DNA of 64,000 nucleotides from Brevibacillus humidisoli (GTDB taxonomy: Bacteria > Bacillota > Bacilli > Brevibacillales > Brevibacillaceae). Below are positions 1 through 64,000 of the stretch, piece by piece. The notes below the pieces were generated by a model. It saw nothing but the letters and a program-made list of their open reading frames with translations. It ran no database searches and had not been told where the DNA came from. The stretch's first letter is position 1. Each line of letters opens with the position of its first letter. The stretch is taken from assembly GCF_020923435.1 (NCBI RefSeq), contig NZ_CP087263.1:496001-560000 (forward strand). The letters run 5' to 3'. Made by a program: the position numbers and the translations under genes.

Positions 1-1032
1 GAATTGGATGCGTCAGGTCGAATCAAAGCACAGAACGTCTATGGGAATCAGTTGGTATTGCGGAAAGACGCTGCTGTGTCTGGCAAGTCTGGATTCTACC
101 TGTACAACAGCCATGGCGACGTGATGAAGGTCGTGGACAAGAACACGGGTCGTACGCTTAACGAGTACCAGTACGATGCGTGGGGGAATCCGGTGGATGC
201 GGGGCATCGGGAAGAGATGAGCAACCCGTTCCGCTACGCGGGTGAGGTCTACGATGAAGAGACGGGGATGTACTACCTGCGGGCGAGGTATTATGATCCG
301 CGGATTGGGCGGTTTGTGACGGAGGATACGTATAAGGGGCAAGTGGATAATCCGCTGACGTTGAATCGGTATACGTATGTGCATAACAATCCGTTGAGGT
401 ATGTTGATCCGAGTGGGCATCGCTTAGACGCAGCGCATGGAAATGGAGGGATAAATAAGGATCCAAGCGGAATTCTACGTACCGATAACGGGAAAGGGAA
501 TGTTTATTGGGAATATTACGATTCTCTATATGAGTTAAATGGATCAGGAGCAGTTCCTGAAACAATTCGTCCTGAATATACAGGTAATGCAAAATACGAT
601 GAAGAAACAGCAATGTATATTGAAATGGCCCTGTCGACTGGCGGAATTCTTGTCAATTCAGCGAAGCAAGGGGTCAAGCAAGCTATTAAGGGTACGGGTA
701 AATTTGATAATGGATGGGACATGCCTAGAGGTGGTACAGAAATTGGTGGAAGAAGATATTCTGAACATGCTCTTGAAAGAATGGCACCAGATACCATCCA
801 AGTTCGGGCAGAATTAGAGAAGAGAGCACTAGAAAAAGGATTGAAGCCTGGAACTAAGGAATTCAAGAACTTTGTAGACCCTAGAGGTATTCCTCCAATG
901 GTCGTAGAAGACACGATCAAAAATGTTAAGCCAGTTCCAGGTAACAGACCAAATACATTGAAATATGATGGGAAGGATGTTACCGTCATTACAAACACCA
1001 ATGGTGATGTAATCACTGTAATTCCAAAATAA
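1..1032 (+). CDS. RHS-repeat polymorphic toxin, C-terminal part (5' end outside window)
   Basis: The reading frame is open from the first base, so the gene starts upstream of the window. Residues about 45-140 hold the RHS core signature: YDAWGNP, then RYAGEVYDEETGMYYLRARY, then DPRIGRFVTEDTY and the closing YVDPSGH. In RHS proteins this motif marks the end of the shell-forming region and the boundary with a variable toxin tip. The roughly 200 residues after it are the tip. Its last 90 residues contain SEHALERM, VVEDTIKN and a VTVITNTNGDVITVIPK ending, which resembles the small RNase-like (BECR/DUF4258-type) toxin tips. That toxin class is inference. Base composition turns distinctly AT-rich after the core (from about 430), as expected for an exchangeable tip. 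The stop codon overlaps the ribosome binding site of the next gene. Confidence 0.85.
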   Translation, partial: ELDASGRIKAQNVYGNQLVLRKDAAVSGKSGFYLYNSHGDVMKVVDKNTGRTLNEYQYDAWGNPVDAGHREEMSNPFRYAGEVYDEETGMYYLRARYYDPRIGRFVTEDTYKGQVDNPLTLNRYTYVHNNPLRYVDPSGHRLDAAHGNGGINKDPSGILRTDNGKGNVYWEYYDSLYELNGSGAVPETIRPEYTGNAKYDEETAMYIEMALSTGGILVNSAKQGVKQAIKGTGKFDNGWDMPRGGTEIGGRRYSEHALERMAPDTIQVRAELEKRALEKGLKPGTKEFKNFVDPRGIPPMVVEDTIKNVKPVPGNRPNTLKYDGKDVTVITNTNGDVITVIPK

Positions 1033-1044
1033 GGAGGGTAGTAT

Positions 1045-1371
1045 GTGTCGATAAAATTTGATGAATACTTGCTACTAGAATTATTTGAAAGCGAACCGAT
1101 AATTATAGATAGTGAGGCAGAGATTTACAAGTACCAGAAAAAGGATAATATTGGATTAGCAATAATATTATACTTTTCTGTCTATGACCAATATGCAACT
1201 GTAAGGTTAGAGCATAAAGATATAATAAAACCACTATTTGAAGTTGAAATAAATAACCTAAGACTTATTGATGCAGATAATGAGAAAATCTCTCTCTTTA
1301 AGCAAGAAAGTAAAGAACCTGCTATTCAAATTATAATTTCACCGAGTTTTATGCTAGATATAAGTCTCTAA
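1045..1371 (+). CDS. Putative immunity protein for the RHS toxin tip
   Basis: This encodes a 108-residue acidic protein that I do not recognise by family. The start is GTG at 1045, seven bases after a strong AAGGAGGG site that itself overlaps the RHS stop codon; the ATG two bases earlier runs into a stop after two codons. Position (immediately downstream of a toxin tip, same strand), small size, AT-rich composition and likely translational coupling fit a cognate immunity gene. Function is inferred from context only. A terminator follows at about 1424. Confidence 0.6.
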   Translation: MSIKFDEYLLLELFESEPIIIDSEAEIYKYQKKDNIGLAIILYFSVYDQYATVRLEHKDIIKPLFEVEINNLRLIDADNEKISLFKQESKEPAIQIIISPSFMLDISL

Positions 1372-1423
1372 AGATATAGAGGCATAGCCTTTTTTACACG
1401 GCGATATGTAAGTGTGATCCTAT

Positions 1424-1461
1424 AACCTTGATTGGCTACATGCCTTTCAAGGTTTCTTTTT
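1424..1461 (+). terminator. Rho-independent terminator after toxin-immunity pair
   Basis: An 8-bp perfect stem (AACCTTGA at 1424-1431, TCAAGGTT at 1447-1454) is followed by a T-rich tract. It lies 50 bases past the immunity stop. The rest of 1372-1578 shows no convincing gene. Confidence 0.6.
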
Positions 1462-1651
1462 ATCCGCACCACACCCTTCGCCATCTTAGTATGAGAGGAA
1501 AGCTCCCTATGTAAAAGTCCAATTTTTCTATGGAGGCGGGGGACTAGAAATGTAGCGTTATGGTGCATATATAGAAAAGAGTCTATAAAATATTTTGTGT
1601 AAACTCTCAACCTACTCATTTACAATTAACTTAGAAAGGTTGGGATTTTTT

Positions 1652-2872
1652 ATGAGCCTCATACCAAAAGAGCAACTCAGGCAGTGGATTAAGGAAAAGA
1701 ACATGAAGTCGATGGAGGATGTGCAATCAGCTTTAAAAGAGCTGTTCGCTGACACCATCCAGGAGATGCTGGAAGCCGAATTGGAGACTGAACTTGGCTA
1801 CGCGAAGCATGACTCCAAAAACAAACGAACCACGAACAGTCGCAATGGATACAGCAAGAAGACCGTTCGTTCCGAATATGGTGATATCGACATTCAGGTA
1901 CCACGGGATCGAGAGGGAGAGTTTGATCCCGTTATCGTGAAGAAACACCAGTCAAACGTTACAGGGATCGAAGATCAGATTCTTGCCATGTACGCCAAAG
2001 GGGTATCCACTCGCGACATTCAAGATCACCTGCAGCAGCTCTATGGCATTGAGGTCTCGCCAACACTCATTTCCAACGTAACGAACAAAATCATTCCCTT
2101 GATTAAAGAGTGGCAGAATCGTCCCCTGCAATCGGTGTACGCTGTCGTTTTCATGGATGCGATTCATTTTAAGGTAAAGCAGGACGGAGCCATCGTCAAT
2201 AAGGCTGCGTATATGGTCATTGGCATCGATCTGGATGGCCACAAAGATGTCCTTGGCATCTGGATCGGGGAAAATGAATCCGCGAAGTTTTGGCTCCACG
2301 TACTTAACGAGTTGAAGAACCGTGGTGTCCAAGATATTTTAATCACTTCCGTTGACAACCTGAAAGGCTTTACAGAAGCCATATCGGCATGTTACCCGAA
2401 GACAGAAATTCAGAAGTGCATCATCCATCAGATTCGGAATTCCATCAAGTATGTGTCATACAAGGACTTGAAGAAGATTACGTCAGAGCTTAAGCCGATC
2501 TATAAGGCTCCAACGGAGCAAGCAGCCTTAGAAGAACTCGATCATTTTGAACAGTCCTGGGGTAACAAATATCCCTTGTTGGTACGTTCCTGGCGGAACA
2601 ATTGGGCCGAAATCGCCACCTTCTTCAAATACCCACCAGAGATTCGAAAACTCATTTACACGACGAATGTCATTGAGAGTTACCATCGACAATTACGGAA
2701 AGTTACGAAAGGAAAAGCTGTATTTCCAACGGACGAAGCCCTTCTCAAAATGCTTTATCTCGTGACGATGGATGTCTTACGGAAATGGACGGGACGAGTC
2801 CAAAACTGGGGACAGATCCTGTTACAACTATCCGTATTCTTTGAAGAGAGAGTACAACCGTACATTCGTTAA
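1652..2872 (+). CDS. IS256-family transposase (mutator type)
   Basis: This is a 406-residue DDE transposase of normal length for the family. Recognisable blocks include the N-terminal IRQ-like region ending in LGYAKHDS, then NSRNGYSKKTV, the catalytic-domain stretch VVFMDAIHFKV with the first Asp, and SVDNLKGFTEAI with the second Asp. The CIIHQIRNS motif is present. The C-terminal TTNVIESYHRQLRKVTKGK block carries the catalytic Glu. The start is ATG at 1652, with an AAAGG site about 12 bases upstream; the frame is open further upstream but without a better start. No frameshift or missing motif is seen, so the enzyme may be active. Confidence 0.92.
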   Translation: MSLIPKEQLRQWIKEKNMKSMEDVQSALKELFADTIQEMLEAELETELGYAKHDSKNKRTTNSRNGYSKKTVRSEYGDIDIQVPRDREGEFDPVIVKKHQSNVTGIEDQILAMYAKGVSTRDIQDHLQQLYGIEVSPTLISNVTNKIIPLIKEWQNRPLQSVYAVVFMDAIHFKVKQDGAIVNKAAYMVIGIDLDGHKDVLGIWIGENESAKFWLHVLNELKNRGVQDILITSVDNLKGFTEAISACYPKTEIQKCIIHQIRNSIKYVSYKDLKKITSELKPIYKAPTEQAALEELDHFEQSWGNKYPLLVRSWRNNWAEIATFFKYPPEIRKLIYTTNVIESYHRQLRKVTKGKAVFPTDEALLKMLYLVTMDVLRKWTGRVQNWGQILLQLSVFFEERVQPYIR

Positions 2873-2876
2873 AATG

Positions 2877-3000
2877 AAAGGCTTCATCCCCAAAAAGATT
2901 GTCTTTCTCTTCGCCAATCAGGTCAAGGGTTTGCTACGCCTTACGCCCTTGACCCCCATTGGCTACGAGAAAGATGTTCCGATTATGGGATGAAACCTTT
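2877..3000 (+). repeat. Long imperfect hairpin between transposase stop and right IS end
   Basis: The two arms, 2877-2929 and about 2949-3000, are near-complementary over more than 40 positions. Pairing blocks are AAAGGCTTCATCCC with GGGATGAAACCTTT, TCTTTCTC with GAGAAAGA, GCCAAT with ATTGGC, and GTCAAGGG with CCCTTGAC. It starts four bases after the transposase stop and ends about 19 bases before the right terminal repeat. It has no U-tract, so it is not a simple terminator. A structured RNA or a cruciform used by the element is possible. Confidence 0.6.
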
Positions 3001-3045
3001 TCATATATCGGTTGATTAAGTTTACACAAAAATCTTGACAGACCC

Positions 3046-3264
3046 GGTCTTTCTTTTGCCCCCACCCAGTGCCGAATGAATTGGTCGGCTACTTCCACAA
3101 GAACTTCACCTTCATCACACCCGTATAATATTCCTCTAATATGCCTGTACGCACATGCAATGCTTGAAAATATAACCCTTTATCACAATCTTCTAACCTT
3201 ACCAAAGACTCAATATCATCAGATACCACCATGTTTTACTTCAAATATCTTATCTTCGTCTTCT
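3046..3264 (-). pseudogene. Frameshifted gene remnant cut by the IS right end
   Basis: Read on the minus strand, protein-like sequence continues through three frame segments. The first is EDEDKIFEVKHGGI (about 3264-3220), the second runs from MVVSDDIESLV to EEYYTG (3232 to about 3115), and the third runs from DEGEVLVEVADQF to WVGAKER (about 3115 to 3046). It stops at the IS boundary. The only intact open stretch is 3089-3232 (47 codons). I do not recognise the family. Composition and neighbourhood suggest an old effector or immunity-type gene that decayed before or after the IS arrived. Confidence 0.4.
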
Positions 3265-3348
3265 CACGGATTTTCTGAAAATAATATTCTGCAATTATCG
3301 CAACAGATTACAGGCAAGTCTCGATAGAGAGGGTGAACAGGTCAGTTG

Positions 3349-3442
3349 TCGCACCTATTTTGACAGATGCACCGACTATAAATAGTGAGGGTGCGAAGTT
3401 TAATTTTGTTCCGCAACTATCTAGATATTTGCTCCGATAGTT
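3349..3442. repeat. Two adjacent inverted repeats upstream of the Rep-like gene
   Basis: The first (3349-3396) pairs TCGCACC with GGTGCGA and TATTT with AAATA, with a small bulge. The second (3415-3442) pairs AACTATC with GATAGTT. Adjacent hairpins just upstream of a rolling-circle-type rep gene are where a double-strand origin is often found. An origin here is inference. The remaining bases of 3280-3567 show no gene. Confidence 0.4.
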
Positions 3443-3567
3443 ACTGTGCAAGAACACTCTGGTAACGTGCCAGTTAACATATACAGGTAAGGCAACGTGA
3501 AGGCTAGCCACCTTGCCCTCTAATTATAGAAGGAAATTCGTTAAAAAATTTCCGGTGGGGGCTGAAC

Positions 3568-4416
3568 ATGGAAGGTGTGAATGTATCAATCGACCGCATT
3601 GTAGTGGACTTTACAAACGTATATTGGACGTTCTTCAATCCGCTTCGCGAGTGGCTTTGTCACTACTACAACGCCGCATTTTACGTTAAGGACAAGGGAT
3701 TTAAGTACCGAGTACGAGTGAGGGAGGGTAAGCACTGGGCGTATCTCTCGTATCAACTCGTTTATGCCCGACTAGCAAGGAAACATACGCTTCGGCTAGA
3801 ATGCCCACCCGATTCTCTGATTTACTTCCAGTCTTGGATTTCGGAGATTGGAAAAAACGCAACGGACATTCTGCATGTTCGTTCAGAAGTTGCGTTCGAC
3901 ATTCCTTTACCCTTGTCTGAACTGTTCGTCCTGTCATTGACAGGGCGGAACATGAAGAAAAGAAAGGGGACGTTCTACTCCAACAAGCGACATCAGCGGC
4001 AAGTAGCCGGATATTGCCGAGTATATGACAAGAAGGTGGAACTGTTACAAAGGCGTGGGGTGCGAATCGAAGGCGAATTAACGAGGTTTGAAATCGTGTA
4101 TAAGCCGGATGAAAAAGTCCCAATGAGCGTATTGGTTCAGTATCCGCCGCGATTCAACAGGCTTTACCTTTGTGCTCAAGCAACTTCGCTTAAACTACTG
4201 AAAACGAAACTTCAACAAAAGGTGGTCGGACTGATGCGCGGCGAACTGGAACAAAAGGAAGTTACGGCTTATTACCGTAGGAAAATCGTGGAGCAAATGC
4301 GGCAACTCCCGACATTGGACTTCGACAGATTAGCGGAAGAGCAGTGGGAAGAAGTTATTACTGTACCTTGTGCCATATTGGGCGGCTTGATTAGCAAAGT
4401 GCCAGTTGCACTTTAG
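3568..4416 (+). CDS. Replication-initiation-like protein (rolling-circle Rep type)
   Basis: This is a 282-residue basic protein. The pattern SIDRIVVDF near the N terminus, the central RVYDKKVEL and the following EGELTRFEIVYKP resemble Rep proteins of rolling-circle plasmids and filamentous phages, where the Tyr of the YDK block is near or at the nicking site. The start is ATG at 3568 after a G-rich GGTGGGGG site. Inverted repeats lie 130-220 bases upstream and a convergent Xre repressor gene follows, so this looks like the core of a small integrated plasmid or phage-like element. No relaxase, integrase or att repeat was found nearby. Family assignment is by pattern only. Confidence 0.55.
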   Translation: MEGVNVSIDRIVVDFTNVYWTFFNPLREWLCHYYNAAFYVKDKGFKYRVRVREGKHWAYLSYQLVYARLARKHTLRLECPPDSLIYFQSWISEIGKNATDILHVRSEVAFDIPLPLSELFVLSLTGRNMKKRKGTFYSNKRHQRQVAGYCRVYDKKVELLQRRGVRIEGELTRFEIVYKPDEKVPMSVLVQYPPRFNRLYLCAQATSLKLLKTKLQQKVVGLMRGELEQKEVTAYYRRKIVEQMRQLPTLDFDRLAEEQWEEVITVPCAILGGLISKVPVAL

Positions 4417-4418
4417 CC

Positions 4419-4625
4419 TTACTCGTCCTCCAAGACAATCAGTTCATGGAGCGGTATGTCGAGCGTCTTGCAAATTTGCTCCAATGTATCAAAGTAAGCC
4501 GCATTAACCTTGTCGGAACAAAGGTGACTTACAGTACTAGAACGGATATTCATCCTACGTGCGAGTTCACGCTGACTGATACCCCGTTCCTCTAAAATTT
4601 CTCTAAGACGTAATCGGACTGGCAT
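4419..4625 (-). CDS. Small Xre/Cro-type HTH repressor
   Basis: This is a 68-residue protein that is almost entirely one HTH_3 domain. The helix-turn-helix runs from LREILEERGISQRELARRM to SSTVSHLCSDK, followed by the typical LEQICKTLDIPLHELI. The start is ATG at 4623-4625 on the minus strand, with GGAGG six bases upstream; an upstream in-frame extension has no ribosome site. It converges on the Rep-like gene with two bases between the stops, so it probably controls that element. Confidence 0.8.
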   Translation of the reverse strand: MPVRLRLREILEERGISQRELARRMNIRSSTVSHLCSDKVNAAYFDTLEQICKTLDIPLHELIVLEDE

Positions 4626-4667
4626 GATTAACCTCCAAATAACGCAAATACCGTCCAAAAAGACATA

Positions 4668-4708
4668 AACCTTGAGAGAGCAGGAATAAATCATCTCTCA
4701 AGGTTTTT
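4668..4708 (+). terminator. Stem-loop with U-tract on the plus strand
   Basis: AACCTTGAGAGA (4668-4679) pairs perfectly with TCTCTCAAGGTT (4694-4705), followed by TTTTT. On the plus strand it would stop read-through from the Rep-like gene before the acylase gene. It also lies in the upstream region of the Xre gene on the other strand. Confidence 0.6.
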
Positions 4709-4810
4709 CTTATTTCCTCAGCCAACAAGGAATGACGAAAAATCTCTCGAATAGGAACATATAGTAAAAAATGGTTTGTGAAGAAAAACAAGAACCAGGC
4801 AGGTGAAAAG

Positions 4811-7207
4811 ATGGACTCTGTCGTTGTCACGCCCGTTCGCTCCTCGCTTCGCAGGGGCTGGCGAATGGCGCTGATCATTCTGTTGATTCTTTTGCTAGTG
4901 GCAGCATCCCTATTACTGTATGGCTACTGGCTGCTTGCCAAAAGTCTGCCCGTCACCAGCGGGGAAGTGGTCATTAGCGGGCTTCAGGCGGACGTGTCGG
5001 TGTATCGCGATCAGAACGGGGTTCCGCACATCGAAGCGGACAATCTGCATGATCTCTACCTTGCGCAAGGGTACATTACGGCACAGGATCGACTGTTTCA
5101 GATGGACTTGAGCAGACGTCAGGCATCCGGGCGACTAAGTGAAGTGGTTGGAGAGAAAGCGGTGGAGCGGGATAAGTTTTTCCGCACTATGGGGCTGCGG
5201 CGCGCGGCAGAAGCATCGCTTCCTGCCTACTCGGCGGAGGCCAGGCAGGTGCTGGAGTGGTATGCCGAGGGGGTGAACGCCTACATGAAGGAAGCGATTG
5301 CGGAAAACAAACTGCCGGTCGAGTTTTGGCTGCTTGGCTATCAACCGGAACCTTGGAGTCCGATCGATTCGCTGACGATCGGCAAATATATGGCGTATGA
5401 TCTCGGCGGTCATTGGGAAGGACAGGCGTTTCGCTACTATTTGCTTCAGCATTTCCCTGCTGAAAAGGCGTTTGATCTGTTTCCCAGCTACCCGGAGGAT
5501 GCGCCGGTGATTGTTCAAATCGCGCAGCAACACCCCATCGATATCGCAGATCATTTGGCTGTAGCGGTCATCCCCAACGAGTGGAATGGCAGCAACAACT
5601 GGGTGCTTTCCGGTAAAAAGACAGTGTCGGGCAAACCGCTCTTGGCCAATGATCCACATCTGGGACTGGGCATGCCGGCGATCTGGTATGAGTCGCACCT
5701 GATGGCGCCCGATATGGATGTGAGCGGCGTCATCTTTGCTGGTGTGCCCGGGATCATCGTCGGTCATAATCAGCACATCGCCTGGGGAGTCACCAATGTG
5801 GGACCGGATGTGCAAGATTTGTATATCGAAAAGAGAAATCCGGAGCAGCCTGACCAGTTCCTGTACATGGGCCGTTGGGAGACAGCAGAGGTTGTACGGG
5901 AGGACATCGCGGTGAAAGGCGGGGCGACGATTCCGTATGAGGTGACGATTACGCGGCACGGTCCGCTTCTATCAGAGTTTGCCCACGATCACAAGGAAGA
6001 GACCGCCCTGGCGTTAAAATGGACCGCTCTGGAGCCGTCGACGGAGCTGGAAGCAGTGCTGATGATGAATCGAGCAAAAAATTGGGAAGAATTTAAACAG
6101 GCGCTGCAATACTTTCACACGCCCGCGCAAAATTTTGTTTTCGCCAGCGTGGACGGTACGATTGCCTACCGGGCGAACGGTCTGATTCCCATCCGCAAAG
6201 CAGGAGACGGCTCCGTACCTGTTCCTGGATGGACGGATGAATATGAATGGAGCGGATACATTCCGTGGGATGAACTGCCTACCGTCGTCAATCCGGAATC
6301 CGGATTGATCGCCACAGCTAACAACAAGGTGATCGACGACAGCTATCCGTACCACATCACCAACACCTGGGCTCAGCCCCATCGCCAGAACCGCATTCTG
6401 GAGGTGTTGGCAAGCAAAGATACCTTTACAGCAGAAGAGATGAAACAACTGCAGCTGGATAAACGGAACATGCAGGCCAAGCAATTGCTGCCTCCACTGC
6501 TTGCTGAACTGGAGAAGCAGTCGGGACTCCGCGAGTTGGACAGAGAAGCGATCGCGATCTTGAAACAATGGGAGTACGAGGATGCGCCCGATCTGGCCGC
6601 TCCGCTGGTGTTCAACCTCTGGATGATCCAGATTGCGGATACGCTGTTTGCCGATCAGATTGATCCGGAGTTGGACGACTTGTTTGAGGGGAAAACAGGA
6701 ATCGTCGACCGGCTGCTGACAGATAGTTTCCAGGGCAGTCCTGGTCCCTGGATCCGGGAAAAGGGAGGCATCGGCAACGTAGCTCTGCAATCCTTTCAGC
6801 GCACGATCGACAAGATTGTGGAACTGCAAGGGGACGATCCGGCCAGCTGGAATTGGGGAGAGTATCATACTGTCACGTTTGAACATCCGTTGGCCGCGGT
6901 AAAGCCGCTTGACCTCCTGTTTAACCTGAAAGCTGTGGCGATAGGCGGCAGTAAGGTAACCGTAGGCATGGCAGGATGGGATGGGCAAACGGGTGAGGTG
7001 GAGCATGGCGGTGTCTGGCGTACCGTCGTTGATCTGTCTGATCTGACCCAAAGCTATAACGTGATCGGTCCAGGGCAGTCCGGACACCGATTGAGCCCTT
7101 GGTACGATGATCAAATCGATGACTGGACTGAGGGGAACTACCATTTGACCAGCACCACCAACTACCAGAATGAAGAGCATCATCTTCGCTTGCTTCCAAG
7201 TAGGTGA
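4811..7207 (+). CDS. Penicillin acylase family protein, membrane-anchored
   Basis: This is an N-terminal-nucleophile amidohydrolase of 798 residues, the usual precursor length. A single hydrophobic anchor lies at about residues 20-40, so the enzyme is expected outside the membrane. The family start SVYRDQNGVPHIEA leads the alpha chain. The predicted self-cleavage point is G|SNNW, giving Ser261 as the nucleophile at the beta-chain N terminus, followed by PLLANDPHLGLGMPAIWYE. The start ATG 4811 has AGGTGA five bases upstream; an in-frame GTG at 4778 lacks a ribosome site. It hydrolyses an amide of an acyl or aryl group; the substrate is unknown. A clear paralogue without the membrane anchor lies at 34403 beside the NRPS genes. 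Confidence 0.88.
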   Translation: MDSVVVTPVRSSLRRGWRMALIILLILLLVAASLLLYGYWLLAKSLPVTSGEVVISGLQADVSVYRDQNGVPHIEADNLHDLYLAQGYITAQDRLFQMDLSRRQASGRLSEVVGEKAVERDKFFRTMGLRRAAEASLPAYSAEARQVLEWYAEGVNAYMKEAIAENKLPVEFWLLGYQPEPWSPIDSLTIGKYMAYDLGGHWEGQAFRYYLLQHFPAEKAFDLFPSYPEDAPVIVQIAQQHPIDIADHLAVAVIPNEWNGSNNWVLSGKKTVSGKPLLANDPHLGLGMPAIWYESHLMAPDMDVSGVIFAGVPGIIVGHNQHIAWGVTNVGPDVQDLYIEKRNPEQPDQFLYMGRWETAEVVREDIAVKGGATIPYEVTITRHGPLLSEFAHDHKEETALALKWTALEPSTELEAVLMMNRAKNWEEFKQALQYFHTPAQNFVFASVDGTIAYRANGLIPIRKAGDGSVPVPGWTDEYEWSGYIPWDELPTVVNPESGLIATANNKVIDDSYPYHITNTWAQPHRQNRILEVLASKDTFTAEEMKQLQLDKRNMQAKQLLPPLLAELEKQSGLRELDREAIAILKQWEYEDAPDLAAPLVFNLWMIQIADTLFADQIDPELDDLFEGKTGIVDRLLTDSFQGSPGPWIREKGGIGNVALQSFQRTIDKIVELQGDDPASWNWGEYHTVTFEHPLAAVKPLDLLFNLKAVAIGGSKVTVGMAGWDGQTGEVEHGGVWRTVVDLSDLTQSYNVIGPGQSGHRLSPWYDDQIDDWTEGNYHLTSTTNYQNEEHHLRLLPSR

Positions 7208-7243
7208 GCCATTTTTTGATTCGACAAAAAGGGAGGGATCAGG

Positions 7244-7981
7244 ATGAGACTGACAACACTCGGCTATTGGGGAGCATATCCGTCCGCCAATGAAGCCACT
7301 TCCGGCTACCTGCTGCAGACCGACAAAGGCAATGTTCTCCTTGACTGTGGTTCCGGCGTGCTGGCTCAACTGCAGAATCATATCGCGTTGGAAGAACTGG
7401 ACGCTCTAGTCATCTCTCACTACCACGCCGATCATATCGCCGACGTCTATTGCCTGCAGTACGCGGTGATGATTCTGACGCAGTTGGGCAAACGAACCAA
7501 ACCGTTGCACATCTACGCACCAGCTGCAGATCAGGCGTCGTTCGCCAAGATGGGATACAGTACCTACTGCCAAGCGGTCCCGATTGCCAGCGGGATGAGA
7601 ATCGACATCTCAGGCGTCTCGTTTTCTTTCGTCAGCACCACTCACCCCGTCCCGTGTCTGGCGATGCGGATCGAGCACGATAGCGGTGTGATCGCGTATA
7701 CAGCAGATACCCAGTGGAACCAGGATGTGGTGCAATTATCTCAGCATGCCGATCTGCTGTTGGCGGAGTGCAGTCTGTACAACGAACAGTACGGACAGAT
7801 CAGAGGACACCTGACCGCCGGGGAAGCGGGCCAACTAGCCGCGCAAGCAGGTGTGAAAAAACTGGTACTGACGCATCTGCCGCATTATGGCGATCATCGA
7901 AAGCTGGTTGGGCAGGCGGCTGAGCAGTATCAGGGACCGATAGAACTGGCAAGCGGCGGTGCCGTGTATGAGGTGGTGTAG
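7244..7981 (+). CDS. MBL-fold metallohydrolase (RNase Z-like/YhfI-like)
   Basis: This 245-residue metallo-beta-lactamase-fold protein has the zinc motif H59-Y-H61-A-D63-H64. The downstream metal ligands are in STTHPVP, the Asp in AYTADTQW, and the His in LTHLPHYGD. Domain length and motif spacing resemble Bacillus YhfI and the RNase Z branch of the superfamily. The start ATG 7244 is preceded by GGGAGGG. It sits 36 bases after the acylase gene on the same strand and may be co-transcribed. The substrate is unknown. Confidence 0.8.
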   Translation: MRLTTLGYWGAYPSANEATSGYLLQTDKGNVLLDCGSGVLAQLQNHIALEELDALVISHYHADHIADVYCLQYAVMILTQLGKRTKPLHIYAPAADQASFAKMGYSTYCQAVPIASGMRIDISGVSFSFVSTTHPVPCLAMRIEHDSGVIAYTADTQWNQDVVQLSQHADLLLAECSLYNEQYGQIRGHLTAGEAGQLAAQAGVKKLVLTHLPHYGDHRKLVGQAAEQYQGPIELASGGAVYEVV

Positions 7982-8056
7982 AGGGAGACGCGCAAAAGGG
8001 GAGAAGCAGGATTTTTCTAAGAGGAGTGGTTTTGCAATGCCAACAATGATGGTAGG

Positions 8057-8296
8057 GTGGTTGGCACATATCTTCTCATCACCTTTTATGCTGTTGTAGT
8101 GAATGAACATGTCCCTCTGGGTTTCTTAACACTGAGAGTCACACTCTACTATTTGGCTTTTCTGATCGTGTTTGGCATTCCGTACTACATTTTATACGTA
8201 AAACTACAACAAAAGTGGTTGGTAGTCATGCTGTTCCATTTTCTTTACGTTCGGTTCTTTTGGTTCTTTCACGATTTTACTCATCCAGCCGGCTAG
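8057..8296 (+). CDS. Small hydrophobic protein, start unclear (possibly frameshifted)
   Basis: This is a 79-residue, strongly hydrophobic reading frame with two or three possible membrane segments (for example VTLYYLAFLIVFGIPYYILY and LVVMLFHFLYVRFFWFF). A good ribosome site (GAGGAG at 8021-8026) precedes ATG 8037 in a different frame that stops after 20 codons. The gene may therefore start at 8037 and have lost frame near 8050. I do not recognise a family. Confidence 0.35.
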   Translation: MVGTYLLITFYAVVVNEHVPLGFLTLRVTLYYLAFLIVFGIPYYILYVKLQQKWLVVMLFHFLYVRFFWFFHDFTHPAG

Positions 8297-8317
8297 TATG
8301 AAATCAAATAGCAAGCA

Positions 8318-8535
8318 GAGTCATTCCTGCAGTTTCGGCTGACCGAATTGATGGAAATCCACTTCATGGAGATCCCGAAGCTGATGGACAAGTGGGAAGA
8401 GCGAACGAGTGGATAAAGGCTCTGGAGATTGCCCCGGCGATGCTCGCTGATGGAGACAGTCCATAGCGTGTTGCCAAGCTGACAAAACTTCCGTTGGAGG
8501 AAGTCGAACATCTGAAAGGTCAGCCCACTAACTGA
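8318..8535 (+). pseudogene. Degraded C-terminal end of an Rpn/PD-(D/E)XK transposase-like gene
   Basis: Two frames carry consecutive pieces. The first is FLQFRLTELMEIHFMEIPKLMDKWEE; the second, from 8407, contains EWIKALEIAPAMLADGDSP, a TAG stop, and RVAKLTKLPLEEVEHLKG ending at TGA 8533-8535. The LPLEEVEHLK ending and the preceding helix-rich text are typical of the C-terminal part of recombination-promoting nuclease (Rpn)-type genes. At least one frameshift and one stop show it is dead. Confidence 0.6.
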
Positions 8536-8555
8536 AGCTCCAAAGAATCACAGAC

Positions 8556-8588
8556 GGCCCTGTGCCTTCCCGATGCAGGGTCTTTTTG
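8556..8588 (+). terminator. Terminator-like stem after the Rpn remnant
   Basis: GGCCCTG pairs with CAGGGTC around a short loop and is followed by TTTTT at 8583-8587. It is a typical intrinsic terminator. Confidence 0.6.
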
Positions 8589-8605
8589 CGCTTCGCCTGT
8601 TATAA

Positions 8606-8752
8606 AACCGGCACCATCCTCTCGCAAACAGAGATAAAGGAGAAGGCATGCCTTCCCACCTGAGACCGCAGAACTCCTCACTGGTTGAACAGCAGAGGGA
8701 GTTTGTTTGTAGTCTGAGAGCCGGATGGTTTTATCCGGTTCTTATTTTTTAT
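8606..8752 (+). promoter_or_regulatory. Terminator with a possible upstream antiterminator strand
   Basis: A terminator stem (GAGCCGGAT 8718-8726 with ATCCGGTTC 8733-8741) is followed by TTATTTTTTATT. About 100 bases upstream, AACCGG (8606-8611) and ACCATCC (8613-8619) are complementary to CCGGTT and GGATGGT of the terminator. They could form a competing stem. A short frame with AAGGAG and ATG 8648 lies between. No recognised riboswitch or T-box motif is present and no obvious target gene follows, so function is uncertain. Confidence 0.3.
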
Positions 8753-8924
8753 TGTTAAATAAAGTAAAGAACGCGGTGTTATCTGTCATAGAGATTGTGG
8801 TCCCCTCTTTTTCGAAGACATGCAATGCTCCCAAGTGCTTTTCCTTGTTCTCTGTCCACCCCCAACGTCCGATTTCTGCCAGAATACTCCAAAGGAAGCC
8901 CCAATTCTGGGTGAAGTCCCCATC
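8742..8924 (-). pseudogene. Possible 5'-truncated gene fragment
   Basis: On the minus strand a 60-codon open stretch reads like real protein: DFTQNWGFLWSILAEIGRWG, then KHLGALHVFEKEGTTI and FFTLFNNKK. It has no start codon near its beginning and is preceded by a stop. Family unknown. The rest of 8925-9100 shows nothing convincing. Confidence 0.28.
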
Positions 8925-9116
8925 TTATCCTCTCCTACCAGTCACCATTCGGTGCATCGTTCACTGCCACGCTCTTTTCCGATAGGGTAGATCGGCCTTC
9001 CTGCCCATGGCAAAGTACAGTGAAACCATGGAGAGGGGCAAACCTTCCAATCCTTTCCTCGTTCTTGTAGACTACAGATAGCCAATGAGACTCATGACAA
9101 AGGAGATGTGCATGGA

Positions 9117-9605
9117 ATGAACAAAGCTGCCCCTCCCAGACTCAAAACACCAAAACTGCCGCTCACACCGATGGAACGCAGCCGCCTGCGCCAGGCGAAG
9201 ATCAAGCTGGCGGAGATTGCCCGGCTGGAGTCCAAGCAGCTAGCCGACGTACTGGAAATACCGCTTGAACGGGCCAAAAACCTGACCGCACTGGCTCTCT
9301 TTCAACAGATTCCTTCGATCGGACCGGTGATCGCGCAGGGGATGATCGATCTAGGCTACTACTCGCTGGAAGAGCTTCGCGATTGTGACGGAGCATCGTT
9401 GACGGATCAGTTGGAGCAGCAGTACGGCTACTGGCTCGATCCGTGTGTGGAGGATTCTCTGCGCTGCATCGTGCACCATGCGCAGCATCCGGACAGCGAC
9501 AAACAATGGTGGGACTTTACTGATGAAAGAAAGACCTACCGTGCGGAAAACGGATACCCGCTCAACCGGCCAACGATCGGATGGAAGGAGGCAGAAAAGG
9601 GCTGA
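9117..9605 (+). CDS. Helix-hairpin-helix protein (Cdd1/pathogenicity-locus family)
   Basis: This 162-residue protein has a basic N-terminal region, then a helix-hairpin-helix segment (IPSIGPVIAQGMIDLGYYSLEEL). A Cys-containing C-terminal half follows: QYGYWLDPCVEDSLRCIVHHAQHP, then KQWWDFTDERKTYR. That order matches the small Cdd1 family found in many Firmicutes; it may bind DNA, but its role is not known. ATG 9117 is chosen because AAAGGAG lies about 11 bases upstream, while the in-frame GTG at 9108 is too close to that site. Confidence 0.75.
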   Translation: MNKAAPPRLKTPKLPLTPMERSRLRQAKIKLAEIARLESKQLADVLEIPLERAKNLTALALFQQIPSIGPVIAQGMIDLGYYSLEELRDCDGASLTDQLEQQYGYWLDPCVEDSLRCIVHHAQHPDSDKQWWDFTDERKTYRAENGYPLNRPTIGWKEAEKG

Positions 9606-9636
9606 GCGATTTGTAATATTATTTCTTAATTAAACG

Positions 9637-9665
9637 TTGACGATTGAAACATTGTTACATAAAAT
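9637..9665 (+). promoter_or_regulatory. Predicted sigma-A promoter of the amino-sugar operon
   Basis: TTGACG (9637-9642) and TAAAAT (9660-9665) are separated by exactly 17 bases, about 35 bases before the MurR-type start. This is the best promoter match in the region. Confidence 0.6.
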
Positions 9666-9700
9666 GAAGATAAGAACACACAGAAAGTGGTGTAAGCCCC

Positions 9701-10564
9701 TTGATAAATGGAGGACTTGTCAGTATCAAAGCTGTCCTCGATGAACTGAAACCTTCCGAGCGACGGGTAGCGGAGTTCATTCTCGCTCACCCCGAAGAAG
9801 TGGTGAATCTGTCTGTGCAAAAACTGGCAGAATTGAGTGATGTGTCGGAGGCTACGGTTGTCCGCCTGGCACGTTCTCTCAATATGAAGGGGTATCAGGA
9901 GTTAAAACTGCGGATCGCCGGTGACCTGAACAACAACATGGCAACTGGCAGCTATCAGGAGATCATGATGGGGGGATCGACGGAGTCGATCATCCATGCC
10001 ATCAGCGTCAACAACATCCAGTCTATCCAGGATACCATATCCGTGCTCTCTGTCGAGGAAGTTCAACGGGCGGCCGAAGCGCTCGCAACCGCGCGGAAGA
10101 TTGACGTTTACGGCGTAGGGGCATCTGCTGTGATCGCCGATGACGTGAAACAGAAGCTGAGCCGGATCAATGTGTGGTGCGAAGCGTATTCTGATTTTCA
10201 TGCACAGCTTACCTCAGCGGTCACCCTGACGGAACAGGACGTTGCTTTCGGTATCTCCTATTCGGGACAAACTGAAGACATCATCCAGTCCTTGACCGAA
10301 GCCAAACAGCAGGGGGCCAAGATTATCACACTGACCAAGTTTGGCTCATCGCCGGTCGCCGACCTTGCCGATATCCGACTTTATACCAGTTCGGTGGAGA
10401 AGAGCATCCGCAGCGGAGCGATGGCGTCAAGGATCGCGCAGTTAAACGTCATCGATATCTTGTTTATTACACTTGTTAGCAGCAGACAGGATGAAGTGAT
10501 TCCGGTACTGGAAAAAACCCGTGTCGCAGTCAGCCGTACCAAGCGCTCATCCAATGACAAATGA
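9701..10564 (+). CDS. murR: MurR/RpiR-family transcriptional regulator
   Basis: This 287-residue regulator has an N-terminal RpiR helix-turn-helix (LKPSERRVAEFILAHPEEV, then SVQKLAELSDVSEATVVRLARSL). The C-terminal SIS sugar-phosphate-binding domain includes VYGVGASAVIADD and FGISYSGQTEDII. The start is TTG at 9701; the resulting INGGLVSIKAV beginning matches family N termini and no ATG or GTG is available in frame. It heads an operon for MurNAc/GlcNAc use, so it most likely senses MurNAc-6-phosphate or a related phosphosugar, as MurR does in Bacillus and E. coli. The effector is inferred from context. Confidence 0.82.
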   Translation: MINGGLVSIKAVLDELKPSERRVAEFILAHPEEVVNLSVQKLAELSDVSEATVVRLARSLNMKGYQELKLRIAGDLNNNMATGSYQEIMMGGSTESIIHAISVNNIQSIQDTISVLSVEEVQRAAEALATARKIDVYGVGASAVIADDVKQKLSRINVWCEAYSDFHAQLTSAVTLTEQDVAFGISYSGQTEDIIQSLTEAKQQGAKIITLTKFGSSPVADLADIRLYTSSVEKSIRSGAMASRIAQLNVIDILFITLVSSRQDEVIPVLEKTRVAVSRTKRSSNDK

Positions 10565-10581
10565 ACAACAAGTTCAAAAGA

Positions 10582-10616
10582 GTGAATAGTGAACAGTGAA
10601 TAGTGAATAGTGAAAA
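10582..10616 (+). repeat. Five tandem copies of a 7-base unit (GTGAATA)
   Basis: The copies read GTGAATA, GTGAACA, GTGAATA, GTGAATA and GTGAAAA without gaps. They lie in the 89-base gap between the regulator and the serine hydrolase gene. Confidence 0.8.
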
Positions 10617-10653
10617 ACGAGCCGTAGTCAATGATGGGGGCTGAAACGGAAAT

Positions 10654-11712
10654 ATGGAACAAGTGAGACAGTTGCTCAACGAATGGGTTGATACCGGCTT
10701 GCTGCCTGGGGCGGCCCTGCGTGTGATCCGCCATCGTCAGGTTGTGTTTGCGGCCGATGTTGGAGTGGCGCATCGCGATCTGCAAACACCGGTTGAGCGA
10801 GATTCCTTGTTTGATCTGGCCTCCCTGACAAAAATAGCCGCTACCCTGCCGGCCATGCTGTTGCTGCTGCAGCAGAAACAGATCTCGCTGGGGTCGACAC
10901 TGACTGTGTTCTTTCCGGATTGTTCGGCCGACAAACGGGAGATTACGATTGAACAGCTGCTAACGCATACATCCGGGCTTCCGGCTGACCTGCCGAAAAG
11001 ACGGACGGACACGATCGATGTCCCAATCGAGATTTTCCAGGCACCGCTTGCCGCCCATCCGGGTTCTCAAGTTATCTACAGCGATCTCGGGATGATTTTG
11101 TTGGGTATGATCGTGGAGCGGGTTGCGGGAGAGCGTCTCGATCGCTTCGTCGCCCGCCAAATCTATGCTCCATTAGGGATGAGGAACACGAGGTTTCTCC
11201 CTCTTTCCTCACCGCCGCCCGCATTGAAAGCGGTTGCGACGGAATACGACTCAGACCGTCAAGCGTATATCTCAGGAGAAGTACACGATGAAAAAGCCTA
11301 TCTGATGGGTGGCGTGGCTGGACACGCCGGTTTGTTTTCCACGGCCGACGACCTCTGCCGCTACGCCTGCTGGTGGCTGTACGGCGGTGAACCTGCCCTT
11401 TCTGATAAGTGGCGGCTTGCTGCGAGACAAAACCGAACCAGCTCGCTTGCCTCTGCAGCCGGCGCTGTAGCACGTGGTCTCGGTTGGCAGGTGAACCAGG
11501 AAGGAGAGCCGTTAAGCTGCGGCAGTCGCTTCAGCCGTGACAGCTACGGTCATACCGGCTTTACTGGAACCAGCTTGTGGATTGATCCACTGCAGGATGC
11601 AGCCGTGGTCTTTCTCACCAATGCCGTCCACTTCGGACGAGAACATCAACTCAGGAGACTCCGGCCCTACCTTCATGATGCCGTCATGAAGCAGTTGATC
11701 GGTCAGTCATAA
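10654..11712 (+). CDS. Beta-lactamase-family serine hydrolase, AmiE/YbbE-like
   Basis: This 352-residue class C beta-lactamase-fold hydrolase has all three active-site motifs: S57-L-T-K60, Y142-S-D144 and H300-T-G302. In Bacillus subtilis the homologous position in the murQ-murR-murP operon is held by AmiE (YbbE), an amidase that strips peptide from MurNAc. The same activity is likely here. Unlike AmiE there is no signal peptide; the protein starts MEQVRQLLNEWVD, so it should act in the cytoplasm on imported muropeptides. The start ATG 10654 has a weak purine-rich site (ATGGGGGC) upstream. Confidence 0.8.
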   Translation: MEQVRQLLNEWVDTGLLPGAALRVIRHRQVVFAADVGVAHRDLQTPVERDSLFDLASLTKIAATLPAMLLLLQQKQISLGSTLTVFFPDCSADKREITIEQLLTHTSGLPADLPKRRTDTIDVPIEIFQAPLAAHPGSQVIYSDLGMILLGMIVERVAGERLDRFVARQIYAPLGMRNTRFLPLSSPPPALKAVATEYDSDRQAYISGEVHDEKAYLMGGVAGHAGLFSTADDLCRYACWWLYGGEPALSDKWRLAARQNRTSSLASAAGAVARGLGWQVNQEGEPLSCGSRFSRDSYGHTGFTGTSLWIDPLQDAAVVFLTNAVHFGREHQLRRLRPYLHDAVMKQLIGQS

Positions 11713-11726
11713 CGATTGGGGAGCAC

Positions 11727-11787
11727 GTTCGATGAGGGGCTTAGGGGAAAAACAGATCCTGTTATGTGCTGTTGGCCTCAGTCGAAC
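11727..11787 (+). repeat. Inverted repeat upstream of the sugar-binding lipoprotein
   Basis: GTTCGATGAGG (11727-11737) pairs with CCTCAGTCGAAC (11776-11787) with one bulged base. There is no U-tract. It may stabilise or partially attenuate the transcript entering the transporter genes. Confidence 0.35.
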
Positions 11788-11820
11788 ATACTCATATAAA
11801 AAAACAAGGGGGATCTCTTC

Positions 11821-13125
11821 ATGAAGAAATTGCGTTTCACCTCGTTTATGGCCATGGTGATGGCGCTCTCCATGTTCCTCGCCGCTTGTGGGGGCGAATC
11901 TGGGAACACGGGAACCAGCAATGGTGGGGATCAGGCAGCAGGAGAACAGCCGAAAGAGGAGCAGGTTGTCCTGCAGATGCACAGTTGGCGTGTCGAGGAT
12001 AAAGCCGGCTATGAAAAGATCATCAAGGAATTCGAAAATGAAAACCCTGGCATAAAAATCGAGTTTAAACCGTTTAAAGCAACGGAATACAACACGATTC
12101 TCAACACGGCGCTGCAAAGCGACAGCGGCCCGGACATCATCCAGCTCCGTCCGTACCAGTCCGGGATGGCCCTTGCTGACGCCGGCCATCTGGAACCGCT
12201 GGATGATGTGGCAGGGATGAAGGATTTTCCGCAGGATGTCATCGCAGCGGCAACGGCGAAAGACGGAAAAATCTACGGCGTACCGCTGTCGATCAACTCC
12301 ACGCAAATTTTCTACAACAAGAAAATTTTCGAAGAGAATGGCATCCAGGAACCCAAATCCTGGGATGAGCTGATCAATGTCGCCAAAACGCTGAAAGAAA
12401 AAGGAATTACGCCGTTTGCGTTCGGATCGAAAGAAGGCTGGCTGCTGTCGCTCACACACGGCGTCATCGCCCCTGGTGCATACAACGGCAATCAGTTTGT
12501 CGATCAAATCGTGAAGGGCGAAACCAACTTCCTCAGCCCTGAGTTTCTCAAGTCGCTGGAGCGGATGAACGAGCTGGTTCCATACTTCCCGGACAACTTC
12601 ACTGGATTGGACGGCAACGATATCCGCACCTTGTTCTTCACCGAAAAAGCAGCGATGTACATCCACGGCAGCTTTGAGTTGGAAGTGCTGAGACAGATGA
12701 ACCCGGATCTGCAGCTTGATTTCTTCCCGATGCCGACAGAAGACGGCAAGTCTGTGATCACTACCTGGGTTGACGGTTCTTGGGGTGTAAACGCCAAGTC
12801 CGCCCACAAGGAAGAAGCAAAGAAATTTATGGAGTTCCTGGCATCCAAGAAGTTCGGTGAGCTGTTTGCCAATGAGTTTAAGCGCATCAGTGCCGTCCCA
12901 GGCGTCTCCGTTGATGATCCGCTTGTGAACAAGATGGCCGAATTGTCGCAGAGCAGCTCGACGCCATACCTGATCCTGGTTCACTTCAACGAGGGGAACC
13001 CGACGCCCAAGGCCACGATTGAAAATACACTGCAGGGCATGTATCTGGGTGAAAGAACACCGGAACAAGTTGCGCAGGAAGTGCAAAAAGCGGCAGAAAC
13101 CTGGTTTGAACCGTTCAAGAAATAG
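11821..13125 (+). CDS. Sugar ABC transporter substrate-binding lipoprotein
   Basis: This 434-residue family 1 extracellular solute-binding protein begins with a lipoprotein signal (basic MKKLR, hydrophobic core, lipobox LAAC with Cys23) and an acidic, Gly-rich linker. Binding-protein text such as GPDIIQLRPYQSGMALADAG and YGVPLSINSTQIFYNKKIFEENG is typical. Within this operon its ligand is most likely MurNAc, GlcNAc or a muropeptide; this is inference. AAGGGGG lies eight bases before ATG 11821. Confidence 0.9.
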   Translation: MKKLRFTSFMAMVMALSMFLAACGGESGNTGTSNGGDQAAGEQPKEEQVVLQMHSWRVEDKAGYEKIIKEFENENPGIKIEFKPFKATEYNTILNTALQSDSGPDIIQLRPYQSGMALADAGHLEPLDDVAGMKDFPQDVIAAATAKDGKIYGVPLSINSTQIFYNKKIFEENGIQEPKSWDELINVAKTLKEKGITPFAFGSKEGWLLSLTHGVIAPGAYNGNQFVDQIVKGETNFLSPEFLKSLERMNELVPYFPDNFTGLDGNDIRTLFFTEKAAMYIHGSFELEVLRQMNPDLQLDFFPMPTEDGKSVITTWVDGSWGVNAKSAHKEEAKKFMEFLASKKFGELFANEFKRISAVPGVSVDDPLVNKMAELSQSSSTPYLILVHFNEGNPTPKATIENTLQGMYLGERTPEQVAQEVQKAAETWFEPFKK

Positions 13126-13135
13126 TGCGGGCGAG

Positions 13136-13162
13136 GGGAGTAAAACAACCAGTTTTACTCCC
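13136..13162 (+). repeat. Perfect 11-bp hairpin between binding protein and permease
   Basis: GGGAGTAAAAC (13136-13146) pairs with GTTTTACTCCC (13152-13162) around a five-base loop, with no U-tract. A stem here commonly protects the binding-protein mRNA and lowers expression of the permeases downstream. Confidence 0.6.
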
Positions 13163-13206
13163 TTCCCATTACCACCGATTACTACCGGCAGAAAGTTGGT
13201 GAGAGG

Positions 13207-14124
13207 ATGCAGACGAAGAGTAAGGGGAACTGGCTGATTCACCTCTTCCCGATCCCGGCCCTGATCGTATACGTACTGTTTGTCATCTACCCGATCTTTT
13301 CCGCTTTCACGTACAGCTTGTACGATTGGAACGGCATCGCCAAAGGCGAGTTCATCGGGCTGGAGAATTTCGTCACGTTGTTCCAAGTGGAGCCGTTCAA
13401 CGAGATGTTCTGGAATGCCTTTAGCCACAACGTGATCTATTTTATCGTAGAGATGATCGTGCAAAACGGATTTGCTTTTATCCTCGCCTATATCCTCTAC
13501 CAGAAAATCAGGGGAGGCGAGTTTCTCAAAATCGCCTACTTTCTTCCGCGTCTTTTGTCCGTCATTATCGTTGGCTTTCTCTGGAAGCTGATCCTCAATC
13601 CCAACTTTGGGGCACTCAACGTCTTCCTCACCAAGCTGGGGATGGAAGAGTGGGCACAGCCCTGGTTGGGCGATCCGGATACAGCACTGATATCCATTAT
13701 TCTGGTAAACAGTTGGTTCGGCATGGGTTTTGCTGTGCTCATCTTCCTGGCTGGACTGCAGTCGATTCCGGAGGAAGTGGTGGAAGCGGCGCGGATGGAT
13801 GGCGCCAGCGGTCTTCGCCTGCTCTGGAAGATTATCCTGCCGATGTGCATGCCGGCGATTACGATCATGACTGTGCTCACCTTTATTCAGGCTTTTGAAG
13901 CGTTTGAACTGGTGTACGCGATGCAAGGATCAAAGGGCGAACCATTCTACTCTACCGACACGATGGCCGTGTACTTTTACCGTCTGGCATTTGGCGGTTC
14001 CGGCGGCACGGATACGGTGGCGATCGGCCTGGGTTCCGCTCTCGCCGTGGTACTGTTTTTTATCGTTGCCTCCATGTCAGCCGTTTCGCTGTACTTTATG
14101 AGGAAGAAAGAGGTTCAACAGTAG
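13207..14124 (+). CDS. Sugar ABC transporter permease, MalF type
   Basis: This 305-residue integral membrane protein has about six segments. The first is PALIVYVLFVIYPIFSAFTYS. The cytoplasmic EAA loop reads EAARMDGASGLRLLWKIILPMCMPA and contacts the ATPase. Family: CUT1-type carbohydrate permease. No ATPase gene is present in the operon, so a shared MsmX-type ATPase encoded elsewhere is expected. ATG 13207 follows GGTGAGAGG. Confidence 0.9.
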   Translation: MQTKSKGNWLIHLFPIPALIVYVLFVIYPIFSAFTYSLYDWNGIAKGEFIGLENFVTLFQVEPFNEMFWNAFSHNVIYFIVEMIVQNGFAFILAYILYQKIRGGEFLKIAYFLPRLLSVIIVGFLWKLILNPNFGALNVFLTKLGMEEWAQPWLGDPDTALISIILVNSWFGMGFAVLIFLAGLQSIPEEVVEAARMDGASGLRLLWKIILPMCMPAITIMTVLTFIQAFEAFELVYAMQGSKGEPFYSTDTMAVYFYRLAFGGSGGTDTVAIGLGSALAVVLFFIVASMSAVSLYFMRKKEVQQ

Positions 14125-14164
14125 TGGAAAACGTATTGCAATGGGGGACAAAGGAGGGACGTAG

Positions 14165-14989
14165 ATGAAGCCATCTGTTGGCACGCGATCGGTTCAGTAT
14201 CTGGTTGCATATTTGTTGGCGCTTGTCGCTATCTATCCGATCTTCCTGATGCTCGTCTCGTCACTGAAGACGAATGCTGAGATCTTTGCTGATCCGTTGG
14301 GGCTGCCCAAAGCATTTAGCCTGGAGCCGTATCGGAAACTACTCGATTCAGTGCCGTTTACCGATTTCCTGCTGAACAGCGTCTTTGTCAGCGTGGTTTC
14401 GGTGGCGTTGATCCTGGTTTTTTCGTCGATGGCGGCCTTTTACATCGCTCGGTTTTCCTACAAGTGGAACGGGATTCTCTACTTCTTTTTCCTGATCGGA
14501 TTGATGATTCCGATCAAGCTGGGCATTGTGCCGCTGTTTCTGCTGATGAAGCAGTTGGCATTGACTAATACCCCTTGGTCGTTGATCTTGATCTATACGG
14601 CCAGCGGCATTCCGATTTCTGTGTTTATTCTCACCGGCTTTTTCCGGACACTGCCGGTACAGCTGGAAGAGGCGGCGCGCATCGACGGCTGCAGCAACTT
14701 TCAAGTTTTTTGGAAAATCCTGCTGCCGCTGATCCGTCCCGCTCTCGGCACCGTGATGATCATCAACTTTATCCAGGCCTGGAACGACTTTTTCTTCCCG
14801 CTGATTTTCATCCAGGATGAAGAACTGAAGACGATACCGGTCGGCATGCTAGGCTTGTTCGGCGAGTATGAGGCGGACTGGAGCATGCTGTTTGCCGGCC
14901 TGACGTTGTCAGCCTTGCCGATGATTGTGGTCTTTTTCCTAGCCTCGAAACAATTTATGGAAGGGTTGACGGCTGGTGCGGTCAAATAA
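14165..14989 (+). CDS. Sugar ABC transporter permease, MalG type
   Basis: This 274-residue partner permease has six hydrophobic segments and the EAA loop EEAARIDGCSNFQVFWKILLPLIRPALG. GGAGGGACGTAG precedes ATG 14165. It ends inside the start of the kinase gene (14-base overlap), so the two are translationally coupled. Together with the gene before it, it forms the membrane channel of the amino-sugar importer. Confidence 0.9.
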   Translation: MKPSVGTRSVQYLVAYLLALVAIYPIFLMLVSSLKTNAEIFADPLGLPKAFSLEPYRKLLDSVPFTDFLLNSVFVSVVSVALILVFSSMAAFYIARFSYKWNGILYFFFLIGLMIPIKLGIVPLFLLMKQLALTNTPWSLILIYTASGIPISVFILTGFFRTLPVQLEEAARIDGCSNFQVFWKILLPLIRPALGTVMIINFIQAWNDFFFPLIFIQDEELKTIPVGMLGLFGEYEADWSMLFAGLTLSALPMIVVFFLASKQFMEGLTAGAVK

Positions 14990-15968
14990 CAGGTACGTCA
15001 TCGGCATCGATGGTGGCGGGACCAAGACCGTCGCCGCTCTTGCTGACGGACGGGGTGAAATCATCTCCACAGCGAGAGGAGATTCATCCAACATGCAGTC
15101 CCGCCCTTTTGCGGAAGTAGAGCAGACGCTGACTGCCCTGATCAACCGCCTGTTGCAGGAGGCGGGGATCAAGAGAACGGAGCTGGATGCGATTTTTTTC
15201 GGGCTGGCCGGGGCTGATCGACCTGAGGCCAAACAGCGAATCGCCGCATCCTCGCTCGCCGGGGACGGATCGGATCGCGTGGTGATTGACAACGATGCCG
15301 TAACCGCCCTTTATTCCGGCACGTGGGGGAAGCCGGGTATCGTATTGATTGCCGGAACCGGTTCGATCGCATACGGTATATCGGAGCAAGGGGAGCGCTG
15401 CCGCGTAGGCGGCTGGGGGTATCTGCTGGGCGACGAAGGCAGTGGGTTTGATCTGGGACAGCAGGCTCTGACCGCTGTGATGAGGCAGTTTGACGGCAGA
15501 GGCAGGCCCACCGTGTTGACAGAGCTGATCCTCCAGCAGACGGGTCTGGCCGATCCGGCAGGGCTAGTCCACTACGTGTACAGTGCCCCCAATGTAAGAA
15601 AGCGGGTCGCTGAAGCGTCGTATCTGCTGCTGGATGCTGCAGCGAGAGGCGATCAGGTGGCTTCGGAGATTCTGCATCAGGCAGCCGACTCGCTGGCGGA
15701 ACTGGTTCAGACTTGCGCAGAAAAGTGCGGCAGCGGCTTGCCTGTGGTTGTCGCAGGCGGCCTATTGGCAGAAGATACCCAGCTGCGCCGGGAAGTGCTC
15801 GCCCGGTTGTCCCCTGCCTGTGACGTCATTCTTCCAGAACTCCCCCCGGTAGTGGGAGCGCTGGTGATGGCACTGCAGGAGGCGGGGATTGAGGTAGATG
15901 AGCAGGTGAGAAAAACGATCACGGATGGCTGGATTGACCAGGAGAGGATGAACAGACATGACGGATAA
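14976..15968 (+). CDS. BadF/BadG-type N-acetylglucosamine/N-acetylmuramic acid kinase
   Basis: This 330-residue sugar kinase of the ASKHA fold has phosphate-1 loop VIGIDGGGTKTVAAL, central VIDNDAVTALYSGT, adenosine-side IAGTGSIAYG and GGWGYLLGDEGSGFDLG. These are typical of GlcNAc kinases and of clostridial MurK, which phosphorylates both MurNAc and GlcNAc. Because the next gene is murQ (substrate MurNAc-6-phosphate) and import is by ABC transporter rather than PTS, a MurK-like activity is the likely role. It starts at GTG 14976 inside the permease gene with GGAAGGG upstream. Confidence 0.85.
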   Translation: MRSNNRYVIGIDGGGTKTVAALADGRGEIISTARGDSSNMQSRPFAEVEQTLTALINRLLQEAGIKRTELDAIFFGLAGADRPEAKQRIAASSLAGDGSDRVVIDNDAVTALYSGTWGKPGIVLIAGTGSIAYGISEQGERCRVGGWGYLLGDEGSGFDLGQQALTAVMRQFDGRGRPTVLTELILQQTGLADPAGLVHYVYSAPNVRKRVAEASYLLLDAAARGDQVASEILHQAADSLAELVQTCAEKCGSGLPVVVAGGLLAEDTQLRREVLARLSPACDVILPELPPVVGALVMALQEAGIEVDEQVRKTITDGWIDQERMNRHDG

Positions 15969-16863
15969 ACTGTTTCAATTGACGACGGAGACGCGAAATG
16001 CTCAGACACAAAATCTGGATCAGCTGCCGACTGAACAGATTCTGAAGATCATGAACGAAGAAGACAAAAAAGTAGCGTATGCAGTAGAGGATGTGCTTCC
16101 TCAAGTGGCGAAGGCTGTTGATCTCGTCTCCGCAGCACTGCAAAAGGGCGGCCGACTTTTCTACTTCGGAGCAGGCACCAGCGGGAGGCTGGGGATTCTG
16201 GATGCGGCAGAGTGTCCGCCTACGTTTGGCACCAACCCCCAACTGGTGCAAGGGGTCATCGCCGGAGGGACGTCGGCGCTGGTGGAGGCGATCGAAGGAG
16301 CGGAAGATCTGCCCGAGCTGGGGCGTGAAGATGTACAGAAATACGGCATTACAGATCAGGATGTCGTCGTCGGCATTGCGGCAAGCGGACGTACACCGTA
16401 CGTGATTGGCGCGCTGCAGGAAGCCAAGTCACGAGGCGCAAAGACGATCTCTCTGTCCTGCAACCCGGTGGCGGAAGTAAATGAAGGCGTCGATGTGGCG
16501 ATCAACGTGGTCGTCGGTCCGGAGGTGGTTACCGGTTCGACGCGTCTCAAAGCGGCGACGGCGCAAAAAATGGTGCTTAACATGATCTCGACGGTTACGA
16601 TGATCCATCTGGGCAAAGTATATGGTAATCTAATGGTGAACGTCCAAGCGACAAACCAAAAACTGCGCGAACGGGTCAAGCGGATCGTCATGGAAGTAAC
16701 CGGGATCAGCTACGCTGAGGCTGAGGTGTTGGCCGAGCAGGCTGGCGGCGATGCACGGGTGGCGATTCTAATGCAAAAAACTGGTTTGGACAGAGCGGCA
16801 GCGGTGGAGCTCTTGACTCGCTTCGGAGGAAGGATTAGGGATGCCATCGAAAACCAGAACTAA
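15958..16863 (+). CDS. murQ: N-acetylmuramic acid 6-phosphate etherase
   Basis: This 301-residue lyase splits the lactyl ether of MurNAc-6-phosphate to give GlcNAc-6-phosphate and D-lactate in the cytoplasm. Diagnostic text includes TETRNAQTQNLDQLPT at the N terminus, the SIS-domain GAGTSGRLGILDAAECPPTF (with the catalytic Glu), and VVVGIAASGRTPYV. SLSCNP and STRLKAATAQKMVLNM are also present. It overlaps the kinase gene by 11 bases and the nagA gene by 23 bases, so translation is coupled. Full length for the family. Confidence 0.96.
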   Translation: MTDKLFQLTTETRNAQTQNLDQLPTEQILKIMNEEDKKVAYAVEDVLPQVAKAVDLVSAALQKGGRLFYFGAGTSGRLGILDAAECPPTFGTNPQLVQGVIAGGTSALVEAIEGAEDLPELGREDVQKYGITDQDVVVGIAASGRTPYVIGALQEAKSRGAKTISLSCNPVAEVNEGVDVAINVVVGPEVVTGSTRLKAATAQKMVLNMISTVTMIHLGKVYGNLMVNVQATNQKLRERVKRIVMEVTGISYAEAEVLAEQAGGDARVAILMQKTGLDRAAAVELLTRFGGRIRDAIENQN

Positions 16864-18013
16864 AATCGTCAATGTGAATGTTCTGAGCGGTGACCGTTTC
16901 CTAGAAAAGGGAATGGTCATCATTCAGAATGGAAAGATTGAGTATGTGGGTTCGGATCAGGGCATGGAGGCCGAGCAGGTGATTGACGGACGGGGAGCCT
17001 ACCTGGTGCCGGGCTTTATCGATCTGCACGTCCATGGTGGGGCGGGGCACGATTTCATGGATCTGTCGCAAGAGGCAGTAGATGAGATTTGCCGGTTTCA
17101 CGCTGCCCACGGGACGACCGGTCTTTTAGCGACTACGATGACAGCGCCGATTGAAAAAACCCAAGAGGTTGTTTCCTACTACAACCACTTGGGAGGCAGC
17201 CAGGGAGCACAGGTACTGGGACTGCACCTGGAAGGGCCCTTTATCAATATCAAGTACAAGGGGGCGCAAAACGGAGACTGGATCGAAGCGCCTACCTTGG
17301 ACAACATGAAGCGCGTCTTCGCAGCAGCCCGCCCGGGACTGATCAAGCTGATCACCCTTGCACCTGAGTTGATTGAGGACGAGCCGGTGCTGGAATGGCT
17401 GACAGAACAGGGAACAATCGCCTCTGTCGGCCACTCCGATCTGGATTACCACGGCGGCTGTCGCTGCATGAAGCGGGGGTTAAGCCATGCCACTCATTTG
17501 GGGAATGCGATGCGCGGCTTCCATCACCGCAATATCGGGATGATTGGCCTGGTCATGGAACAGCCGGAGCTGACCTTTGACATTATCGCCGACGGGATCC
17601 ATGTTTCGCCGGAATTGATTCGGCTGCTCGTCCGGATCTGCTCACTCGATCAGATCATGCTGATCACAGACGCGATGCGGGCTGCCGGTCTGACGGACGG
17701 CTGCTACGAGCTTGGCGGCCAAGAGGTACACGTCAAGGGGATGGAGGCACGGCTAGGCGACGGGGTGCTGGCAGGCAGCATGCTCACCCTGGATAAGGCA
17801 TTAGCCAACCTGATTGAGTATACCGGGCTGCCGCTTGCCACGGCTGTGCAGATGCTCACATCGAATCAGGCTCGCAAGCTGGGCTTAGAGGCGCAAAAAG
17901 GCAGTATCGCCGCAGGAAAAGACGCCGATTTGGTGCTCTTGTCAGACGACCTGCGTGTGCTGTCCACTTGGGTTAATGGAGAACAGGTGTATCAGGAGTT
18001 GAGCGAGAGATGA
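16841..18013 (+). CDS. nagA: N-acetylglucosamine-6-phosphate deacetylase
   Basis: This 390-residue amidohydrolase-superfamily enzyme converts GlcNAc-6-phosphate to glucosamine-6-phosphate and acetate. Motifs include GFIDLHVHGGAGHDFMD (metal site), LGLHLEGPF, VGHSDLDY, the substrate-binding HATHLGNAM, and LITDAMRAAG with the catalytic Asp. ATG 16841 lies within the end of murQ, behind GGAGGAAGG. The stop overlaps the nagB start (ATGA). Confidence 0.95.
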   Translation: MPSKTRTKIVNVNVLSGDRFLEKGMVIIQNGKIEYVGSDQGMEAEQVIDGRGAYLVPGFIDLHVHGGAGHDFMDLSQEAVDEICRFHAAHGTTGLLATTMTAPIEKTQEVVSYYNHLGGSQGAQVLGLHLEGPFINIKYKGAQNGDWIEAPTLDNMKRVFAAARPGLIKLITLAPELIEDEPVLEWLTEQGTIASVGHSDLDYHGGCRCMKRGLSHATHLGNAMRGFHHRNIGMIGLVMEQPELTFDIIADGIHVSPELIRLLVRICSLDQIMLITDAMRAAGLTDGCYELGGQEVHVKGMEARLGDGVLAGSMLTLDKALANLIEYTGLPLATAVQMLTSNQARKLGLEAQKGSIAAGKDADLVLLSDDLRVLSTWVNGEQVYQELSER

Positions 18014-18756
18014 AGTTACAGGTTTTTGACAACTACGATCAGGTGAGCCGACGAGCAGCAGAGATCGTGATCGAAGAGTCCCGCAAGCACCCGCAACTGG
18101 TGTTGGGATTGGCAACGGGTTCGACGCCGATTGGGCTGTATCGGGAGATGGTGCAGGTGTATCAACGGGGGCAGCTTGACTTTTCCGAGGCAACCACCTT
18201 TAATCTGGACGAATACTATCCGATCACCCCGGATCATCCGCAGAGTTTTCGACGCTTTATGCAGGAGCACTTGTTTGACCACGTCAACATTGCGCCGGAG
18301 CGGATCCACTTTTTAAGCGGTACGGCCGCAGATGTGGAGAGTGAATGCAGCCGCTATGAAGCGGCGATTGAAGCGGCGGGCGGTATTGATATCCAGGTGC
18401 TGGGCATCGGTGAAAACGGCCATATCGGTTTTAATGAACCAGGCACCCCTTTTCACCTGAAGACACATAAGGTGGCGTTGACGGAAAACACGATTCAGGC
18501 CAATTCCCGTTTTTTTGAGCGGATCGAGGATGTGCCCCGCCACGCGCTGACGATGGGTATCAGCTCGATTATGCGCAGCCGCAAGATTTTGCTGCTTGCT
18601 TCCGGGGAGAAAAAGGCAGAGGCGATCAAGGCTGCGCTGCAAGGGCCAGTGACGGAAGAGCTGCCTGCATCCGTATTGCAGCTGCACCCGGATGTGACGG
18701 TAATGGTGGATAAAACGGCGGCAACCCAACTGGAGGGAGTGCCGTACAAGGCTTGA
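18010..18756 (+). CDS. nagB: Glucosamine-6-phosphate deaminase
   Basis: This 248-residue isomerase/deaminase yields fructose-6-phosphate and ammonia, the last step of the pathway. It shows LGLATGSTPIGLYREM, TFNLDEYYPI with the catalytic Asp, and the active-site block LGIGENGHIGFNEPGTPF. It also has TMGISSIMRSRKILLLASGEKKAEA. The start overlaps the nagA stop by four bases. Two stem-loops follow, the second a good terminator. Confidence 0.96.
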   Translation: MKLQVFDNYDQVSRRAAEIVIEESRKHPQLVLGLATGSTPIGLYREMVQVYQRGQLDFSEATTFNLDEYYPITPDHPQSFRRFMQEHLFDHVNIAPERIHFLSGTAADVESECSRYEAAIEAAGGIDIQVLGIGENGHIGFNEPGTPFHLKTHKVALTENTIQANSRFFERIEDVPRHALTMGISSIMRSRKILLLASGEKKAEAIKAALQGPVTEELPASVLQLHPDVTVMVDKTAATQLEGVPYKA

Positions 18757-18793
18757 TAAGCCTTCTTTGCAGACAACAGAATAGCTGTTGGTG

Positions 18794-18826
18794 AGACATG
18801 CTTACGATCAGGGCATGTCTTTTTGT
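18794..18826 (+). terminator. Terminator of the amino-sugar operon
   Basis: AGACATGC (18794-18801) pairs with GCATGTCT (18813-18820), followed by TTTTG. A smaller stem, AAGGCTT-GAT-AAGCCTT, overlaps the nagB stop. Confidence 0.75.
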
Positions 18827-19065
18827 TTACGGAAAAGCAAGTTTGGGAGGAAACGTGTGTTTTAGACGTTAGACTTACCCCTGACGGCTTTTCTTACGTG
18901 GTTAGAGAAGCAAGCGAAGCGAATAGGGCGTACAGCCACAGTCAGTCAGTCCTTGCCAACGCAGGATACGAGCAGCAGGCGACTACCGACCGTTTGCAAG
19001 AGGGGCACCCATTGAAAAAAGTTCTTGCCAAGGAAAGGGAAGCTGGTTATATTGAAAACATGTAG
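18823..19065 (+). CDS. Hypothetical protein, perhaps 5'-truncated
   Basis: This is an 80-codon frame beginning with a TTG that lies in the terminator U-tract, so the annotated start is doubtful. The C-terminal half (ATTDRLQEGHPLKKVLAKEREAGYIENM) looks like real protein and is preceded by a helix-rich stretch. No better in-frame start with a ribosome site exists. I do not recognise a family; it may be the remains of a longer gene. Confidence 0.35.
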   Translation: MFTEKQVWEETCVLDVRLTPDGFSYVVREASEANRAYSHSQSVLANAGYEQQATTDRLQEGHPLKKVLAKEREAGYIENM

Positions 19066-19075
19066 GAATCCTACA
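19061..19075. promoter_or_regulatory. 15-bp palindrome, possible operator
   Basis: TGTAGGAATCCTACA is a perfect inverted repeat around one central base, 25 bases before the thioredoxin-fold gene. A MarR-family regulator is encoded just downstream and could bind it. Confidence 0.45.
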
Positions 19076-19099
19076 TAATAAAAATCAGGAGTGATTACT

Positions 19100-19342
19100 G
19101 TGGTAAAAGCTATTTTTTATCATGCCGGTTGCCCAGTGTGCGTCGATGCGGAGCAGATGATTTTTACCTCATTGGACAAAAGCAAGTTTGACCTCGAGGT
19201 GGTTCACCTCGGGACGGCTCAGGAGCGGATTGCCGAAGCGGAGTCATTTGGTGTAAAGTCGGTTCCGGCGCTGGTAGTTGGAGAGAAGGCCTATCATATC
19301 AACTTTGGGGCCAGTCTGGATGATGTGAAAGCAGGTTCATGA
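19100..19342 (+). CDS. Small thioredoxin/glutaredoxin-fold protein with CPVC motif
   Basis: This 80-residue protein begins MVKAIFYHAGCPVCVDAEQM, a redox-active CxxC at the end of the first strand. It later has SVPALVVGEKAYHINFGAS, the cis-Pro loop of the thioredoxin fold. GTG 19100 is chosen because AGGAG lies eight bases upstream; GTG 19091 overlaps that site. Probably a cytosolic thiol-disulfide oxidoreductase; the partner is unknown. A strong terminator follows. Confidence 0.75.
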   Translation: MVKAIFYHAGCPVCVDAEQMIFTSLDKSKFDLEVVHLGTAQERIAEAESFGVKSVPALVVGEKAYHINFGASLDDVKAGS

Positions 19343-19349
19343 TACAATG

Positions 19350-19381
19350 TAGGGGCGAAGCAATGTTCGCCCCTATTTTTT
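19350..19381 (+). terminator. Strong intrinsic terminator
   Basis: TAGGGGCGAA (19350-19359) pairs perfectly with TTCGCCCCTA (19366-19375), followed by six T. Confidence 0.85.
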
Positions 19382-19404
19382 CCAAGAGAGGATTATAGAA
19401 CCGC

Positions 19405-20055
19405 ATGAGCTTGTTTGATCCGCAACAGAGGAAAGAAAACCCTAGACTCCGTTCAGCGATGGCCTTGTTTCGGCTGGCTCAGGCGATCAAGAAGATGAGC
19501 CAGATGGAGAGTGACCCTGTCGGACTGTCTCCTGTACAGGTGCAGACGCTGCTGTTCGTCTACCACACTCGTCGCGACGTGGCCAGCGTGGGCAATCTGG
19601 CCAAGTCGATCGGCACGACTCACGCTACTGCGGTCGGGATTGTCAACGGCTTGCTCGCAAAAGGGCTGGTTCAGAAGCAGGCGAAGCAAGAGGACCGGCG
19701 TATAACGCTGCTGCAATTGACCGAAAGCGGCAGAGACGTAGTGGCGAAGATTGAGGATTGGGGGAAGACACTGCAGTCAGCGATGGACCATCTGCCGGAT
19801 GAGGTACTTGACTCGTTTGAGATCGGACTGGGTGCGATCGTATCCTCGCTGCAAAAAGCGGGTCATCTGGTGGTGGCAGAACCCTGCCATGGCTGTGTCC
19901 ACTTCCGCCCTAACGTCGCGGGTTCCGACCAGCCTCACTACTGTCAGGCCATAAAGCGGTACTTGTCTTTTGCAGAATCACAAAAAGAGTGTCCGGAGCA
20001 TGCGCCATCATGCGATTTGGGGCAAGAGAAGCGGGGAGGAAGTGTGGAGAGATGA
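19405..20055 (+). CDS. MarR-family regulator with Cys-rich C-terminal extension
   Basis: This 216-residue protein has a MarR winged-helix domain at about 15-150, including SVGNLAKSIGTTHATAVGIVNGLLAKGLV and the wing QEDRRITLLQLTESG. About 60 residues follow that are not part of the usual MarR fold. They hold Cys161-x2-Cys164, Cys180, Cys196 and Cys203, with several His. This pattern suggests metal or Fe-S binding or a redox switch; that is inference. It neighbours a CxxC thioredoxin-fold gene and is coupled (ATGA) to a MOSC gene. Confidence 0.82.
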   Translation: MSLFDPQQRKENPRLRSAMALFRLAQAIKKMSQMESDPVGLSPVQVQTLLFVYHTRRDVASVGNLAKSIGTTHATAVGIVNGLLAKGLVQKQAKQEDRRITLLQLTESGRDVVAKIEDWGKTLQSAMDHLPDEVLDSFEIGLGAIVSSLQKAGHLVVAEPCHGCVHFRPNVAGSDQPHYCQAIKRYLSFAESQKECPEHAPSCDLGQEKRGGSVER

Positions 20056-20726
20056 GCGGACAAATCGTTTCAATCAATGTGGGGGAGCCGATCACGATCC
20101 TGTACGGCGGGCGTGAAGTGACGACCGGAATCTACAAGTCACCAGTGAACGAGCCGCTCTACCTGACTGAGTTGAACTTTGCCGGAGATGCTCAGGCTGA
20201 TCTGGTCTACCACGGCGGCAAAGAAAAGGCGGTCTGCGTATACTCGCACGAACATTACCCTTACTGGGAACGGGAGTTGAACCGGACGCTGAACAAGGGG
20301 GCATTTGGCGAGAACCTGACCGTGACCGGCATGCTGGAGTCGGAGGTCTGCATCGGCGACATCTATCGGGTGGGCGAGGCGGTGGTGCAGGTGAGCCAGC
20401 CTCGGCAGCCCTGTCACAAGCTGGCCAAACGATACGACATCAGCGAACTGCCGCTATGGGTGCAGAACACCGGTTATACCGGCTTTTACTTTCGGGTTCT
20501 GGAGGAAGGCTGGGTGACTCCAGAAGACGGACTAACACTGGAGCAGCGGCATCCTATGGAAGTGACCGTTGCGTTTGCCAACCAAGTCATGCACCACGAC
20601 AAACAAAATACGGAAGGTATCAACCGGCTCTTGGACGTGAAAGAATTATCTACGAGCTGGCGGGCAACGCTGGAGAAGCGATTGAGAGGACAGGCTACGG
20701 ATACGAAAAAGAGATTGGAAGGATAG
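20052..20726 (+). CDS. MOSC domain protein (YiiM-like)
   Basis: This 224-residue protein has the MOSC domain core: ADLVYHGGKEKAVCVYSHEHYPYW, GAFGENLTVTG, and QVSQPRQPCHKLAKRY with the conserved Cys. The C-terminal three-alpha region contains EVTVAFANQVMHHDKQN. MOSC proteins handle sulfur or molybdenum-cofactor chemistry, and YiiM relatives act in reduction of N-hydroxylated compounds. ATG 20052 overlaps the MarR stop; the longer in-frame start inside marR is not supported. Confidence 0.85.
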   Translation: MSGQIVSINVGEPITILYGGREVTTGIYKSPVNEPLYLTELNFAGDAQADLVYHGGKEKAVCVYSHEHYPYWERELNRTLNKGAFGENLTVTGMLESEVCIGDIYRVGEAVVQVSQPRQPCHKLAKRYDISELPLWVQNTGYTGFYFRVLEEGWVTPEDGLTLEQRHPMEVTVAFANQVMHHDKQNTEGINRLLDVKELSTSWRATLEKRLRGQATDTKKRLEG

Positions 20727-20777
20727 ACGGATAGACGACGGCGATCCGAAGTGATGGCCTGACGAAAACATGGAGGC

Positions 20778-20810
20778 AGCGTCCCCGGAGATCTTTCGAG
20801 GACGCTTCTT
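20778..20810 (+). terminator. Terminator-like stem after the MOSC gene
   Basis: AGCGTCC (20778-20784) pairs with GGACGCT (20800-20806), followed by TCTTCT. The U-tract is weak. Confidence 0.45.
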
Positions 20811-20847
20811 CTATGTTAGGGAGGGTGAGAGGAACGGGAGGAGAGGA

Positions 20848-21123
20848 TTGATCAAGAAATGGCTGATTGGAATAGCGTTGGCCTTGGTGGGCGTAGTCAG
20901 CTTCAATCTGCTTCACAATCCCCCTGAGGAGTATGTTCAGCAAGAGCTGGAGCTAGTTCTGGCGGGTCAGAATTCCCCATTGATTCCCAATGATGTTGAA
21001 GAAAATGCTTCATTCACATTTATGTTGGAAAAGGAATCGCAGTTAAAGTGGAAGCTGATTCAAATGGGAGAAGTAGAAGAGTGGAGTAAACAGGCTTGGA
21101 TGAAAAATCGTGAGAGATACTAG
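20848..21123 (+). CDS. Small secreted or membrane-anchored hypothetical protein
   Basis: This 91-residue protein starts at TTG 20848, directly after GGAGGAGAGGA. A basic N terminus (MIKKW) leads into one hydrophobic segment, LIGIALALVGVVSFNLL. An acidic exterior domain of about 65 residues follows, ending in KQAWMKNRERY. No family is recognised. It is followed by a strong terminator. Confidence 0.55.
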   Translation: MIKKWLIGIALALVGVVSFNLLHNPPEEYVQQELELVLAGQNSPLIPNDVEENASFTFMLEKESQLKWKLIQMGEVEEWSKQAWMKNRERY

Positions 21124-21130
21124 ATCATTC

Positions 21131-21183
21131 GGCTCACAGAGCAGTGCGCTATCGTTTTCACACTGCCGAGTGAGCCTTTTTTG
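21131..21183 (+). terminator. Intrinsic terminator
   Basis: GGCTCAC (21131-21137) pairs with GTGAGCC (21170-21176), with an inner GCAGTG/CACTGC pairing, then six T. Confidence 0.85.
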
Positions 21184-21187
21184 TCTA

Positions 21188-21246
21188 CCGAACTGTCAAG
21201 GTGCTGCATATTTGTCCGCCGATCTGTCAGGGTACTACAAATGTGT
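21188..21246 (+). repeat. Two imperfect 28-base direct repeats, possible IS21-type end
   Basis: CCGAACTGTCAAGGTGCTGC... (21188-21215) and CCGATCTGTCAGGGTACTAC... (21219-21246) match at 22 of 28 positions with a 31-base period. Repeated TGTCA-type units are a feature of IS21-family ends, so this may be a solitary relic. No transposase gene is nearby. Nothing else is seen to 21367. Confidence 0.35.
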
Positions 21247-21367
21247 AGATAGCCAAAGGGAACATCACATCCTCCAACCGGAACCGGCGCACCTTATGTT
21301 TGGTTGGCAGCAGTTTGCCGTCACCAGAGGCGGGCTGAGACCAAGTACGCTGACTCCCTAATCGGTA

Positions 21368-22273
21368 CTATCCCGTAAGAGTAGACTTTTTCTGACGTAG
21401 CTGTTCCAAAAACCCCGTCGTTACCGACACCCCTGCAAATACGAGCAGCCCGCCAACGATCTGCGCAAGCGTGACGATCTCTCCCAGTAGGAACCCGATC
21501 AGAACCGTGAATACCGGTATCAGGTGAAGCGAGACCCCTGCCTGACTGGCACTGATGAAACGCAGGGCGACATTCCACAACATGTAGGAGCCAACCGACG
21601 GGAAGATAGCCATGTAGAGGATACCGGTCAGGGACAGGTTGCTGATCTGCATCACATCAGGTGGATCAACCAAGCCAAACGGAATCAAAACCAATACCGC
21701 CAGCGTGGCAGATGCCGCAGTGGCCGTGATCGGTGGGATGCTGTCCAGTCGTTTTCCCACGATCGAGTAAAACGTCCAGACAAGAATCGCCCCCAGCATC
21801 AGCAGATCGCCCCGGTTATAGGTGGTATCCAGTATCTGCAGCGGATTGCCGTCGGTGACGATGAATACGACGCCAAGCACGGAGAGAAGCAGTCCGCCTA
21901 TCTTGATCGCGGACATCCGTTCACGCAAAAGAATCGCCGAGAACAGCACGATCAGCGCCGGGTTGAGGGCATTGACAAGTGCCGCATTGGTCGGGGACGT
22001 ATAGATGAGTGCCGCATAAAGAAAGAGATTGTAACCGATTACCCCTAACAACCCCAGTAGAATAAGGGGGCGCCACGATCGAACCAACTGCTGCCAGTCC
22101 GGTTTTTCCCTGTACATAGCGATCGGCCACAACAAGAGCAGCGCAATGCTCCAACGGGACAGCGTCATCCAGAGCGGACTTACCTCTGCGGTGACGTACT
22201 TTCCAAAGAGATAATTGCCAGCCCAAAACAGATTGGTCAGCGTGAGCAGCAGCCAAGCCTGGTATTTGTTCAA
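21368..22273 (-). CDS. EamA/DMT-family transporter
   Basis: This 301-residue protein has ten predicted membrane segments in two EamA repeats of five. The first begins LTLTNLFWAGNYLFGKYVTAEVSPLWMTLSRW; the second half includes LLMLGAILVWTFYSIVGKRL. The C-terminal end is basic (FLEQLRQKKSTLTG). Such proteins export metabolites or amino acids; the substrate is unknown. It starts at TTG 22271-22273 (minus strand), eight bases after GGAGGG. It is divergent from the D-Ala-D-Ala dipeptidase operon. Confidence 0.88.
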   Translation of the reverse strand: MNKYQAWLLLTLTNLFWAGNYLFGKYVTAEVSPLWMTLSRWSIALLLLWPIAMYREKPDWQQLVRSWRPLILLGLLGVIGYNLFLYAALIYTSPTNAALVNALNPALIVLFSAILLRERMSAIKIGGLLLSVLGVVFIVTDGNPLQILDTTYNRGDLLMLGAILVWTFYSIVGKRLDSIPPITATAASATLAVLVLIPFGLVDPPDVMQISNLSLTGILYMAIFPSVGSYMLWNVALRFISASQAGVSLHLIPVFTVLIGFLLGEIVTLAQIVGGLLVFAGVSVTTGFLEQLRQKKSTLTG

Positions 22274-22333
22274 TTCGGTTTCCCTCCAGTTGAAATCTAT
22301 CTATGAAAGCAGCGCTTGCCGGCATCTGGTTTC

Positions 22334-22384
22334 AGTAAATTTAATTAATTTGCAGTTTACTAAAATTTCGAAATCAATTACGAT
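22334..22384 (+). promoter_or_regulatory. Predicted promoter and possible operator of the dipeptidase operon
   Basis: TTTACT (22356-22361) and TACGAT (22379-22384) are 17 bases apart. The -35 box is part of an inverted repeat, AGTAAA (22334-22339) with TTTACT, that a regulator could bind. The palindrome TTTCGAAA sits in the spacer. Confidence 0.4.
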
Positions 22385-22419
22385 TATGAGTAAAAACACC
22401 CAGCAGGAGATGAAGGATC

Positions 22420-23136
22420 GTGATCGACTTACCTATCCCGCAGCCGATGAGCGACCAAGAGGCGCCTATTCCCGCATCTGCAGAGTGCGGAGAGCCGCTT
22501 GTTGCGCTGTCCAGCCTAGCGGACAAGATTCGCGTCTATCCCTATTACTATCATCAAGGTTACTCCTCTGCAATGCAAGACTGTTATTTGCGCGCCGGTG
22601 CGGCCCAGCTGTTGCAGCAAGCAGCGGAACGGCTGCCTGCCGGTTTTTCATTGGTGGTGCTGGACGGTTGGCGCCCGTATGACCTGCAGACAGCGATCTA
22701 TGAGCAGTTCAAACAGAGCCTGATCGCCCAAGGATGGTCAGACGATGCATCGTTGGTGGCGGAGTTGACCAAGTACGTTGCGCTGCCATCCACTGATCCA
22801 GAGAAGCCTTCACCGCATATCACCGGCGGCGCAGTCGATCTGACGATAGCCGGACCGGACGGCTGGCTGGAGATGGGCACTGATTTTGACGATTTCAGCC
22901 CGCGGGCTGCTACCCGTTTCTATGAGATGCTGCCAGAACAGGAGTGTGGCAGGCGAGAAGAGCGGATTCGCAGCAACCGACGCTGGTTGTACCATTTGAT
23001 GACGGAAGTGGGTTTCACCAATTACCCGGAGGAGTGGTGGCATTACGATTACGGAAACCACCATTGGGCCAGAGAAAAAAACGCCGCTCCGATCTATCAG
23101 TCCATTCTATCTATTGATTTTTCAGAAAAATATTGA
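22420..23136 (+). CDS. ddpX: D-alanyl-D-alanine dipeptidase (VanX/DdpX family)
   Basis: This 238-residue zinc peptidase has the family motifs SPHITGGAVDLTI (SxHxxGxAxD, two zinc ligands) and EEWWHYDYG (catalytic Glu and third zinc ligand). The upstream VVLDGWRPYD contains the conserved Arg. It cleaves D-Ala-D-Ala to D-Ala. It heads genes for a dipeptide ABC importer, the arrangement known from the E. coli ddpXABCDF locus, so the role is recycling of wall-derived dipeptide rather than vancomycin resistance; no vanH, vanA, vanS or vanR is present. No signal peptide. GTG 22420 has AGGAG 11 bases upstream. Confidence 0.88.
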   Translation: MIDLPIPQPMSDQEAPIPASAECGEPLVALSSLADKIRVYPYYYHQGYSSAMQDCYLRAGAAQLLQQAAERLPAGFSLVVLDGWRPYDLQTAIYEQFKQSLIAQGWSDDASLVAELTKYVALPSTDPEKPSPHITGGAVDLTIAGPDGWLEMGTDFDDFSPRAATRFYEMLPEQECGRREERIRSNRRWLYHLMTEVGFTNYPEEWWHYDYGNHHWAREKNAAPIYQSILSIDFSEKY

Positions 23137-23210
23137 ATCAGAGGAATATTTACAATATATTAAAAACATCATCAAGATATTTAAATCATCACAAAAGGGG
23201 GAAGATTCAC

Positions 23211-24824
23211 GTGAGACGTTTGCTTCATCTACCACTCAGTCTTATCCTGGTTTTGGCCCTGGCGCTTTCCGCCTGCAGCTCGACGAGCCAGCCACAGACG
23301 GAAAACAAGCCAGCCGAACAAAATGAGCAAACCCAGGCTCCCGAGCAGTCCGCAAGCACACCAAGTGACACCTTGGTGGTAGCGATCAGCTCGGATCAGG
23401 GTACGCTTGATCCGGCTGTGTCCATGGACAACAGCGCGTGGAAAATCACCTATCCTGCATACCAACGCCTGGTTGAATACGATGGTGCTTCTACAGAGGT
23501 GAAACCAGGCCTGGCAAAAGAATGGAAGGTAAGCCCGGACGGACTGGAATGGACCTTTACCTTGAATGAGGGGTTCAAGTTCGCTGATGGTACGCCGGTG
23601 ACGGCGGATGCGGTCAAGTTTACCTTTGACCGTACACTGGCGATCAAAAAAGGTCCTTATGACGTGTACAGCGTGATTCAGGAAGTGAAGGTAAACTCAC
23701 CGACATCGGTCACGTTTGTGCTCTCCAAAAACTTTCCGCCGTTCCTCTCTACGCTGGCAGCCAACTACGGCGGCATCGTCAACCCCAAGGTAAAAGAGAA
23801 AGAACAGAACGGCGATCTCGGACAGAACTTCCTGGCCAGCAATACGATGGGCAGCGGTCCGTACCAGTTGGAAGAATGGAAGAAAGGTCAGTACTTCAAG
23901 CTCACTCCTAACCCGCACCATCCGGCAAAACCGGCACTGAAAACCGTGTACTTCAAGATTATTTCTGACCCGACAGCGCAGCGTCTGCAGTTGGAACAAG
24001 GGGAAGTGGACATTGCAGAAGGGATTCCAGTGGAGCAGTTGGGTGCTTTTGAAAACTCTCCCAACATAGAGGTGCTGCAAAACCCCAGTCTGTTTGTGGA
24101 CTACGTCTATGTGAACACGTCGAAAGGAAACGAGGCATTAAAAGACAAACGTGTCCGTCAGGCACTCAGCTATGCGATCGACTACGATGCGCTGACCGAA
24201 GCTGTCCAGCAGGGATATGCCACCCAGATGCGCGGGCCGATTCCGAAAGGACTGTGGGGGCATGATGAATCTGCCTTCCAGTACAGCTATGACGTAGAGA
24301 AAGCCAAGTCGCTTTTGGCCGAAGCAGGTGTCTCCAATCTGGAGCTGGATCTGCTGTACTCGGACAACAAGCCGTGGTGGGAGACGGAAGCCCTTACCCT
24401 GCAAGCTTTCTTTGCCGAGATCGGCGTAAAGCTGAACCTGAACAAAGTGGCCTATGCAACAAGCCGCGAGATGATGGACACGGGCGATTTCGATCTCAGC
24501 CTTGGTGTCTGGAGTCCGGACTTCGCCGATCCGTTCATGTTCATGAACTACTGGTTTGATTCCAACAACTTTGGTTTATCCGGCAATCGTGCGTTTTACA
24601 AAAACGATCAAGTGGATCAGCTGATCCGCCAGGCAGCGACGATTAATGATCAGGCAGAGCGGACCAAGCTGTATCAGCAGGCACAGCAGATCGTAATCGA
24701 AGAGGCGCCATACCTCTACCTCTACCAGAAAGACTCGTTGCTGCCGGTCAGCAAACAGGTAAAAGGATATGTGTACAATCCGATGTTGGAGGGCATTTAC
24801 AACCTGGCGGACATGTCCAAGTAA
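23211..24824 (+). CDS. Dipeptide ABC transporter substrate-binding lipoprotein
   Basis: This 537-residue family 5 binding protein (DppA/OppA type) has a lipoprotein signal with lipobox LSAC and Cys22, then a Gln/Glu-rich linker. Family text: LVEYDGASTEVKPGLAKEW, FADGTPVTADAVKFTFDR, GSGPYQLEEWKKGQYFKL and RVRQALSYAIDYDAL. Context suggests D-Ala-D-Ala or a related wall peptide as ligand. GTG 23211 follows AGGGGGAAG; an upstream in-frame extension lacks a ribosome site. Confidence 0.9.
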   Translation: MRRLLHLPLSLILVLALALSACSSTSQPQTENKPAEQNEQTQAPEQSASTPSDTLVVAISSDQGTLDPAVSMDNSAWKITYPAYQRLVEYDGASTEVKPGLAKEWKVSPDGLEWTFTLNEGFKFADGTPVTADAVKFTFDRTLAIKKGPYDVYSVIQEVKVNSPTSVTFVLSKNFPPFLSTLAANYGGIVNPKVKEKEQNGDLGQNFLASNTMGSGPYQLEEWKKGQYFKLTPNPHHPAKPALKTVYFKIISDPTAQRLQLEQGEVDIAEGIPVEQLGAFENSPNIEVLQNPSLFVDYVYVNTSKGNEALKDKRVRQALSYAIDYDALTEAVQQGYATQMRGPIPKGLWGHDESAFQYSYDVEKAKSLLAEAGVSNLELDLLYSDNKPWWETEALTLQAFFAEIGVKLNLNKVAYATSREMMDTGDFDLSLGVWSPDFADPFMFMNYWFDSNNFGLSGNRAFYKNDQVDQLIRQAATINDQAERTKLYQQAQQIVIEEAPYLYLYQKDSLLPVSKQVKGYVYNPMLEGIYNLADMSK

Positions 24825-24869
24825 CCTGCTCAGGAACTCGCATAAATCGCGTAGAGGAGTGTTTCTTGC

Positions 24870-25874
24870 ATGATGCAAATCATCGCCAAACGACTCTCGC
24901 TGCTTGCTTTTGTCCTGTTTGGCGTGACCTTGATGACCTTCTTCATGTCACACGTCATCCCAGGCGACCCGGCCAGGATGATGGTAGGACAGCGTGCCGA
25001 TGAGGAAACACTGCAGGAAGTTCGTCGTCAATTGGGCCTGGACCAACCGGTCTGGGTCCAATACATCACATATGTGAAGGGGCTTCTTACAGCTGATTTC
25101 GGCACTTCCATTCGCACGCAGCAGCCCGTCATGAACGACCTGGTTACCTTTTTTCCAGCGACGATGGAACTGGCCATCACCGCCTTTTTGATGGCGATCG
25201 TCATCGGCATCCCGATCGGCATTCTCTCTGCGGTCAAGAAAGATACCTTTTGGGATCACGGGGGACGGATGTTTTCGATTGCCGGAGTATCGACACCGGT
25301 GTTTTGGAGCGGATTGGTCGGCATCCTCGTCTTTTACAAATTGTTGGGCTGGTTTCCTTCCAGCGGACGGCTTGATCTGTCCGTTGCGGCCCCGGAGCAG
25401 ATCACCGGGTTCTACTTGCTGGACAGCTTGCTGACCGGCAACTGGTCCGCATTTACCAACAGCCTGTGGCACCTGATCCTGCCGGCGATGACCCTATCCT
25501 TTGCCCAGTTGGCCATCGTTACCCGTCAGGTTCGCGCCAGCATGCTGGAGGTGTTGGGACAGGAATACATTCGAACGGCCCTGGCCAACGGCATCAAGGG
25601 ACCGCTGCTGCTGGTTCGCTACGCACTGCGCAATGCCTTGATCCCGACGATCACGGTAGTGGGCCTCTCGTTTGGATCGCTTTTGGGCGGAGCAGTCGTC
25701 ACCGAGACGATCTTCGGCTGGCCCGGGATGGGCAAGTACGTCGTCGATTCCATAGCGTACCTCGATTTTCCAGCAATCATGGGCTTTACGTTTATCATTT
25801 CGGTAGGGTATGTGGTCATCAACCTGTTGGTCGACCTGACGTACTACTTGCTAAACCCGCAGATCAGAGAATAA
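24870..25874 (+). CDS. Dipeptide ABC transporter permease, DppB type
   Basis: This 334-residue permease has six membrane segments. The family N terminus is RLSLLAFVLFGVTLMTFFMSHVIPGDPARMM, with QLGLDQPVWVQYITYV after it. The cytoplasmic coupling loop is EYIRTALANGIKGPLLLVRYALRNALIPTI, ending in FGWPGMGKYVVDSI. GAGGAG precedes ATG 24870. Intact. Confidence 0.92.
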   Translation: MMQIIAKRLSLLAFVLFGVTLMTFFMSHVIPGDPARMMVGQRADEETLQEVRRQLGLDQPVWVQYITYVKGLLTADFGTSIRTQQPVMNDLVTFFPATMELAITAFLMAIVIGIPIGILSAVKKDTFWDHGGRMFSIAGVSTPVFWSGLVGILVFYKLLGWFPSSGRLDLSVAAPEQITGFYLLDSLLTGNWSAFTNSLWHLILPAMTLSFAQLAIVTRQVRASMLEVLGQEYIRTALANGIKGPLLLVRYALRNALIPTITVVGLSFGSLLGGAVVTETIFGWPGMGKYVVDSIAYLDFPAIMGFTFIISVGYVVINLLVDLTYYLLNPQIRE

Positions 25875-25890
25875 AGGGGGGCGGAAACGT

Positions 25891-26764
25891 TGTCAGCCAA
25901 TCTGGAATTGCAACCTGCTATTCATCAGCGCAGAATCAACCCGTTTTGGTATAAATTGAAAAAAACCCGCTCACTCTGCTGGGACTGGGTCTGCTGCTGC
26001 TCTTGCTGTTGCTGTCCGTGCTGGCCCCGCTGATCACACCGTACGATCCGACCAAGATCAACATCCTGGAACGGTTTTCGCCGCCGACGGCCAAGCATTG
26101 GTTCGGGACAGATGAGGTGGGCCGTGACATCTTGACCCGTATCCTCTACGGGGCCCGCCTCTCGCTCGGTGTCGGGGTGGCCGTGGTGTTTGCTGCCGGG
26201 CTGCTCGGTACAGTGATCGGCTGTATTTCCGGCTATTTCGGAGGCAGACTTGATCAGTTGATCATGCGGCTAATGGACATGATTCTCGCCTTTCCGTCGC
26301 TGGTGCTGGCGATGGCGCTCGCTGCGACGCTGGGTCCTAATCTGGTGAATGCGATGATCGCGATTGCCATTGTCAAAATCCCCGTCTATGTGCGACTGGC
26401 TCGCGCGGAAACGCTGGCGCTGAGAGAAAAACTGTTCGTCAAGGCGGCGGTCACCTTTGGGATCCGTCCGTGGCGGATCATTCTTCGCCACATCCTGCCC
26501 AACGCGGTGTCACCGGTGGTGATCCAGGTCACGCTGGACATCGGGGATGCCATCTTGCTGGTGGCGACGCTTGGCTTCCTCGGTCTCGGCGCGCAGCCCC
26601 CGACACCGGAATGGGGGGCGATGATCAGTGTCGGTTGGAAGTACCTGCTCGACTACTGGTGGTATCCGACATTCCCAGGACTGGCTCTGTTTCTTGCGTC
26701 CTGCGGCTTTAATCTGATCGGTGACGGCATCCGGGACATCCTGGATCCCAAGGCAAACCGCTAA
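25891..26764 (+). pseudogene. Dipeptide ABC transporter permease, DppC type, frameshifted in an A7 run
   Basis: The gene starts at TTG 25891 behind a G-rich ribosome site with SANLELQPAIHQRRINPFWYKLKK. At the seven-A run 25959-25965 the frame breaks. One extra A would give KKNPLTLLGLGLLLLLLLLSVLAP and join the rest of the gene. From about 25966 the other frame is intact through DEVGRDILTRILYGARLSL and the coupling loop LFVKAAVTFGIRPWRIILRHILPNAVSPV to the stop at 26764. The defect may be a sequencing error, a real mutation, or be rescued by slippage. Confidence 0.8.
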
Positions 26765-26781
26765 CGGAGGGGGGAGCGAGA

Positions 26782-27745
26782 TTGCTGTTAGAAATAACCA
26801 ACCTGTCTGTAGAGTTTCGCTCGCTGATGGATCAGATCAAGGCGCTGCATCAGGTCTCTTTGTCCGTAGACAAGGGAGAGATCGTCGGTGTCGTCGGGGA
26901 GTCCGGTTCAGGCAAGTCGGTCACCGCCCTGTCCATACTGGGACTGCTGGACAAAAATGCCCGTATTAGCGGGGGGGGCGATCCGTTTCAAAGGTTCCGA
27001 TGTCCTGCAGCTTGGCGCCAAAGAGCGGCAATCGTTGCGGGGAAAGCAGATCGGAATGGTCTTTCAGGAGCCGATGAGTGCGCTTAATCCGACGATGCGG
27101 GTGGGAACGCAGTTGGCTGAGGTATTCCGGCTGCATCGCGGCGTGACCCGGCAAGAGGCGTATCGCCTTGCCGTCAACAGCCTGGCGGATGTGCATATCC
27201 GCGATCCGGAACTGGTGGCCCGCAAATACCCGTTCGAGCTTAGCGGCGGGATGCGGCAGCGGGTTGTGATCGCATTGGCGATGGCGGCTCCGCCTGAACT
27301 GTTGATCGCCGACGAACCTACTACAGCGCTTGATGTGACGATTCAGGCAGAGATCCTGAAACTGATGAAAGAACTGGCTGATCGGCGTGGAACAGCGATT
27401 CTGCTGATCACGCATGACTTGGGGGTAGTGGCTCAACTCTGTCAGCGGGTAGTGGTCATGTACGCAGGCCAAGTGGTGGAGACAGGGGAGACGCAGCGGG
27501 TGCTCGCCCATCCTGTACATCCGTACACGCGGGCGCTGATCGGCGCACTGCCTGACCTGGCCGATCCCGGGCAGCCGCTCAAGGCAATCGCAGGCGAAGT
27601 ACCCGACCTGCGCAATCGACCGAGCGGTTGTGTGTTTGCCTCCCGCTGTGAGGCTGCAATTCCGCAGTGTCACTTATCGTCCCCTGTACTGGGGAGGATA
27701 TCCGCCGACAGCGAGAGTCATCAGGCGGCATGCTGGGTGAGGTGA
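26782..27745 (+). pseudogene. Dipeptide ABC transporter ATPase, DppD type, frameshifted in a G8 run
   Basis: It starts at TTG 26782 behind GGAGGGGGG. The first frame gives LLEITNLSVEF and the Walker A GESGSGKSVTAL, up to ARISGG. The run of eight G at 26971-26978 then shifts the frame; seven G would continue as GGAIRFKGSDV. The second frame carries FQEPMSALNP (Q loop), the signature LSGGMRQR, Walker B LLIADEPTTALD and the C-terminal oligopeptide-transporter tail with CVFASRC. Everything needed for a working enzyme is present apart from the one-base shift. Confidence 0.8.
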
Positions 27746-27748
27746 TCG

Positions 27749-28549
27749 ATGATGGAACCAATCTTGCAAGTAGACCACGTTTCAAAAAAATACGGGGCAG
27801 GGAAGCAGCAGGTACAGGCCGTAGAGAGTGTTACGTTTTCCATTCACAGGGGAGAGACGTTTGGCTTGATCGGTGAATCGGGCTGCGGCAAAAGCACACT
27901 GGGAAAGATGATCGTCGGGTTAGAGCCTCCTACGACGGGAGAAGTGAGGTACCAGGGAATGTCGTTATGGTTGAACCACCGTTTTCAGCGACAGAAACCG
28001 GGAGATATTCAGATCGTGTTCCAGGACCCGCAGTCCTCGCTTGATCCGCGCATGACGATTCGTGAGATTATTCGGGAGCCGCTGCTGGCGTTGCCTGCGG
28101 GGGAACGGAAAGAAAAGGGGAGAGATGAGCGGCTGCACCAGTTGATCAAGCGAGTCGGACTGAAAGAGGAGCAGCTTTCCCGTTATCCGCATGAATTCAG
28201 CGGCGGGCAGCGGCAGCGGATCGCCATCGCTCGTGCCTTGATAACCGATCCGCAGTTCGTCGTCCTGGATGAGCCAACCTCCGCCCTCGATGTGTCGGTA
28301 CAGGCACAGGTGCTCAATCTATTGAAGGACCTAAAACGAGAGCGGAATCTCACCTACTTGTTCATCTCGCACAATATGGCGGTGATCCGTTACATGTGTG
28401 ATCGGATGGCTGTGATGTACAAGGGCAATATCGTCGAACAGGGCGGCACGGCCGAGATATTTGAACACTCAACTCACGATTACACCAAAACACTGCTCTC
28501 CTCGTTGCCCAGCCTCTACCAGCAAAAGGAGGTAGAGTCTCATCTTTAA
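27749..28549 (+). CDS. Dipeptide ABC transporter ATPase, DppF type (short)
   Basis: This 266-residue ATPase has Walker A GESGCGKST, Q loop FQDPQSSLDPRM, signature FSGGQRQR, Walker B FVVLDEPTSALD and switch His in ISHNMAV. It is about 50 residues shorter than typical DppF and lacks the Cys-containing C-terminal tail. It starts three bases after the previous stop, with GAGGTGATCG as ribosome site. Confidence 0.9.
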   Translation: MMEPILQVDHVSKKYGAGKQQVQAVESVTFSIHRGETFGLIGESGCGKSTLGKMIVGLEPPTTGEVRYQGMSLWLNHRFQRQKPGDIQIVFQDPQSSLDPRMTIREIIREPLLALPAGERKEKGRDERLHQLIKRVGLKEEQLSRYPHEFSGGQRQRIAIARALITDPQFVVLDEPTSALDVSVQAQVLNLLKDLKRERNLTYLFISHNMAVIRYMCDRMAVMYKGNIVEQGGTAEIFEHSTHDYTKTLLSSLPSLYQQKEVESHL

Positions 28550-29072
28550 CGGAGCGGAACTGCGGGAAATCCGCAAACAAAAGCAGTTGACGCTGAACCA
28601 GGTAGCCAAGACAACGGGCTTAAGCGCCAGTCTTCTCTCACAGATTGAGCGTGGTCTGGTCGACCCCACGGTGGGGACCTTCTGGCGAATCTGTGAAGCG
28701 CTTGATGTGCCGATTAACCGATTTTTCATGAGACCGGAACAACAGGACCCGGTCATCCGCCGGGAGCAGCGAAAGACGATTCATCTGCGCAATACTAACG
28801 TCAGATACCACGTGTTGACCCCGATCGACCAGGGGAAAATCGAGTTCCTGCTGGTGGAGATTGAACCGGGCGAATCAGTCTATCACGAACTGGTCTCCCA
28901 CTCGGGTGAGGAGTGCGGATTTGTGATGAAAGGCGAATTGAAAGTGCTGCTGCGCGATCAGGAGTACCATCTCTACGAAGGAGACAGCATCGCCTTCCCC
29001 AGTACATCGCCGCACCGTTATCTCAATCCCGGCAAAGAGGTGTCGCTCTCGATCTGGGCGAGGGCGACCTGA
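28542..29072 (+). CDS. Xre-cupin transcriptional regulator, probable ATC start
   Basis: An N-terminal HTH_3 domain (AELREIRKQKQLTLNQVAKTTGLSASLLSQIERG) is joined to a C-terminal cupin sensor domain (HSGEECGFVMKGELKVLL, then YEGDSIAFPSTSPHRYLN). The first ATG/GTG/TTG in frame is TTG 28587, but starting there removes the first DNA-binding helix. A perfect AAAGGAGGT (about 28526-28533) lies eight bases before ATC 28542, which gives IFNGAELREIRK and overlaps the end of the ATPase gene. I therefore place the start at ATC. It closes the operon and probably regulates it. Confidence 0.75.
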   Translation: MFNGAELREIRKQKQLTLNQVAKTTGLSASLLSQIERGLVDPTVGTFWRICEALDVPINRFFMRPEQQDPVIRREQRKTIHLRNTNVRYHVLTPIDQGKIEFLLVEIEPGESVYHELVSHSGEECGFVMKGELKVLLRDQEYHLYEGDSIAFPSTSPHRYLNPGKEVSLSIWARAT

Positions 29073-29148
29073 TCATATCCTCACCTTTTAACAAGTCCCT
29101 TGAAATGAGCTGCTCTCCCCAGCGCCGCGCCTTTGGCGGCAGTGTGAG

Positions 29149-29172
29149 GCCCGGTATTCCCGGGCTTTTTTT
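29149..29172 (+). terminator. Terminator of the dipeptide operon
   Basis: GCCCGG (29149-29154) pairs with CCGGGC (29160-29165), followed by seven T. Confidence 0.85.
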
Positions 29173-29288
29173 CATTGACAGACTCATTGGAACGGCACAA
29201 AAGCAGTCGTCATTTTTCCTCGATTCCATATACATAAGTAAGGAACCATCCGTTCTGGTATGAATGGAAAGCAAGGAGGAAAAGACGG

Positions 29289-30716
29289 ATGTACGAAGGA
29301 TTGAAAGAGTTGGAACGTTCCATTGAGGAGATTACCGAGATCGCCAAGGGGTTTGGACTCGATTTTTATCCGATGCGCTATGAGATTTGCCCAGCCGACG
29401 TGATCTATACATTTGGTGCTTATGGAATGCCGACACGATTCTCTCATTGGAGTTTCGGAAAGTCCTTTTACAGGATGAAGCTGCAGTACGATCTCAACCT
29501 GAGCAAGATCTACGAACTGGTGATCAACTCCAACCCGTGCTACGCCTTCCTGTTGGACGGCAACTCGTTGATCCAGAACAAGCTGATCGTCGCCCATGTT
29601 TTGGCCCACTGCGACTTTTTCAAGAACAACGCCCGCTTTTCCAATACCAATCGGGATATGGTAGAGAGCATGGCTGCCAGTTCGGAGCGGATTCGCCAGT
29701 ATGAGATCAGCTACGGGAAAGAGGAGGTGGAGACCTTCCTCGATGCCTGCTTGGCCATCCAGGAGCACATCGATCCCAGCCTGTTGCGCTTCAAGGTAGG
29801 CTGGAAAAAGGAAACGGAGGAGAAAAACACGGGGACCCAATCGAGGGCACAGGTGAGAACGCCCTATGACGATTTATGGGGGCTTGATCAGGGAGAGCAA
29901 CCCCAACCGTCCCCGTCAAGCAAAGTGCCGCGCCGTTTTCCACCAGAACCGGAAAAGGATCTGCTGCTGTTCATTCAGGAGCACAGCAGTGTGCTGGAGG
30001 AGTGGCAGCGGGACATTATGACGATCATCCGCGACGAAATGCTTTACTTCTGGCCCCAGTTGGAGACCAAGATCATGAATGAAGGATGGGCTAGCTATTG
30101 GCATACCCGGATATTGCGTGAGATGGATCTAAGCGAAGCAGAGACGATTGAATTCGCCAGACTGCATGCTTCCGTCGTGCAGCCATCGCTAACCGGCATC
30201 AATCCGTACCACCTGGGGCTGAAGATGTTTGAGGACATCGAACGGCGCTACGACAATCCGACGGCAGAGGAACAGGAGAGGTTCGGTCGAAAACCGGGCG
30301 GCGGTCGGGCCAAGATCTTTGAAGTGCGAGAGTTGGAGTCGGACAGCAGCTTCATCCGCAATTACCTGACCAAGGAACTGGTGACCGATCTTGATCTTTA
30401 TCTGTTTGGCAAGCAGGGGAATGATTGGGTGGTGACAGATAAGGACTGGGAACAGATTCGGGATTCTCTGGTCGCTTCTCGTGTCAACGGCGGTTTTCCC
30501 TATATTGCGGTGCACGATGGCGATTACCTGCGCTCCGGGGAGCTTTACCTAAGGCATCAGTATGAGGGGATGGAACTTGACGTCAAGTACGTGGAGAAGA
30601 CAATGCCCTATGTCTACCAGCTGTGGGGCAAGACGGTCCATCTGGAGACGAAGATGGAGGATCGCCTCGTGCAGTTTACGTACGACGGAAAAAAAGTGCA
30701 TCGCCGCTTTTTGTAG
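29289..30716 (+). CDS. spoVR: SpoVR family protein (spore cortex formation)
   Basis: This 475-residue protein matches SpoVR throughout: [54 protein letters not shown], and [19 protein letters not shown]. Later come [21 protein letters not shown] and [20 protein letters not shown]. SpoVR is needed for normal spore cortex in Bacillus; the biochemical activity is not known. AAGGAGG precedes ATG 29289. It stands alone between terminators. Supports a spore-forming host. Confidence 0.95.
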
Positions 30717-30752
30717 GTCCGCGTGACCTTGGCGAATCTGATCTTTTTCGAC

Positions 30753-30794
30753 AATAACGCCCTATGCGATGTTCGTTTGGGGCGTTATTCTGTT
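30753..30794 (+). terminator. Terminator of spoVR
   Basis: AATAACGCCC (30753-30762) pairs perfectly with GGGCGTTATT (30780-30789), followed by CTGTTTT. Confidence 0.8.
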
Positions 30795-30882
30795 TTCCAT
30801 GAGCGGACCAACGAGTTGCCTCTACAGGCGGTCAAGCCTACAGACCATACAGTTTTTGTAGGATTTTGTCGGAGAATACCGT

Positions 30883-30911
30883 CTTACAATCTGACATTCC
30901 TGTGGTATGAT
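30883..30911 (+). promoter_or_regulatory. Possible promoter for the asnB transcription unit
   Basis: CTTACA (30883-30888) and TATGAT (30906-30911) are 17 bases apart. The leader to asnB would be about 235 bases. It contains small stems (for example GCAC-AATC-GTGC near 30993) and a T7 tract, but I see no T-box or other recognised riboswitch. No gene is seen in 30795-31151. Confidence 0.4.
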
Positions 30912-31151
30912 TAGACGTGGCGGAACGAATGCCATAAAATGCCTCAGCAAAGTGCTTGTTTCCATTTATGTAAAATAATCCTCTTGGTTAAGGCACAATC
31001 GTGCAGCCCCTTCGTATTCGATGTTACTTCCAGGTGAAACAAACCCATATCCTGTTTTTTTGCATGCTTGATCGACCCTGACAACTGAATAAAAACACCG
31101 GTGAATGGCCTCTTTGTCGCAAATGAATCCAAGGAAGAAAGGTTGATTCCT

Positions 31152-33092
31152 ATGTGTGGCATTGTTGCTATGTTGTCAAGGCAGACCCAGATCCGTTCAA
31201 CTGTTCTGGATCGGGCTACCCGTCAGCTCGCCCATCGAGGTCCTGACTGCCAGCGGACGTGGCTATCCGAGACAGGGAAGGTAGGACTGGGACACGCACG
31301 TCTCAGTATCATCGACTTGCAGACGGGAGATCAACCGATTGCCAGTGAAGATGAACGGCTGCGTATCGTCGTCAACGGCGAGTTCTACGACTACGAACGC
31401 ATCCAGCGGGAATTGGAGAAAAGGGGTCACCGGTTGCGGACGCGGTCCGACAGTGAGATCGCTCTCCATTTGTACGAAGAAAACGGTATTGGATTTATGG
31501 AACACTTGCGCGGCGAGTTTGCGCTGGTTTTGTGGGATGAACAGGAGCAACGCTTGGTGGCAGCGAGAGACCGATTTGGGATAAAGCCGCTGTTTTACAC
31601 CGTGCAGGATGATGTTCTGTACATTGCTTCCGAGATGAAGGCGCTGTTTGCAGCCGGCGTTATTGCCAAGTGGGATGAACAATCGTACTACCAGCACCTG
31701 CTGTTTTACAAGCACCTCGACCGAAGCTTGTTTAAAGACATCCACCAGGTTCCGCCGGGACATCTGCTGCTGGCAACCCAACATGGGATTGAGCTGAAGC
31801 GCTACTGGGACCATGATTATCCTCTGCTGGCAGAGACGGAGGAGCGCAGTGAAGCGGAGTACATAGAGGAAGTAAGAGCAGCCTTGCATGAAAGCATCAG
31901 GCTGCGGATGAGGGCCGATGTGCCCGTCGGGTTTCACCTCAGCGGCGGAGTCGATTCGTCGGCGGTATTGGGCATGGCAGCCCAGCACCGAACCGATCCG
32001 TTGCAGGCATTTACCGTCACCTTTGCAGAAAAAGCGTACGATGAAAGTGAAGTGGCCAGGGAGACGGCTTCTTTTGTCGGGGCCGATTTCCACCCGATTC
32101 CGCTCGATTATGCCGATTTTGCCGACCACGTGGTGAAGGCGGTCTGGCATGCGGAAACGATTGGCATCAATATGAACGGTGTCGCCCGCTATCTGAAAAG
32201 CAAAGTGCTGCATGAGCGGGGGATTCGTGTCGTGCTCTCCGGTGACGGTGCCGACGAGTTGTTCGCCGGGTACATTTTTTCACGACTGGACATCTTGCTC
32301 GCCGGTCTGGAAGGACTGAGCGAAGCGGAGAAACTTGCCCGACTGGAAGAGTTTTTGGTACATAACCCATCGTTTAACCATTTGCCGGTCGCCAGTTATC
32401 TGGATCAATCGTTGACCAGCTTCCAACAGCGATTGGGCTACACGCCTACTTGGATTCTGGCGTCTCATACCAGCCGCAGCCCGTTGCGGCAATTGCTTGC
32501 GCCCGATTATCTCGATCGGCTGGGCGATTACGACCCGCATCGGGAATTTGTGGAGCGGTTGGATATTGAGGGACAATTGGCCGGACGTGACCGGGTAAAG
32601 CAGGTCCTCTACACCTGGAACAAGTCGATTTTGCCCAACCAGATCTTGTTTGCCGATCGATTGGACATGTCTCACGGGGTAGAAGTGCGCATGCCGATGT
32701 TGGATCACAAGCTGTTCGAGGTGGTTCGCAAGCTGCCTTCCTGGATGCTGATCAACAACTACAAAGAGAAGTACGCCCTGCGGGAAGCGGCAAAGCCGTA
32801 TCTGACCAAAACCGTGTACGATCGGCCCAAGCAGCCTTTCAATGCTCCGCCGTCCACGCTGCAGACGGACAACAAGCTGTTTGCGCTAGCCCAGGATATG
32901 CTGCGCAGCAGCGTAATGGATGATGTGCCTTTCTATGACAAGAAACAGATTGTCGGACTGCTTGATCAATTGCCCAAGATGGATCAACGCCAGCGGGTCA
33001 ATACGGACGCCGTCCTTCTGCTGGTGCTGACCACTTGCCTGCTGCAGGACCTGTACGTCAATGCCAGCCGCAGTCAGTCCGTGACGGGATAA
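31152..33092 (+). CDS. asnB: Asparagine synthetase (glutamine-hydrolysing)
   Basis: This 646-residue two-domain enzyme converts Asp, ATP and Gln to Asn. The N-terminal glutaminase begins MCGIVAML with the nucleophile Cys2, followed by LAHRGPDCQ and the VNGEFYDYE block. The synthetase domain has the pyrophosphate loop SGGVDSS starting at residue 264 and VVLSGDGADELFAGY. ATG 31152 follows AAGAAAGG; an upstream in-frame start would bury the Cys. It is 34 bases before the exporter gene and heads the lipopeptide cluster, where the last NRPS module is predicted to use Asn. A general Asn-supply role is also possible. Confidence 0.92.
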   Translation: MCGIVAMLSRQTQIRSTVLDRATRQLAHRGPDCQRTWLSETGKVGLGHARLSIIDLQTGDQPIASEDERLRIVVNGEFYDYERIQRELEKRGHRLRTRSDSEIALHLYEENGIGFMEHLRGEFALVLWDEQEQRLVAARDRFGIKPLFYTVQDDVLYIASEMKALFAAGVIAKWDEQSYYQHLLFYKHLDRSLFKDIHQVPPGHLLLATQHGIELKRYWDHDYPLLAETEERSEAEYIEEVRAALHESIRLRMRADVPVGFHLSGGVDSSAVLGMAAQHRTDPLQAFTVTFAEKAYDESEVARETASFVGADFHPIPLDYADFADHVVKAVWHAETIGINMNGVARYLKSKVLHERGIRVVLSGDGADELFAGYIFSRLDILLAGLEGLSEAEKLARLEEFLVHNPSFNHLPVASYLDQSLTSFQQRLGYTPTWILASHTSRSPLRQLLAPDYLDRLGDYDPHREFVERLDIEGQLAGRDRVKQVLYTWNKSILPNQILFADRLDMSHGVEVRMPMLDHKLFEVVRKLPSWMLINNYKEKYALREAAKPYLTKTVYDRPKQPFNAPPSTLQTDNKLFALAQDMLRSSVMDDVPFYDKKQIVGLLDQLPKMDQRQRVNTDAVLLLVLTTCLLQDLYVNASRSQSVTG

Positions 33093-33126
33093 CAAAGAGC
33101 AATACGGACAAAACGAGGAGAACCAG

Positions 33127-34353
33127 ATGAATCGAATCAGAGCATTTTATCACTCTTTTCACCCGATTGTGCACACGCTGTTGCTGGGAATCGTGCTGGT
33201 ATCGGTGGCCAGGGGGATGAGCATTCCCTTCCTGGCGGTATATCTCGCCACGACGACACAGTTGGACGCGGGGATGATTGGCTTGATCATTGGGGCCGGC
33301 GCGATTGCCGGCACCTTCGGGGGCTTCGTCGGGGGGACGTTATCTGATTTTATCGGGCGGAAAAAAGTGCTGATCGGTACGCTTTACGTGTTTGCGCTCG
33401 TTTTTTTCGGCTTTGTCTTAACAGCCAACGTCCTGGTGATTTTTCTGCTGAACATTTTCCTGAGCCTATGTATCTCCTTTTTTGACCCTGTGTCCAAAGC
33501 GCTGATGGGTGATTTGACACCGCCGGAGAAACGGATGCGCCTTTTCTCTTTCCGCTACACGGCCGTCAATATCGGGTTTGCGATCGGACCGCTGATCGGG
33601 ACTGCGCTTGCGTTGATTGACCAGCGGGTGCCCTTTTTGATCGGTGCCGTAATTTATCTGCTGTATGTGGTGTTCTTACAGTTCGCCTTCCGGTATTTTG
33701 CCTATGAGGACGTGCAGACGACAGCAGAAGAAAAGATTACCGTGCGCAGTGCGGTAGAAGTGATTCGGTACGACCGCGTGCTGGGATTTTTTATCCTGGG
33801 CAGTATTTTTACGATGACGGTAATGGGAGAGATGTCGGTAACCCTGTCGCAGTACTTGAAAAACAGCTTTGTTGACGGTGTGCAGCTGTTTGCGATCCTG
33901 ATGAGTGTCAACTCCGTCGTCGTGATTCTGCTCCAGTATTCTTTGACAAAATGGGCGGAGCGCTTCACGCCGCTGACCAACATCGTGATGGGCAGCATCT
34001 TGCTCGCTATCTCCGAATTGGGATTTGCCTATTCGGGAAACTGGACCTTTTTCATTCTGTCGATGATTGTCTTCACCTTGGGCGAGATTCTGATCGTTCC
34101 GTCGGAATACATCATTGTCGACCGAATTACACCTGACGGCATGCGCGGCACATACTACGGCGCCCATACCTTTAACGGCTTTGGCAACTTCATCGGCCCC
34201 TGGTTTGGCGGGATTTTGCTGACCAGCTACGGTGGCGCCACCATGTTCCAATCGTTTGGGCTGATCGCCCTGTTGAGCATCTTCTTTTTCTGGCGCGGCC
34301 AAAAAATGTATGACGCAAAACAAAGCAAAACCTTGTCCGCTCTGGAAGGCTGA
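33127..34353 (+). CDS. MFS transporter (likely peptide exporter)
   Basis: This 408-residue protein has twelve predicted membrane segments. It shows the motif-A-like loop GGTLSDFIGRKKVLIG between segments 2 and 3 and a second-half repeat starting near VLGFFILGSIFTMTVMGEMSVTL. It resembles drug-proton antiporters. Lying between asnB and the acylase gene, with gaps of 34 and 49 bases, it is probably the exporter or self-resistance pump of the lipopeptide cluster; that role is inferred. Confidence 0.88.
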   Translation: MNRIRAFYHSFHPIVHTLLLGIVLVSVARGMSIPFLAVYLATTTQLDAGMIGLIIGAGAIAGTFGGFVGGTLSDFIGRKKVLIGTLYVFALVFFGFVLTANVLVIFLLNIFLSLCISFFDPVSKALMGDLTPPEKRMRLFSFRYTAVNIGFAIGPLIGTALALIDQRVPFLIGAVIYLLYVVFLQFAFRYFAYEDVQTTAEEKITVRSAVEVIRYDRVLGFFILGSIFTMTVMGEMSVTLSQYLKNSFVDGVQLFAILMSVNSVVVILLQYSLTKWAERFTPLTNIVMGSILLAISELGFAYSGNWTFFILSMIVFTLGEILIVPSEYIIVDRITPDGMRGTYYGAHTFNGFGNFIGPWFGGILLTSYGGATMFQSFGLIALLSIFFFWRGQKMYDAKQSKTLSALEG

Positions 34354-34402
34354 GCCAAGCAGCACGAGCGTGATCAAGGAATGATGGGAGGGGCGTTTTC
34401 AG

Positions 34403-36787
34403 ATGCAAGGGGGAGAAACAGATGCCATCCAACTGCAGCAGGCGGTCCGCAACAGCATGTCACAAACATCCGGTGAAATCAACCTTCCCGGACTGCAACA
34501 AAACGTGACGGTATACCGCGATGAGCGGGGCGTACCGCATATCGAAGCAGCCAGCTTGTCTGATTTGTACATGGCTCAAGGATTTGTCACCGCCCAGGAT
34601 CGCTTGTGGCAGATGGATATGTCCAGGCGGCTGACGAGTGGGCGTATGGCAGAAGTATTTGGTCCGGACTATGTTCCGTCCGATCTGCACTATCGGAAGC
34701 TGCAGTTGAGCAAGGCGGCTGAGGAGTCTCTTGACAGGTGTTCTGCGGCTGTGCGGGAGATTCTGGAGCGTTTCTCTGCGGGAATCAACGCGTATATCAG
34801 GCAGGCAAGCGAGCAGGGCAGTCTGCCGCTGGAATTCGTCCTGCTGGACTATCAGCCGGAACCGTGGACACCGCTTGACACCATGCTGATCGGCAAACTG
34901 CTTGCAGCCAGCCTGAGTGAAAACCTGAAAGCGGAGATTTATCGCGACCAGTTGCGCAGCCGGGTAGGAGATGAGCGGGCCAAAGAGCTATGGCCTGTCT
35001 ATCCTGAGGACGGCTATGTGACGATTCCATCTGGCGATCTAGCGGATGGCTGCACGCAGCTTGATGAGTCGCCGCTCCTGCCTGAAAACAAACGCCTTGA
35101 TCTGAGCGGCCTACTTCGTCTATTGAGCGGATCGAGTCAGGGAAACGGCTCCAATGGCTGGGTTGTCTCCGGAAAGCTGACCAAGTCGGGCAAACCGCTG
35201 CTGGCCAACGATCCACATCTCGACTACGAGGTTCCTGCGATCTGGTATCAGACGCACCTGAATCTGCAGACGGAAGCCGGGGAGAGGCTCAATGTGATCG
35301 GTGTCACCCTGCCCGGTGTGCCGGGGATCGTCCTTGGCCACAATGACCAGATTGCCTGGGGCGTGACCAATGCGATTGCCGATACCCAGGATCTCTTTCT
35401 GGAAAAGTTCCACCCGGCCAACCTGCAACTGGTGATGCATCAGGGCAAGTGGGAGGATGTGACGGTCGTTCGGGAAACGATCCGGGTAAGAGGGGGCGCG
35501 GATATTCCGCTGGATGTGCGCATCACCCGACATGGTCCGATACTGACCGAGGTGGAGTCCCATGATGACCCTGATGCTGCTGTCTACGGCTTGGCGCTGC
35601 GCTGGACCGCCTATGGCGCCAGTGCTGAAATCGAGGCGTTCTTGGAACTGAACAAGGCGAAAAACTGGGAAGAATGCCGGGAGTGCTTGCGCAAGATTGA
35701 GTCTCCCGTGTTAAACGTGCTGTTTGCTGCTGTGGACGGAACGATCGCTTTGCGCACGGCGGGAAGCATTCCGATCCGGGCCAGAGGAGATGGGTTGGTT
35801 CCGGTTCCCGGCTGGACGGATGAGTACGAGTGGAACGGTTTTATTCCCTTTGAAGAAATGCCGGAAGTGGTCAATCCGGAGCAAGGCTTTATCGTTTCCG
35901 CCAATAACAAGATTACGGACGACGCTTATCCCTACCTGATATCGGCCGCTTGGGATACGCCGTACCGGGCGAAGCGGATTGCCGATCAACTGCAGCGCGG
36001 GAGGGAACTGACGGTAGAGGAGATGAGCTCGCTGCAGGGAGATCTGGCAAATGAACAGGCTGACACCATCCTGCCTATCTTGTTGGAGGTGCTCCAGCGA
36101 CAATCGTTGTCACCAGATGAGCAGGAGGCTGTACACATCCTGAAAACATGGGATCGTCTGGACGAGGCTCATCAAGCGGCTCCCCTGCTGTATCATGTGT
36201 GGGATCTCTCCCTGCGCAAACATCTATATGAACCGCAGATGGGCGCAGACTTGTATGCCTTGATGGCAGACGGTACCAATGTGACCGACCAGATGCTGCG
36301 GCGCGCGGCAGAAGGGCAGGAAAGCAGTTGGATCAAGGAGGCGGGTGAATTCGACCTGCTTGTCTACCAAAGTTTTCAAGCGGCCTTGCAGCATGTGATC
36401 TCTCTGCAGGGCCACGATTCCCGGAAGTGGCGGTGGGGCGATTATCATCAGCTCCGTTTCGCACATCCGTTAAGCAGTTTGCTGGAGCGGATAGGAGCAA
36501 CTGCGGATGTCCCTGCATACCCGGTTGGCGGAAGCAGGCAGACAGTCTGCCTGATGGGCTTTGCAGAATCGGGACGGGTGCTGAGCGGAGCCTCCTGGAG
36601 ACAGGTGGTCGATCTGGCTGCTCTCGACCGTCAATCCTATGATATTCTCACACCCGGACAATCAGGACAGGTGGGCAGCCGCTGGTACGCCGATCAGGCC
36701 CCGCTGCATGTGAAAGGAGAGTTGCGTCCCCAATTGTTCCGACCGGAAGAGTACCGAACAGGGGAAAAACTGGTTCTTCACCCGTAA
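34403..36787 (+). CDS. Penicillin acylase family protein without signal sequence
   Basis: This 794-residue Ntn hydrolase is a paralogue of the enzyme at 4811: TVYRDERGVPHIEA, AQDRLWQMDMSRR, and the predicted cleavage G|SNGW with nucleophile Ser250 followed by PLLANDPHLDYEVPAIWYQ. The N terminus (MQGGETDAIQLQQAVRNS) has no hydrophobic segment, and an in-frame stop at 34382 excludes an upstream extension. The enzyme should therefore stay inside the cell. GGGAGGGG precedes ATG 34403. It lies directly before an NRPS that starts with a fatty-acyl ligase. It could remove the acyl group from the lipopeptide (compare PvdQ in pyoverdine maturation) or protect the producer. Confidence 0.88.
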   Translation: MQGGETDAIQLQQAVRNSMSQTSGEINLPGLQQNVTVYRDERGVPHIEAASLSDLYMAQGFVTAQDRLWQMDMSRRLTSGRMAEVFGPDYVPSDLHYRKLQLSKAAEESLDRCSAAVREILERFSAGINAYIRQASEQGSLPLEFVLLDYQPEPWTPLDTMLIGKLLAASLSENLKAEIYRDQLRSRVGDERAKELWPVYPEDGYVTIPSGDLADGCTQLDESPLLPENKRLDLSGLLRLLSGSSQGNGSNGWVVSGKLTKSGKPLLANDPHLDYEVPAIWYQTHLNLQTEAGERLNVIGVTLPGVPGIVLGHNDQIAWGVTNAIADTQDLFLEKFHPANLQLVMHQGKWEDVTVVRETIRVRGGADIPLDVRITRHGPILTEVESHDDPDAAVYGLALRWTAYGASAEIEAFLELNKAKNWEECRECLRKIESPVLNVLFAAVDGTIALRTAGSIPIRARGDGLVPVPGWTDEYEWNGFIPFEEMPEVVNPEQGFIVSANNKITDDAYPYLISAAWDTPYRAKRIADQLQRGRELTVEEMSSLQGDLANEQADTILPILLEVLQRQSLSPDEQEAVHILKTWDRLDEAHQAAPLLYHVWDLSLRKHLYEPQMGADLYALMADGTNVTDQMLRRAAEGQESSWIKEAGEFDLLVYQSFQAALQHVISLQGHDSRKWRWGDYHQLRFAHPLSSLLERIGATADVPAYPVGGSRQTVCLMGFAESGRVLSGASWRQVVDLAALDRQSYDILTPGQSGQVGSRWYADQAPLHVKGELRPQLFRPEEYRTGEKLVLHP

Positions 36788-36824
36788 CTGGGATTCCTGT
36801 AAAGGGATCCCCCTATACACGATA

Positions 36825-36861
36825 TTTACATTTTTTTAAAGAATACTTAAATATTGGAGGG
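36825..36861 (+). promoter_or_regulatory. AT-rich region before the NRPS genes with promoter-like boxes
   Basis: TTTACA (36825-36830) and TAAATA (36848-36853) are 17 bases apart, but a transcript from here would begin at the ribosome site (GGAGGG 36856-36861). Either the true promoter is shifted or transcription comes through from the acylase gene. Confidence 0.3.
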
Positions 36862-36870
36862 ATACCAGTC

Positions 36871-39800
36871 ATGCGTCCATTCATGTCTGAAGAGACACTT
36901 ACCTTTTCAACGATGGTCGAACTGCTTCAATGGAGAGGACGAGAGCAGCCCGATCAGGAAGCGTACCGCTTTCTGCTGGATGGTGAAATGACCGAGGAAA
37001 GCATGACGTACGCAGAACTGGACCGACAGGCGCGGATGATCGGCGGGATGCTGCAGCAGATGGGGGCAGTCGGTGAGCGGGTGCTGCTGCTCTATCAACC
37101 TGGTTTGGACTACATTGCCGCCTTCTTTGGCTGCCTATACGCAGGCAGCATCGCCGTCCCTGCTTATCCGCCATCCTCTCGTCGGCTGATGCCGCGTCTG
37201 CACGCGATCGCAGTGGACAGTCAGGCCAAGGCGGCATTGACGACAAGCAGGATTGCCGCCGACATTCAGGAGGGCTTCACCTCTCTGCCCGGGATGGACC
37301 GCCTCGTCTGGCTGGTCACCGATCAGTTGCAGACAGTGAGTGATGCCGATTGGAAACAGCCTGAGCTGACCCGCGATTCCCTTGCCTTTTTACAATACAC
37401 GTCTGGATCTACCTCCACGCCCAAGGGGGTGATGGTAAGTCACGGGAATCTGCTGCACAATCTGTCGCTGATCAAGGAAAGCTTCACGATTGATTCCCAG
37501 GACCGCAGCGTGATCTGGCTGCCTCCTTATCATGACATGGGATTGATCGGCGGAATCCTGCAGTCGCTGTACACCGGCTTTCACACCACATTGATGTCGC
37601 CATTTGATATGATGCAGCGCCCGCTGCGCTGGCTGCAGGCGATTACCCGCAAACAGGCGACGATTAGCGGCGGACCGAACTTCGCCTATGATTTATGTGT
37701 CCGCAAGATCACAGAGGAGCAGAAGCGAGAACTCGATTTAAGCAGTTGGCAGGTCGCGTTCAACGGTGCCGAACCGATACGTCATGAGACACTGGAACGG
37801 TTTGCGGAAGCTTTTGCTTCATGCGGGTTTCGCAAAGAGGCGTTTTACACTTGCTACGGGTTGGCGGAGGGAACGCTGTTTGTCTCAGGTGGGCAGAGAA
37901 ACGTTTTCCCGGTGGTTCGCACGTTTGATAAAGAGGCTCTCTCCGACAACCGTGTGCTGGAGATGAGCGATGCTGCAGAAAAAGGGGACGGCCAGACGTT
38001 GATTGGATGCGGCCGCTCAGCATCCGACCAACTGCTGTGCATCGTCCATCCGGAGACTAAAGTGAGGTGCGCGCCAGATGAAATCGGGGAGATCTGGGTC
38101 GCCGGTCCAAGCGTTGCTCACGGTTACTGGGGCAATGAGGCACAGAGCACCGAGACATTTGCCGCCCGGCTGTCTGATACGGGGGAAGGACCTTTCCTGC
38201 GAACGGGCGATCTCGGTTTTTTACATAAGGATGAACTGTTTGTTACCGGACGTTTGAAGGATCTGATCATCATCCGCGGTCGCAACTACTATCCGCAGGA
38301 TATCGAGTTGTCCGCCTACCGCAGTCATCAAGCATTGCGACCGGAGTGCGCCGCTTTTTCCATTGAAGTGGATGGAGAGGAGCGACTGGCGGTGGTGGCG
38401 GAGATTGATCGTCATTATCGGCAGGTAGATGCGGAGGAAGTAATCGGCTGCATCAGACAGGCGATCGCCCAGGAGCATGGTCTTCAGGTATACGCCGTCC
38501 AACTGGTGCGCTTTGGAAGCATTCCCAAAACGTCCAGCGGCAAAATCCAGCGCCGCTTCTGCCGCGAAGCGTTTCTTTCCGATAGTTTCCACAAAATAGG
38601 GAGCGACGTCTTGCATCTGGAGCCATCCAACGACGAACCGGAGCAAGAAGTGATCCGTCGCGAGATGCTGCTGGCGATGACGCCGCAGGAGTGTCAAGCT
38701 CAGCTCGAGAGCTACCTAGGCAGGCTCGTCCGACGTGTGCTGCAGTTGACACCATCCCAGTTCGATCCAGAGCAGCCGCTGAGCACACTCGGTATCGATT
38801 CGGCACAGGTGATGGAGTTGCAGCATGCCGTAGAGACCGATTTGGGTGTCATCCTGCATCCGGCGCAGCTATTTGATATTGACACTACGCAATTAGCCGA
38901 TGTGATTCGTGCAGAGTTGAGCGAAGCAGCATCGGGGGTTGGCCTGCTGGAGCGGGCGACAGGAAGGGCAGAGACGGCGTTGTCTCGCGGGCAGCAAGCA
39001 CTCTGGTTTTTGCACCGAATGGCGCCGGAGAGTGCCGCTTACAACATCAGCAAGGCGGTTCGGCTGAGTGGACGGCTGGATACGGCTGCTCTGCGTGCAG
39101 CGTTTCAGGCGCTGATCCGCAGGCATGACATCCTTCGCACCACATATCCGGCTCAACCAGGCGGTGTACCGCGCGCCCATATCCATGAGCAGGCAGAACT
39201 AGCGATGACAGAAGTTGACGCCAGCAGTTGGGATGCCGATCTCTTGCAGCAACGGATGGAGGAAGCGGCGCAGCGTCCGTTCGATCTGGAGCAAGGGCCA
39301 TTAATGCGCGTGTATTTGTATAAACGATCAGCAGAGGAACATCTCTTGCTGTGGTCCTTTCATCATATTGTCGTCGATCTCTGGTCATTTGATCTGTTGA
39401 TCGGTGAGTGGAATCAGTTGTACGTAGAGTTCTCTACAGGCGAAAAGCAGTACCTGCCCCCAGCGGCGATTCGGTACGCCGACTATGTTGCGTGGCAGGA
39501 ACGGATGCTGTCTAGCGAGGAAGGGGAGCAAAAATGGGCCTATTGGAAGGAACAGTTGGCCGGTGAACTGCCCATCCTGAACATGCCAACCGATCATGCC
39601 CGCCCGCCGATGCAGAGCTGGCGTGGAGCGGTCAAGTCGCTACGTCTTCCGCAGTCGCTCGCGGACGCGCTGAAGCGGCTAAGCAGAGAACAGCAGACCA
39701 CCTTGTACACCACGTTGTTGACCGGGTATGCTGTACTGCTGCATCGGTATTCGGGCCAGGAAGATGTGATCATCGGTTCGCCGATGGCAGCTCGTTCCAG

Positions 39801-42800
39801 GGTGGAGTTGGCCGGGCTGGTTGGCTACCTGACCAATACGGTGCCGATTCGCGTCGATCTGTCGGGCAATCTCGCGTTTGACCGTTTGTTGGGCAGCATG
39901 CGGCAAATCGTGATCGGCGCCTTTGCCCATCAGGAGTACCCGTTTGACCTGCTGGTTGAGAAACTGCAGCCAGAACGCGACCCCAGCCGCTCGCCGATTT
40001 TCCAGACGGCATTTGTAATGCAGAACGTGGGATACAACAACAGGACGGTGGCTCCACTGGTTGCAGGTGGTGAGGGCGAGGGTATATCGCTGGGAGAGCT
40101 GACGTTGGAATCTGTCCCTTTGCGCGAAGCGGCAGCGCAGTTCGATCTCACGTTAACCGTTGTGGAGACAGGCGGTGAACTGGCTGTTGAGCTGACTTAC
40201 AATACTGATCTGTACGAAGCAGGGACGGCAGAGCGGCTTCTGCAAAGCTACCAATCGCTGCTGCAAGCGATGGTCAGCGATCCCCATGCTGCTGTCTCAA
40301 CGCTGCCGATAATTACGGAGCAGGAAAAGGAACGGCTCTTGCAGCGCCATCAGTCAACGGCCGCTTATGCAAAAGAGCAGACGATTCACCAGTGGTTTGA
40401 GCGGCAAGCCAACCTGCAGGCGGCCAAGGTAGCCGTCGTATGCGGCGAAGAACGCCTCACCTATGGCGAACTGAACAGCCGGGCCAACCAACTGGCTCAC
40501 CAGTTGCGGAAGTTGGGCGTAGGTCCGGAAGTGCTCGTCGGCCTGGCTGTGGAGCGATCGATCGAGATGATTGTCGGCATTCTCGGCATCCTCAAAGCAG
40601 GAGGGGCCTACCTGCCGCTTGATCCGGCTTATCCAAAAGAGCGGCTCCACTTTATGCTGAGCGATGCGCAAGTGCCGGTTATCTTGACGCAGCAGCGGTT
40701 GCTGCCGGAGCTGCCGCAAAGCGATGCACAAGTGATCTGCCTTGATGCCGACTGGCCGCAAATCGCGACCAACAGCAGCGAAAACCTGAACCAGGACGGG
40801 TCACCTGATCAGTTGGCCTACGTGATCTACACGTCAGGGTCGACGGGCAAACCAAAGGGGGTCATGATCCCGCATTATCAAGTAGTCCGCCTGTTCCAGG
40901 CCACACAGCCTTGGTACGCATTCAACGAGCAAGACGTCTGGAGTTTGTTCCATTCATTTGCCTTTGACTTTTCCGTATGGGAAATCTGGGGCGCGCTGCT
41001 GTACGGCGGCCGGTTGGTCATCGTTCCATACCTGGTCAGCCGTTCGCCGGAAGATTTTTACCGGCTGCTGTGCGAAGAGGGGGTAACCGTTTTAAATCAG
41101 ACCCCTTCCGCCTTTGCACAGTTGATTCGAGCGGAGGAAGCGATCGGAGTCTCCGACCAGCTTGCCTTGCGCTTGGTGATCTTTGGCGGCGAAGCACTCG
41201 ATATCCAGTCGCTGGCTCCGTGGTTTGAGCGTCATGGCGATCAATCGCCGCAGTTGGTCAACATGTACGGAATTACGGAAACAACCGTTCACGTTACCTA
41301 CCGTCCGCTGTCCAAGCGGGATTTGCAGCAGCGAAACAGCTTTATCGGCAGGCCGATTCCCGACTTGCAGATCTATATCCTGGACCAACATCTGCAGCCG
41401 GTTCCTGTCGGAGTGGCCGGAGAGATGTTTGTCGGTGGAGCCGGCGTAGCGAGAGGGTATCTCAACCGTCCGGACCTGACAGCAGAGAGATTTATCGTCA
41501 ATCCATATGACGAATCACAACGCTTGTACCGTTCCGGTGACTTGGCCCGCTGCCACGCCAACGGCGACATCGAGTACCTGGGCAGGATCGATCATCAGGT
41601 AAAGGTGAGAGGCTTCCGTATCGAACTGAACGAGATCGAAGCGGTTCTCTCCAAACATCCAGCGGTACGGGACAATGTCGTATTGGCGCGCAACGACCTG
41701 CACGGGGAGAAGCAACTGGCGGCATATGTGGTGACCGCCGCATCTGCTTCCCTCGATGTCGGCGAACTACGACGCTACTTGCAGGACCGACTGCCTGCGT
41801 TTATGGTACCGTCCGCCATCTATCTGCTTGAGGCCATGCCGATCACGGAAAACGGCAAGGTTGACCGGAAAGCGCTGTTGGCGATCACCCACGCCACTCC
41901 GGACACGATGACCAGTTACGTGCCCCCTTCTACTCCGGAAGAGGAGGTGCTGGTCTCCGTCTGGCAAAACGTCCTAGGTGTCGAAAAGGTGGGAATTGAC
42001 GACAACTTCTTTCAGCTTGGCGGCGATTCGATCCGCAGCATTCGCATCTTGTCAGAGGCCAAGGAACGTGGTCTGCACCTGACTATCCAGGATTTGTTCC
42101 AGCACCAGACGATTCGCCAGTTGGCCCAGGTGGCGCAGGTGGGGGCAAAAGGGTCGGAACAGCAGCATATGGCGGCGGTGGAGCCGTTTAGCCTGATTTC
42201 TGCCGAAGATCGACTCGCTGTCATGGACGGAGTCGAAGATGCCTATCCGTTGAGTACGACTCAGGCGGCGTTTGTCTATCACAGTGAGGTATCGTCCGAC
42301 TATCAGGTATACATCTCCAGCTACCGTCTGCGCGCTCCGTTTGAGCGGGAGGCGCTGGAGATTGTACTGGATCGGTTGGCCGCCCGCCATCCGATCCTGC
42401 GGACCTCTTTTGACCATCAGCATTTCAGCCAACCGCTGCAGTTGGTCTACAGGGAGGCGAAGCTCTCTCTGGATGTAGAGGACTTGCGTACGCTGCCTGC
42501 GCGAGAGCAGAGTGCACGCCTGGCGGCAAGATTAGAGAGGGAGCGGAGAACGCCGTTTGACTGGCAGCAACCGGGGTTATGCCGTTTTTACGTCTGCCGC
42601 TTCTCTGATGAAGAGTTTCAACTGGTGTTGATTGAGCCGTTTCTGGATGGCTGGAGCGTCGTCTCGCTAATCACCGAGTTGATCACGGATTACTCGGCGA
42701 TCATAGCCGGGCAGCAGTTGGCTGACCAACCGCCGCTATCCAGTACGTACCGCCAGTTCGTCGAGTTGGAACAGCAAACCCTGCAGTCGGAGGAAGCGAA

Positions 42801-45495
42801 ACAGTTCTGGAATCGAAAGCTTGAGGATTACGTGAATACCCCGTTGTACCGGCTCCCGGAAATGAAACAGCAGGAGAAAAAACGGGCAGAGATGGACCAG
42901 CAGAAAGATCGGATCTGGGTGCCGCTGTCGCCGGAAGTTAGCGAGGGGTTGCGGACACTGGCCGAATCCTTAGGGGTCCCGTTGAAAAACGTACTGCTGG
43001 CCGCTCATATGAAGGTGCTCAGCATCGTGACCGGACAAACGGATGTCACGACCGGCCTGATTGCCAATGGACGTCTGGAGCATAGCGACGGGGAAAACGT
43101 GTTGGGTATTTTCTTAAACACGCTGCCGCTGCGGATGGATGTGTCGCAAGCTACCTGGGAAGAGTTGATCAAACAGGCATTTGCCGCCGAACGGGAACTG
43201 CTGCCCTACCGCCGATACCCGCTGGTGGAGCTGCAGCGGCAGCACAGTGCCGGGCAGCCATTGTTCGATGTGGTCTTTAACTACACGCACTTCCACGTAG
43301 CCGAACAGGTCAACCGTCTGTCCAATGTGGAGATGCTGAGTGCGTCCCAGTCGGATTACACCTATGTACCGCTGACGGCCCAGTTTACGCTGGACGTCAA
43401 CACCCGGCAGATTCAGTTTGCCCTGGATTTTGAAGTGGATGAACTGACCGCCGGCCAAGTAGAGAAAATCGCCGGCTACTACCAGAACGTACTGCAGGCG
43501 ATCGTGGCAGACCCGCAGGGACGACATGAAACAAACGCTTTCCTCAGCGCAGAAGAGCTGCAGCACTTGCTGGGAGAACAGAACAGCCGCTATGCCGATT
43601 ATCCGGTCGATGTGCTCTTTACGGAACTGTTTGCCAGACAGGCGTCCCGGACAGCGGAGAGGCCCGTTGTCTGGTTTGAGCAAAACGCCTTGACCTATTC
43701 TGAATTGGAGAAAAAGTCGAACCAACTGGCCAGATACCTGCGGGCGAGGGGAGTGGGCCGAGACGTATTTGTCGGATACTTTGGCGAGCGCAATCTGGAT
43801 TGGGTGATTGCGATCATGGCGATCTTCAAGGCGGGTGGCATATACGTACCGCTTGACCCTGCCTATCCCAAGGAGCGGCTCTCCTACATGATCGAGGACG
43901 CTGAGATGAAGCTGCTGCTCACCTATGAGTCGTTGAAGCAGACATTCCCGGACAAGGCAGGAATCGCCATCTGCCTGGACAGCGACTGGGAGGAGATTGC
44001 CCAAGAGAGCGATCAGCCGGTAGACAGCGGCTGCAAGCCGGAAGATGTCGCTTACGTCATCTACACGTCCGGTTCGACCGGCAGGCCCAAGGGAGCGATG
44101 GTCGAGCATCGCGGCATGGTGAACCACCTGTACGCCAAGGTTGATGAACTGGGCATGAGCGATGCGGATCGCGTAGCGCAAAACTCTTCCCACTGTGTCG
44201 ATATTTCCGTCTGGCAGTTGTTTGCGGTGATGCTGACTGGCGGATGCGTGGTGATTTTAAAAGATGAGGATGCCTTTGACCCCTCCAGACAGCTGGATGC
44301 GATGGAGCGGTTCCGCCTAACCATTGTCGAGACGGTTCCCTCTTTGCTGCGAGCAATGTTGGAGGAGATTTCCCTGCGAGAGGCATCGGCCAAACCTGAC
44401 CTGACCGATCTCAGATGGATGATTCCCAACGGCGAAGTCCTGCCGCCGGAATTGTGCCGCAAATGGCTGCAGCACTATCCGCACGCTCATCTGATCAATG
44501 CATACGGCCCTACCGAGTGTTCCGATGATGTGATGCATCACTTTATCAGCGAACCGCCTGCAGATGATGTGACATCAATCCCGATCGGACGGCCGATTGC
44601 CAACATGCAGATGTACGTGCTGGATCGTCACCGGCAGCCCGTGCCGGTTGGCGTCGCCGGAGAGCTGTACATCGGGGGGATCGGTGTTGGCCGCGGCTAC
44701 CTGAAGGCGCCAGAGAAAAACGCGGAGACATTTTTGACCAATCCGTTCGCCGCAGGGGCCAATCCCCGTCTCTACAAAACGGGTGATCTGGTTCGGCGGA
44801 GACCGGACGGCTTGTATGAGTTCCTGGGACGGATCGATCACCAGGTGAAAATTCGCGGATTCCGCATCGAACTGGGTGAGATCGAATCGCAGCTTGGCAA
44901 ACATCCGGCGATTGAGCACGTGGCTGTTGTAGCCAAAGAGGACCAGCACGGCGAAAAGCGTTTGGCCGCGTATTTCGTGGCCGCACCCGGGATGAGCCCG
45001 ACGAAAACAGAGCTGCGCAGCTTCCTGCTCAAACAGCTGCCGGAGCATATGATTCCCTCGTTCTTCGTGCAGTTGGCAGAGTTTCCGCTGACATTGAACG
45101 GCAAGATTGACCGGAAAGCGCTGCCTGCTCCGATTGTCGATGAGACGGAAGAAGACCGTTATGTCGCCCCTCGTACCCCGTTGGAGCAGGAACTGGCGTC
45201 GATCTGGGGGCAAGTGCTGGGATATGAGCGGGTTGGTGTTGACGATCACTTTATGGAGCAGGGAGGGCATTCGCTGCTGGCGACACAGTTGATTTCCCGC
45301 ATCCGAAAAGCGTATCAGATCGAACTGCCGCTGCGGACGCTGTTTGAGGCTCCTACACTGGGGCAGTTGGCAGAGAAGGTAGAGATGGCTCTGAAGCCGC
45401 AGCCCGATGACGAACTGGGCGACCTGCTCAATCAGCTTGAACAATTGTCGGATGAAGAGGCAGAGGCTTTACTTCAACAGTGGGAAAAGAAGTAA
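36871..45495 (+). CDS. NRPS 1: FAAL-ACP-C-A(Thr)-T-C*-A(X)-T
   Basis: This is a 2874-residue synthetase. About 10-600 is a fatty-acyl-AMP ligase (YTSGSTSTPKG at 176; LPPYHDMGLIGG; IPKTSSGKIQRR). It is followed by an acyl carrier with Ser644 (LGIDSAQ). C1 (about 700-1150) has HHIVVDLWS at 831-839. A1 (about 1165-1665, core at 1321) has pocket residues read by hand as D F W N I G M V H K, the threonine code. T1 has Ser1720 (LGGDSI). C2 (about 1790-2225) has IEPFLDGWS at 1921-1929 in place of HHxxxDG. A2 (about 2240-2745) reads D I W E I N A D D K, an acidic pocket I cannot match surely; 2,3-diaminobutyrate is suggested by context. T2 has Ser2801. No epimerase or thioesterase. It makes an N-acylated dipeptide and hands it to NRPS 2. 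Confidence 0.93.
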   Translation: MRPFMSEETLTFSTMVELLQWRGREQPDQEAYRFLLDGEMTEESMTYAELDRQARMIGGMLQQMGAVGERVLLLYQPGLDYIAAFFGCLYAGSIAVPAYPPSSRRLMPRLHAIAVDSQAKAALTTSRIAADIQEGFTSLPGMDRLVWLVTDQLQTVSDADWKQPELTRDSLAFLQYTSGSTSTPKGVMVSHGNLLHNLSLIKESFTIDSQDRSVIWLPPYHDMGLIGGILQSLYTGFHTTLMSPFDMMQRPLRWLQAITRKQATISGGPNFAYDLCVRKITEEQKRELDLSSWQVAFNGAEPIRHETLERFAEAFASCGFRKEAFYTCYGLAEGTLFVSGGQRNVFPVVRTFDKEALSDNRVLEMSDAAEKGDGQTLIGCGRSASDQLLCIVHPETKVRCAPDEIGEIWVAGPSVAHGYWGNEAQSTETFAARLSDTGEGPFLRTGDLGFLHKDELFVTGRLKDLIIIRGRNYYPQDIELSAYRSHQALRPECAAFSIEVDGEERLAVVAEIDRHYRQVDAEEVIGCIRQAIAQEHGLQVYAVQLVRFGSIPKTSSGKIQRRFCREAFLSDSFHKIGSDVLHLEPSNDEPEQEVIRREMLLAMTPQECQAQLESYLGRLVRRVLQLTPSQFDPEQPLSTLGIDSAQVMELQHAVETDLGVILHPAQLFDIDTTQLADVIRAELSEAASGVGLLERATGRAETALSRGQQALWFLHRMAPESAAYNISKAVRLSGRLDTAALRAAFQALIRRHDILRTTYPAQPGGVPRAHIHEQAELAMTEVDASSWDADLLQQRMEEAAQRPFDLEQGPLMRVYLYKRSAEEHLLLWSFHHIVVDLWSFDLLIGEWNQLYVEFSTGEKQYLPPAAIRYADYVAWQERMLSSEEGEQKWAYWKEQLAGELPILNMPTDHARPPMQSWRGAVKSLRLPQSLADALKRLSREQQTTLYTTLLTGYAVLLHRYSGQEDVIIGSPMAARSRVELAGLVGYLTNTVPIRVDLSGNLAFDRLLGSMRQIVIGAFAHQEYPFDLLVEKLQPERDPSRSPIFQTAFVMQNVGYNNRTVAPLVAGGEGEGISLGELTLESVPLREAAAQFDLTLTVVETGGELAVELTYNTDLYEAGTAERLLQSYQSLLQAMVSDPHAAVSTLPIITEQEKERLLQRHQSTAAYAKEQTIHQWFERQANLQAAKVAVVCGEERLTYGELNSRANQLAHQLRKLGVGPEVLVGLAVERSIEMIVGILGILKAGGAYLPLDPAYPKERLHFMLSDAQVPVILTQQRLLPELPQSDAQVICLDADWPQIATNSSENLNQDGSPDQLAYVIYTSGSTGKPKGVMIPHYQVVRLFQATQPWYAFNEQDVWSLFHSFAFDFSVWEIWGALLYGGRLVIVPYLVSRSPEDFYRLLCEEGVTVLNQTPSAFAQLIRAEEAIGVSDQLALRLVIFGGEALDIQSLAPWFERHGDQSPQLVNMYGITETTVHVTYRPLSKRDLQQRNSFIGRPIPDLQIYILDQHLQPVPVGVAGEMFVGGAGVARGYLNRPDLTAERFIVNPYDESQRLYRSGDLARCHANGDIEYLGRIDHQVKVRGFRIELNEIEAVLSKHPAVRDNVVLARNDLHGEKQLAAYVVTAASASLDVGELRRYLQDRLPAFMVPSAIYLLEAMPITENGKVDRKALLAITHATPDTMTSYVPPSTPEEEVLVSVWQNVLGVEKVGIDDNFFQLGGDSIRSIRILSEAKERGLHLTIQDLFQHQTIRQLAQVAQVGAKGSEQQHMAAVEPFSLISAEDRLAVMDGVEDAYPLSTTQAAFVYHSEVSSDYQVYISSYRLRAPFEREALEIVLDRLAARHPILRTSFDHQHFSQPLQLVYREAKLSLDVEDLRTLPAREQSARLAARLERERRTPFDWQQPGLCRFYVCRFSDEEFQLVLIEPFLDGWSVVSLITELITDYSAIIAGQQLADQPPLSSTYRQFVELEQQTLQSEEAKQFWNRKLEDYVNTPLYRLPEMKQQEKKRAEMDQQKDRIWVPLSPEVSEGLRTLAESLGVPLKNVLLAAHMKVLSIVTGQTDVTTGLIANGRLEHSDGENVLGIFLNTLPLRMDVSQATWEELIKQAFAAERELLPYRRYPLVELQRQHSAGQPLFDVVFNYTHFHVAEQVNRLSNVEMLSASQSDYTYVPLTAQFTLDVNTRQIQFALDFEVDELTAGQVEKIAGYYQNVLQAIVADPQGRHETNAFLSAEELQHLLGEQNSRYADYPVDVLFTELFARQASRTAERPVVWFEQNALTYSELEKKSNQLARYLRARGVGRDVFVGYFGERNLDWVIAIMAIFKAGGIYVPLDPAYPKERLSYMIEDAEMKLLLTYESLKQTFPDKAGIAICLDSDWEEIAQESDQPVDSGCKPEDVAYVIYTSGSTGRPKGAMVEHRGMVNHLYAKVDELGMSDADRVAQNSSHCVDISVWQLFAVMLTGGCVVILKDEDAFDPSRQLDAMERFRLTIVETVPSLLRAMLEEISLREASAKPDLTDLRWMIPNGEVLPPELCRKWLQHYPHAHLINAYGPTECSDDVMHHFISEPPADDVTSIPIGRPIANMQMYVLDRHRQPVPVGVAGELYIGGIGVGRGYLKAPEKNAETFLTNPFAAGANPRLYKTGDLVRRRPDGLYEFLGRIDHQVKIRGFRIELGEIESQLGKHPAIEHVAVVAKEDQHGEKRLAAYFVAAPGMSPTKTELRSFLLKQLPEHMIPSFFVQLAEFPLTLNGKIDRKALPAPIVDETEEDRYVAPRTPLEQELASIWGQVLGYERVGVDDHFMEQGGHSLLATQLISRIRKAYQIELPLRTLFEAPTLGQLAEKVEMALKPQPDDELGDLLNQLEQLSDEEAEALLQQWEKK

Positions 45496-45528
45496 CCCAA
45501 TTACGGAAGTGGATGCCGGAGGTGCAGC

Positions 45529-48500
45529 ATGCAAGAAGTAAAATCGAACGATCCGAATCGCGTCGCAGAACTTTCGCCAGTGAAACGCGCTCTGCTTGAA
45601 AAAATGCTGGAGCGACAGCGGCAGCAAAACCCCGCGGGCGAGCAGATTACCGCCCGTCCGCGAGGGGAGAGGATTCCGCTCTCTTTCGCCCAGCAGCGTC
45701 TCTGGTTTCTGGACCAGTATGAACCGGACAGCCCGGTTTACAATCTCTGCTACGCTATACGTTTGAAAGGGTGGCTTCGCATCGACATCCTGGAACAGTG
45801 TTTCTCAGAGATTGTGAAGCGACATGAGATACTGCGGACCACCTATGCTGCGGTTGAAGGGGAAGCTGTACAAGTGATCCATCCGCCGCAGCCGGTGCGG
45901 ATTGAGTTGATTTCGCTGGAAGCGCGGTCTGCTGCCGAACAGGAGCGGGAAGTGAGTCGGTTGGTCAAAATGGAAGCAGAACGCTCCTTCCGGCTGACAG
46001 ACGATCGGATGCTACGGACGACGTTGCTGAGGCTTGGTGAGAGAGAGCACCTGCTGTTGATTACCATCCATCATATTGCGGCAGACGGCTGGTCGCTGGG
46101 CGTGTTTATCGAGGAGACCATGAAACTGTATGAAGCTTATTATCATCAACAGCCTTCCCCTCTCCCGCCTATGCCGATCCAGTACGCCGACTTTGCCTGC
46201 TGGCAGCGCGAGTGGGCCAATGGACCGGAGTTTGCCAGACAACAAAGCTACTGGAAGCAGAAGCTGTCCGGCAGCCTGCCTATCTTGCAGCTGCCTACGG
46301 ATCGTCCGCGTCCGCCCGCTCAGACCTACAGGGGTGGCGTCGAGCGCTTTTCCCTCTCGGCCGAACTGACGCAAGCACTGAGGGAGATGGGCAGACAGAC
46401 CGGGGCGACCTTGTTTATGAGTTTGCTCGCAGCCTTCAAGACCCTGCTGTTCCGCTATACCGGCCAGGAGGATATCCTGGTCGGCTCACCGATTGCCAAC
46501 CGAAACCGCAGTGAGACGGAAGGCTTGATCGGTTTCTTTGTCAACACCCTGGTCCTGCGCAGTCAACCTGCCGGGACGCTCACCTTTCGCGAGTACCTGG
46601 ACCAGATTCGTGAAGTGGCGCTGGAGGCATACGCTCATCAGGATGTCCCCTTTGAACAATTGGTTGCCGAGATGCTGCCAAAACGGGATGTAAGATATCC
46701 TCCTCTGTTTCAGGTGATGTTTATCCTGCAGAATGCCCCGCGGGAAGAGATGAGGCTTCCCGACCTTCACCTGGAGCATACGATTCTGGACAGCGGCACG
46801 TCCAAGTTTGACCTCACCCTCTCGTGTACGGAACAAGCAGACCGGTTGACCGTAGCCATCGAGTACAATACCGATCTGTTTGAACAGCAGACGGTCATTC
46901 GCCTGTTCCGCCACTTTGAGACGCTGTTGGCCAGTATTGTCCGCGATCCCATGCAGCCGTTGTCGCAGTTGCAGGTGATGCCGGAAGAGGAGCGGCACCG
47001 GCTGCTGGTGGAGTGGAACCAGACCGCGTCTGATGAATCGGGCAGAGAGATGTGTGTGCACCACTTGGTGGAGGCGCAGGTTGCAAAAACGCCCCATGCC
47101 ATCGCGGCAGCGGATCGGACGCAAGTCCTCACCTATGCAGAACTGGACAGGAGAGCCAATCAATTGGCGCATTACCTGTTGAAGCAGGATGTTGGTCCCG
47201 ATCGGCTGGTGGGAGTATCTCTGCAGCGTTCTGTTGATATGGTTGTGGCCTTGCTGGGGATTCTCAAGGCGGGAGGTGCTTACGTGCCGATTGATCCCAC
47301 GTACCCGGCAGATCGCATCTCTTACATGCTGGAGGACAGTGGTGTGACCGTACTGATCACGGAAGCGGAGATTTTCGATACGCTTCCCGCCTCCAAGGGT
47401 GTACACCTGATTCGGATCGATGCAGATTGGCCAACGATGGCCAGGGAGAGCGAAAGTCAGCCGAGCGCCGAGGCGAAGCCGGAGCATTTGGCCTACGTCA
47501 TCTACACATCGGGCTCAACTGGAAAGCCAAAAGGGGTGATGATGCCCCACAGACCCTTAAGCAACCTGCTTGCTTGGCAGGTGAAGTCGTTTTCCGCTCC
47601 CGTTGCCGCTCGCACGGCCCAATTCGCTTCACTCAGTTTTGACGTTTCCTTTCAGGAAATTTTCTCTACGCTCAGTTCAGGCGGCAGCCTGTTGGTCTTG
47701 GACGAAGAGGATAGGCAAGATCCGCTCAAACTACTCACCTTTATTGCTGAACAGGAGGTAGAAAGGCTGTTTTTGCCGTTTGTGGCCCTGCAGCAACTGG
47801 CTCAGGCAGGAAACATGAGCGGGATCATACCCCCACGGCTGCGTGAGTTGATTACGGCTGGAGAGCAGTTGCAGTTGACACGGCAAATCTCCGGATGGTT
47901 GCAGAAGTTGAACAACTGCCGCCTGTTTAATCACTACGGACCATCGGAGAGCCACGTCGTCACATCTTATCTTTTGCCTAGCGAACCTGAGAAGTGGCCT
48001 GCGCTGCCGCCAATTGGCCGGCCAATCGACAACGTACGGATTTATCTGCTTGATGCTCATCTGCAGCCTGTTCCCATTGGCGTACCAGGAGAACTATATA
48101 TCGGCGGTGACGCACTGGCGGGCGGCTACTGGAATCGACCCGAGCTGACGGCAGAGAGGTTTATCAATCATACATTTGACGGAGTCGGCAAAGAACGGTT
48201 ATACCGGACGGGTGACGTGGCCCGCTATTTGACCGATGGGACGATCGAGTACATCGGGCGCAACGATTATCAGGTAAAAGTGCGGGGGTATCGCATCGAA
48301 TTGGGCGAAGTCGAAGCAGCCTTGCGTGCCCATCCGGACATTCGCGATGCGGTTGTGATTGTCCGCGATGATGTGATCAGTGACAAACGGCTGATCGCTT
48401 ATTTGGTCGCAGAGGGCAGCGATACTCCTGTCTTGGAGAAGCTGCGCAGCTTCCTGCTGAAGCGACTGCCGGAGTACATGCTCCCTGCAGTTTGTGTCTG

Positions 48501-51500
48501 GATGGAGTCCCTGCCGCTGACGCCGAATGGCAAGGTAGATCGACGGGCACTGCCGGACCCTGATCCCGCCGTTCGCGACACTGAGCGGGAATACGCAGCG
48601 CCATCCACATTCGTGGAAACGATCATCGCCCAGATCTGGGCTGAGGTGCTAAAAGTAGAGCAGATTGGCCTCTACGATCACTTCTTTGAATTGGGTGGTC
48701 ATTCGCTGTTGGCCACACAAGTGATTTTGCGGATCAATGAACGTTTTGGGATAGAGGTCCCATTGAAAAGCTTGTTTGAGGCACCTACGCTGCAGGCGTT
48801 TGCGGAAGAAGTAACCGCTATGCTGGAGGGTCTGGACGCAGAGCAGGTACCGGCGATCAAACCTGTCGCGAAGGAAGGGGAATTGCCGCTATCCTTCGCC
48901 CAGGAGCGGGTCTGGTTCTTTGAACAGTACGAAACGGGGACAGCCACCTACAACATCCCGGGTGCCGTTCGTCTGCGTGGTCCGCTTGACGTGAAGGCAC
49001 TGGAACACAGCTTTGCCGAGATTGTCAAGAGACATGCTTCGCTACGTACGACCTATGTGGCAGCAAACGGCAGCGCGCTACAGGTGATTGCCCCAGATTG
49101 CGCGATCCCGCTGCCCATCGTTGACCTGCAGCACGTCCCCCTCCAACAACGAGAAGACGAGTGGCGGCTGCTGGCGCGAAAGGAAGCATCTCTGCCGTTC
49201 GATCTGTCAACCGGGCCGATGCTGCGAACCACGCTGGTCAAACTGAATCAGGAAGAGCACGTCTTGCTGATCACGCTGCATCATATCAGCGCGGATGGTT
49301 GGTCAGTCGGTGTCCTGATCAGCGAATTGACCCAATTGTACAATGCGTTTGTCAGCGGGTCCTCTTCGCCGCTGCCCGATTTGCCGCTGCAATATGTGGA
49401 CTACGCCTGCTGGCAGCGGCAGTGGCTGCAAGGATACAGACTGGAAAAACAGCTTGCCTACTGGAAGCGACAATTGGATGGAGAACTGCCGGTTCTACAG
49501 CTTCCGACCGACCGCCCACGGCTGGCAGCGCAGACGTATCGAGGGGCGTCTCACCGCTTCATCCTGTCTAGACAATTGACCGGTGCGCTGAAACAGTTGT
49601 GCGCCCAGACAGGGACGACGTTGTACATGGTCTTGTTGGCGGCCTTTAAGACACTGCTGCACCGCTACAGCGGGCAGGACGATATTGTCGTGGGTTCTGC
49701 CGTCGCCAATCGCAATCGGCGCGAATGGGAAGGGCTGATCGGATTTTTTGTCAATACGCTGGTGATGCGAAGTTTCCCTGACTCCAGCCAGACATTCCGC
49801 GCGTACCTGGAACAGGTGCGGCAAACGTCGCTGGACGCCTTTGCCCACCAGGATGTACCGTTTGAGCGGTTGGTGGCTGAGTTCTCCTCCCATCGCAGCC
49901 GAAGCAGTTCGGCTCTGTTCCAGGTGATGTTTGTTCTGCAAAACGCGCCTGCAGAAAGCCCGAGTCTGTCTGGATTGACGCTGGAACCGCTTGAAGTGGA
50001 CAGCGGAACGGCAAAATTTGATCTAACCCTGTCGATGCGAGAAGCAACTGATCAACTTCACGGTTATCTGGAGTACAATGCTGACTTGTTTGACGCCAGC
50101 ACTGTCGAGCGGATGGTGCATCACTTTGAAAACCTGCTGCAGGGGGTTGCCGCCAACCCGGAACAGCCGCTTGGCAAGCTGCCGCTGTTGACAGCGGAAG
50201 AACGTGAACAGCTGCTGGTAGGCTGGAACAAGACCAGCACGGATTACCCTCGTGATGCCAGCATCGATCGGTTGTTTGCCGAACAGGCTGCGCGGACTCC
50301 TGATGCCGTCGCTCTGATATGCGGGACGGAGCAGATGACGTATCAACAGCTGGATCAGCGGGCTAATCAACTAGCTCATTATTTGCAAAAGCAAGGGCTA
50401 AAGCAGGGAGAACTGGTTGGTGTCTGCCTGCATCGTTCCCTGGAGTTGATCGTTTCGCTCGTGGCCATTCTAAAAGCGGGCGGGGCATTTCTGCCGCTCG
50501 ACCCGGCTTACCCCAGGGAGCGGCTGGCCTATATGCTGGAGGATGCGCGGGCGACCATTCTGCTGACGGATCACAAGACGGCGGAAGTACTGCCGGAACA
50601 TGGCTTGAGTCAGGTGATGCTCGACCGAGACAGGGATCGCATCGCGGCCGAAAGCACGGATCACACGGCTATGCAAACATCGGCAGACGATCTTGCGTAC
50701 GTAATGTACACGTCCGGCTCCACCGGAAGGCCAAAAGGGGTGTGTGTTCCCCATCGCGGGGTGGTCCGCCTGGTCAAAGGAAATCACTACGCTTCTTTCT
50801 CGACAGAAGATGTCTTTCTGCAGTTCTCCCCTGTCTCGTTTGACGCTTCCACATTTGAGATCTGGGGCAGTCTGCTAAACGGGGCGCGGCTGGTGCTCTA
50901 TCCGGACAGCAAAGCGTCACTGGCAGAGCTGGGGAGTGTACTGCGCCAGTATCAGGTGACTACCTTGTGGCTGACCGCTGGCTTGTTCCATCAAATGGTG
51001 GAGCAGCGTCTGGAAGATTTGTCATCGGTTAAACAGCTGCTCGCTGGCGGTGATGTTCTCTCTCTGTCGCATGTGCGAAAGGTGCGGGAGGCGTTGCCTG
51101 ACACTCTGCTGATCAACGGATACGGTCCGACAGAGGGCACCACCTTTACCTGCTGCTACCCAGTACAGGATGTAGGGGAGCTGCAAGGATCGGTGCCGAT
51201 TGGCAGACCCATCGCCAATACGCAAGTCTATATTCTCGATCGGCACATGCAGCCGGTGCCGGTTGGCGTGGCCGGAGAGCTCTACATCGGCGGAGATGGA
51301 TTGGCTGATGGCTACCTGAACCAGCCGGAGTTGACCCGCGAACGGTTTGTTTCTCATCCTTTTTCGGGCAATCCCCTGGAGCGGTTATACAAGACCGGAG
51401 ACCTGGTGCGCTATCGTGCGGACGGCAACATCGAGTTTCTCGGTCGCATCGACAACCAGGTGAAAATCCGCGGGTTCCGCATTGAATTGGGTGAGTTGGA

Positions 51501-54500
51501 AGCGGTGTTGGATCAACATCCCGATGTACAGGGCAGTGTTGTGCGAGTCTGGCAGAGAGAAAACGGCGACAAGCGGCTGGTTGCCTACCTCGCCGTTGTA
51601 CGACAGCAGAAACCGACGACAGCAGAATTACGTTCCTTTTTGCAGGAGCGCATCCCTGAATACATGATCCCGTCCCTGTTTATTCTGTTGGACCGCTTTC
51701 CGCTGACGGCAAATGGAAAAGTGGATCGCCAAGCGCTGCCGGCGCCCGAGGAGGCAGCGATCAAGCAGGAACGGGTAGTCGCAGCGGCGGGTACACCGGT
51801 GGAACAAGCGCTGGTCGAGATTTGGTCGGAGATGCTAGGCCTAAGCCCGATCGGCATCAACGACAACTTCTTTGAACTGGGCGGCCACTCCTTGCTGGCG
51901 ATGCAGGTGGTCTCCCGGGTTGCTGCCCAATTCAACGTAAACCTGCCGTTAAAAGCATTTTTTGAGCAGCCGACGATCGCCGAACTGGCTGCCCTGATCG
52001 AGGAGCGGATGGGGACGGGACAGCTCCAGACAGCCGTTCGGCTTGAGGCGGCTGGCCAAGAACTGGCTCCGTTGTCCTTTGCGCAGGAGCGGGTCTGGTT
52101 TTTCGAACAGATGGAACCGGGTACGACGATGTACCATGTTCCCGGGGCGATCCGCCTGCACGGGAAGCTGTCCGTGTCGGCACTGGAGCTGGCTTTCCAG
52201 GAGATCGTCCGACGACACGAATCGCTGCGCACCAGTTTTGTGGAAGTAGACGGTCAACCGATGCAAAAGATTCATCCGGCAAGCTCTGTTTCCGTCCCTG
52301 TTCTTGATTTGCGGGATCATCCCGCTGCCCGGCGACATGCGGAAGCGGAGCGAATCATGCGGGAAGAAGCGAGTCGACCGTTTGATCTGTACAATGGACC
52401 GTTGATCCGGTTTTACCTGCTGCGGTTGGACGAAACAGAACACCTGCTGCTGTGCAACATGCATCACATCATTTCGGACGGTTGGTCATTCGGCGTCTTG
52501 TTCCGGGAATTCGGCTTATTGTATCAGAGCTATGCGGCAGCAAACACCCCATCACTTCCAGCACTGCCCCTGCAATACGCCGATTACACCCAGTGGCAAA
52601 AGGAATGGTTCCAAAGTGAGGACGCAGACGCTCAACTTCGCTACTGGACCCGACAGCTCGGCGGACAGCTGCCGGTCCTGCAGCTGCCGACAGATCGGCC
52701 CCGTCCTGCAGTGCAAACGTACCGTGGTGCGGCGGAGTCGTTCACGCTGTCCGCGGAACTGACGGAAGCGTTGAAACAGCTAGGACAACGGGAAGGTGCT
52801 ACGCTGTTTATGACCTTGTTGGCTGCATTTAAGACGCTGCTCTACCGCTATACAGGCCAGCGTGATCTGCTGGTGGGGACACCGATAGCCAACCGGGCCA
52901 ATGATCAACTGGAACAATTGATCGGATTCTTTGTCAATACGCTGGTCTTGCGGACCAGGCTGGAAGAGAGCTTGACCTTCAGGGAATGGCTGGGCAGGGT
53001 GAAAACAACGGCACTGGACGCTTTCGCCCATCAAGATATGCCGTTTGAAAAGCTGGTGGAGCAGTTAAACCCGGTGCGGACGCTAAGCCACTCACCGCTG
53101 TTTCAAGTGATGTTCGTGCTGCAGAACTCTCCCAAAGGGGAGGTGGTGCTGTCAGATGTCACCTTCCGTCCGCTGCAGGTAGAGACGACGGTCAGCAAGT
53201 TTGACCTTACCTTGTTTATGGAAGAGTCTGGACAGGGGATGCGCGGGTGGTTTGAGTATAATACCGATCTCTTTGAAGCAGCCACCATACAACGGATGAT
53301 CGGCCATTTGCAGACACTGCTGGAAGCGATCGTGCGGCAGCCGGAATGCAGCCTGTCTCATCTGCCGCTACTCACAGACGCGGAACAGCATCAATTGCTG
53401 GTGGAATGGAACGACACAGCAGCGGAGTACCCAGCCGACAAGGCATTTCACCAACTGTTCGAGCAGCAGGTAAAACGAACGCCTGACGCACCGGCAGCTG
53501 TCTTTGGCGATCAGCAGTTGACGTATCGTGAGTTGAATCAGCGGGCCAACCAATTGGCAGCGTACTTGCAGTCAATGGGGGCAGGACCGGAAAAACTGGT
53601 TGGCGTCTGCATGGAACGCTCTTTGGAACTGCTCGTGGCGGTCTTGGGCATCTTTAAGGCCGGCGGTGCCTACGTCCCCATCGATCCCGCCTATCCAGCA
53701 GAGCGAATCGCCTTCATCCTCAGTGATGCCGCCCCAGTGCTTTTGGTCACCCAGGAGCGGCTGCGCAGCCGACTGCCCCAGACAACAACCAAACAGATCA
53801 GTCTGGATGCCGAGTGGAGCCGTATCCAGCACCAGCCTGATCACAGCTTGGATCTGCCGACCTCACCGGAACAGCTTGCCTATGTGATCTACACCTCCGG
53901 GTCTACGGGAACACCAAAAGGAGTTATGATCGTTCAGCGTGGGCTGGTCAACTACCTCCACTGGTGTCAAAAAGCGTACCCCGTAGCAGCAGGAGAGGGT
54001 GCTCCCGTCCATTCGTCGGTGGCCTTCGACTTAACCATTACCAGTATGTTCGTTCCGCTTCTGGCCGGAAAAAAGGTGGTATTTTTGCCCGAAGAGGCCA
54101 GGGTAGATGAACTAGGCCGTCTGTTGAAAGAGTCTGGCCCCTTCAGCCTGGTAAAAATAACGCCTGCTCACCTCGAAGTACTGAATCAGCAGTTGGCGCC
54201 TGGGGAGCTGGCGAGATGCAGCAAATCACTTGTGATCGGGGGAGAGGCACTGTCGCCGGAAACGGTGTCGTACTGGCGTCAGCATGCGCCTGACACCTTG
54301 CTCTTCAACGAATACGGTCCGACGGAAACGGTCGTGGGCTGCATTGTGCATCAGGTTTCGGCACAATCGGAATATGGCGAGACCGTGCCGATCGGCAGGC
54401 CGATTGCCAACACGCGAATCTACCTGTTGGATGCCAATCGGCAGCCGGTCCCGATCGGGGTGCCAGGCGAGATCTGCATCGGCGGGGCGGGGGTTGCCCG

Positions 54501-56058
54501 CGGGTACCTGAACCGCCCGGAATTGACCAAGGACCGGTTTATCGAAGATCCGTTCCGAGCCGGCACAGGTGAGCGGCTCTACCGGACCGGTGACCTGGCC
54601 CGTTATCTGCCGGACGGCACCATCGATTATCTGGGACGCATCGATTTCCAAGTAAAAATACGCGGCTACCGAATCGAATTGGGCGAGATTGAAGCAGTTC
54701 TGCGCTTGCATCCAGCCGTTGAGGAGTGCGTCGTGTCGGTCAGAGAAGTACAGCCTGGCGACAAGCGTCTCATCGCCTACGTGGTCGCAGCTTCTCCCAT
54801 CAACTCAGCGTATGAGGCACTGCGGGAGTACCTGCGGCAAAAGGTACCGACGTACATGATGCCAACTGACTTTGTCTTCGTGGATGGACTGCCGCTCACG
54901 TCGAACGGAAAAGTGGATCGCGATGCGCTCCCCACTCCTAATCGAACCAGAGCGCAGCGGCAGAAAGAGTACATCGCTCCGCGAGATGAATGGGAAGCGA
55001 AGCTAGTTGCCCTCTGGGAAGAACTGCTGCTCGTCCACCCGATCAGCGTCAAGGACGACTTTTTCCAACTGGGCGGTCACTCCCTGCTTGCGGTACGGAT
55101 GTTTGCCCGGATCAAGGAACAGTTCCAGCAGAGTTTGCCGCTGTCTACGCTGTTTCATGAACCGACGATCGCCCATTTGGCTGCCGTACTGCGTCAGCGA
55201 AACAAGCAGCATAGCTCGTCGCTGATCCCGATTCAAGCTCGCGGATCCAATCAGCCTCTGTTCTTTGTCCACCCGATTGGCGGCAGTGTCTTCTGCTATC
55301 AGCGACTGTCGGCACTGCTGGGGGCGGATCAGCCGTTTTACGGTCTGCAGGCACAAGGGCTGGCCGATGGTCGGAGACCCCGCCACAGCGTACTGGAGAT
55401 GGCGAGCAGCTATATCGAGCAGCTCCGAGGTGTCCAGCAGAGCGGACCGTATGTGCTGGGTGGTTGGTCGTTCGGCGGGGTGGTCGCCTATGAGATGGCG
55501 CTCCAGCTGCAGGCAGCGGGCGAAGAAGTAGCCGGGCTGTTTTTGATCGACAGTTTTCCCGATGCTTACCGTGATACAGAAGAGATGGATGACCTTACCT
55601 TGCTGGCCATGTTTGCAAAAAATTTGCTCAGCAGTGACAACAATGAGATTCCCGACTGGTTTGAATCCTTGCACCAGCTTCCGCTGGAGCGTGCGCTCCG
55701 GCAGCTGCTGGATACCCTGACGGCCCAGCAGTTGGTGCAAATGTCGTTTACCGAATTCAGCGAGTTGTTTTACGTCTTCCGTGCCAACCTGTTTGCCTAT
55801 CGCAGCTATCTGCCGAAACCGTCCGGCCTGCCGCTTGTCCTGTTTACGGCTAGCGATCGTGCTGCACAGAGCCTTGCTGCGCAGAGAGGTCCGACAAACG
55901 GGTGGGAGAACGTGACAGACGGTGTGATTGAGCTTCATCAGCTTCCCGGCAATCACTTCACCATCCTGGAATCGCCCGGTGTGGAGCGACTGGCAGAGAC
56001 GCTCGCGGCGAAGCTGCGTGAGATCGCTGAGCACTTCTGGTTGTCCAACAAAGGATGA
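45529..56058 (+). CDS. NRPS 2: C-A(Pro)-T-C-A(Val)-T-C-A(Asn)-T-TE
   Basis: This is a 3509-residue trimodular terminating synthetase. All three C domains keep HHxxxDG (181-187, 1251-1257, 2312-2318). Adenylation pockets were read by hand. A3 (core at 660) reads D V Q F I A H V V K, close to the proline code. A4 (core 1728) reads D A F W L G G T F K, valine. A5 (core 2789) reads D L T K V G E V G K, asparagine. Carrier Ser residues are 1059, 2121 and 3185. The C-terminal type I thioesterase (about 3240-3500) has GWSFGG with Ser3314 and His3476 (LPGNHF), and would release a linear or cyclised product. No E or MT domains. GGAGGTG lies six bases before ATG 45529, 33 bases after NRPS 1. Confidence 0.95.
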   Translation: MQEVKSNDPNRVAELSPVKRALLEKMLERQRQQNPAGEQITARPRGERIPLSFAQQRLWFLDQYEPDSPVYNLCYAIRLKGWLRIDILEQCFSEIVKRHEILRTTYAAVEGEAVQVIHPPQPVRIELISLEARSAAEQEREVSRLVKMEAERSFRLTDDRMLRTTLLRLGEREHLLLITIHHIAADGWSLGVFIEETMKLYEAYYHQQPSPLPPMPIQYADFACWQREWANGPEFARQQSYWKQKLSGSLPILQLPTDRPRPPAQTYRGGVERFSLSAELTQALREMGRQTGATLFMSLLAAFKTLLFRYTGQEDILVGSPIANRNRSETEGLIGFFVNTLVLRSQPAGTLTFREYLDQIREVALEAYAHQDVPFEQLVAEMLPKRDVRYPPLFQVMFILQNAPREEMRLPDLHLEHTILDSGTSKFDLTLSCTEQADRLTVAIEYNTDLFEQQTVIRLFRHFETLLASIVRDPMQPLSQLQVMPEEERHRLLVEWNQTASDESGREMCVHHLVEAQVAKTPHAIAAADRTQVLTYAELDRRANQLAHYLLKQDVGPDRLVGVSLQRSVDMVVALLGILKAGGAYVPIDPTYPADRISYMLEDSGVTVLITEAEIFDTLPASKGVHLIRIDADWPTMARESESQPSAEAKPEHLAYVIYTSGSTGKPKGVMMPHRPLSNLLAWQVKSFSAPVAARTAQFASLSFDVSFQEIFSTLSSGGSLLVLDEEDRQDPLKLLTFIAEQEVERLFLPFVALQQLAQAGNMSGIIPPRLRELITAGEQLQLTRQISGWLQKLNNCRLFNHYGPSESHVVTSYLLPSEPEKWPALPPIGRPIDNVRIYLLDAHLQPVPIGVPGELYIGGDALAGGYWNRPELTAERFINHTFDGVGKERLYRTGDVARYLTDGTIEYIGRNDYQVKVRGYRIELGEVEAALRAHPDIRDAVVIVRDDVISDKRLIAYLVAEGSDTPVLEKLRSFLLKRLPEYMLPAVCVWMESLPLTPNGKVDRRALPDPDPAVRDTEREYAAPSTFVETIIAQIWAEVLKVEQIGLYDHFFELGGHSLLATQVILRINERFGIEVPLKSLFEAPTLQAFAEEVTAMLEGLDAEQVPAIKPVAKEGELPLSFAQERVWFFEQYETGTATYNIPGAVRLRGPLDVKALEHSFAEIVKRHASLRTTYVAANGSALQVIAPDCAIPLPIVDLQHVPLQQREDEWRLLARKEASLPFDLSTGPMLRTTLVKLNQEEHVLLITLHHISADGWSVGVLISELTQLYNAFVSGSSSPLPDLPLQYVDYACWQRQWLQGYRLEKQLAYWKRQLDGELPVLQLPTDRPRLAAQTYRGASHRFILSRQLTGALKQLCAQTGTTLYMVLLAAFKTLLHRYSGQDDIVVGSAVANRNRREWEGLIGFFVNTLVMRSFPDSSQTFRAYLEQVRQTSLDAFAHQDVPFERLVAEFSSHRSRSSSALFQVMFVLQNAPAESPSLSGLTLEPLEVDSGTAKFDLTLSMREATDQLHGYLEYNADLFDASTVERMVHHFENLLQGVAANPEQPLGKLPLLTAEEREQLLVGWNKTSTDYPRDASIDRLFAEQAARTPDAVALICGTEQMTYQQLDQRANQLAHYLQKQGLKQGELVGVCLHRSLELIVSLVAILKAGGAFLPLDPAYPRERLAYMLEDARATILLTDHKTAEVLPEHGLSQVMLDRDRDRIAAESTDHTAMQTSADDLAYVMYTSGSTGRPKGVCVPHRGVVRLVKGNHYASFSTEDVFLQFSPVSFDASTFEIWGSLLNGARLVLYPDSKASLAELGSVLRQYQVTTLWLTAGLFHQMVEQRLEDLSSVKQLLAGGDVLSLSHVRKVREALPDTLLINGYGPTEGTTFTCCYPVQDVGELQGSVPIGRPIANTQVYILDRHMQPVPVGVAGELYIGGDGLADGYLNQPELTRERFVSHPFSGNPLERLYKTGDLVRYRADGNIEFLGRIDNQVKIRGFRIELGELEAVLDQHPDVQGSVVRVWQRENGDKRLVAYLAVVRQQKPTTAELRSFLQERIPEYMIPSLFILLDRFPLTANGKVDRQALPAPEEAAIKQERVVAAAGTPVEQALVEIWSEMLGLSPIGINDNFFELGGHSLLAMQVVSRVAAQFNVNLPLKAFFEQPTIAELAALIEERMGTGQLQTAVRLEAAGQELAPLSFAQERVWFFEQMEPGTTMYHVPGAIRLHGKLSVSALELAFQEIVRRHESLRTSFVEVDGQPMQKIHPASSVSVPVLDLRDHPAARRHAEAERIMREEASRPFDLYNGPLIRFYLLRLDETEHLLLCNMHHIISDGWSFGVLFREFGLLYQSYAAANTPSLPALPLQYADYTQWQKEWFQSEDADAQLRYWTRQLGGQLPVLQLPTDRPRPAVQTYRGAAESFTLSAELTEALKQLGQREGATLFMTLLAAFKTLLYRYTGQRDLLVGTPIANRANDQLEQLIGFFVNTLVLRTRLEESLTFREWLGRVKTTALDAFAHQDMPFEKLVEQLNPVRTLSHSPLFQVMFVLQNSPKGEVVLSDVTFRPLQVETTVSKFDLTLFMEESGQGMRGWFEYNTDLFEAATIQRMIGHLQTLLEAIVRQPECSLSHLPLLTDAEQHQLLVEWNDTAAEYPADKAFHQLFEQQVKRTPDAPAAVFGDQQLTYRELNQRANQLAAYLQSMGAGPEKLVGVCMERSLELLVAVLGIFKAGGAYVPIDPAYPAERIAFILSDAAPVLLVTQERLRSRLPQTTTKQISLDAEWSRIQHQPDHSLDLPTSPEQLAYVIYTSGSTGTPKGVMIVQRGLVNYLHWCQKAYPVAAGEGAPVHSSVAFDLTITSMFVPLLAGKKVVFLPEEARVDELGRLLKESGPFSLVKITPAHLEVLNQQLAPGELARCSKSLVIGGEALSPETVSYWRQHAPDTLLFNEYGPTETVVGCIVHQVSAQSEYGETVPIGRPIANTRIYLLDANRQPVPIGVPGEICIGGAGVARGYLNRPELTKDRFIEDPFRAGTGERLYRTGDLARYLPDGTIDYLGRIDFQVKIRGYRIELGEIEAVLRLHPAVEECVVSVREVQPGDKRLIAYVVAASPINSAYEALREYLRQKVPTYMMPTDFVFVDGLPLTSNGKVDRDALPTPNRTRAQRQKEYIAPRDEWEAKLVALWEELLLVHPISVKDDFFQLGGHSLLAVRMFARIKEQFQQSLPLSTLFHEPTIAHLAAVLRQRNKQHSSSLIPIQARGSNQPLFFVHPIGGSVFCYQRLSALLGADQPFYGLQAQGLADGRRPRHSVLEMASSYIEQLRGVQQSGPYVLGGWSFGGVVAYEMALQLQAAGEEVAGLFLIDSFPDAYRDTEEMDDLTLLAMFAKNLLSSDNNEIPDWFESLHQLPLERALRQLLDTLTAQQLVQMSFTEFSELFYVFRANLFAYRSYLPKPSGLPLVLFTASDRAAQSLAAQRGPTNGWENVTDGVIELHQLPGNHFTILESPGVERLAETLAAKLREIAEHFWLSNKG

Positions 56059-56106
56059 ACCGCTTCCGGTACTCATTTGCAAAATCGTCAAGGAGGTAGA
56101 GTACAC

Positions 56107-57630
56107 ATGACCAGGCAAGAAGTAACAGGGCAAGCAACAGATACCGTTGCGCTTACCGGTAGAATTAGCTCGGCGCCAACCAAGCTGCTGCACGATGAAA
56201 TCCTTGAACCCCAGTTCCGCTTTGAATTGGAGCATCTACTTCCTTCCTATATCCTCATCGAAAAAGTGATGCTGCTGGAGTACGTCAGGATGGGGCTGAT
56301 CCCTCAGCGTACCGTCGCAGAGATGGGGGCGATACTGGAGTTGATTACGCCTGAATCGCTCACAGCTGACCCTAAGCAAAACATGTCGGACATCGCTTTT
56401 GCGATCGAACGGTTTGTCGAGAACAGAATCACGGATCTCCCGCCCGTCTGGCATGCCGACCGCAGTCGAAACGACTTTCAGGCATGCGCTCAGTTGATGT
56501 TTGCTCGCCAACAGCTGATCCATCTCGTGAAGGAGTTTTTTATCCTATCGTCAGTTGTGAAGCAATTGGCAGAACGCACGCTCTCCCTGCCGATGCCGGG
56601 TTATACCCACTATCAATCGGCTCAGATCGTGACACCCGGCTTTTACTTTACCGCACTAAATGAACAGCTACTCTCCCTGTTGGAACGGCTGCTCTTCGTC
56701 TACGACGGCATTGACAAATGTCCGTTTGGGGCCGGTGCAATGGCCGGGATGGAACTGCCGTGGGACCGGGAGCACATCGCAGCGCTGCTCGGATTCTCGG
56801 CCAGTCAGGCACACGCGTTGGTATCGGTCGCTTCACGGGAGTGGGTGCTCAGGATTGCCGCCGAATTGTCCAATGGGAGCGTGACGATCAGCCGTTTTGT
56901 GACAGACCTGATCTACTGGGGCAGCAGTGAATGCGGTTTTATCGATCTGCCCGATTCCTTGTCAGGTATCTCTTCGGCCATGCCGCAAAAAAAGAACTTT
57001 CCGGTATTGGAGCGGATCAGGGGCAAGGCAGCCCATCTGACTGCTTACTATATGGATTTTTCACTGGGGCAGCGGAACACCGCCTACACCAACCTGGTGG
57101 AGACATCGAAAGAGAGCGGCAGACATCTGCTCGACATGTTTACCCAGATGAATGCGATCGTCAAACTGCTGCGTGCTGTGCTGGAGCATCTGCAGTTTGA
57201 GGAAGAACGGATGCGCGACGTCTGCCGACGAGGCTACTTTGGCGGTTTTTCATTGGCCAATCTGCTCTCGCTGCACAACCAGATTCCCTATCGCTCGGCA
57301 CAGGTGATAGCCGGCCGCTACATCGTGCAGGCTCTGGAGCAAAAGCTGGACCCGACCGCCGTCAAGTACTCGCTGCTGCAGGAGATTTGCCAGCAGCAGG
57401 GCTTTCCGTTAACCCTGCCTGAAGAGATGTTGTACCGCGTTTTTGATGTCGAGGAGAGCTTGCACATGAAGCAGACAAAAGGCTCGACCAACCCGGAAGC
57501 AGTAGATTCTCTGCTGCAGCAACAGCAGGAATGGGCGGTCGGTCTGCATCAAGCATGGCAAACACGTGAGAGAAGGGTGACCGACAGTTATGCCGAAATC
57601 GATGCCTTGCTACTCAAGGGGAGGAGGTAA
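56107..57630 (+). CDS. Argininosuccinate lyase-like enzyme (2,3-diaminobutyrate pathway)
   Basis: This 507-residue fumarase/aspartase-superfamily lyase has HADRSRNDFQACAQL, MPGYTHYQSAQIV and the signature loop SSAMPQKKNFPVLE from residue 289, which holds the catalytic Ser. One extra residue (Phe) splits the usual KKNP of true argininosuccinate lyases. No other arginine genes are nearby. Followed by a GHMP kinase and a cysteine-synthase-like gene, it matches the lyase of 2,3-diaminobutyrate biosynthesis. There it would eliminate fumarate from an aspartate adduct. ATG 56107 has AAGGAGGT upstream. Confidence 0.85.
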   Translation: MTRQEVTGQATDTVALTGRISSAPTKLLHDEILEPQFRFELEHLLPSYILIEKVMLLEYVRMGLIPQRTVAEMGAILELITPESLTADPKQNMSDIAFAIERFVENRITDLPPVWHADRSRNDFQACAQLMFARQQLIHLVKEFFILSSVVKQLAERTLSLPMPGYTHYQSAQIVTPGFYFTALNEQLLSLLERLLFVYDGIDKCPFGAGAMAGMELPWDREHIAALLGFSASQAHALVSVASREWVLRIAAELSNGSVTISRFVTDLIYWGSSECGFIDLPDSLSGISSAMPQKKNFPVLERIRGKAAHLTAYYMDFSLGQRNTAYTNLVETSKESGRHLLDMFTQMNAIVKLLRAVLEHLQFEEERMRDVCRRGYFGGFSLANLLSLHNQIPYRSAQVIAGRYIVQALEQKLDPTAVKYSLLQEICQQQGFPLTLPEEMLYRVFDVEESLHMKQTKGSTNPEAVDSLLQQQQEWAVGLHQAWQTRERRVTDSYAEIDALLLKGRR

Positions 57631-57639
57631 TGCGTCCCG

Positions 57640-58551
57640 ATGAATTATCCTGCACAAGGCCAATATGCTGGCAGATCGTCACTGGACGTAAAGGCGATGG
57701 GAAAGGGGAGCGCATGCGGTACGTTTGGCGAGTTGCTGCAAGGCGCACTGGAGGAGGAAGACTCTGACTTTCTGGTTACCTTTCCGATTGATCGGCAGGC
57801 CCATGCCACCTTTATTTCTGATCCGGCACGCGATGAGCTCATTGTCGAACCGCCGCAAAAACAGAAGTCGCGCCGGTTGGCTGAGATGATCCTGCGTTTC
57901 TTTTCGCTTCCTCTGGGCGGCGTGCTGCGACTGACCGCTGACATTCCGGTCGGCAAAGGATTGGCCAGCTCATCAGCCGACCTGGTTGCTACTGCACGGG
58001 CGATTGAGGATTGTTTCTCGCTCCAGTTGCCGGTTCCACTGTTGGAAACCTTTATGAGACAGATCGAACCATCTGATGGTGTGATGTACCCTGGTGTGGT
58101 CTCGTTTTTTCACCGCAGGGTACAGCTCCGCGAGTTGATCGGACCGCTGGCTCCCTTGACAGTGGTCAGCATCGACGAAGGTGGCGAGGTGGATACGATT
58201 GAGTTTAACCGCTTGCCCAAGCAATATACGACAGCGGATAGGCAGGAATACCAGCAGCTGCTGGATGCGATGACGACAGCGATCCGTCAAAACGACCTCG
58301 CTACGATCGGCAAAATCTCCACCCGCAGCGCAATTCTCAACCAGAAGCTGCGTCCCAAGCGAACACTGGATCAATTGCTTGCCATCTGCGAAGAGGTGGA
58401 AGGATTAGGGGTCTCTGTCGCACACAGCGGGACTTGCCTGGGGATTTTGCTGTCCCCGCAGCATGTCCGCTACCAGGAACAACTGACAGCGGCCAGCTTG
58501 CATCTTCAGCAATTGGCCGATCAGGTTGTCATCTACCACTCATCGACCTGA
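57640..58551 (+). CDS. GHMP kinase, L-threonine kinase-like
   Basis: This 303-residue GHMP kinase has the ATP loop PVGKGLASSSAD at 103-114, an N-terminal GKGSACGTFGELLQG as in PduX-type threonine kinases, and a C-terminal AHSGTCLGILL glycine-rich loop. It probably phosphorylates threonine so that the hydroxyl becomes a leaving group for the next enzyme. The start ATG 57640 lies 12 bases after GGAGG; ATG 57697 is an alternative. It is 9 bases after the lyase gene and 21 before the PLP enzyme. Confidence 0.82.
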   Translation: MNYPAQGQYAGRSSLDVKAMGKGSACGTFGELLQGALEEEDSDFLVTFPIDRQAHATFISDPARDELIVEPPQKQKSRRLAEMILRFFSLPLGGVLRLTADIPVGKGLASSSADLVATARAIEDCFSLQLPVPLLETFMRQIEPSDGVMYPGVVSFFHRRVQLRELIGPLAPLTVVSIDEGGEVDTIEFNRLPKQYTTADRQEYQQLLDAMTTAIRQNDLATIGKISTRSAILNQKLRPKRTLDQLLAICEEVEGLGVSVAHSGTCLGILLSPQHVRYQEQLTAASLHLQQLADQVVIYHSST

Positions 58552-58572
58552 ATAGAGAAAGGAGCGGCGAAC

Positions 58573-59625
58573 ATGCTTCGATCGACGATGATTGATGCGA
58601 TAGGGCAAACACCATTGGTGAAACTGCGTTTGGACGATAAGGCGGTCGGTTCGGTCTACGCCAAACTGGAAATGATGAATCCGTTTGGGATGAAGGACCG
58701 GGCCGCCAAGCAAATCATACTGGAAGCGAAGCGCAGCGGTGTACTGGCCGACGGGGCGCCGATCATGGAAAGCTCCTCCGGCACCATGGCGATGGGAGTG
58801 GCATTGGTTGGAACCTATCTCGGGCATGAGGTGCATATCGTGACAGACCCGCGGATCGACCGGCTTACCCTGCGGAAGCTGGAATCGCTCGGCTGTCGGA
58901 TCCACATCGTAGAACGGATGAGCAGTCAAGGGTGGCAAAGCGCTCGTCTGGAGCGGCTGCAGGAGCTACTCAAAGAGTATCCTGGAGCATTTTGGCCGCG
59001 ACAGTACGACAACCCCCATAATCCGCTGGCCTATGCCCAACTGGCGGACGAATTGCTGGCGGATCTCGGCAGGGTTGATGTGCTGGTTGCTTCCGTCGGC
59101 AGTGGCGGCTCTTTGTGTGGGACGGCTCGTCATCTGCTGCGAACCAATCCCGAGCTGCGCGTAGTCGCCGTGGATTCCGTAGGAAGCGTGATCTTTGATC
59201 AACCGGACATCCCGGGCCGGCTGCAGAGCGGTCTGGGGAACAGTCTGGTCGCGCCTAATGTAGACCATGCCCTGGTGGACGAAGTTCACTGGCTTAACGA
59301 CCACGAGGCGTTTTCCGCCACGTTGGATTTGGCCAGACATGAAAAAGTGTTTGCCGGAAACAGTTCCGGTTCGGTCTATGCCGTCGCCCGCTGGATCAGT
59401 CGTCACGTGCAGCCGGAGACCAATATCGTCGGGATTTTTCCCGACCGCGGCGACCGCTACGTGTACACCTTTTACGACGAAGCGTACCGGCGGGAGAAAC
59501 AGATCAATATTTCCGAAACGACCAACGAACCGACCAAAGTACCGTATCAGACAGTGGTTTCTTCCTGGTCGTACGCGACGGTAAAAAAGGGGGAAAGACA
59601 TGAACAGGCTGCTGCTCTTCGTTGA
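58573..59625 (+). CDS. PLP-dependent cysteine synthase-like enzyme
   Basis: This 350-residue fold-type II PLP enzyme has Lys41 (PFGMKDRAAK) as the cofactor lysine, the substrate loop ESSSGTMAMG, and the phosphate-binding GSGGSLCGTARH. It resembles SbnA and the beta-replacement enzymes of diamino-acid pathways more than housekeeping CysK. Proposed step: replace the phosphate of phosphothreonine with an amine donor (aspartate, given the lyase). AAAGGAG precedes ATG 58573. It overlaps the ATP-grasp gene by 26 bases. Confidence 0.82.
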   Translation: MLRSTMIDAIGQTPLVKLRLDDKAVGSVYAKLEMMNPFGMKDRAAKQIILEAKRSGVLADGAPIMESSSGTMAMGVALVGTYLGHEVHIVTDPRIDRLTLRKLESLGCRIHIVERMSSQGWQSARLERLQELLKEYPGAFWPRQYDNPHNPLAYAQLADELLADLGRVDVLVASVGSGGSLCGTARHLLRTNPELRVVAVDSVGSVIFDQPDIPGRLQSGLGNSLVAPNVDHALVDEVHWLNDHEAFSATLDLARHEKVFAGNSSGSVYAVARWISRHVQPETNIVGIFPDRGDRYVYTFYDEAYRREKQINISETTNEPTKVPYQTVVSSWSYATVKKGERHEQAAALR

Positions 59626-60874
59626 ATCCAACACGACGGGAACAGGTATGCTGGCGTTGAAGAAGGCGCAAGCATACGGGGTTACCCCCGTGTTTCTGAC
59701 CAACAAACCGGAACGCTATCTGGGGCTTGCGGAGACGGGATGCCAGGTACTGATGTGTGACACCAACTCTCTGGAGGAACTGCGGCAAACGATCGAGACC
59801 AGACTGGCTGTCAACCAGTTGTGCGGGATCATGACAACCAGCGAGTTTTACCTGGTTACGACAGCCAAACTGGCGGAGCTCTACGGTTTGCCCGGCAATC
59901 CGCCGGAGGCGATGGAAATCTGCCGGAACAAGGCAAAAACCAGACAGCGCCTGTCCGAAGAGGGAGTGGAACAGCCGCGCTTTGCAATTGTACAGGATCC
60001 GGCACAGATCCCTGCGGCGATGGCGGCGGTCGGTCTGCCTTGTGTGGTGAAACCAGTCGATGACAGCGGCTCCAATGATGTGAAGCTGTGCCATACGGTT
60101 GAGCAAATCGAGCAGCAGTTGGCCGTTATTCTGGCAGAGAAGCTGAATACACGCGGCCAGCAGCGGGAGCGCGCGATTCTGATCGAGGAGTATCTGGACG
60201 ATCCGGAGTTTAGTGTGGAAATGTTTACATATGCGGGGCAAACGATCAGCATCGGGATTACGCAAAAGCAGATCAGCGGCACTCCTTTTTTTGTCGAGCA
60301 TCAGCACATCTTCCCAGCCCAGCTCTCCACTGAGACCGCTGAGCAGATCAAAGATACGGTGCTGAGGGCCTTGACTGCCGTCGGGATACAGAACGGGGCC
60401 ACCCATACCGAGGTAAAAGTGACCTCAAAAGGCTGCGCGATCATCGAGATCAACGCCAGGCTTGCCGGCGGGATGATCCCTGAGCTGATCCATCAAGCTA
60501 CAGGAATTGACCTGCTGGAGCAGCAGATAAAAGCAGCGATGGGTGAGTGCACCATCCACAAGCAGGAAGTTGCGTCCAAGGAGTATGCCGGGATACACTT
60601 TTTTCTTTCCGAGCAAGAGGGGACGTTTCAGAGAGCAGAAGGCATCGAGCGAGTACGCAACATGCCTGGCATCCACAATGTCACGATTACCGCCAGAGAA
60701 GGCGGGCAGGTACACGTCGCCCAAAACGCCTACCATCGTTTAGGTTATGTGATCGCCTCTGGGACCACCTATACGGAGACGGAAAAGCGTCTAACCGAAG
60801 CAGTCAGACAGATTGCGCTTGTGCTGGAGGAGCGGCAGGAAGCTGTCCCGCTGCTGCAACCCGCACCTGGTTGA
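59600..60874 (+). CDS. ATP-grasp carboxylate-amine ligase
   Basis: This 424-residue ATP-grasp enzyme has a Rossmann-like N-terminal domain (LLLFVESNTTGTGMLALKKA). The ATP-binding core holds GLPCVVKPVDDSGSNDV and ILIEEYLDDPEFSVEMF. The metal-binding strand IIEINARLAGGMIPELI is present, followed by a C-terminal beta domain. It resembles the BacD and carnosine-synthase branch that joins amino acids by an acyl phosphate. Translationally coupled to the PLP enzyme. It may add an amino acid to the NRPS product or build a precursor; the substrate is unknown. Confidence 0.85.
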   Translation: MNRLLLFVESNTTGTGMLALKKAQAYGVTPVFLTNKPERYLGLAETGCQVLMCDTNSLEELRQTIETRLAVNQLCGIMTTSEFYLVTTAKLAELYGLPGNPPEAMEICRNKAKTRQRLSEEGVEQPRFAIVQDPAQIPAAMAAVGLPCVVKPVDDSGSNDVKLCHTVEQIEQQLAVILAEKLNTRGQQRERAILIEEYLDDPEFSVEMFTYAGQTISIGITQKQISGTPFFVEHQHIFPAQLSTETAEQIKDTVLRALTAVGIQNGATHTEVKVTSKGCAIIEINARLAGGMIPELIHQATGIDLLEQQIKAAMGECTIHKQEVASKEYAGIHFFLSEQEGTFQRAEGIERVRNMPGIHNVTITAREGGQVHVAQNAYHRLGYVIASGTTYTETEKRLTEAVRQIALVLEERQEAVPLLQPAPG

Positions 60875-61101
60875 AACAAGCGTTGCGGTTGTCGGGAGCG
60901 AGCGGTTGGATTCGTTGCAACCCGTAGGCCCCGATGCAACCGGTTTGCTGCGATACAACCCCTTTTCTCCGATGCCTGGAAAACACAACTCCGCCATAAA
61001 AAGCCAAGCAAAAAGAGAAAGGATTCCCTTACCATCAGGAGTAACAGGGCAGCAGTACATGGTGCGACTGCCCGACTTTTGCAAAGGGGCGAGGGAATTC
61101 G

Positions 61102-62061
61102 ATGAAAACAGATGACCTGATTTCTGCCGCCGGGTCTGGTTTGTTGGCGGTCGCCTATCCCATCCGCAAACGGTTGAGATGGGCTTTTTTTGCCTTGTTG
61201 CTGGGCGTGTTGGTTGCGGGCTTTTGGAATTATCACCTGGTGGACGGATTTGGCCGGGAGATCGTCGCCGGCAAGTTGATCGGCGACACCCAAGCGCTTG
61301 CCGGTACATCTGGCGAAAACGGTTGGGGGGTTGGTTTTTTATTTGCCGCAGTAGCTGGTCTGGCGGCCACGTTTACGGCCTGTAACTGTGTTGTTTTCGC
61401 GATGTTGCCGGGACTTACCTGTTCGGCGGAAGGAGCATCACAGCGAACCCATGTGCTGCGAGCCTTAGGGATATTCACAGCAGCGGTGGTCGCAGTAAAT
61501 GTGGCCTATGGATGGTATGTCGGCTCGTTGGGGCCGGAAGCGATTCAGGCGTACAACGAACGATCGATGCGGCTGCTGCAGGCCCAGGTCACCTTTAGCA
61601 TGCTCGGCTTGATCCTGCTGGCATGGGGAATCATTTCTTTTGGCTTCGCCGATCGGCTGATTTCCAGGCTGTCCATGAAGACGAGGCTGTTTTTCTCATC
61701 AACGTTGACAAGGGCAGGACTGATGGGCATTCTCGTCGGATTTTTTTCGGTAGGCAGACCGTTCCCCGTCTTCCGCGATTTCCTCACGTATGCAGCCAGC
61801 ATCAACAACCCGCTGTACGGCGGAGCGGCAATGGCCATCCAGGGATTGGGCCAAATTGCGGTCATGGTCGCGCTGTTCCTGCTGCTCTTTTGGCTGTTCG
61901 GCAAGCGAATCGCGCGCTGGGTCTCAGAGAAGCCGCAGCAGATGGAACTGCTCAGTGCCTTCGCTCTGATGGCAGGGGGAGCTTACTTTGTCTACTACTG
62001 GGGCTTGGCGTTTGCCTTTGACATTGGCCGCTGGGGCTTCAAGCTGCAGTGGTACGGTTGA
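61102..62061 (+). CDS. DsbD/CcdA-like integral membrane protein
   Basis: This 319-residue protein has about seven membrane segments. The stretch AATFTACNCVVFAMLPGLT has paired Cys residues at a helix start, and GRPFPVFRDFLTYAASINNPLYGG is a Pro-rich segment. Both resemble DsbD/CcdA electron-transfer membrane proteins. The exact family is not recognised. GAGGG lies six bases before ATG 61102. The 227 bases before it hold no convincing gene; membership in the lipopeptide cluster is uncertain. Confidence 0.7.
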   Translation: MKTDDLISAAGSGLLAVAYPIRKRLRWAFFALLLGVLVAGFWNYHLVDGFGREIVAGKLIGDTQALAGTSGENGWGVGFLFAAVAGLAATFTACNCVVFAMLPGLTCSAEGASQRTHVLRALGIFTAAVVAVNVAYGWYVGSLGPEAIQAYNERSMRLLQAQVTFSMLGLILLAWGIISFGFADRLISRLSMKTRLFFSSTLTRAGLMGILVGFFSVGRPFPVFRDFLTYAASINNPLYGGAAMAIQGLGQIAVMVALFLLLFWLFGKRIARWVSEKPQQMELLSAFALMAGGAYFVYYWGLAFAFDIGRWGFKLQWYG

Positions 62062-62201
62062 TGGAGCCGCAGACTGTATGTACCGAGGAAATTGCCAAGA
62101 GTTGTGGACGTCCTAAATCAGATTTGGAAACACAAACGGCCGTCTAGTTTTATGGCAGAAGTGTCGGTAAGTTGCAGAGCCGAAGAATGATCTGCACGAT
62201 G

Positions 62202-62246
62202 AGCCAAGCGTCTTTCTTGAGAACTGACGCTGGCTATTTTTATTTC
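62202..62246 (+). terminator. Terminator after the membrane protein gene
   Basis: AGCCAAGCGTC (62202-62212) pairs with GACGCTGGCT (62226-62235) with one bulge, followed by ATTTTTATTT. The gap 62062-62419 holds no gene besides this and the promoter below. Confidence 0.7.
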
Positions 62247-62253
62247 TGTCAAC

Positions 62254-62281
62254 TTGTCATAATTGATACTTATCGTAATAA
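62254..62281 (+). promoter_or_regulatory. Predicted promoter of the CNNM/CorC gene
   Basis: TTGTCA (62254-62259) and TAATAA (62276-62281) are 16 bases apart, leaving a leader of about 130 bases. A second possible -10 (TAAGAT near 62330) is present. Confidence 0.4.
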
Positions 62282-62419
62282 CAGGAAAAGCATGCCGCAC
62301 TTTTGCAGTGTATTCCCTCGTATATGGTAAGATTAAGTAAAGAGAATAGAAATGATAGGTAACATGGCAGTCAGTAAATCAATCGTTGTACGAATCAATC
62401 GTGAGATAGGAGTGTCTAC

Positions 62420-63739
62420 ATGCTTGTATTTAATTTATTTCTTGTAGCTTTGCTAATTATCGCCACAGCCTTTTTCGTTGCTGCTGAGTTTGCTATCGTC
62501 CGACTCCGATCCAGTAGGGTTGATCAAATGGTGATAGAAGGGAAAAAAAATGCACAGGCTGTCCAGCGGGTAACAAGCAACTTGGATGGTTATCTGTCAG
62601 CCTGTCAGTTAGGCATTACTATTACGGCTTTGGGTCTAGGTTGGCTCGGAGAACCCACAGTTGAACGTATTCTGGAACCAGTTTTTGAACATTACGGTCT
62701 TCCCGCTGGAATCAGTGCTGTATTATCCTTTGTGATCGCTTTTGCCACCATCACGTTTCTTCATGTGGTTCTAGGTGAGCTTGCACCTAAGACAGTTGCT
62801 ATACAGAAAGCTGAATTCGTCAGTTTGCTTACGGCAAAGCCGTTGATTTTTTTCTATAAAGTGATGTACCCCTTTATTTGGAGTTTAAATGGTTCCGCTA
62901 ACTGGTTTGTACGCCTCTTTGGTATAAAGCCGGCAAAAGAACATGAAGAAGCACACTCTGAAGAAGAATTGCGCATTATTTTAACGGAGAGTTATAAAAG
63001 CGGCAAAATCAATCAATCGGAGTACAGCTACGTTAACAGGATTTTTACGTTCGATGAAAGACTTGCCCGAGAAATTATGGTTCCCAGAACAGACATGGTA
63101 TGTATCGATCTTCACGATGACAGGAAGCAGGTTATTAAAATGATGAAAACAGAACAGTACACCCGTTTTCCTGTCATGGATGGGGACAAGGATCAGATTA
63201 AAGGGTTCATAAACACGAAACAGTTTTTTATGCAGATAAGTGAAGATCCAGATTTGGACCTCTCGACGTTTATCCAGCCCGTGCTTACGATCTCAGAGGC
63301 GATACCCATAAAAAATCTGCTCCGCAAAATGCAGCAGCAGCATGTCCATATGGCTATACTGGTCGACGAATATGGAGGAACATCGGGGTTGATAACGATC
63401 GAGGATATATTAGAGGAGATCGTTGGCGAGATTAGAGACGAGTTTGATAAAGAGGAACCTCTGGAGATTGAGATGATTGGTGAGGATCACATCATGGTTG
63501 ACGGTAAGGTATCATTGGATACCATAAGCAATATGTTGCATGTAGAACTGGAAAATGAGAACTTCGATACGATAGGAGGATGGCTCTATGCTGTAAATCC
63601 GACATTAAAGAAAAATGTGGCATGGCAGTACGGAACCCTGCATTTTACGATAAGGGAGAAGGATCGCCATCGCATTCGGAAGGTAGAGATTTCAAAGGTG
63701 AAAGAGCCATCCAAAAATGATGGCAAAGAAGAAGAGTAA
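62420..63739 (+). CDS. CNNM/CorC-type membrane protein with CBS domains
   Basis: This 439-residue protein has an N-terminal DUF21 (CNNM) domain of three or four membrane segments with QLGITITALGLGWLGEPTVE and HVVLGELAPKTVA. A CBS pair follows (about 205-325; VPRTDMVCIDLHDD and AILVDEYGGTSGLITIEDILEEIVGEI), then a C-terminal CorC_HlyC domain (FDTIGGWLYAVNP). Such proteins are linked to magnesium efflux or to ion-stress tolerance. AGGAGTG lies seven bases before ATG 62420. Codon use is more AT-rich than in the NRPS region. Terminated at about 63765. Confidence 0.93.
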   Translation: MLVFNLFLVALLIIATAFFVAAEFAIVRLRSSRVDQMVIEGKKNAQAVQRVTSNLDGYLSACQLGITITALGLGWLGEPTVERILEPVFEHYGLPAGISAVLSFVIAFATITFLHVVLGELAPKTVAIQKAEFVSLLTAKPLIFFYKVMYPFIWSLNGSANWFVRLFGIKPAKEHEEAHSEEELRIILTESYKSGKINQSEYSYVNRIFTFDERLAREIMVPRTDMVCIDLHDDRKQVIKMMKTEQYTRFPVMDGDKDQIKGFINTKQFFMQISEDPDLDLSTFIQPVLTISEAIPIKNLLRKMQQQHVHMAILVDEYGGTSGLITIEDILEEIVGEIRDEFDKEEPLEIEMIGEDHIMVDGKVSLDTISNMLHVELENENFDTIGGWLYAVNPTLKKNVAWQYGTLHFTIREKDRHRIRKVEISKVKEPSKNDGKEEE

Positions 63740-63764
63740 TATTCATTACATACTTGTTTACTTC

Positions 63765-63800
63765 AGCAGGCTTCGGGGGAAAGAAGCCTGCTTTTCCTTT
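63765..63800 (+). terminator. Intrinsic terminator
   Basis: AGCAGGCTTC (63765-63774) pairs perfectly with GAAGCCTGCT (63783-63792), followed by TTTCCTTT. Confidence 0.8.
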
Positions 63801-63893
63801 CGGTCAACCCGATAGCAAAACGTTGTAAATCGATCGTATGTGCTCACCCATTGGCAAGCCCCATATTTGATAATAGGCTTGATGCCCCTATCA

Positions 63894-63908
63894 TTTATGA
63901 TTCATAAA
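63894..63908. promoter_or_regulatory. 15-bp palindrome near the window end
   Basis: TTTATGATTCATAAA is a perfect 7-1-7 inverted repeat, a possible operator for a gene beyond the window. Otherwise nothing is seen in 63801-64000. Confidence 0.3.
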
Positions 63909-64000
63909 ATGAGTTACAGAACCAATTACTACGTAGGGTTTCCTCGGTTGTCCGGCAACAAGAAAGAAATGTGTCGCGACGGCGACTGACAAAATGGTAA

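What the first reader, a model, noticed from the sequence alone, without database searches (positions are those of the whole stretch)
31152..60874. Apparently complete lipopeptide gene cluster with a built-in 2,3-diaminobutyrate pathway
Seen: asnB, MFS exporter, Ntn acylase, two NRPSs (lipid start, five amino-acid modules, terminal TE), then an ASL-like lyase, GHMP kinase, CysK-like PLP enzyme and ATP-grasp ligase, all on one strand with short gaps or overlaps. Known: a threonine kinase, cysteine-synthase-like enzyme and argininosuccinate-lyase-like enzyme together supply 2,3-diaminobutyrate in friulimicin and pacidamycin pathways. Inference: the cluster makes an acylated pentapeptide containing this amino acid. 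The combination of FAAL start, five modules, this cassette, ATP-grasp and cytosolic acylase is one I do not recognise from a known compound.
Basis: partly seen in the sequence, partly recalled or inferred. Interest (0 to 1): 0.85.

Follow-up and report, generated by a model that had tools for sequence, protein, structure and literature searches.

The report
Diaminobutyrate peptide operon, bleomycin-type start
A bacterium of the Brevibacillus family carries a complete assembly line for an unknown small peptide, with its own supply of what is probably the rare amino acid 2,3-diaminobutyrate and a start that resembles the one that builds the head of the drug bleomycin.

Summary
In detail: nine co-directional genes (31152-60874): asnB, MFS, acylase, two NRPSs, ASL, GHMP kinase, CysK, ATP-grasp. 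Brevibacillus borstelensis has the same order and five identical codes, but no ASL there and a shortened ATP-grasp. The 2,3-diaminobutyrate (Dab) idea gains support: code DIW..DD is in 24 of 42 full-cassette loci, in 0 of 81 control A domains, and beside the cassette in a friulimicin-type cluster. ATP-grasp is a standing member (42 of 42). 'Acylated pentapeptide' is incomplete. The condensation domain between Thr and Dab is of the dehydrating CmodAA class (KNVLLAAH; clade 100/100) and lacks both catalytic histidines, as reported for bleomycin-family domains that do conjugate addition; FAAL start, asnB and penicillin-type acylase also recur in bleomycin-type clusters. Best reading: acyl-Thr becomes acyl-dehydrobutyrine, Dab's amine adds to its beta carbon, the acyl group is removed in the cytosol, and a soluble, possibly metal-binding pseudopeptide is exported. 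Conjugate addition is inferred; grouping with bleomycin-type domains is weak (93/53).

The parts
31152..33092 (+). asnB: glutamine-hydrolysing asparagine synthase
   Evidence: TIGR01536 440 bits, cut-off 267; relatives at 58% in the B. thermoruber cluster and 39-42% in four bleomycin-type clusters
33127..34353 (+). MFS exporter
   Evidence: NCBIfam MFS efflux matches, none above its cut-off; 83% in B. borstelensis
34403..36787 (+). Ntn acylase (PF01804), no N-terminal hydrophobic anchor; predicted nucleophile Ser250 in GSNGW
   Evidence: 742 bits; PDB best D-succinylase, then glutaryl-7-ACA acylase; highest 19-residue hydropathy in the N-terminal part 0.63 against 3.01 for the paralog at 4778-7207
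36871..45495 (+). NRPS1: FAAL-T-C-A(Thr)-T-CmodAA-A(Dab)-T
42238..43605 (+). C2 of NRPS1: CmodAA (dehydrating) condensation domain
   Evidence: PDB: McyA C domain 360 bits, AmbE dehydrating domain 172, McyB 149, PvdL 103, surfactin and tyrocidine 77-93; clade 100/100
42625..42669 (+). C2 active-site stretch VLIEPFLDGWSVVSL: both histidines of HHxxxDG absent
42985..43008 (+). CmodAA signature KNVLLAAH
   Evidence: consensus [K/R]SVLLAAH from PMC11342130
43621..45105 (+). A2 adenylation domain with its C-terminal subdomain, code DIWEINADD (2,3-Dab); ends approximate
   Evidence: covariation
45529..56058 (+). NRPS2: C-A(Pro)-T-C-A(Val)-T-C-A(Asn)-T-TE
56107..57630 (+). ASL-like lyase with SSAMPQKKN loop (proposed fumarate-releasing step)
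   Evidence: argH model 245 bits, below its 279.5 cut-off; PDB argininosuccinate lyases
57640..58551 (+). GHMP kinase (proposed threonine kinase)
   Evidence: PF00288/PF08544; homoserine kinase model only 33 bits, cut-off 168
58573..59625 (+). CysK/SbnA-like PLP enzyme (proposed beta-replacement step)
   Evidence: TIGR03945 SbnA 258 bits, below its 350 cut-off; PDB SbnA 5d87 best
59600..60874 (+). ATP-grasp ligase with LAL_C2 domain
   Evidence: PF13535, PF18603; matches the ATP-grasp half of the fusion model PRK02186 at 323 bits, below its 625 cut-off

Best explanation
The operon makes a short non-ribosomal pseudopeptide by a bleomycin-type start. Steps: (1) The kinase, PLP enzyme and ASL-like lyase turn Thr into 2,3-diaminobutyrate via O-phospho-Thr and an Asp adduct that loses fumarate; ATP-grasp takes part in a step not yet known (pathway inferred; cassette-code link shown). 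(2) FAAL loads a fatty acid and C1 puts it on Thr (domains shown). (3) The CmodAA domain C2 dehydrates acyl-Thr to acyl-dehydrobutyrine (class shown, reaction inferred). (4) Because C2 has no HHxxxDG histidines, the Dab amine adds to the beta carbon of dehydrobutyrine instead of forming an amide, as reported for BlmVI/TlmVI/ZbmVI (inferred). (5) NRPS2 adds Pro, Val and Asn, and TE releases the chain (codes shown). (6) The freed Thr-derived carboxyl is amidated by AsnB (inferred; AsnB may instead only supply Asn), the acylase removes the fatty acyl group in the cytosol (inferred), and the MFS protein exports a water-soluble product with an amine-rich, possibly metal-binding head (inferred).
For: Dab supply: code DIW..DD is in 24 of 42 loci with ASL, CysK and ATP-grasp, and in 24 of 78 A domains there, against 1 of 27 A domains in the other loci of the same scan and 0 of 81 in control loci. 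In the genome whose module order fits friulimicin the same code is on the A domain next to the cassette, and the module after the first has no A domain; PMC9113097 describes a trans ATTe protein PstA serving a CT module at position 2. CmodAA: PDB ranking; signature KNVLLAAH; of 13 signature-bearing C domains among 139 (12 distinct, L034 and L120 being one stretch), all but one follow a Ser/Thr-type code; clade 100/100. Conjugate addition: no histidines in the motif; [quoted passage not shown] Tool kit: asnB in 4 of 4 of those lines, a penicillin-acylase gene (30% identical) near the pAMDE1 line; PMC3777966 notes an acylase shared by pAMDE1 and zorbamycin; B. thermoruber has FAAL-Thr-CmodAA without histidines plus acylase, asnB and MFS in another cluster.
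Against: Grouping of C2 with the bleomycin-type domains has SH-aLRT 93 but UFBoot only 53. PMC10880069 reports that changing H1497 of AmbE to Ala cut or abolished its product, so C2 without histidines might also dehydrate poorly or be altered in another way. The acceptor is Dab here, Asn in bleomycin-type lines. The same histidine-less C2 in B. thermoruber faces a Gly-type module, so the loss tracks the FAAL-Thr start, not Dab. In the friulimicin-type line the C domain at the Dab2 site keeps HHITGDG. 17 of 41 full-cassette loci with A domains in view show no DIW code. Acylase was found in 1 of 4 actinobacterial bleomycin-type stretches, weakly (25%), and no asnB match in the 41-kb pAMDE1 stretch. 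asnB may serve only the Asn module. The Asp-adduct route to Dab is recalled; PMC3179956 cites Thr plus ammonia for mureidomycin, PMC4052310 likens DabB to the deaminase VioK, not to ASL, and PMC12471526 says the CysK and ASL genes of one gausemycin cluster are absent from another. No enzyme activity or product is known.
Confidence: 0.42

Rival explanations
1. Dehydration without conjugate addition: C2 makes acyl-Dhb and still joins Dab by an amide, giving acyl-Dhb-Dab-Pro-Val-Asn. Removal of the acyl group in the cytosol would expose an enamine that falls to a 2-oxobutyryl group, which could close onto the beta-amine of Dab as a dihydropyrazinone.
For: CmodAA class and Ser/Thr donors; AlbB-C2 is described as dehydrating Ser and then condensing (PMC10880069); acylase without anchor.
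Against: Canonical condensation needs the second histidine (PMC11342130), which C2 lacks; no precedent was found here for the pyrazinone step.
Confidence: 0.26
2. One reading: an ordinary lipopentapeptide acyl-Thr-Dab-Pro-Val-Asn, linear or lactonised; C2 forms a normal amide and the acylase is a resistance or turnover enzyme.
For: FAAL, C domain after it, five colinear modules and TE; two related lines (B. borstelensis, B. thermoruber) also have FAAL.
Against: C2 is a CmodAA domain without catalytic histidines; the acylase has no anchor and would meet the product before export.
Confidence: 0.2
3. The cassette makes a different diamino acid (for example 2,3-diaminopropionate) or a Dab derivative made with the ATP-grasp ligase, and module 2 activates that.
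For: The CysK copy is closest to SbnA, which serves diaminopropionate; ATP-grasp in 42 of 42 full cassettes has no role in the three-enzyme scheme; a PstA homologue also serves laspartomycin position 2 (its residue there, Dap, is recalled).
Against: A kinase 51% identical is in the friulimicin-type cluster with the same kind of A code, and friulimicin is attributed Dab made by DabABC from Thr (PMC4052310).
Confidence: 0.12

Closest known systems
Bleomycin-family start (BlmVI/TlmVI/ZbmVI; Alteromonas plasmid pAMDE1)
   Same: FAAL-T-C-A-T-CmodAA without histidines-A; asnB in four bleomycin-type lines examined; penicillin-type acylase in pAMDE1 (an acylase also in zorbamycin, per PMC3777966)
   Different: Thr instead of Ser, Dab instead of Asn; no His-, beta-Ala- or Cys-type modules; ends Pro-Val-Asn-TE; Bacillota host; acylase without anchor
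Friulimicin/amphomycin 2,3-Dab supply and PstA
   Same: CysK-, ASL-, ATP-grasp- and GHMP-type genes next to an A domain of the DIW..DD code
   Different: Gene order; CysK and ASL only about 34% identical; there the A domain acts in trans and the C domain keeps HHxxxDG; no Asp-Gly-Asp-Gly modules here
Brevibacillus borstelensis NRRL NRS 818 sister cluster (L014-L016, L025)
   Same: Same order and five identical codes; 61-83% identity
   Different: No ASL found in the stretch, ATP-grasp frame 251 aa, thioesterase-like gene after it (by eye); a second complete cassette lies elsewhere in that genome
Brevibacillus thermoruber FAAL-Thr-CmodAA cluster (L157-L160)
   Same: FAAL-Thr-CmodAA without histidines, acylase (46-47%), asnB (58%), an MFS gene
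   Different: Larger NRPS/PKS hybrid, Gly-type module after C2, acylase with a hydrophobic N-terminal stretch, no Dab cassette in the 80 kb fetched
SbnA/SbnB diaminopropionate pathway
   Same: SbnA-like PLP enzyme
   Different: ASL-like lyase and kinase instead of SbnB

Membership tests
2,3-Dab cassette of the friulimicin kind | CysK-like PLP enzyme and ASL-like lyase adjacent to an NRPS | tested here: met
2,3-Dab cassette of the friulimicin kind | GHMP kinase and ATP-grasp, as in the friulimicin-type cluster | tested here: met
   ATP-grasp in 42 of 42 loci with ASL and CysK
2,3-Dab cassette of the friulimicin kind | Partner A domain with the code kind found beside the cassette in the friulimicin-type cluster | tested here: met
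   DIWEINADD here, DIWQSTADD there
2,3-Dab cassette of the friulimicin kind | Enzymes make 2,3-Dab | not testable with these tools
   needs assay
CmodAA condensation domain | Signature [K/R]SVLLAAH | tested here: met
   KNVLLAAH, one position off the consensus
CmodAA condensation domain | Groups with a proven member (AmbE) against canonical and starter C domains | tested here: met
   100/100; the other side was four window C domains only
CmodAA condensation domain | Ser/Thr module upstream | tested here: met
   DFWNIGMVH
CmodAA condensation domain | Dehydrating activity | not testable with these tools
   needs assay
Bleomycin-type conjugate-adding CmodAA (BlmVI-C2 group) | Both histidines absent | tested here: met
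   IEPFLDG
Bleomycin-type conjugate-adding CmodAA (BlmVI-C2 group) | Branches with bleomycin-type domains | tested here: inconclusive
   SH-aLRT 93, UFBoot 53
Bleomycin-type conjugate-adding CmodAA (BlmVI-C2 group) | Phe with Gly/Ala in place of the histidines; Ser donor and Asn acceptor | tested here: not met
   IE, Thr and Dab here: so 'works like', not filed as a member
Lipopeptide | Fatty acyl start (FAAL) | tested here: met
   AMP-binding plus DIP2-like domain at the N-terminus; acyl specificity not tested
Lipopeptide | Acyl chain kept in the product | not testable with these tools
   acylase in the operon speaks against

The most novel reading that the evidence does not exclude
A Bacillota assembly line reuses the bleomycin head-group chemistry on threonine: it makes a pseudopeptide whose first two residues are joined by a carbon-nitrogen bond (a 2,3-diaminobutyramide N-linked to a second 2,3-diaminobutyrate), strips a transient fatty acyl group in the cytosol, and exports a small polyamine chelator rather than a lipopeptide. 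The operon thus obtains two 2,3-diaminobutyrate units by two unrelated routes, a four-gene precursor cassette and on-line dehydration plus addition.
Probability: 0.3. Interest if true: 0.8.

Novelty: new variant of a known kind. Interest (0 to 1): 0.62.

Why it matters
It ties an unusual A-domain code to a gene cassette, so that probable 2,3-Dab modules can be called from sequence in Bacillota and actinobacterial clusters. It shows that ATP-grasp regularly belongs to the cassette, which makes its role a direct question. It points to a compact five-module line outside the bleomycin family in which conjugate-adding condensation, transient acylation and deacylation could be studied, and to a product class that a search for lipopeptides would miss.

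Tried and rejected
Primary arginine or cysteine metabolism: rejected, the genome has better argH and cysK genes elsewhere. Loss of the second histidine as a Dab-specific trait: first seen in the C domains before DIW modules, rejected because B. thermoruber shows it with a Gly-type module and the friulimicin-type C2 keeps HH; it fits Ser/Thr donors better (7 of 7 acidic cases, but 8 of 16 C domains with such donors keep His; one stretch, L034/L120, is counted twice there). In Brevibacillus L017-type and L050 lines the motif reads HALCMDD-like or NSKLLDE and its alignment is unsure; these were not used. Heterocyclisation (Cy) domain: rejected by eye, the DxxxxD motif is absent. A viral-contig scan with the kinase found no relative. 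Before the tree, three domains that repeat others (L169, L175, L177) and identical sequences were left out; two of the three repeats were checked.

Papers: the codes were in no paper. A search for Brevibacillus with 2,3-diaminobutyric lipopeptides listed one review; its passages concern laterocidine with a synthetic Dab swap, brevicidine and relacidine. A search for B. borstelensis with lipopeptides listed three papers; in the one opened, passages show only a plasmid protein, the other two were not opened. A search joining CmodAA, conjugate addition, bleomycin, acylase, diaminobutyrate and Brevibacillus listed four papers, none on this subject by title, none opened. All these cover open PMC papers only. 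MIBiG could not be searched.

Recalled, from no call: the residue names given to A codes; the bleomycin residue order; the length of the A. friuliensis chromosome; the Asp-adduct and fumarate route to 2,3-Dab; AsnB amidation in bleomycin. 
Full report
What is there. The window lies in a 4.9-Mb single-contig genome at C1:496001-560000. Nine genes run on one strand from 31152 to 60874 with gaps of 9-83 nt and one overlap. Upstream is SpoVR, downstream a DsbD_TM protein. The two NRPSs hold all five full-length condensation domains found in the genome; the only other PF00668 match is two fragments in one frame.

Assembly line. Pfam gives FAAL-T-C-A-T-C-A-T in NRPS1 and three C-A-T modules plus TE in NRPS2. 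Codes read against PheA are DFWNIGMVH, DIWEINADD, DVQFIAHVV, DAFWLGGTF and DLTKVGEVG. Yardsticks inside this work: DLTKVGEVG stands at the Asn positions of four bleomycin-type lines, and DVQYVAHVV ends the friulimicin-type line; residue names are recalled. Stereochemistry was not tested.

The sister. B. borstelensis carries asnB, MFS, acylase, NRPS1, NRPS2, kinase, CysK and ATP-grasp in the same order at 61-83% identity, with five identical codes. It has no ASL between NRPS2 and kinase, nor elsewhere in the 55.5 kb fetched by that test, and its ATP-grasp frame is 251 aa instead of 424, matching in two pieces. The same genome has a second, complete cassette, which could serve in trans (inference). 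In 39 genomes of the family, the window's own included, the kinase is found in 12; the two other genomes of the window's genus lack it.

The cassette and its code. A scan of named genomes with the kinase alignment kept the best 80 of 347 relatives. Of these 80, 42 have ASL and CysK on the kinase's strand; all 42 also have ATP-grasp, and 41 have NRPS sequence in the flank. Seven more have only part of the set: CysK without ASL in five (two with ATP-grasp, B. borstelensis among them), ASL without CysK in two. Among the 42, 41 have a readable A domain and 24 show a code DIW..DD; 24 of 78 A domains (200 aa or more) in these loci have it, against 1 of 27 in the other loci of the scan and 0 of 81 (300 aa or more) in 59 loci, 39 with A domains, fetched by C-domain or acylase similarity or as neighbours of such loci. 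Loci are related and some control loci overlap, so counts are not independent events. 17 of the 41 show no DIW code within the flank; 13 of these 17 have a threonine aldolase gene, and a wider stretch of one of them (G044) showed none either. In G075, whose module order fits friulimicin, CysK, ASL and ATP-grasp precede an A domain of code DIWQSTADD, with the kinase after it, and the module after Asn lacks an A domain. PMC9113097 (passages) describes a trans ATTe protein PstA serving the CT module at position 2. PMC4052310 (passages) attributes Dab to DabABC acting on Thr while noting that this is not fully understood; it likens DabB to VioK, not to ASL. So module 2 most likely takes 2,3-Dab, and ATP-grasp is a standing part of the cassette whose role is open.

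Not primary metabolism. The cluster ASL scores 245 bits with argH (cut-off 279.5), and the CysK copy 258 bits with SbnA (cut-off 350). The genome has argH and cysK genes at 667 and 454 bits elsewhere.

C2 of NRPS1 matches the McyA condensation domain (360 bits) and the dehydrating AmbE domain 7r9x (172 bits) better than McyB (149), PvdL (103) and surfactin or tyrocidine C domains (77-93). It carries KNVLLAAH, close to the signature [K/R]SVLLAAH that PMC11342130 reports for CmodAA domains (passages). Of 139 C domains of at least 330 aa, 13 carry this signature (12 distinct, as L034 and L120 are one stretch), and all but one follow a Ser- or Thr-type code. In a 37-sequence tree the signature-bearing domains and AmbE separate from four canonical or starter domains of the window at 100/100. 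Characterised CmodAA domains dehydrate Ser, Thr or a hydroxy-Glu derivative on the carrier (PMC10880069, passages).

No histidines. In place of HHxxxDG, C2 has IEPFLDG; the sister has the same and B. thermoruber TEPFLDG. [quoted passage not shown] Against this, PMC10880069 says that H1497 of AmbE, within its HHxxxDG motif, is needed for its product. A search of 390 genomes gave matches in 167; I looked closer at four with paired hits. They show FAAL, Ser, CmodAA, Asn and further Asn-, His-, Ala- and Thr-type codes, two of them also beta-Ala- and Cys-type codes: the bleomycin order as recalled. Their CmodAA domain between Ser and Asn shows FG or FA, and each has an asnB gene at 39-42% identity to the window's. 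The Alteromonas plasmid pAMDE1, described as bleomycin-related in PMC3777966 (passages), has FAAL, Ser, CmodAA without histidines, Asn, and an annotated penicillin acylase family gene, 30% identical to the window's. The tree joins window, sister and B. thermoruber with these five at SH-aLRT 93 but UFBoot 53: suggestive only.

The acylase. It is a PF01804 Ntn hydrolase with a GSNGW processing site. Four related acylases examined, including the window's own paralog at 4778-7207, have a hydrophobic N-terminal stretch (19-residue hydropathy 1.99-3.01); the cluster copy and its B. borstelensis counterpart do not (0.63 and 0.44), and in-frame stops lie just upstream. So it should act inside the cell, before export; no signal-peptide program was run.

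Mechanism. The parts fit a bleomycin-type start carried out on Thr with Dab as the partner: acylation, dehydration, amine addition to the beta carbon, chain extension with Pro, Val, Asn, release, deacylation, export. Shown: gene content, domain classes, codes, motif loss, missing anchor. Inferred: dehydration, conjugate addition, amidation by AsnB, deacylation of the product. If C2 still forms an amide, the product is an acyl-Dhb peptide and its deacylation would give a 2-oxobutyryl group. An ordinary lipopentapeptide is the least favoured of the three structural readings.

Novelty. Each ingredient has a known relative; the combination of a friulimicin-type precursor cassette with a bleomycin-type starter, in a Bacillota operon of five modules, was not met in the paper searches made, which cover open PMC texts only. 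I rate it a new variant of a known kind.

Noticed in passing
window 4778-7207 (+): A second penicillin-type acylase (PF01804) with a hydrophobic N-terminal stretch, about 46% identical to the cluster acylase; relatives of the cluster acylase (E <= 1e-100) occur in 68 of 398 genomes of the class.
   Followed up: partly
L025-L104 (80 loci): ATP-grasp accompanies ASL and CysK in 42 of 42 loci; its role in 2,3-Dab supply is unexplained.
   Followed up: partly
L035, L048, L049, L067, L069, L077: A threonine aldolase gene follows or precedes the cassette in 16 of 42 full cassettes; the 6 full-cassette loci of the scan with an A code DD[VI][QS]xSTID all have it, while L050 (DDVQISQID, no full cassette) shows none. 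Perhaps it supplies allo-threonine or another Dab isomer.
   Followed up: no
L014-L016, L025: The B. borstelensis sister lacks ASL and has a 251-aa ATP-grasp frame, while a second complete cassette lies elsewhere in the genome: possible supply in trans or decay.
   Followed up: partly
   Followed up: partly
L157-L160, L161: B. thermoruber (and a B. borstelensis contig of 18 kb) hold an NRPS cluster with FAAL-Thr-CmodAA without histidines and an acylase with a hydrophobic N-terminus; the B. thermoruber stretch also has PKS-like genes (by eye), asnB, a thioesterase and an MFS gene: apparently a second product of the same start.
   Followed up: partly
L017, L018, L022-L024, L037: Another Dab-type NRPS cluster in several Brevibacillus genomes (codes DIWQITTDD then DVG[ED]IG[SC][IV]D) with kinase, MFS, ASL, CysK, ATP-grasp and threonine aldolase; its first C domain has an odd HALCMDD-like motif.
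   Followed up: no
L042-L044, L057 and 15 others: 19 of the 80 loci, Streptomyces by title, have the kinase and a CysK-like gene (about 30% identical) on the opposite strand without ASL: perhaps another use of the kinase.
   Followed up: no
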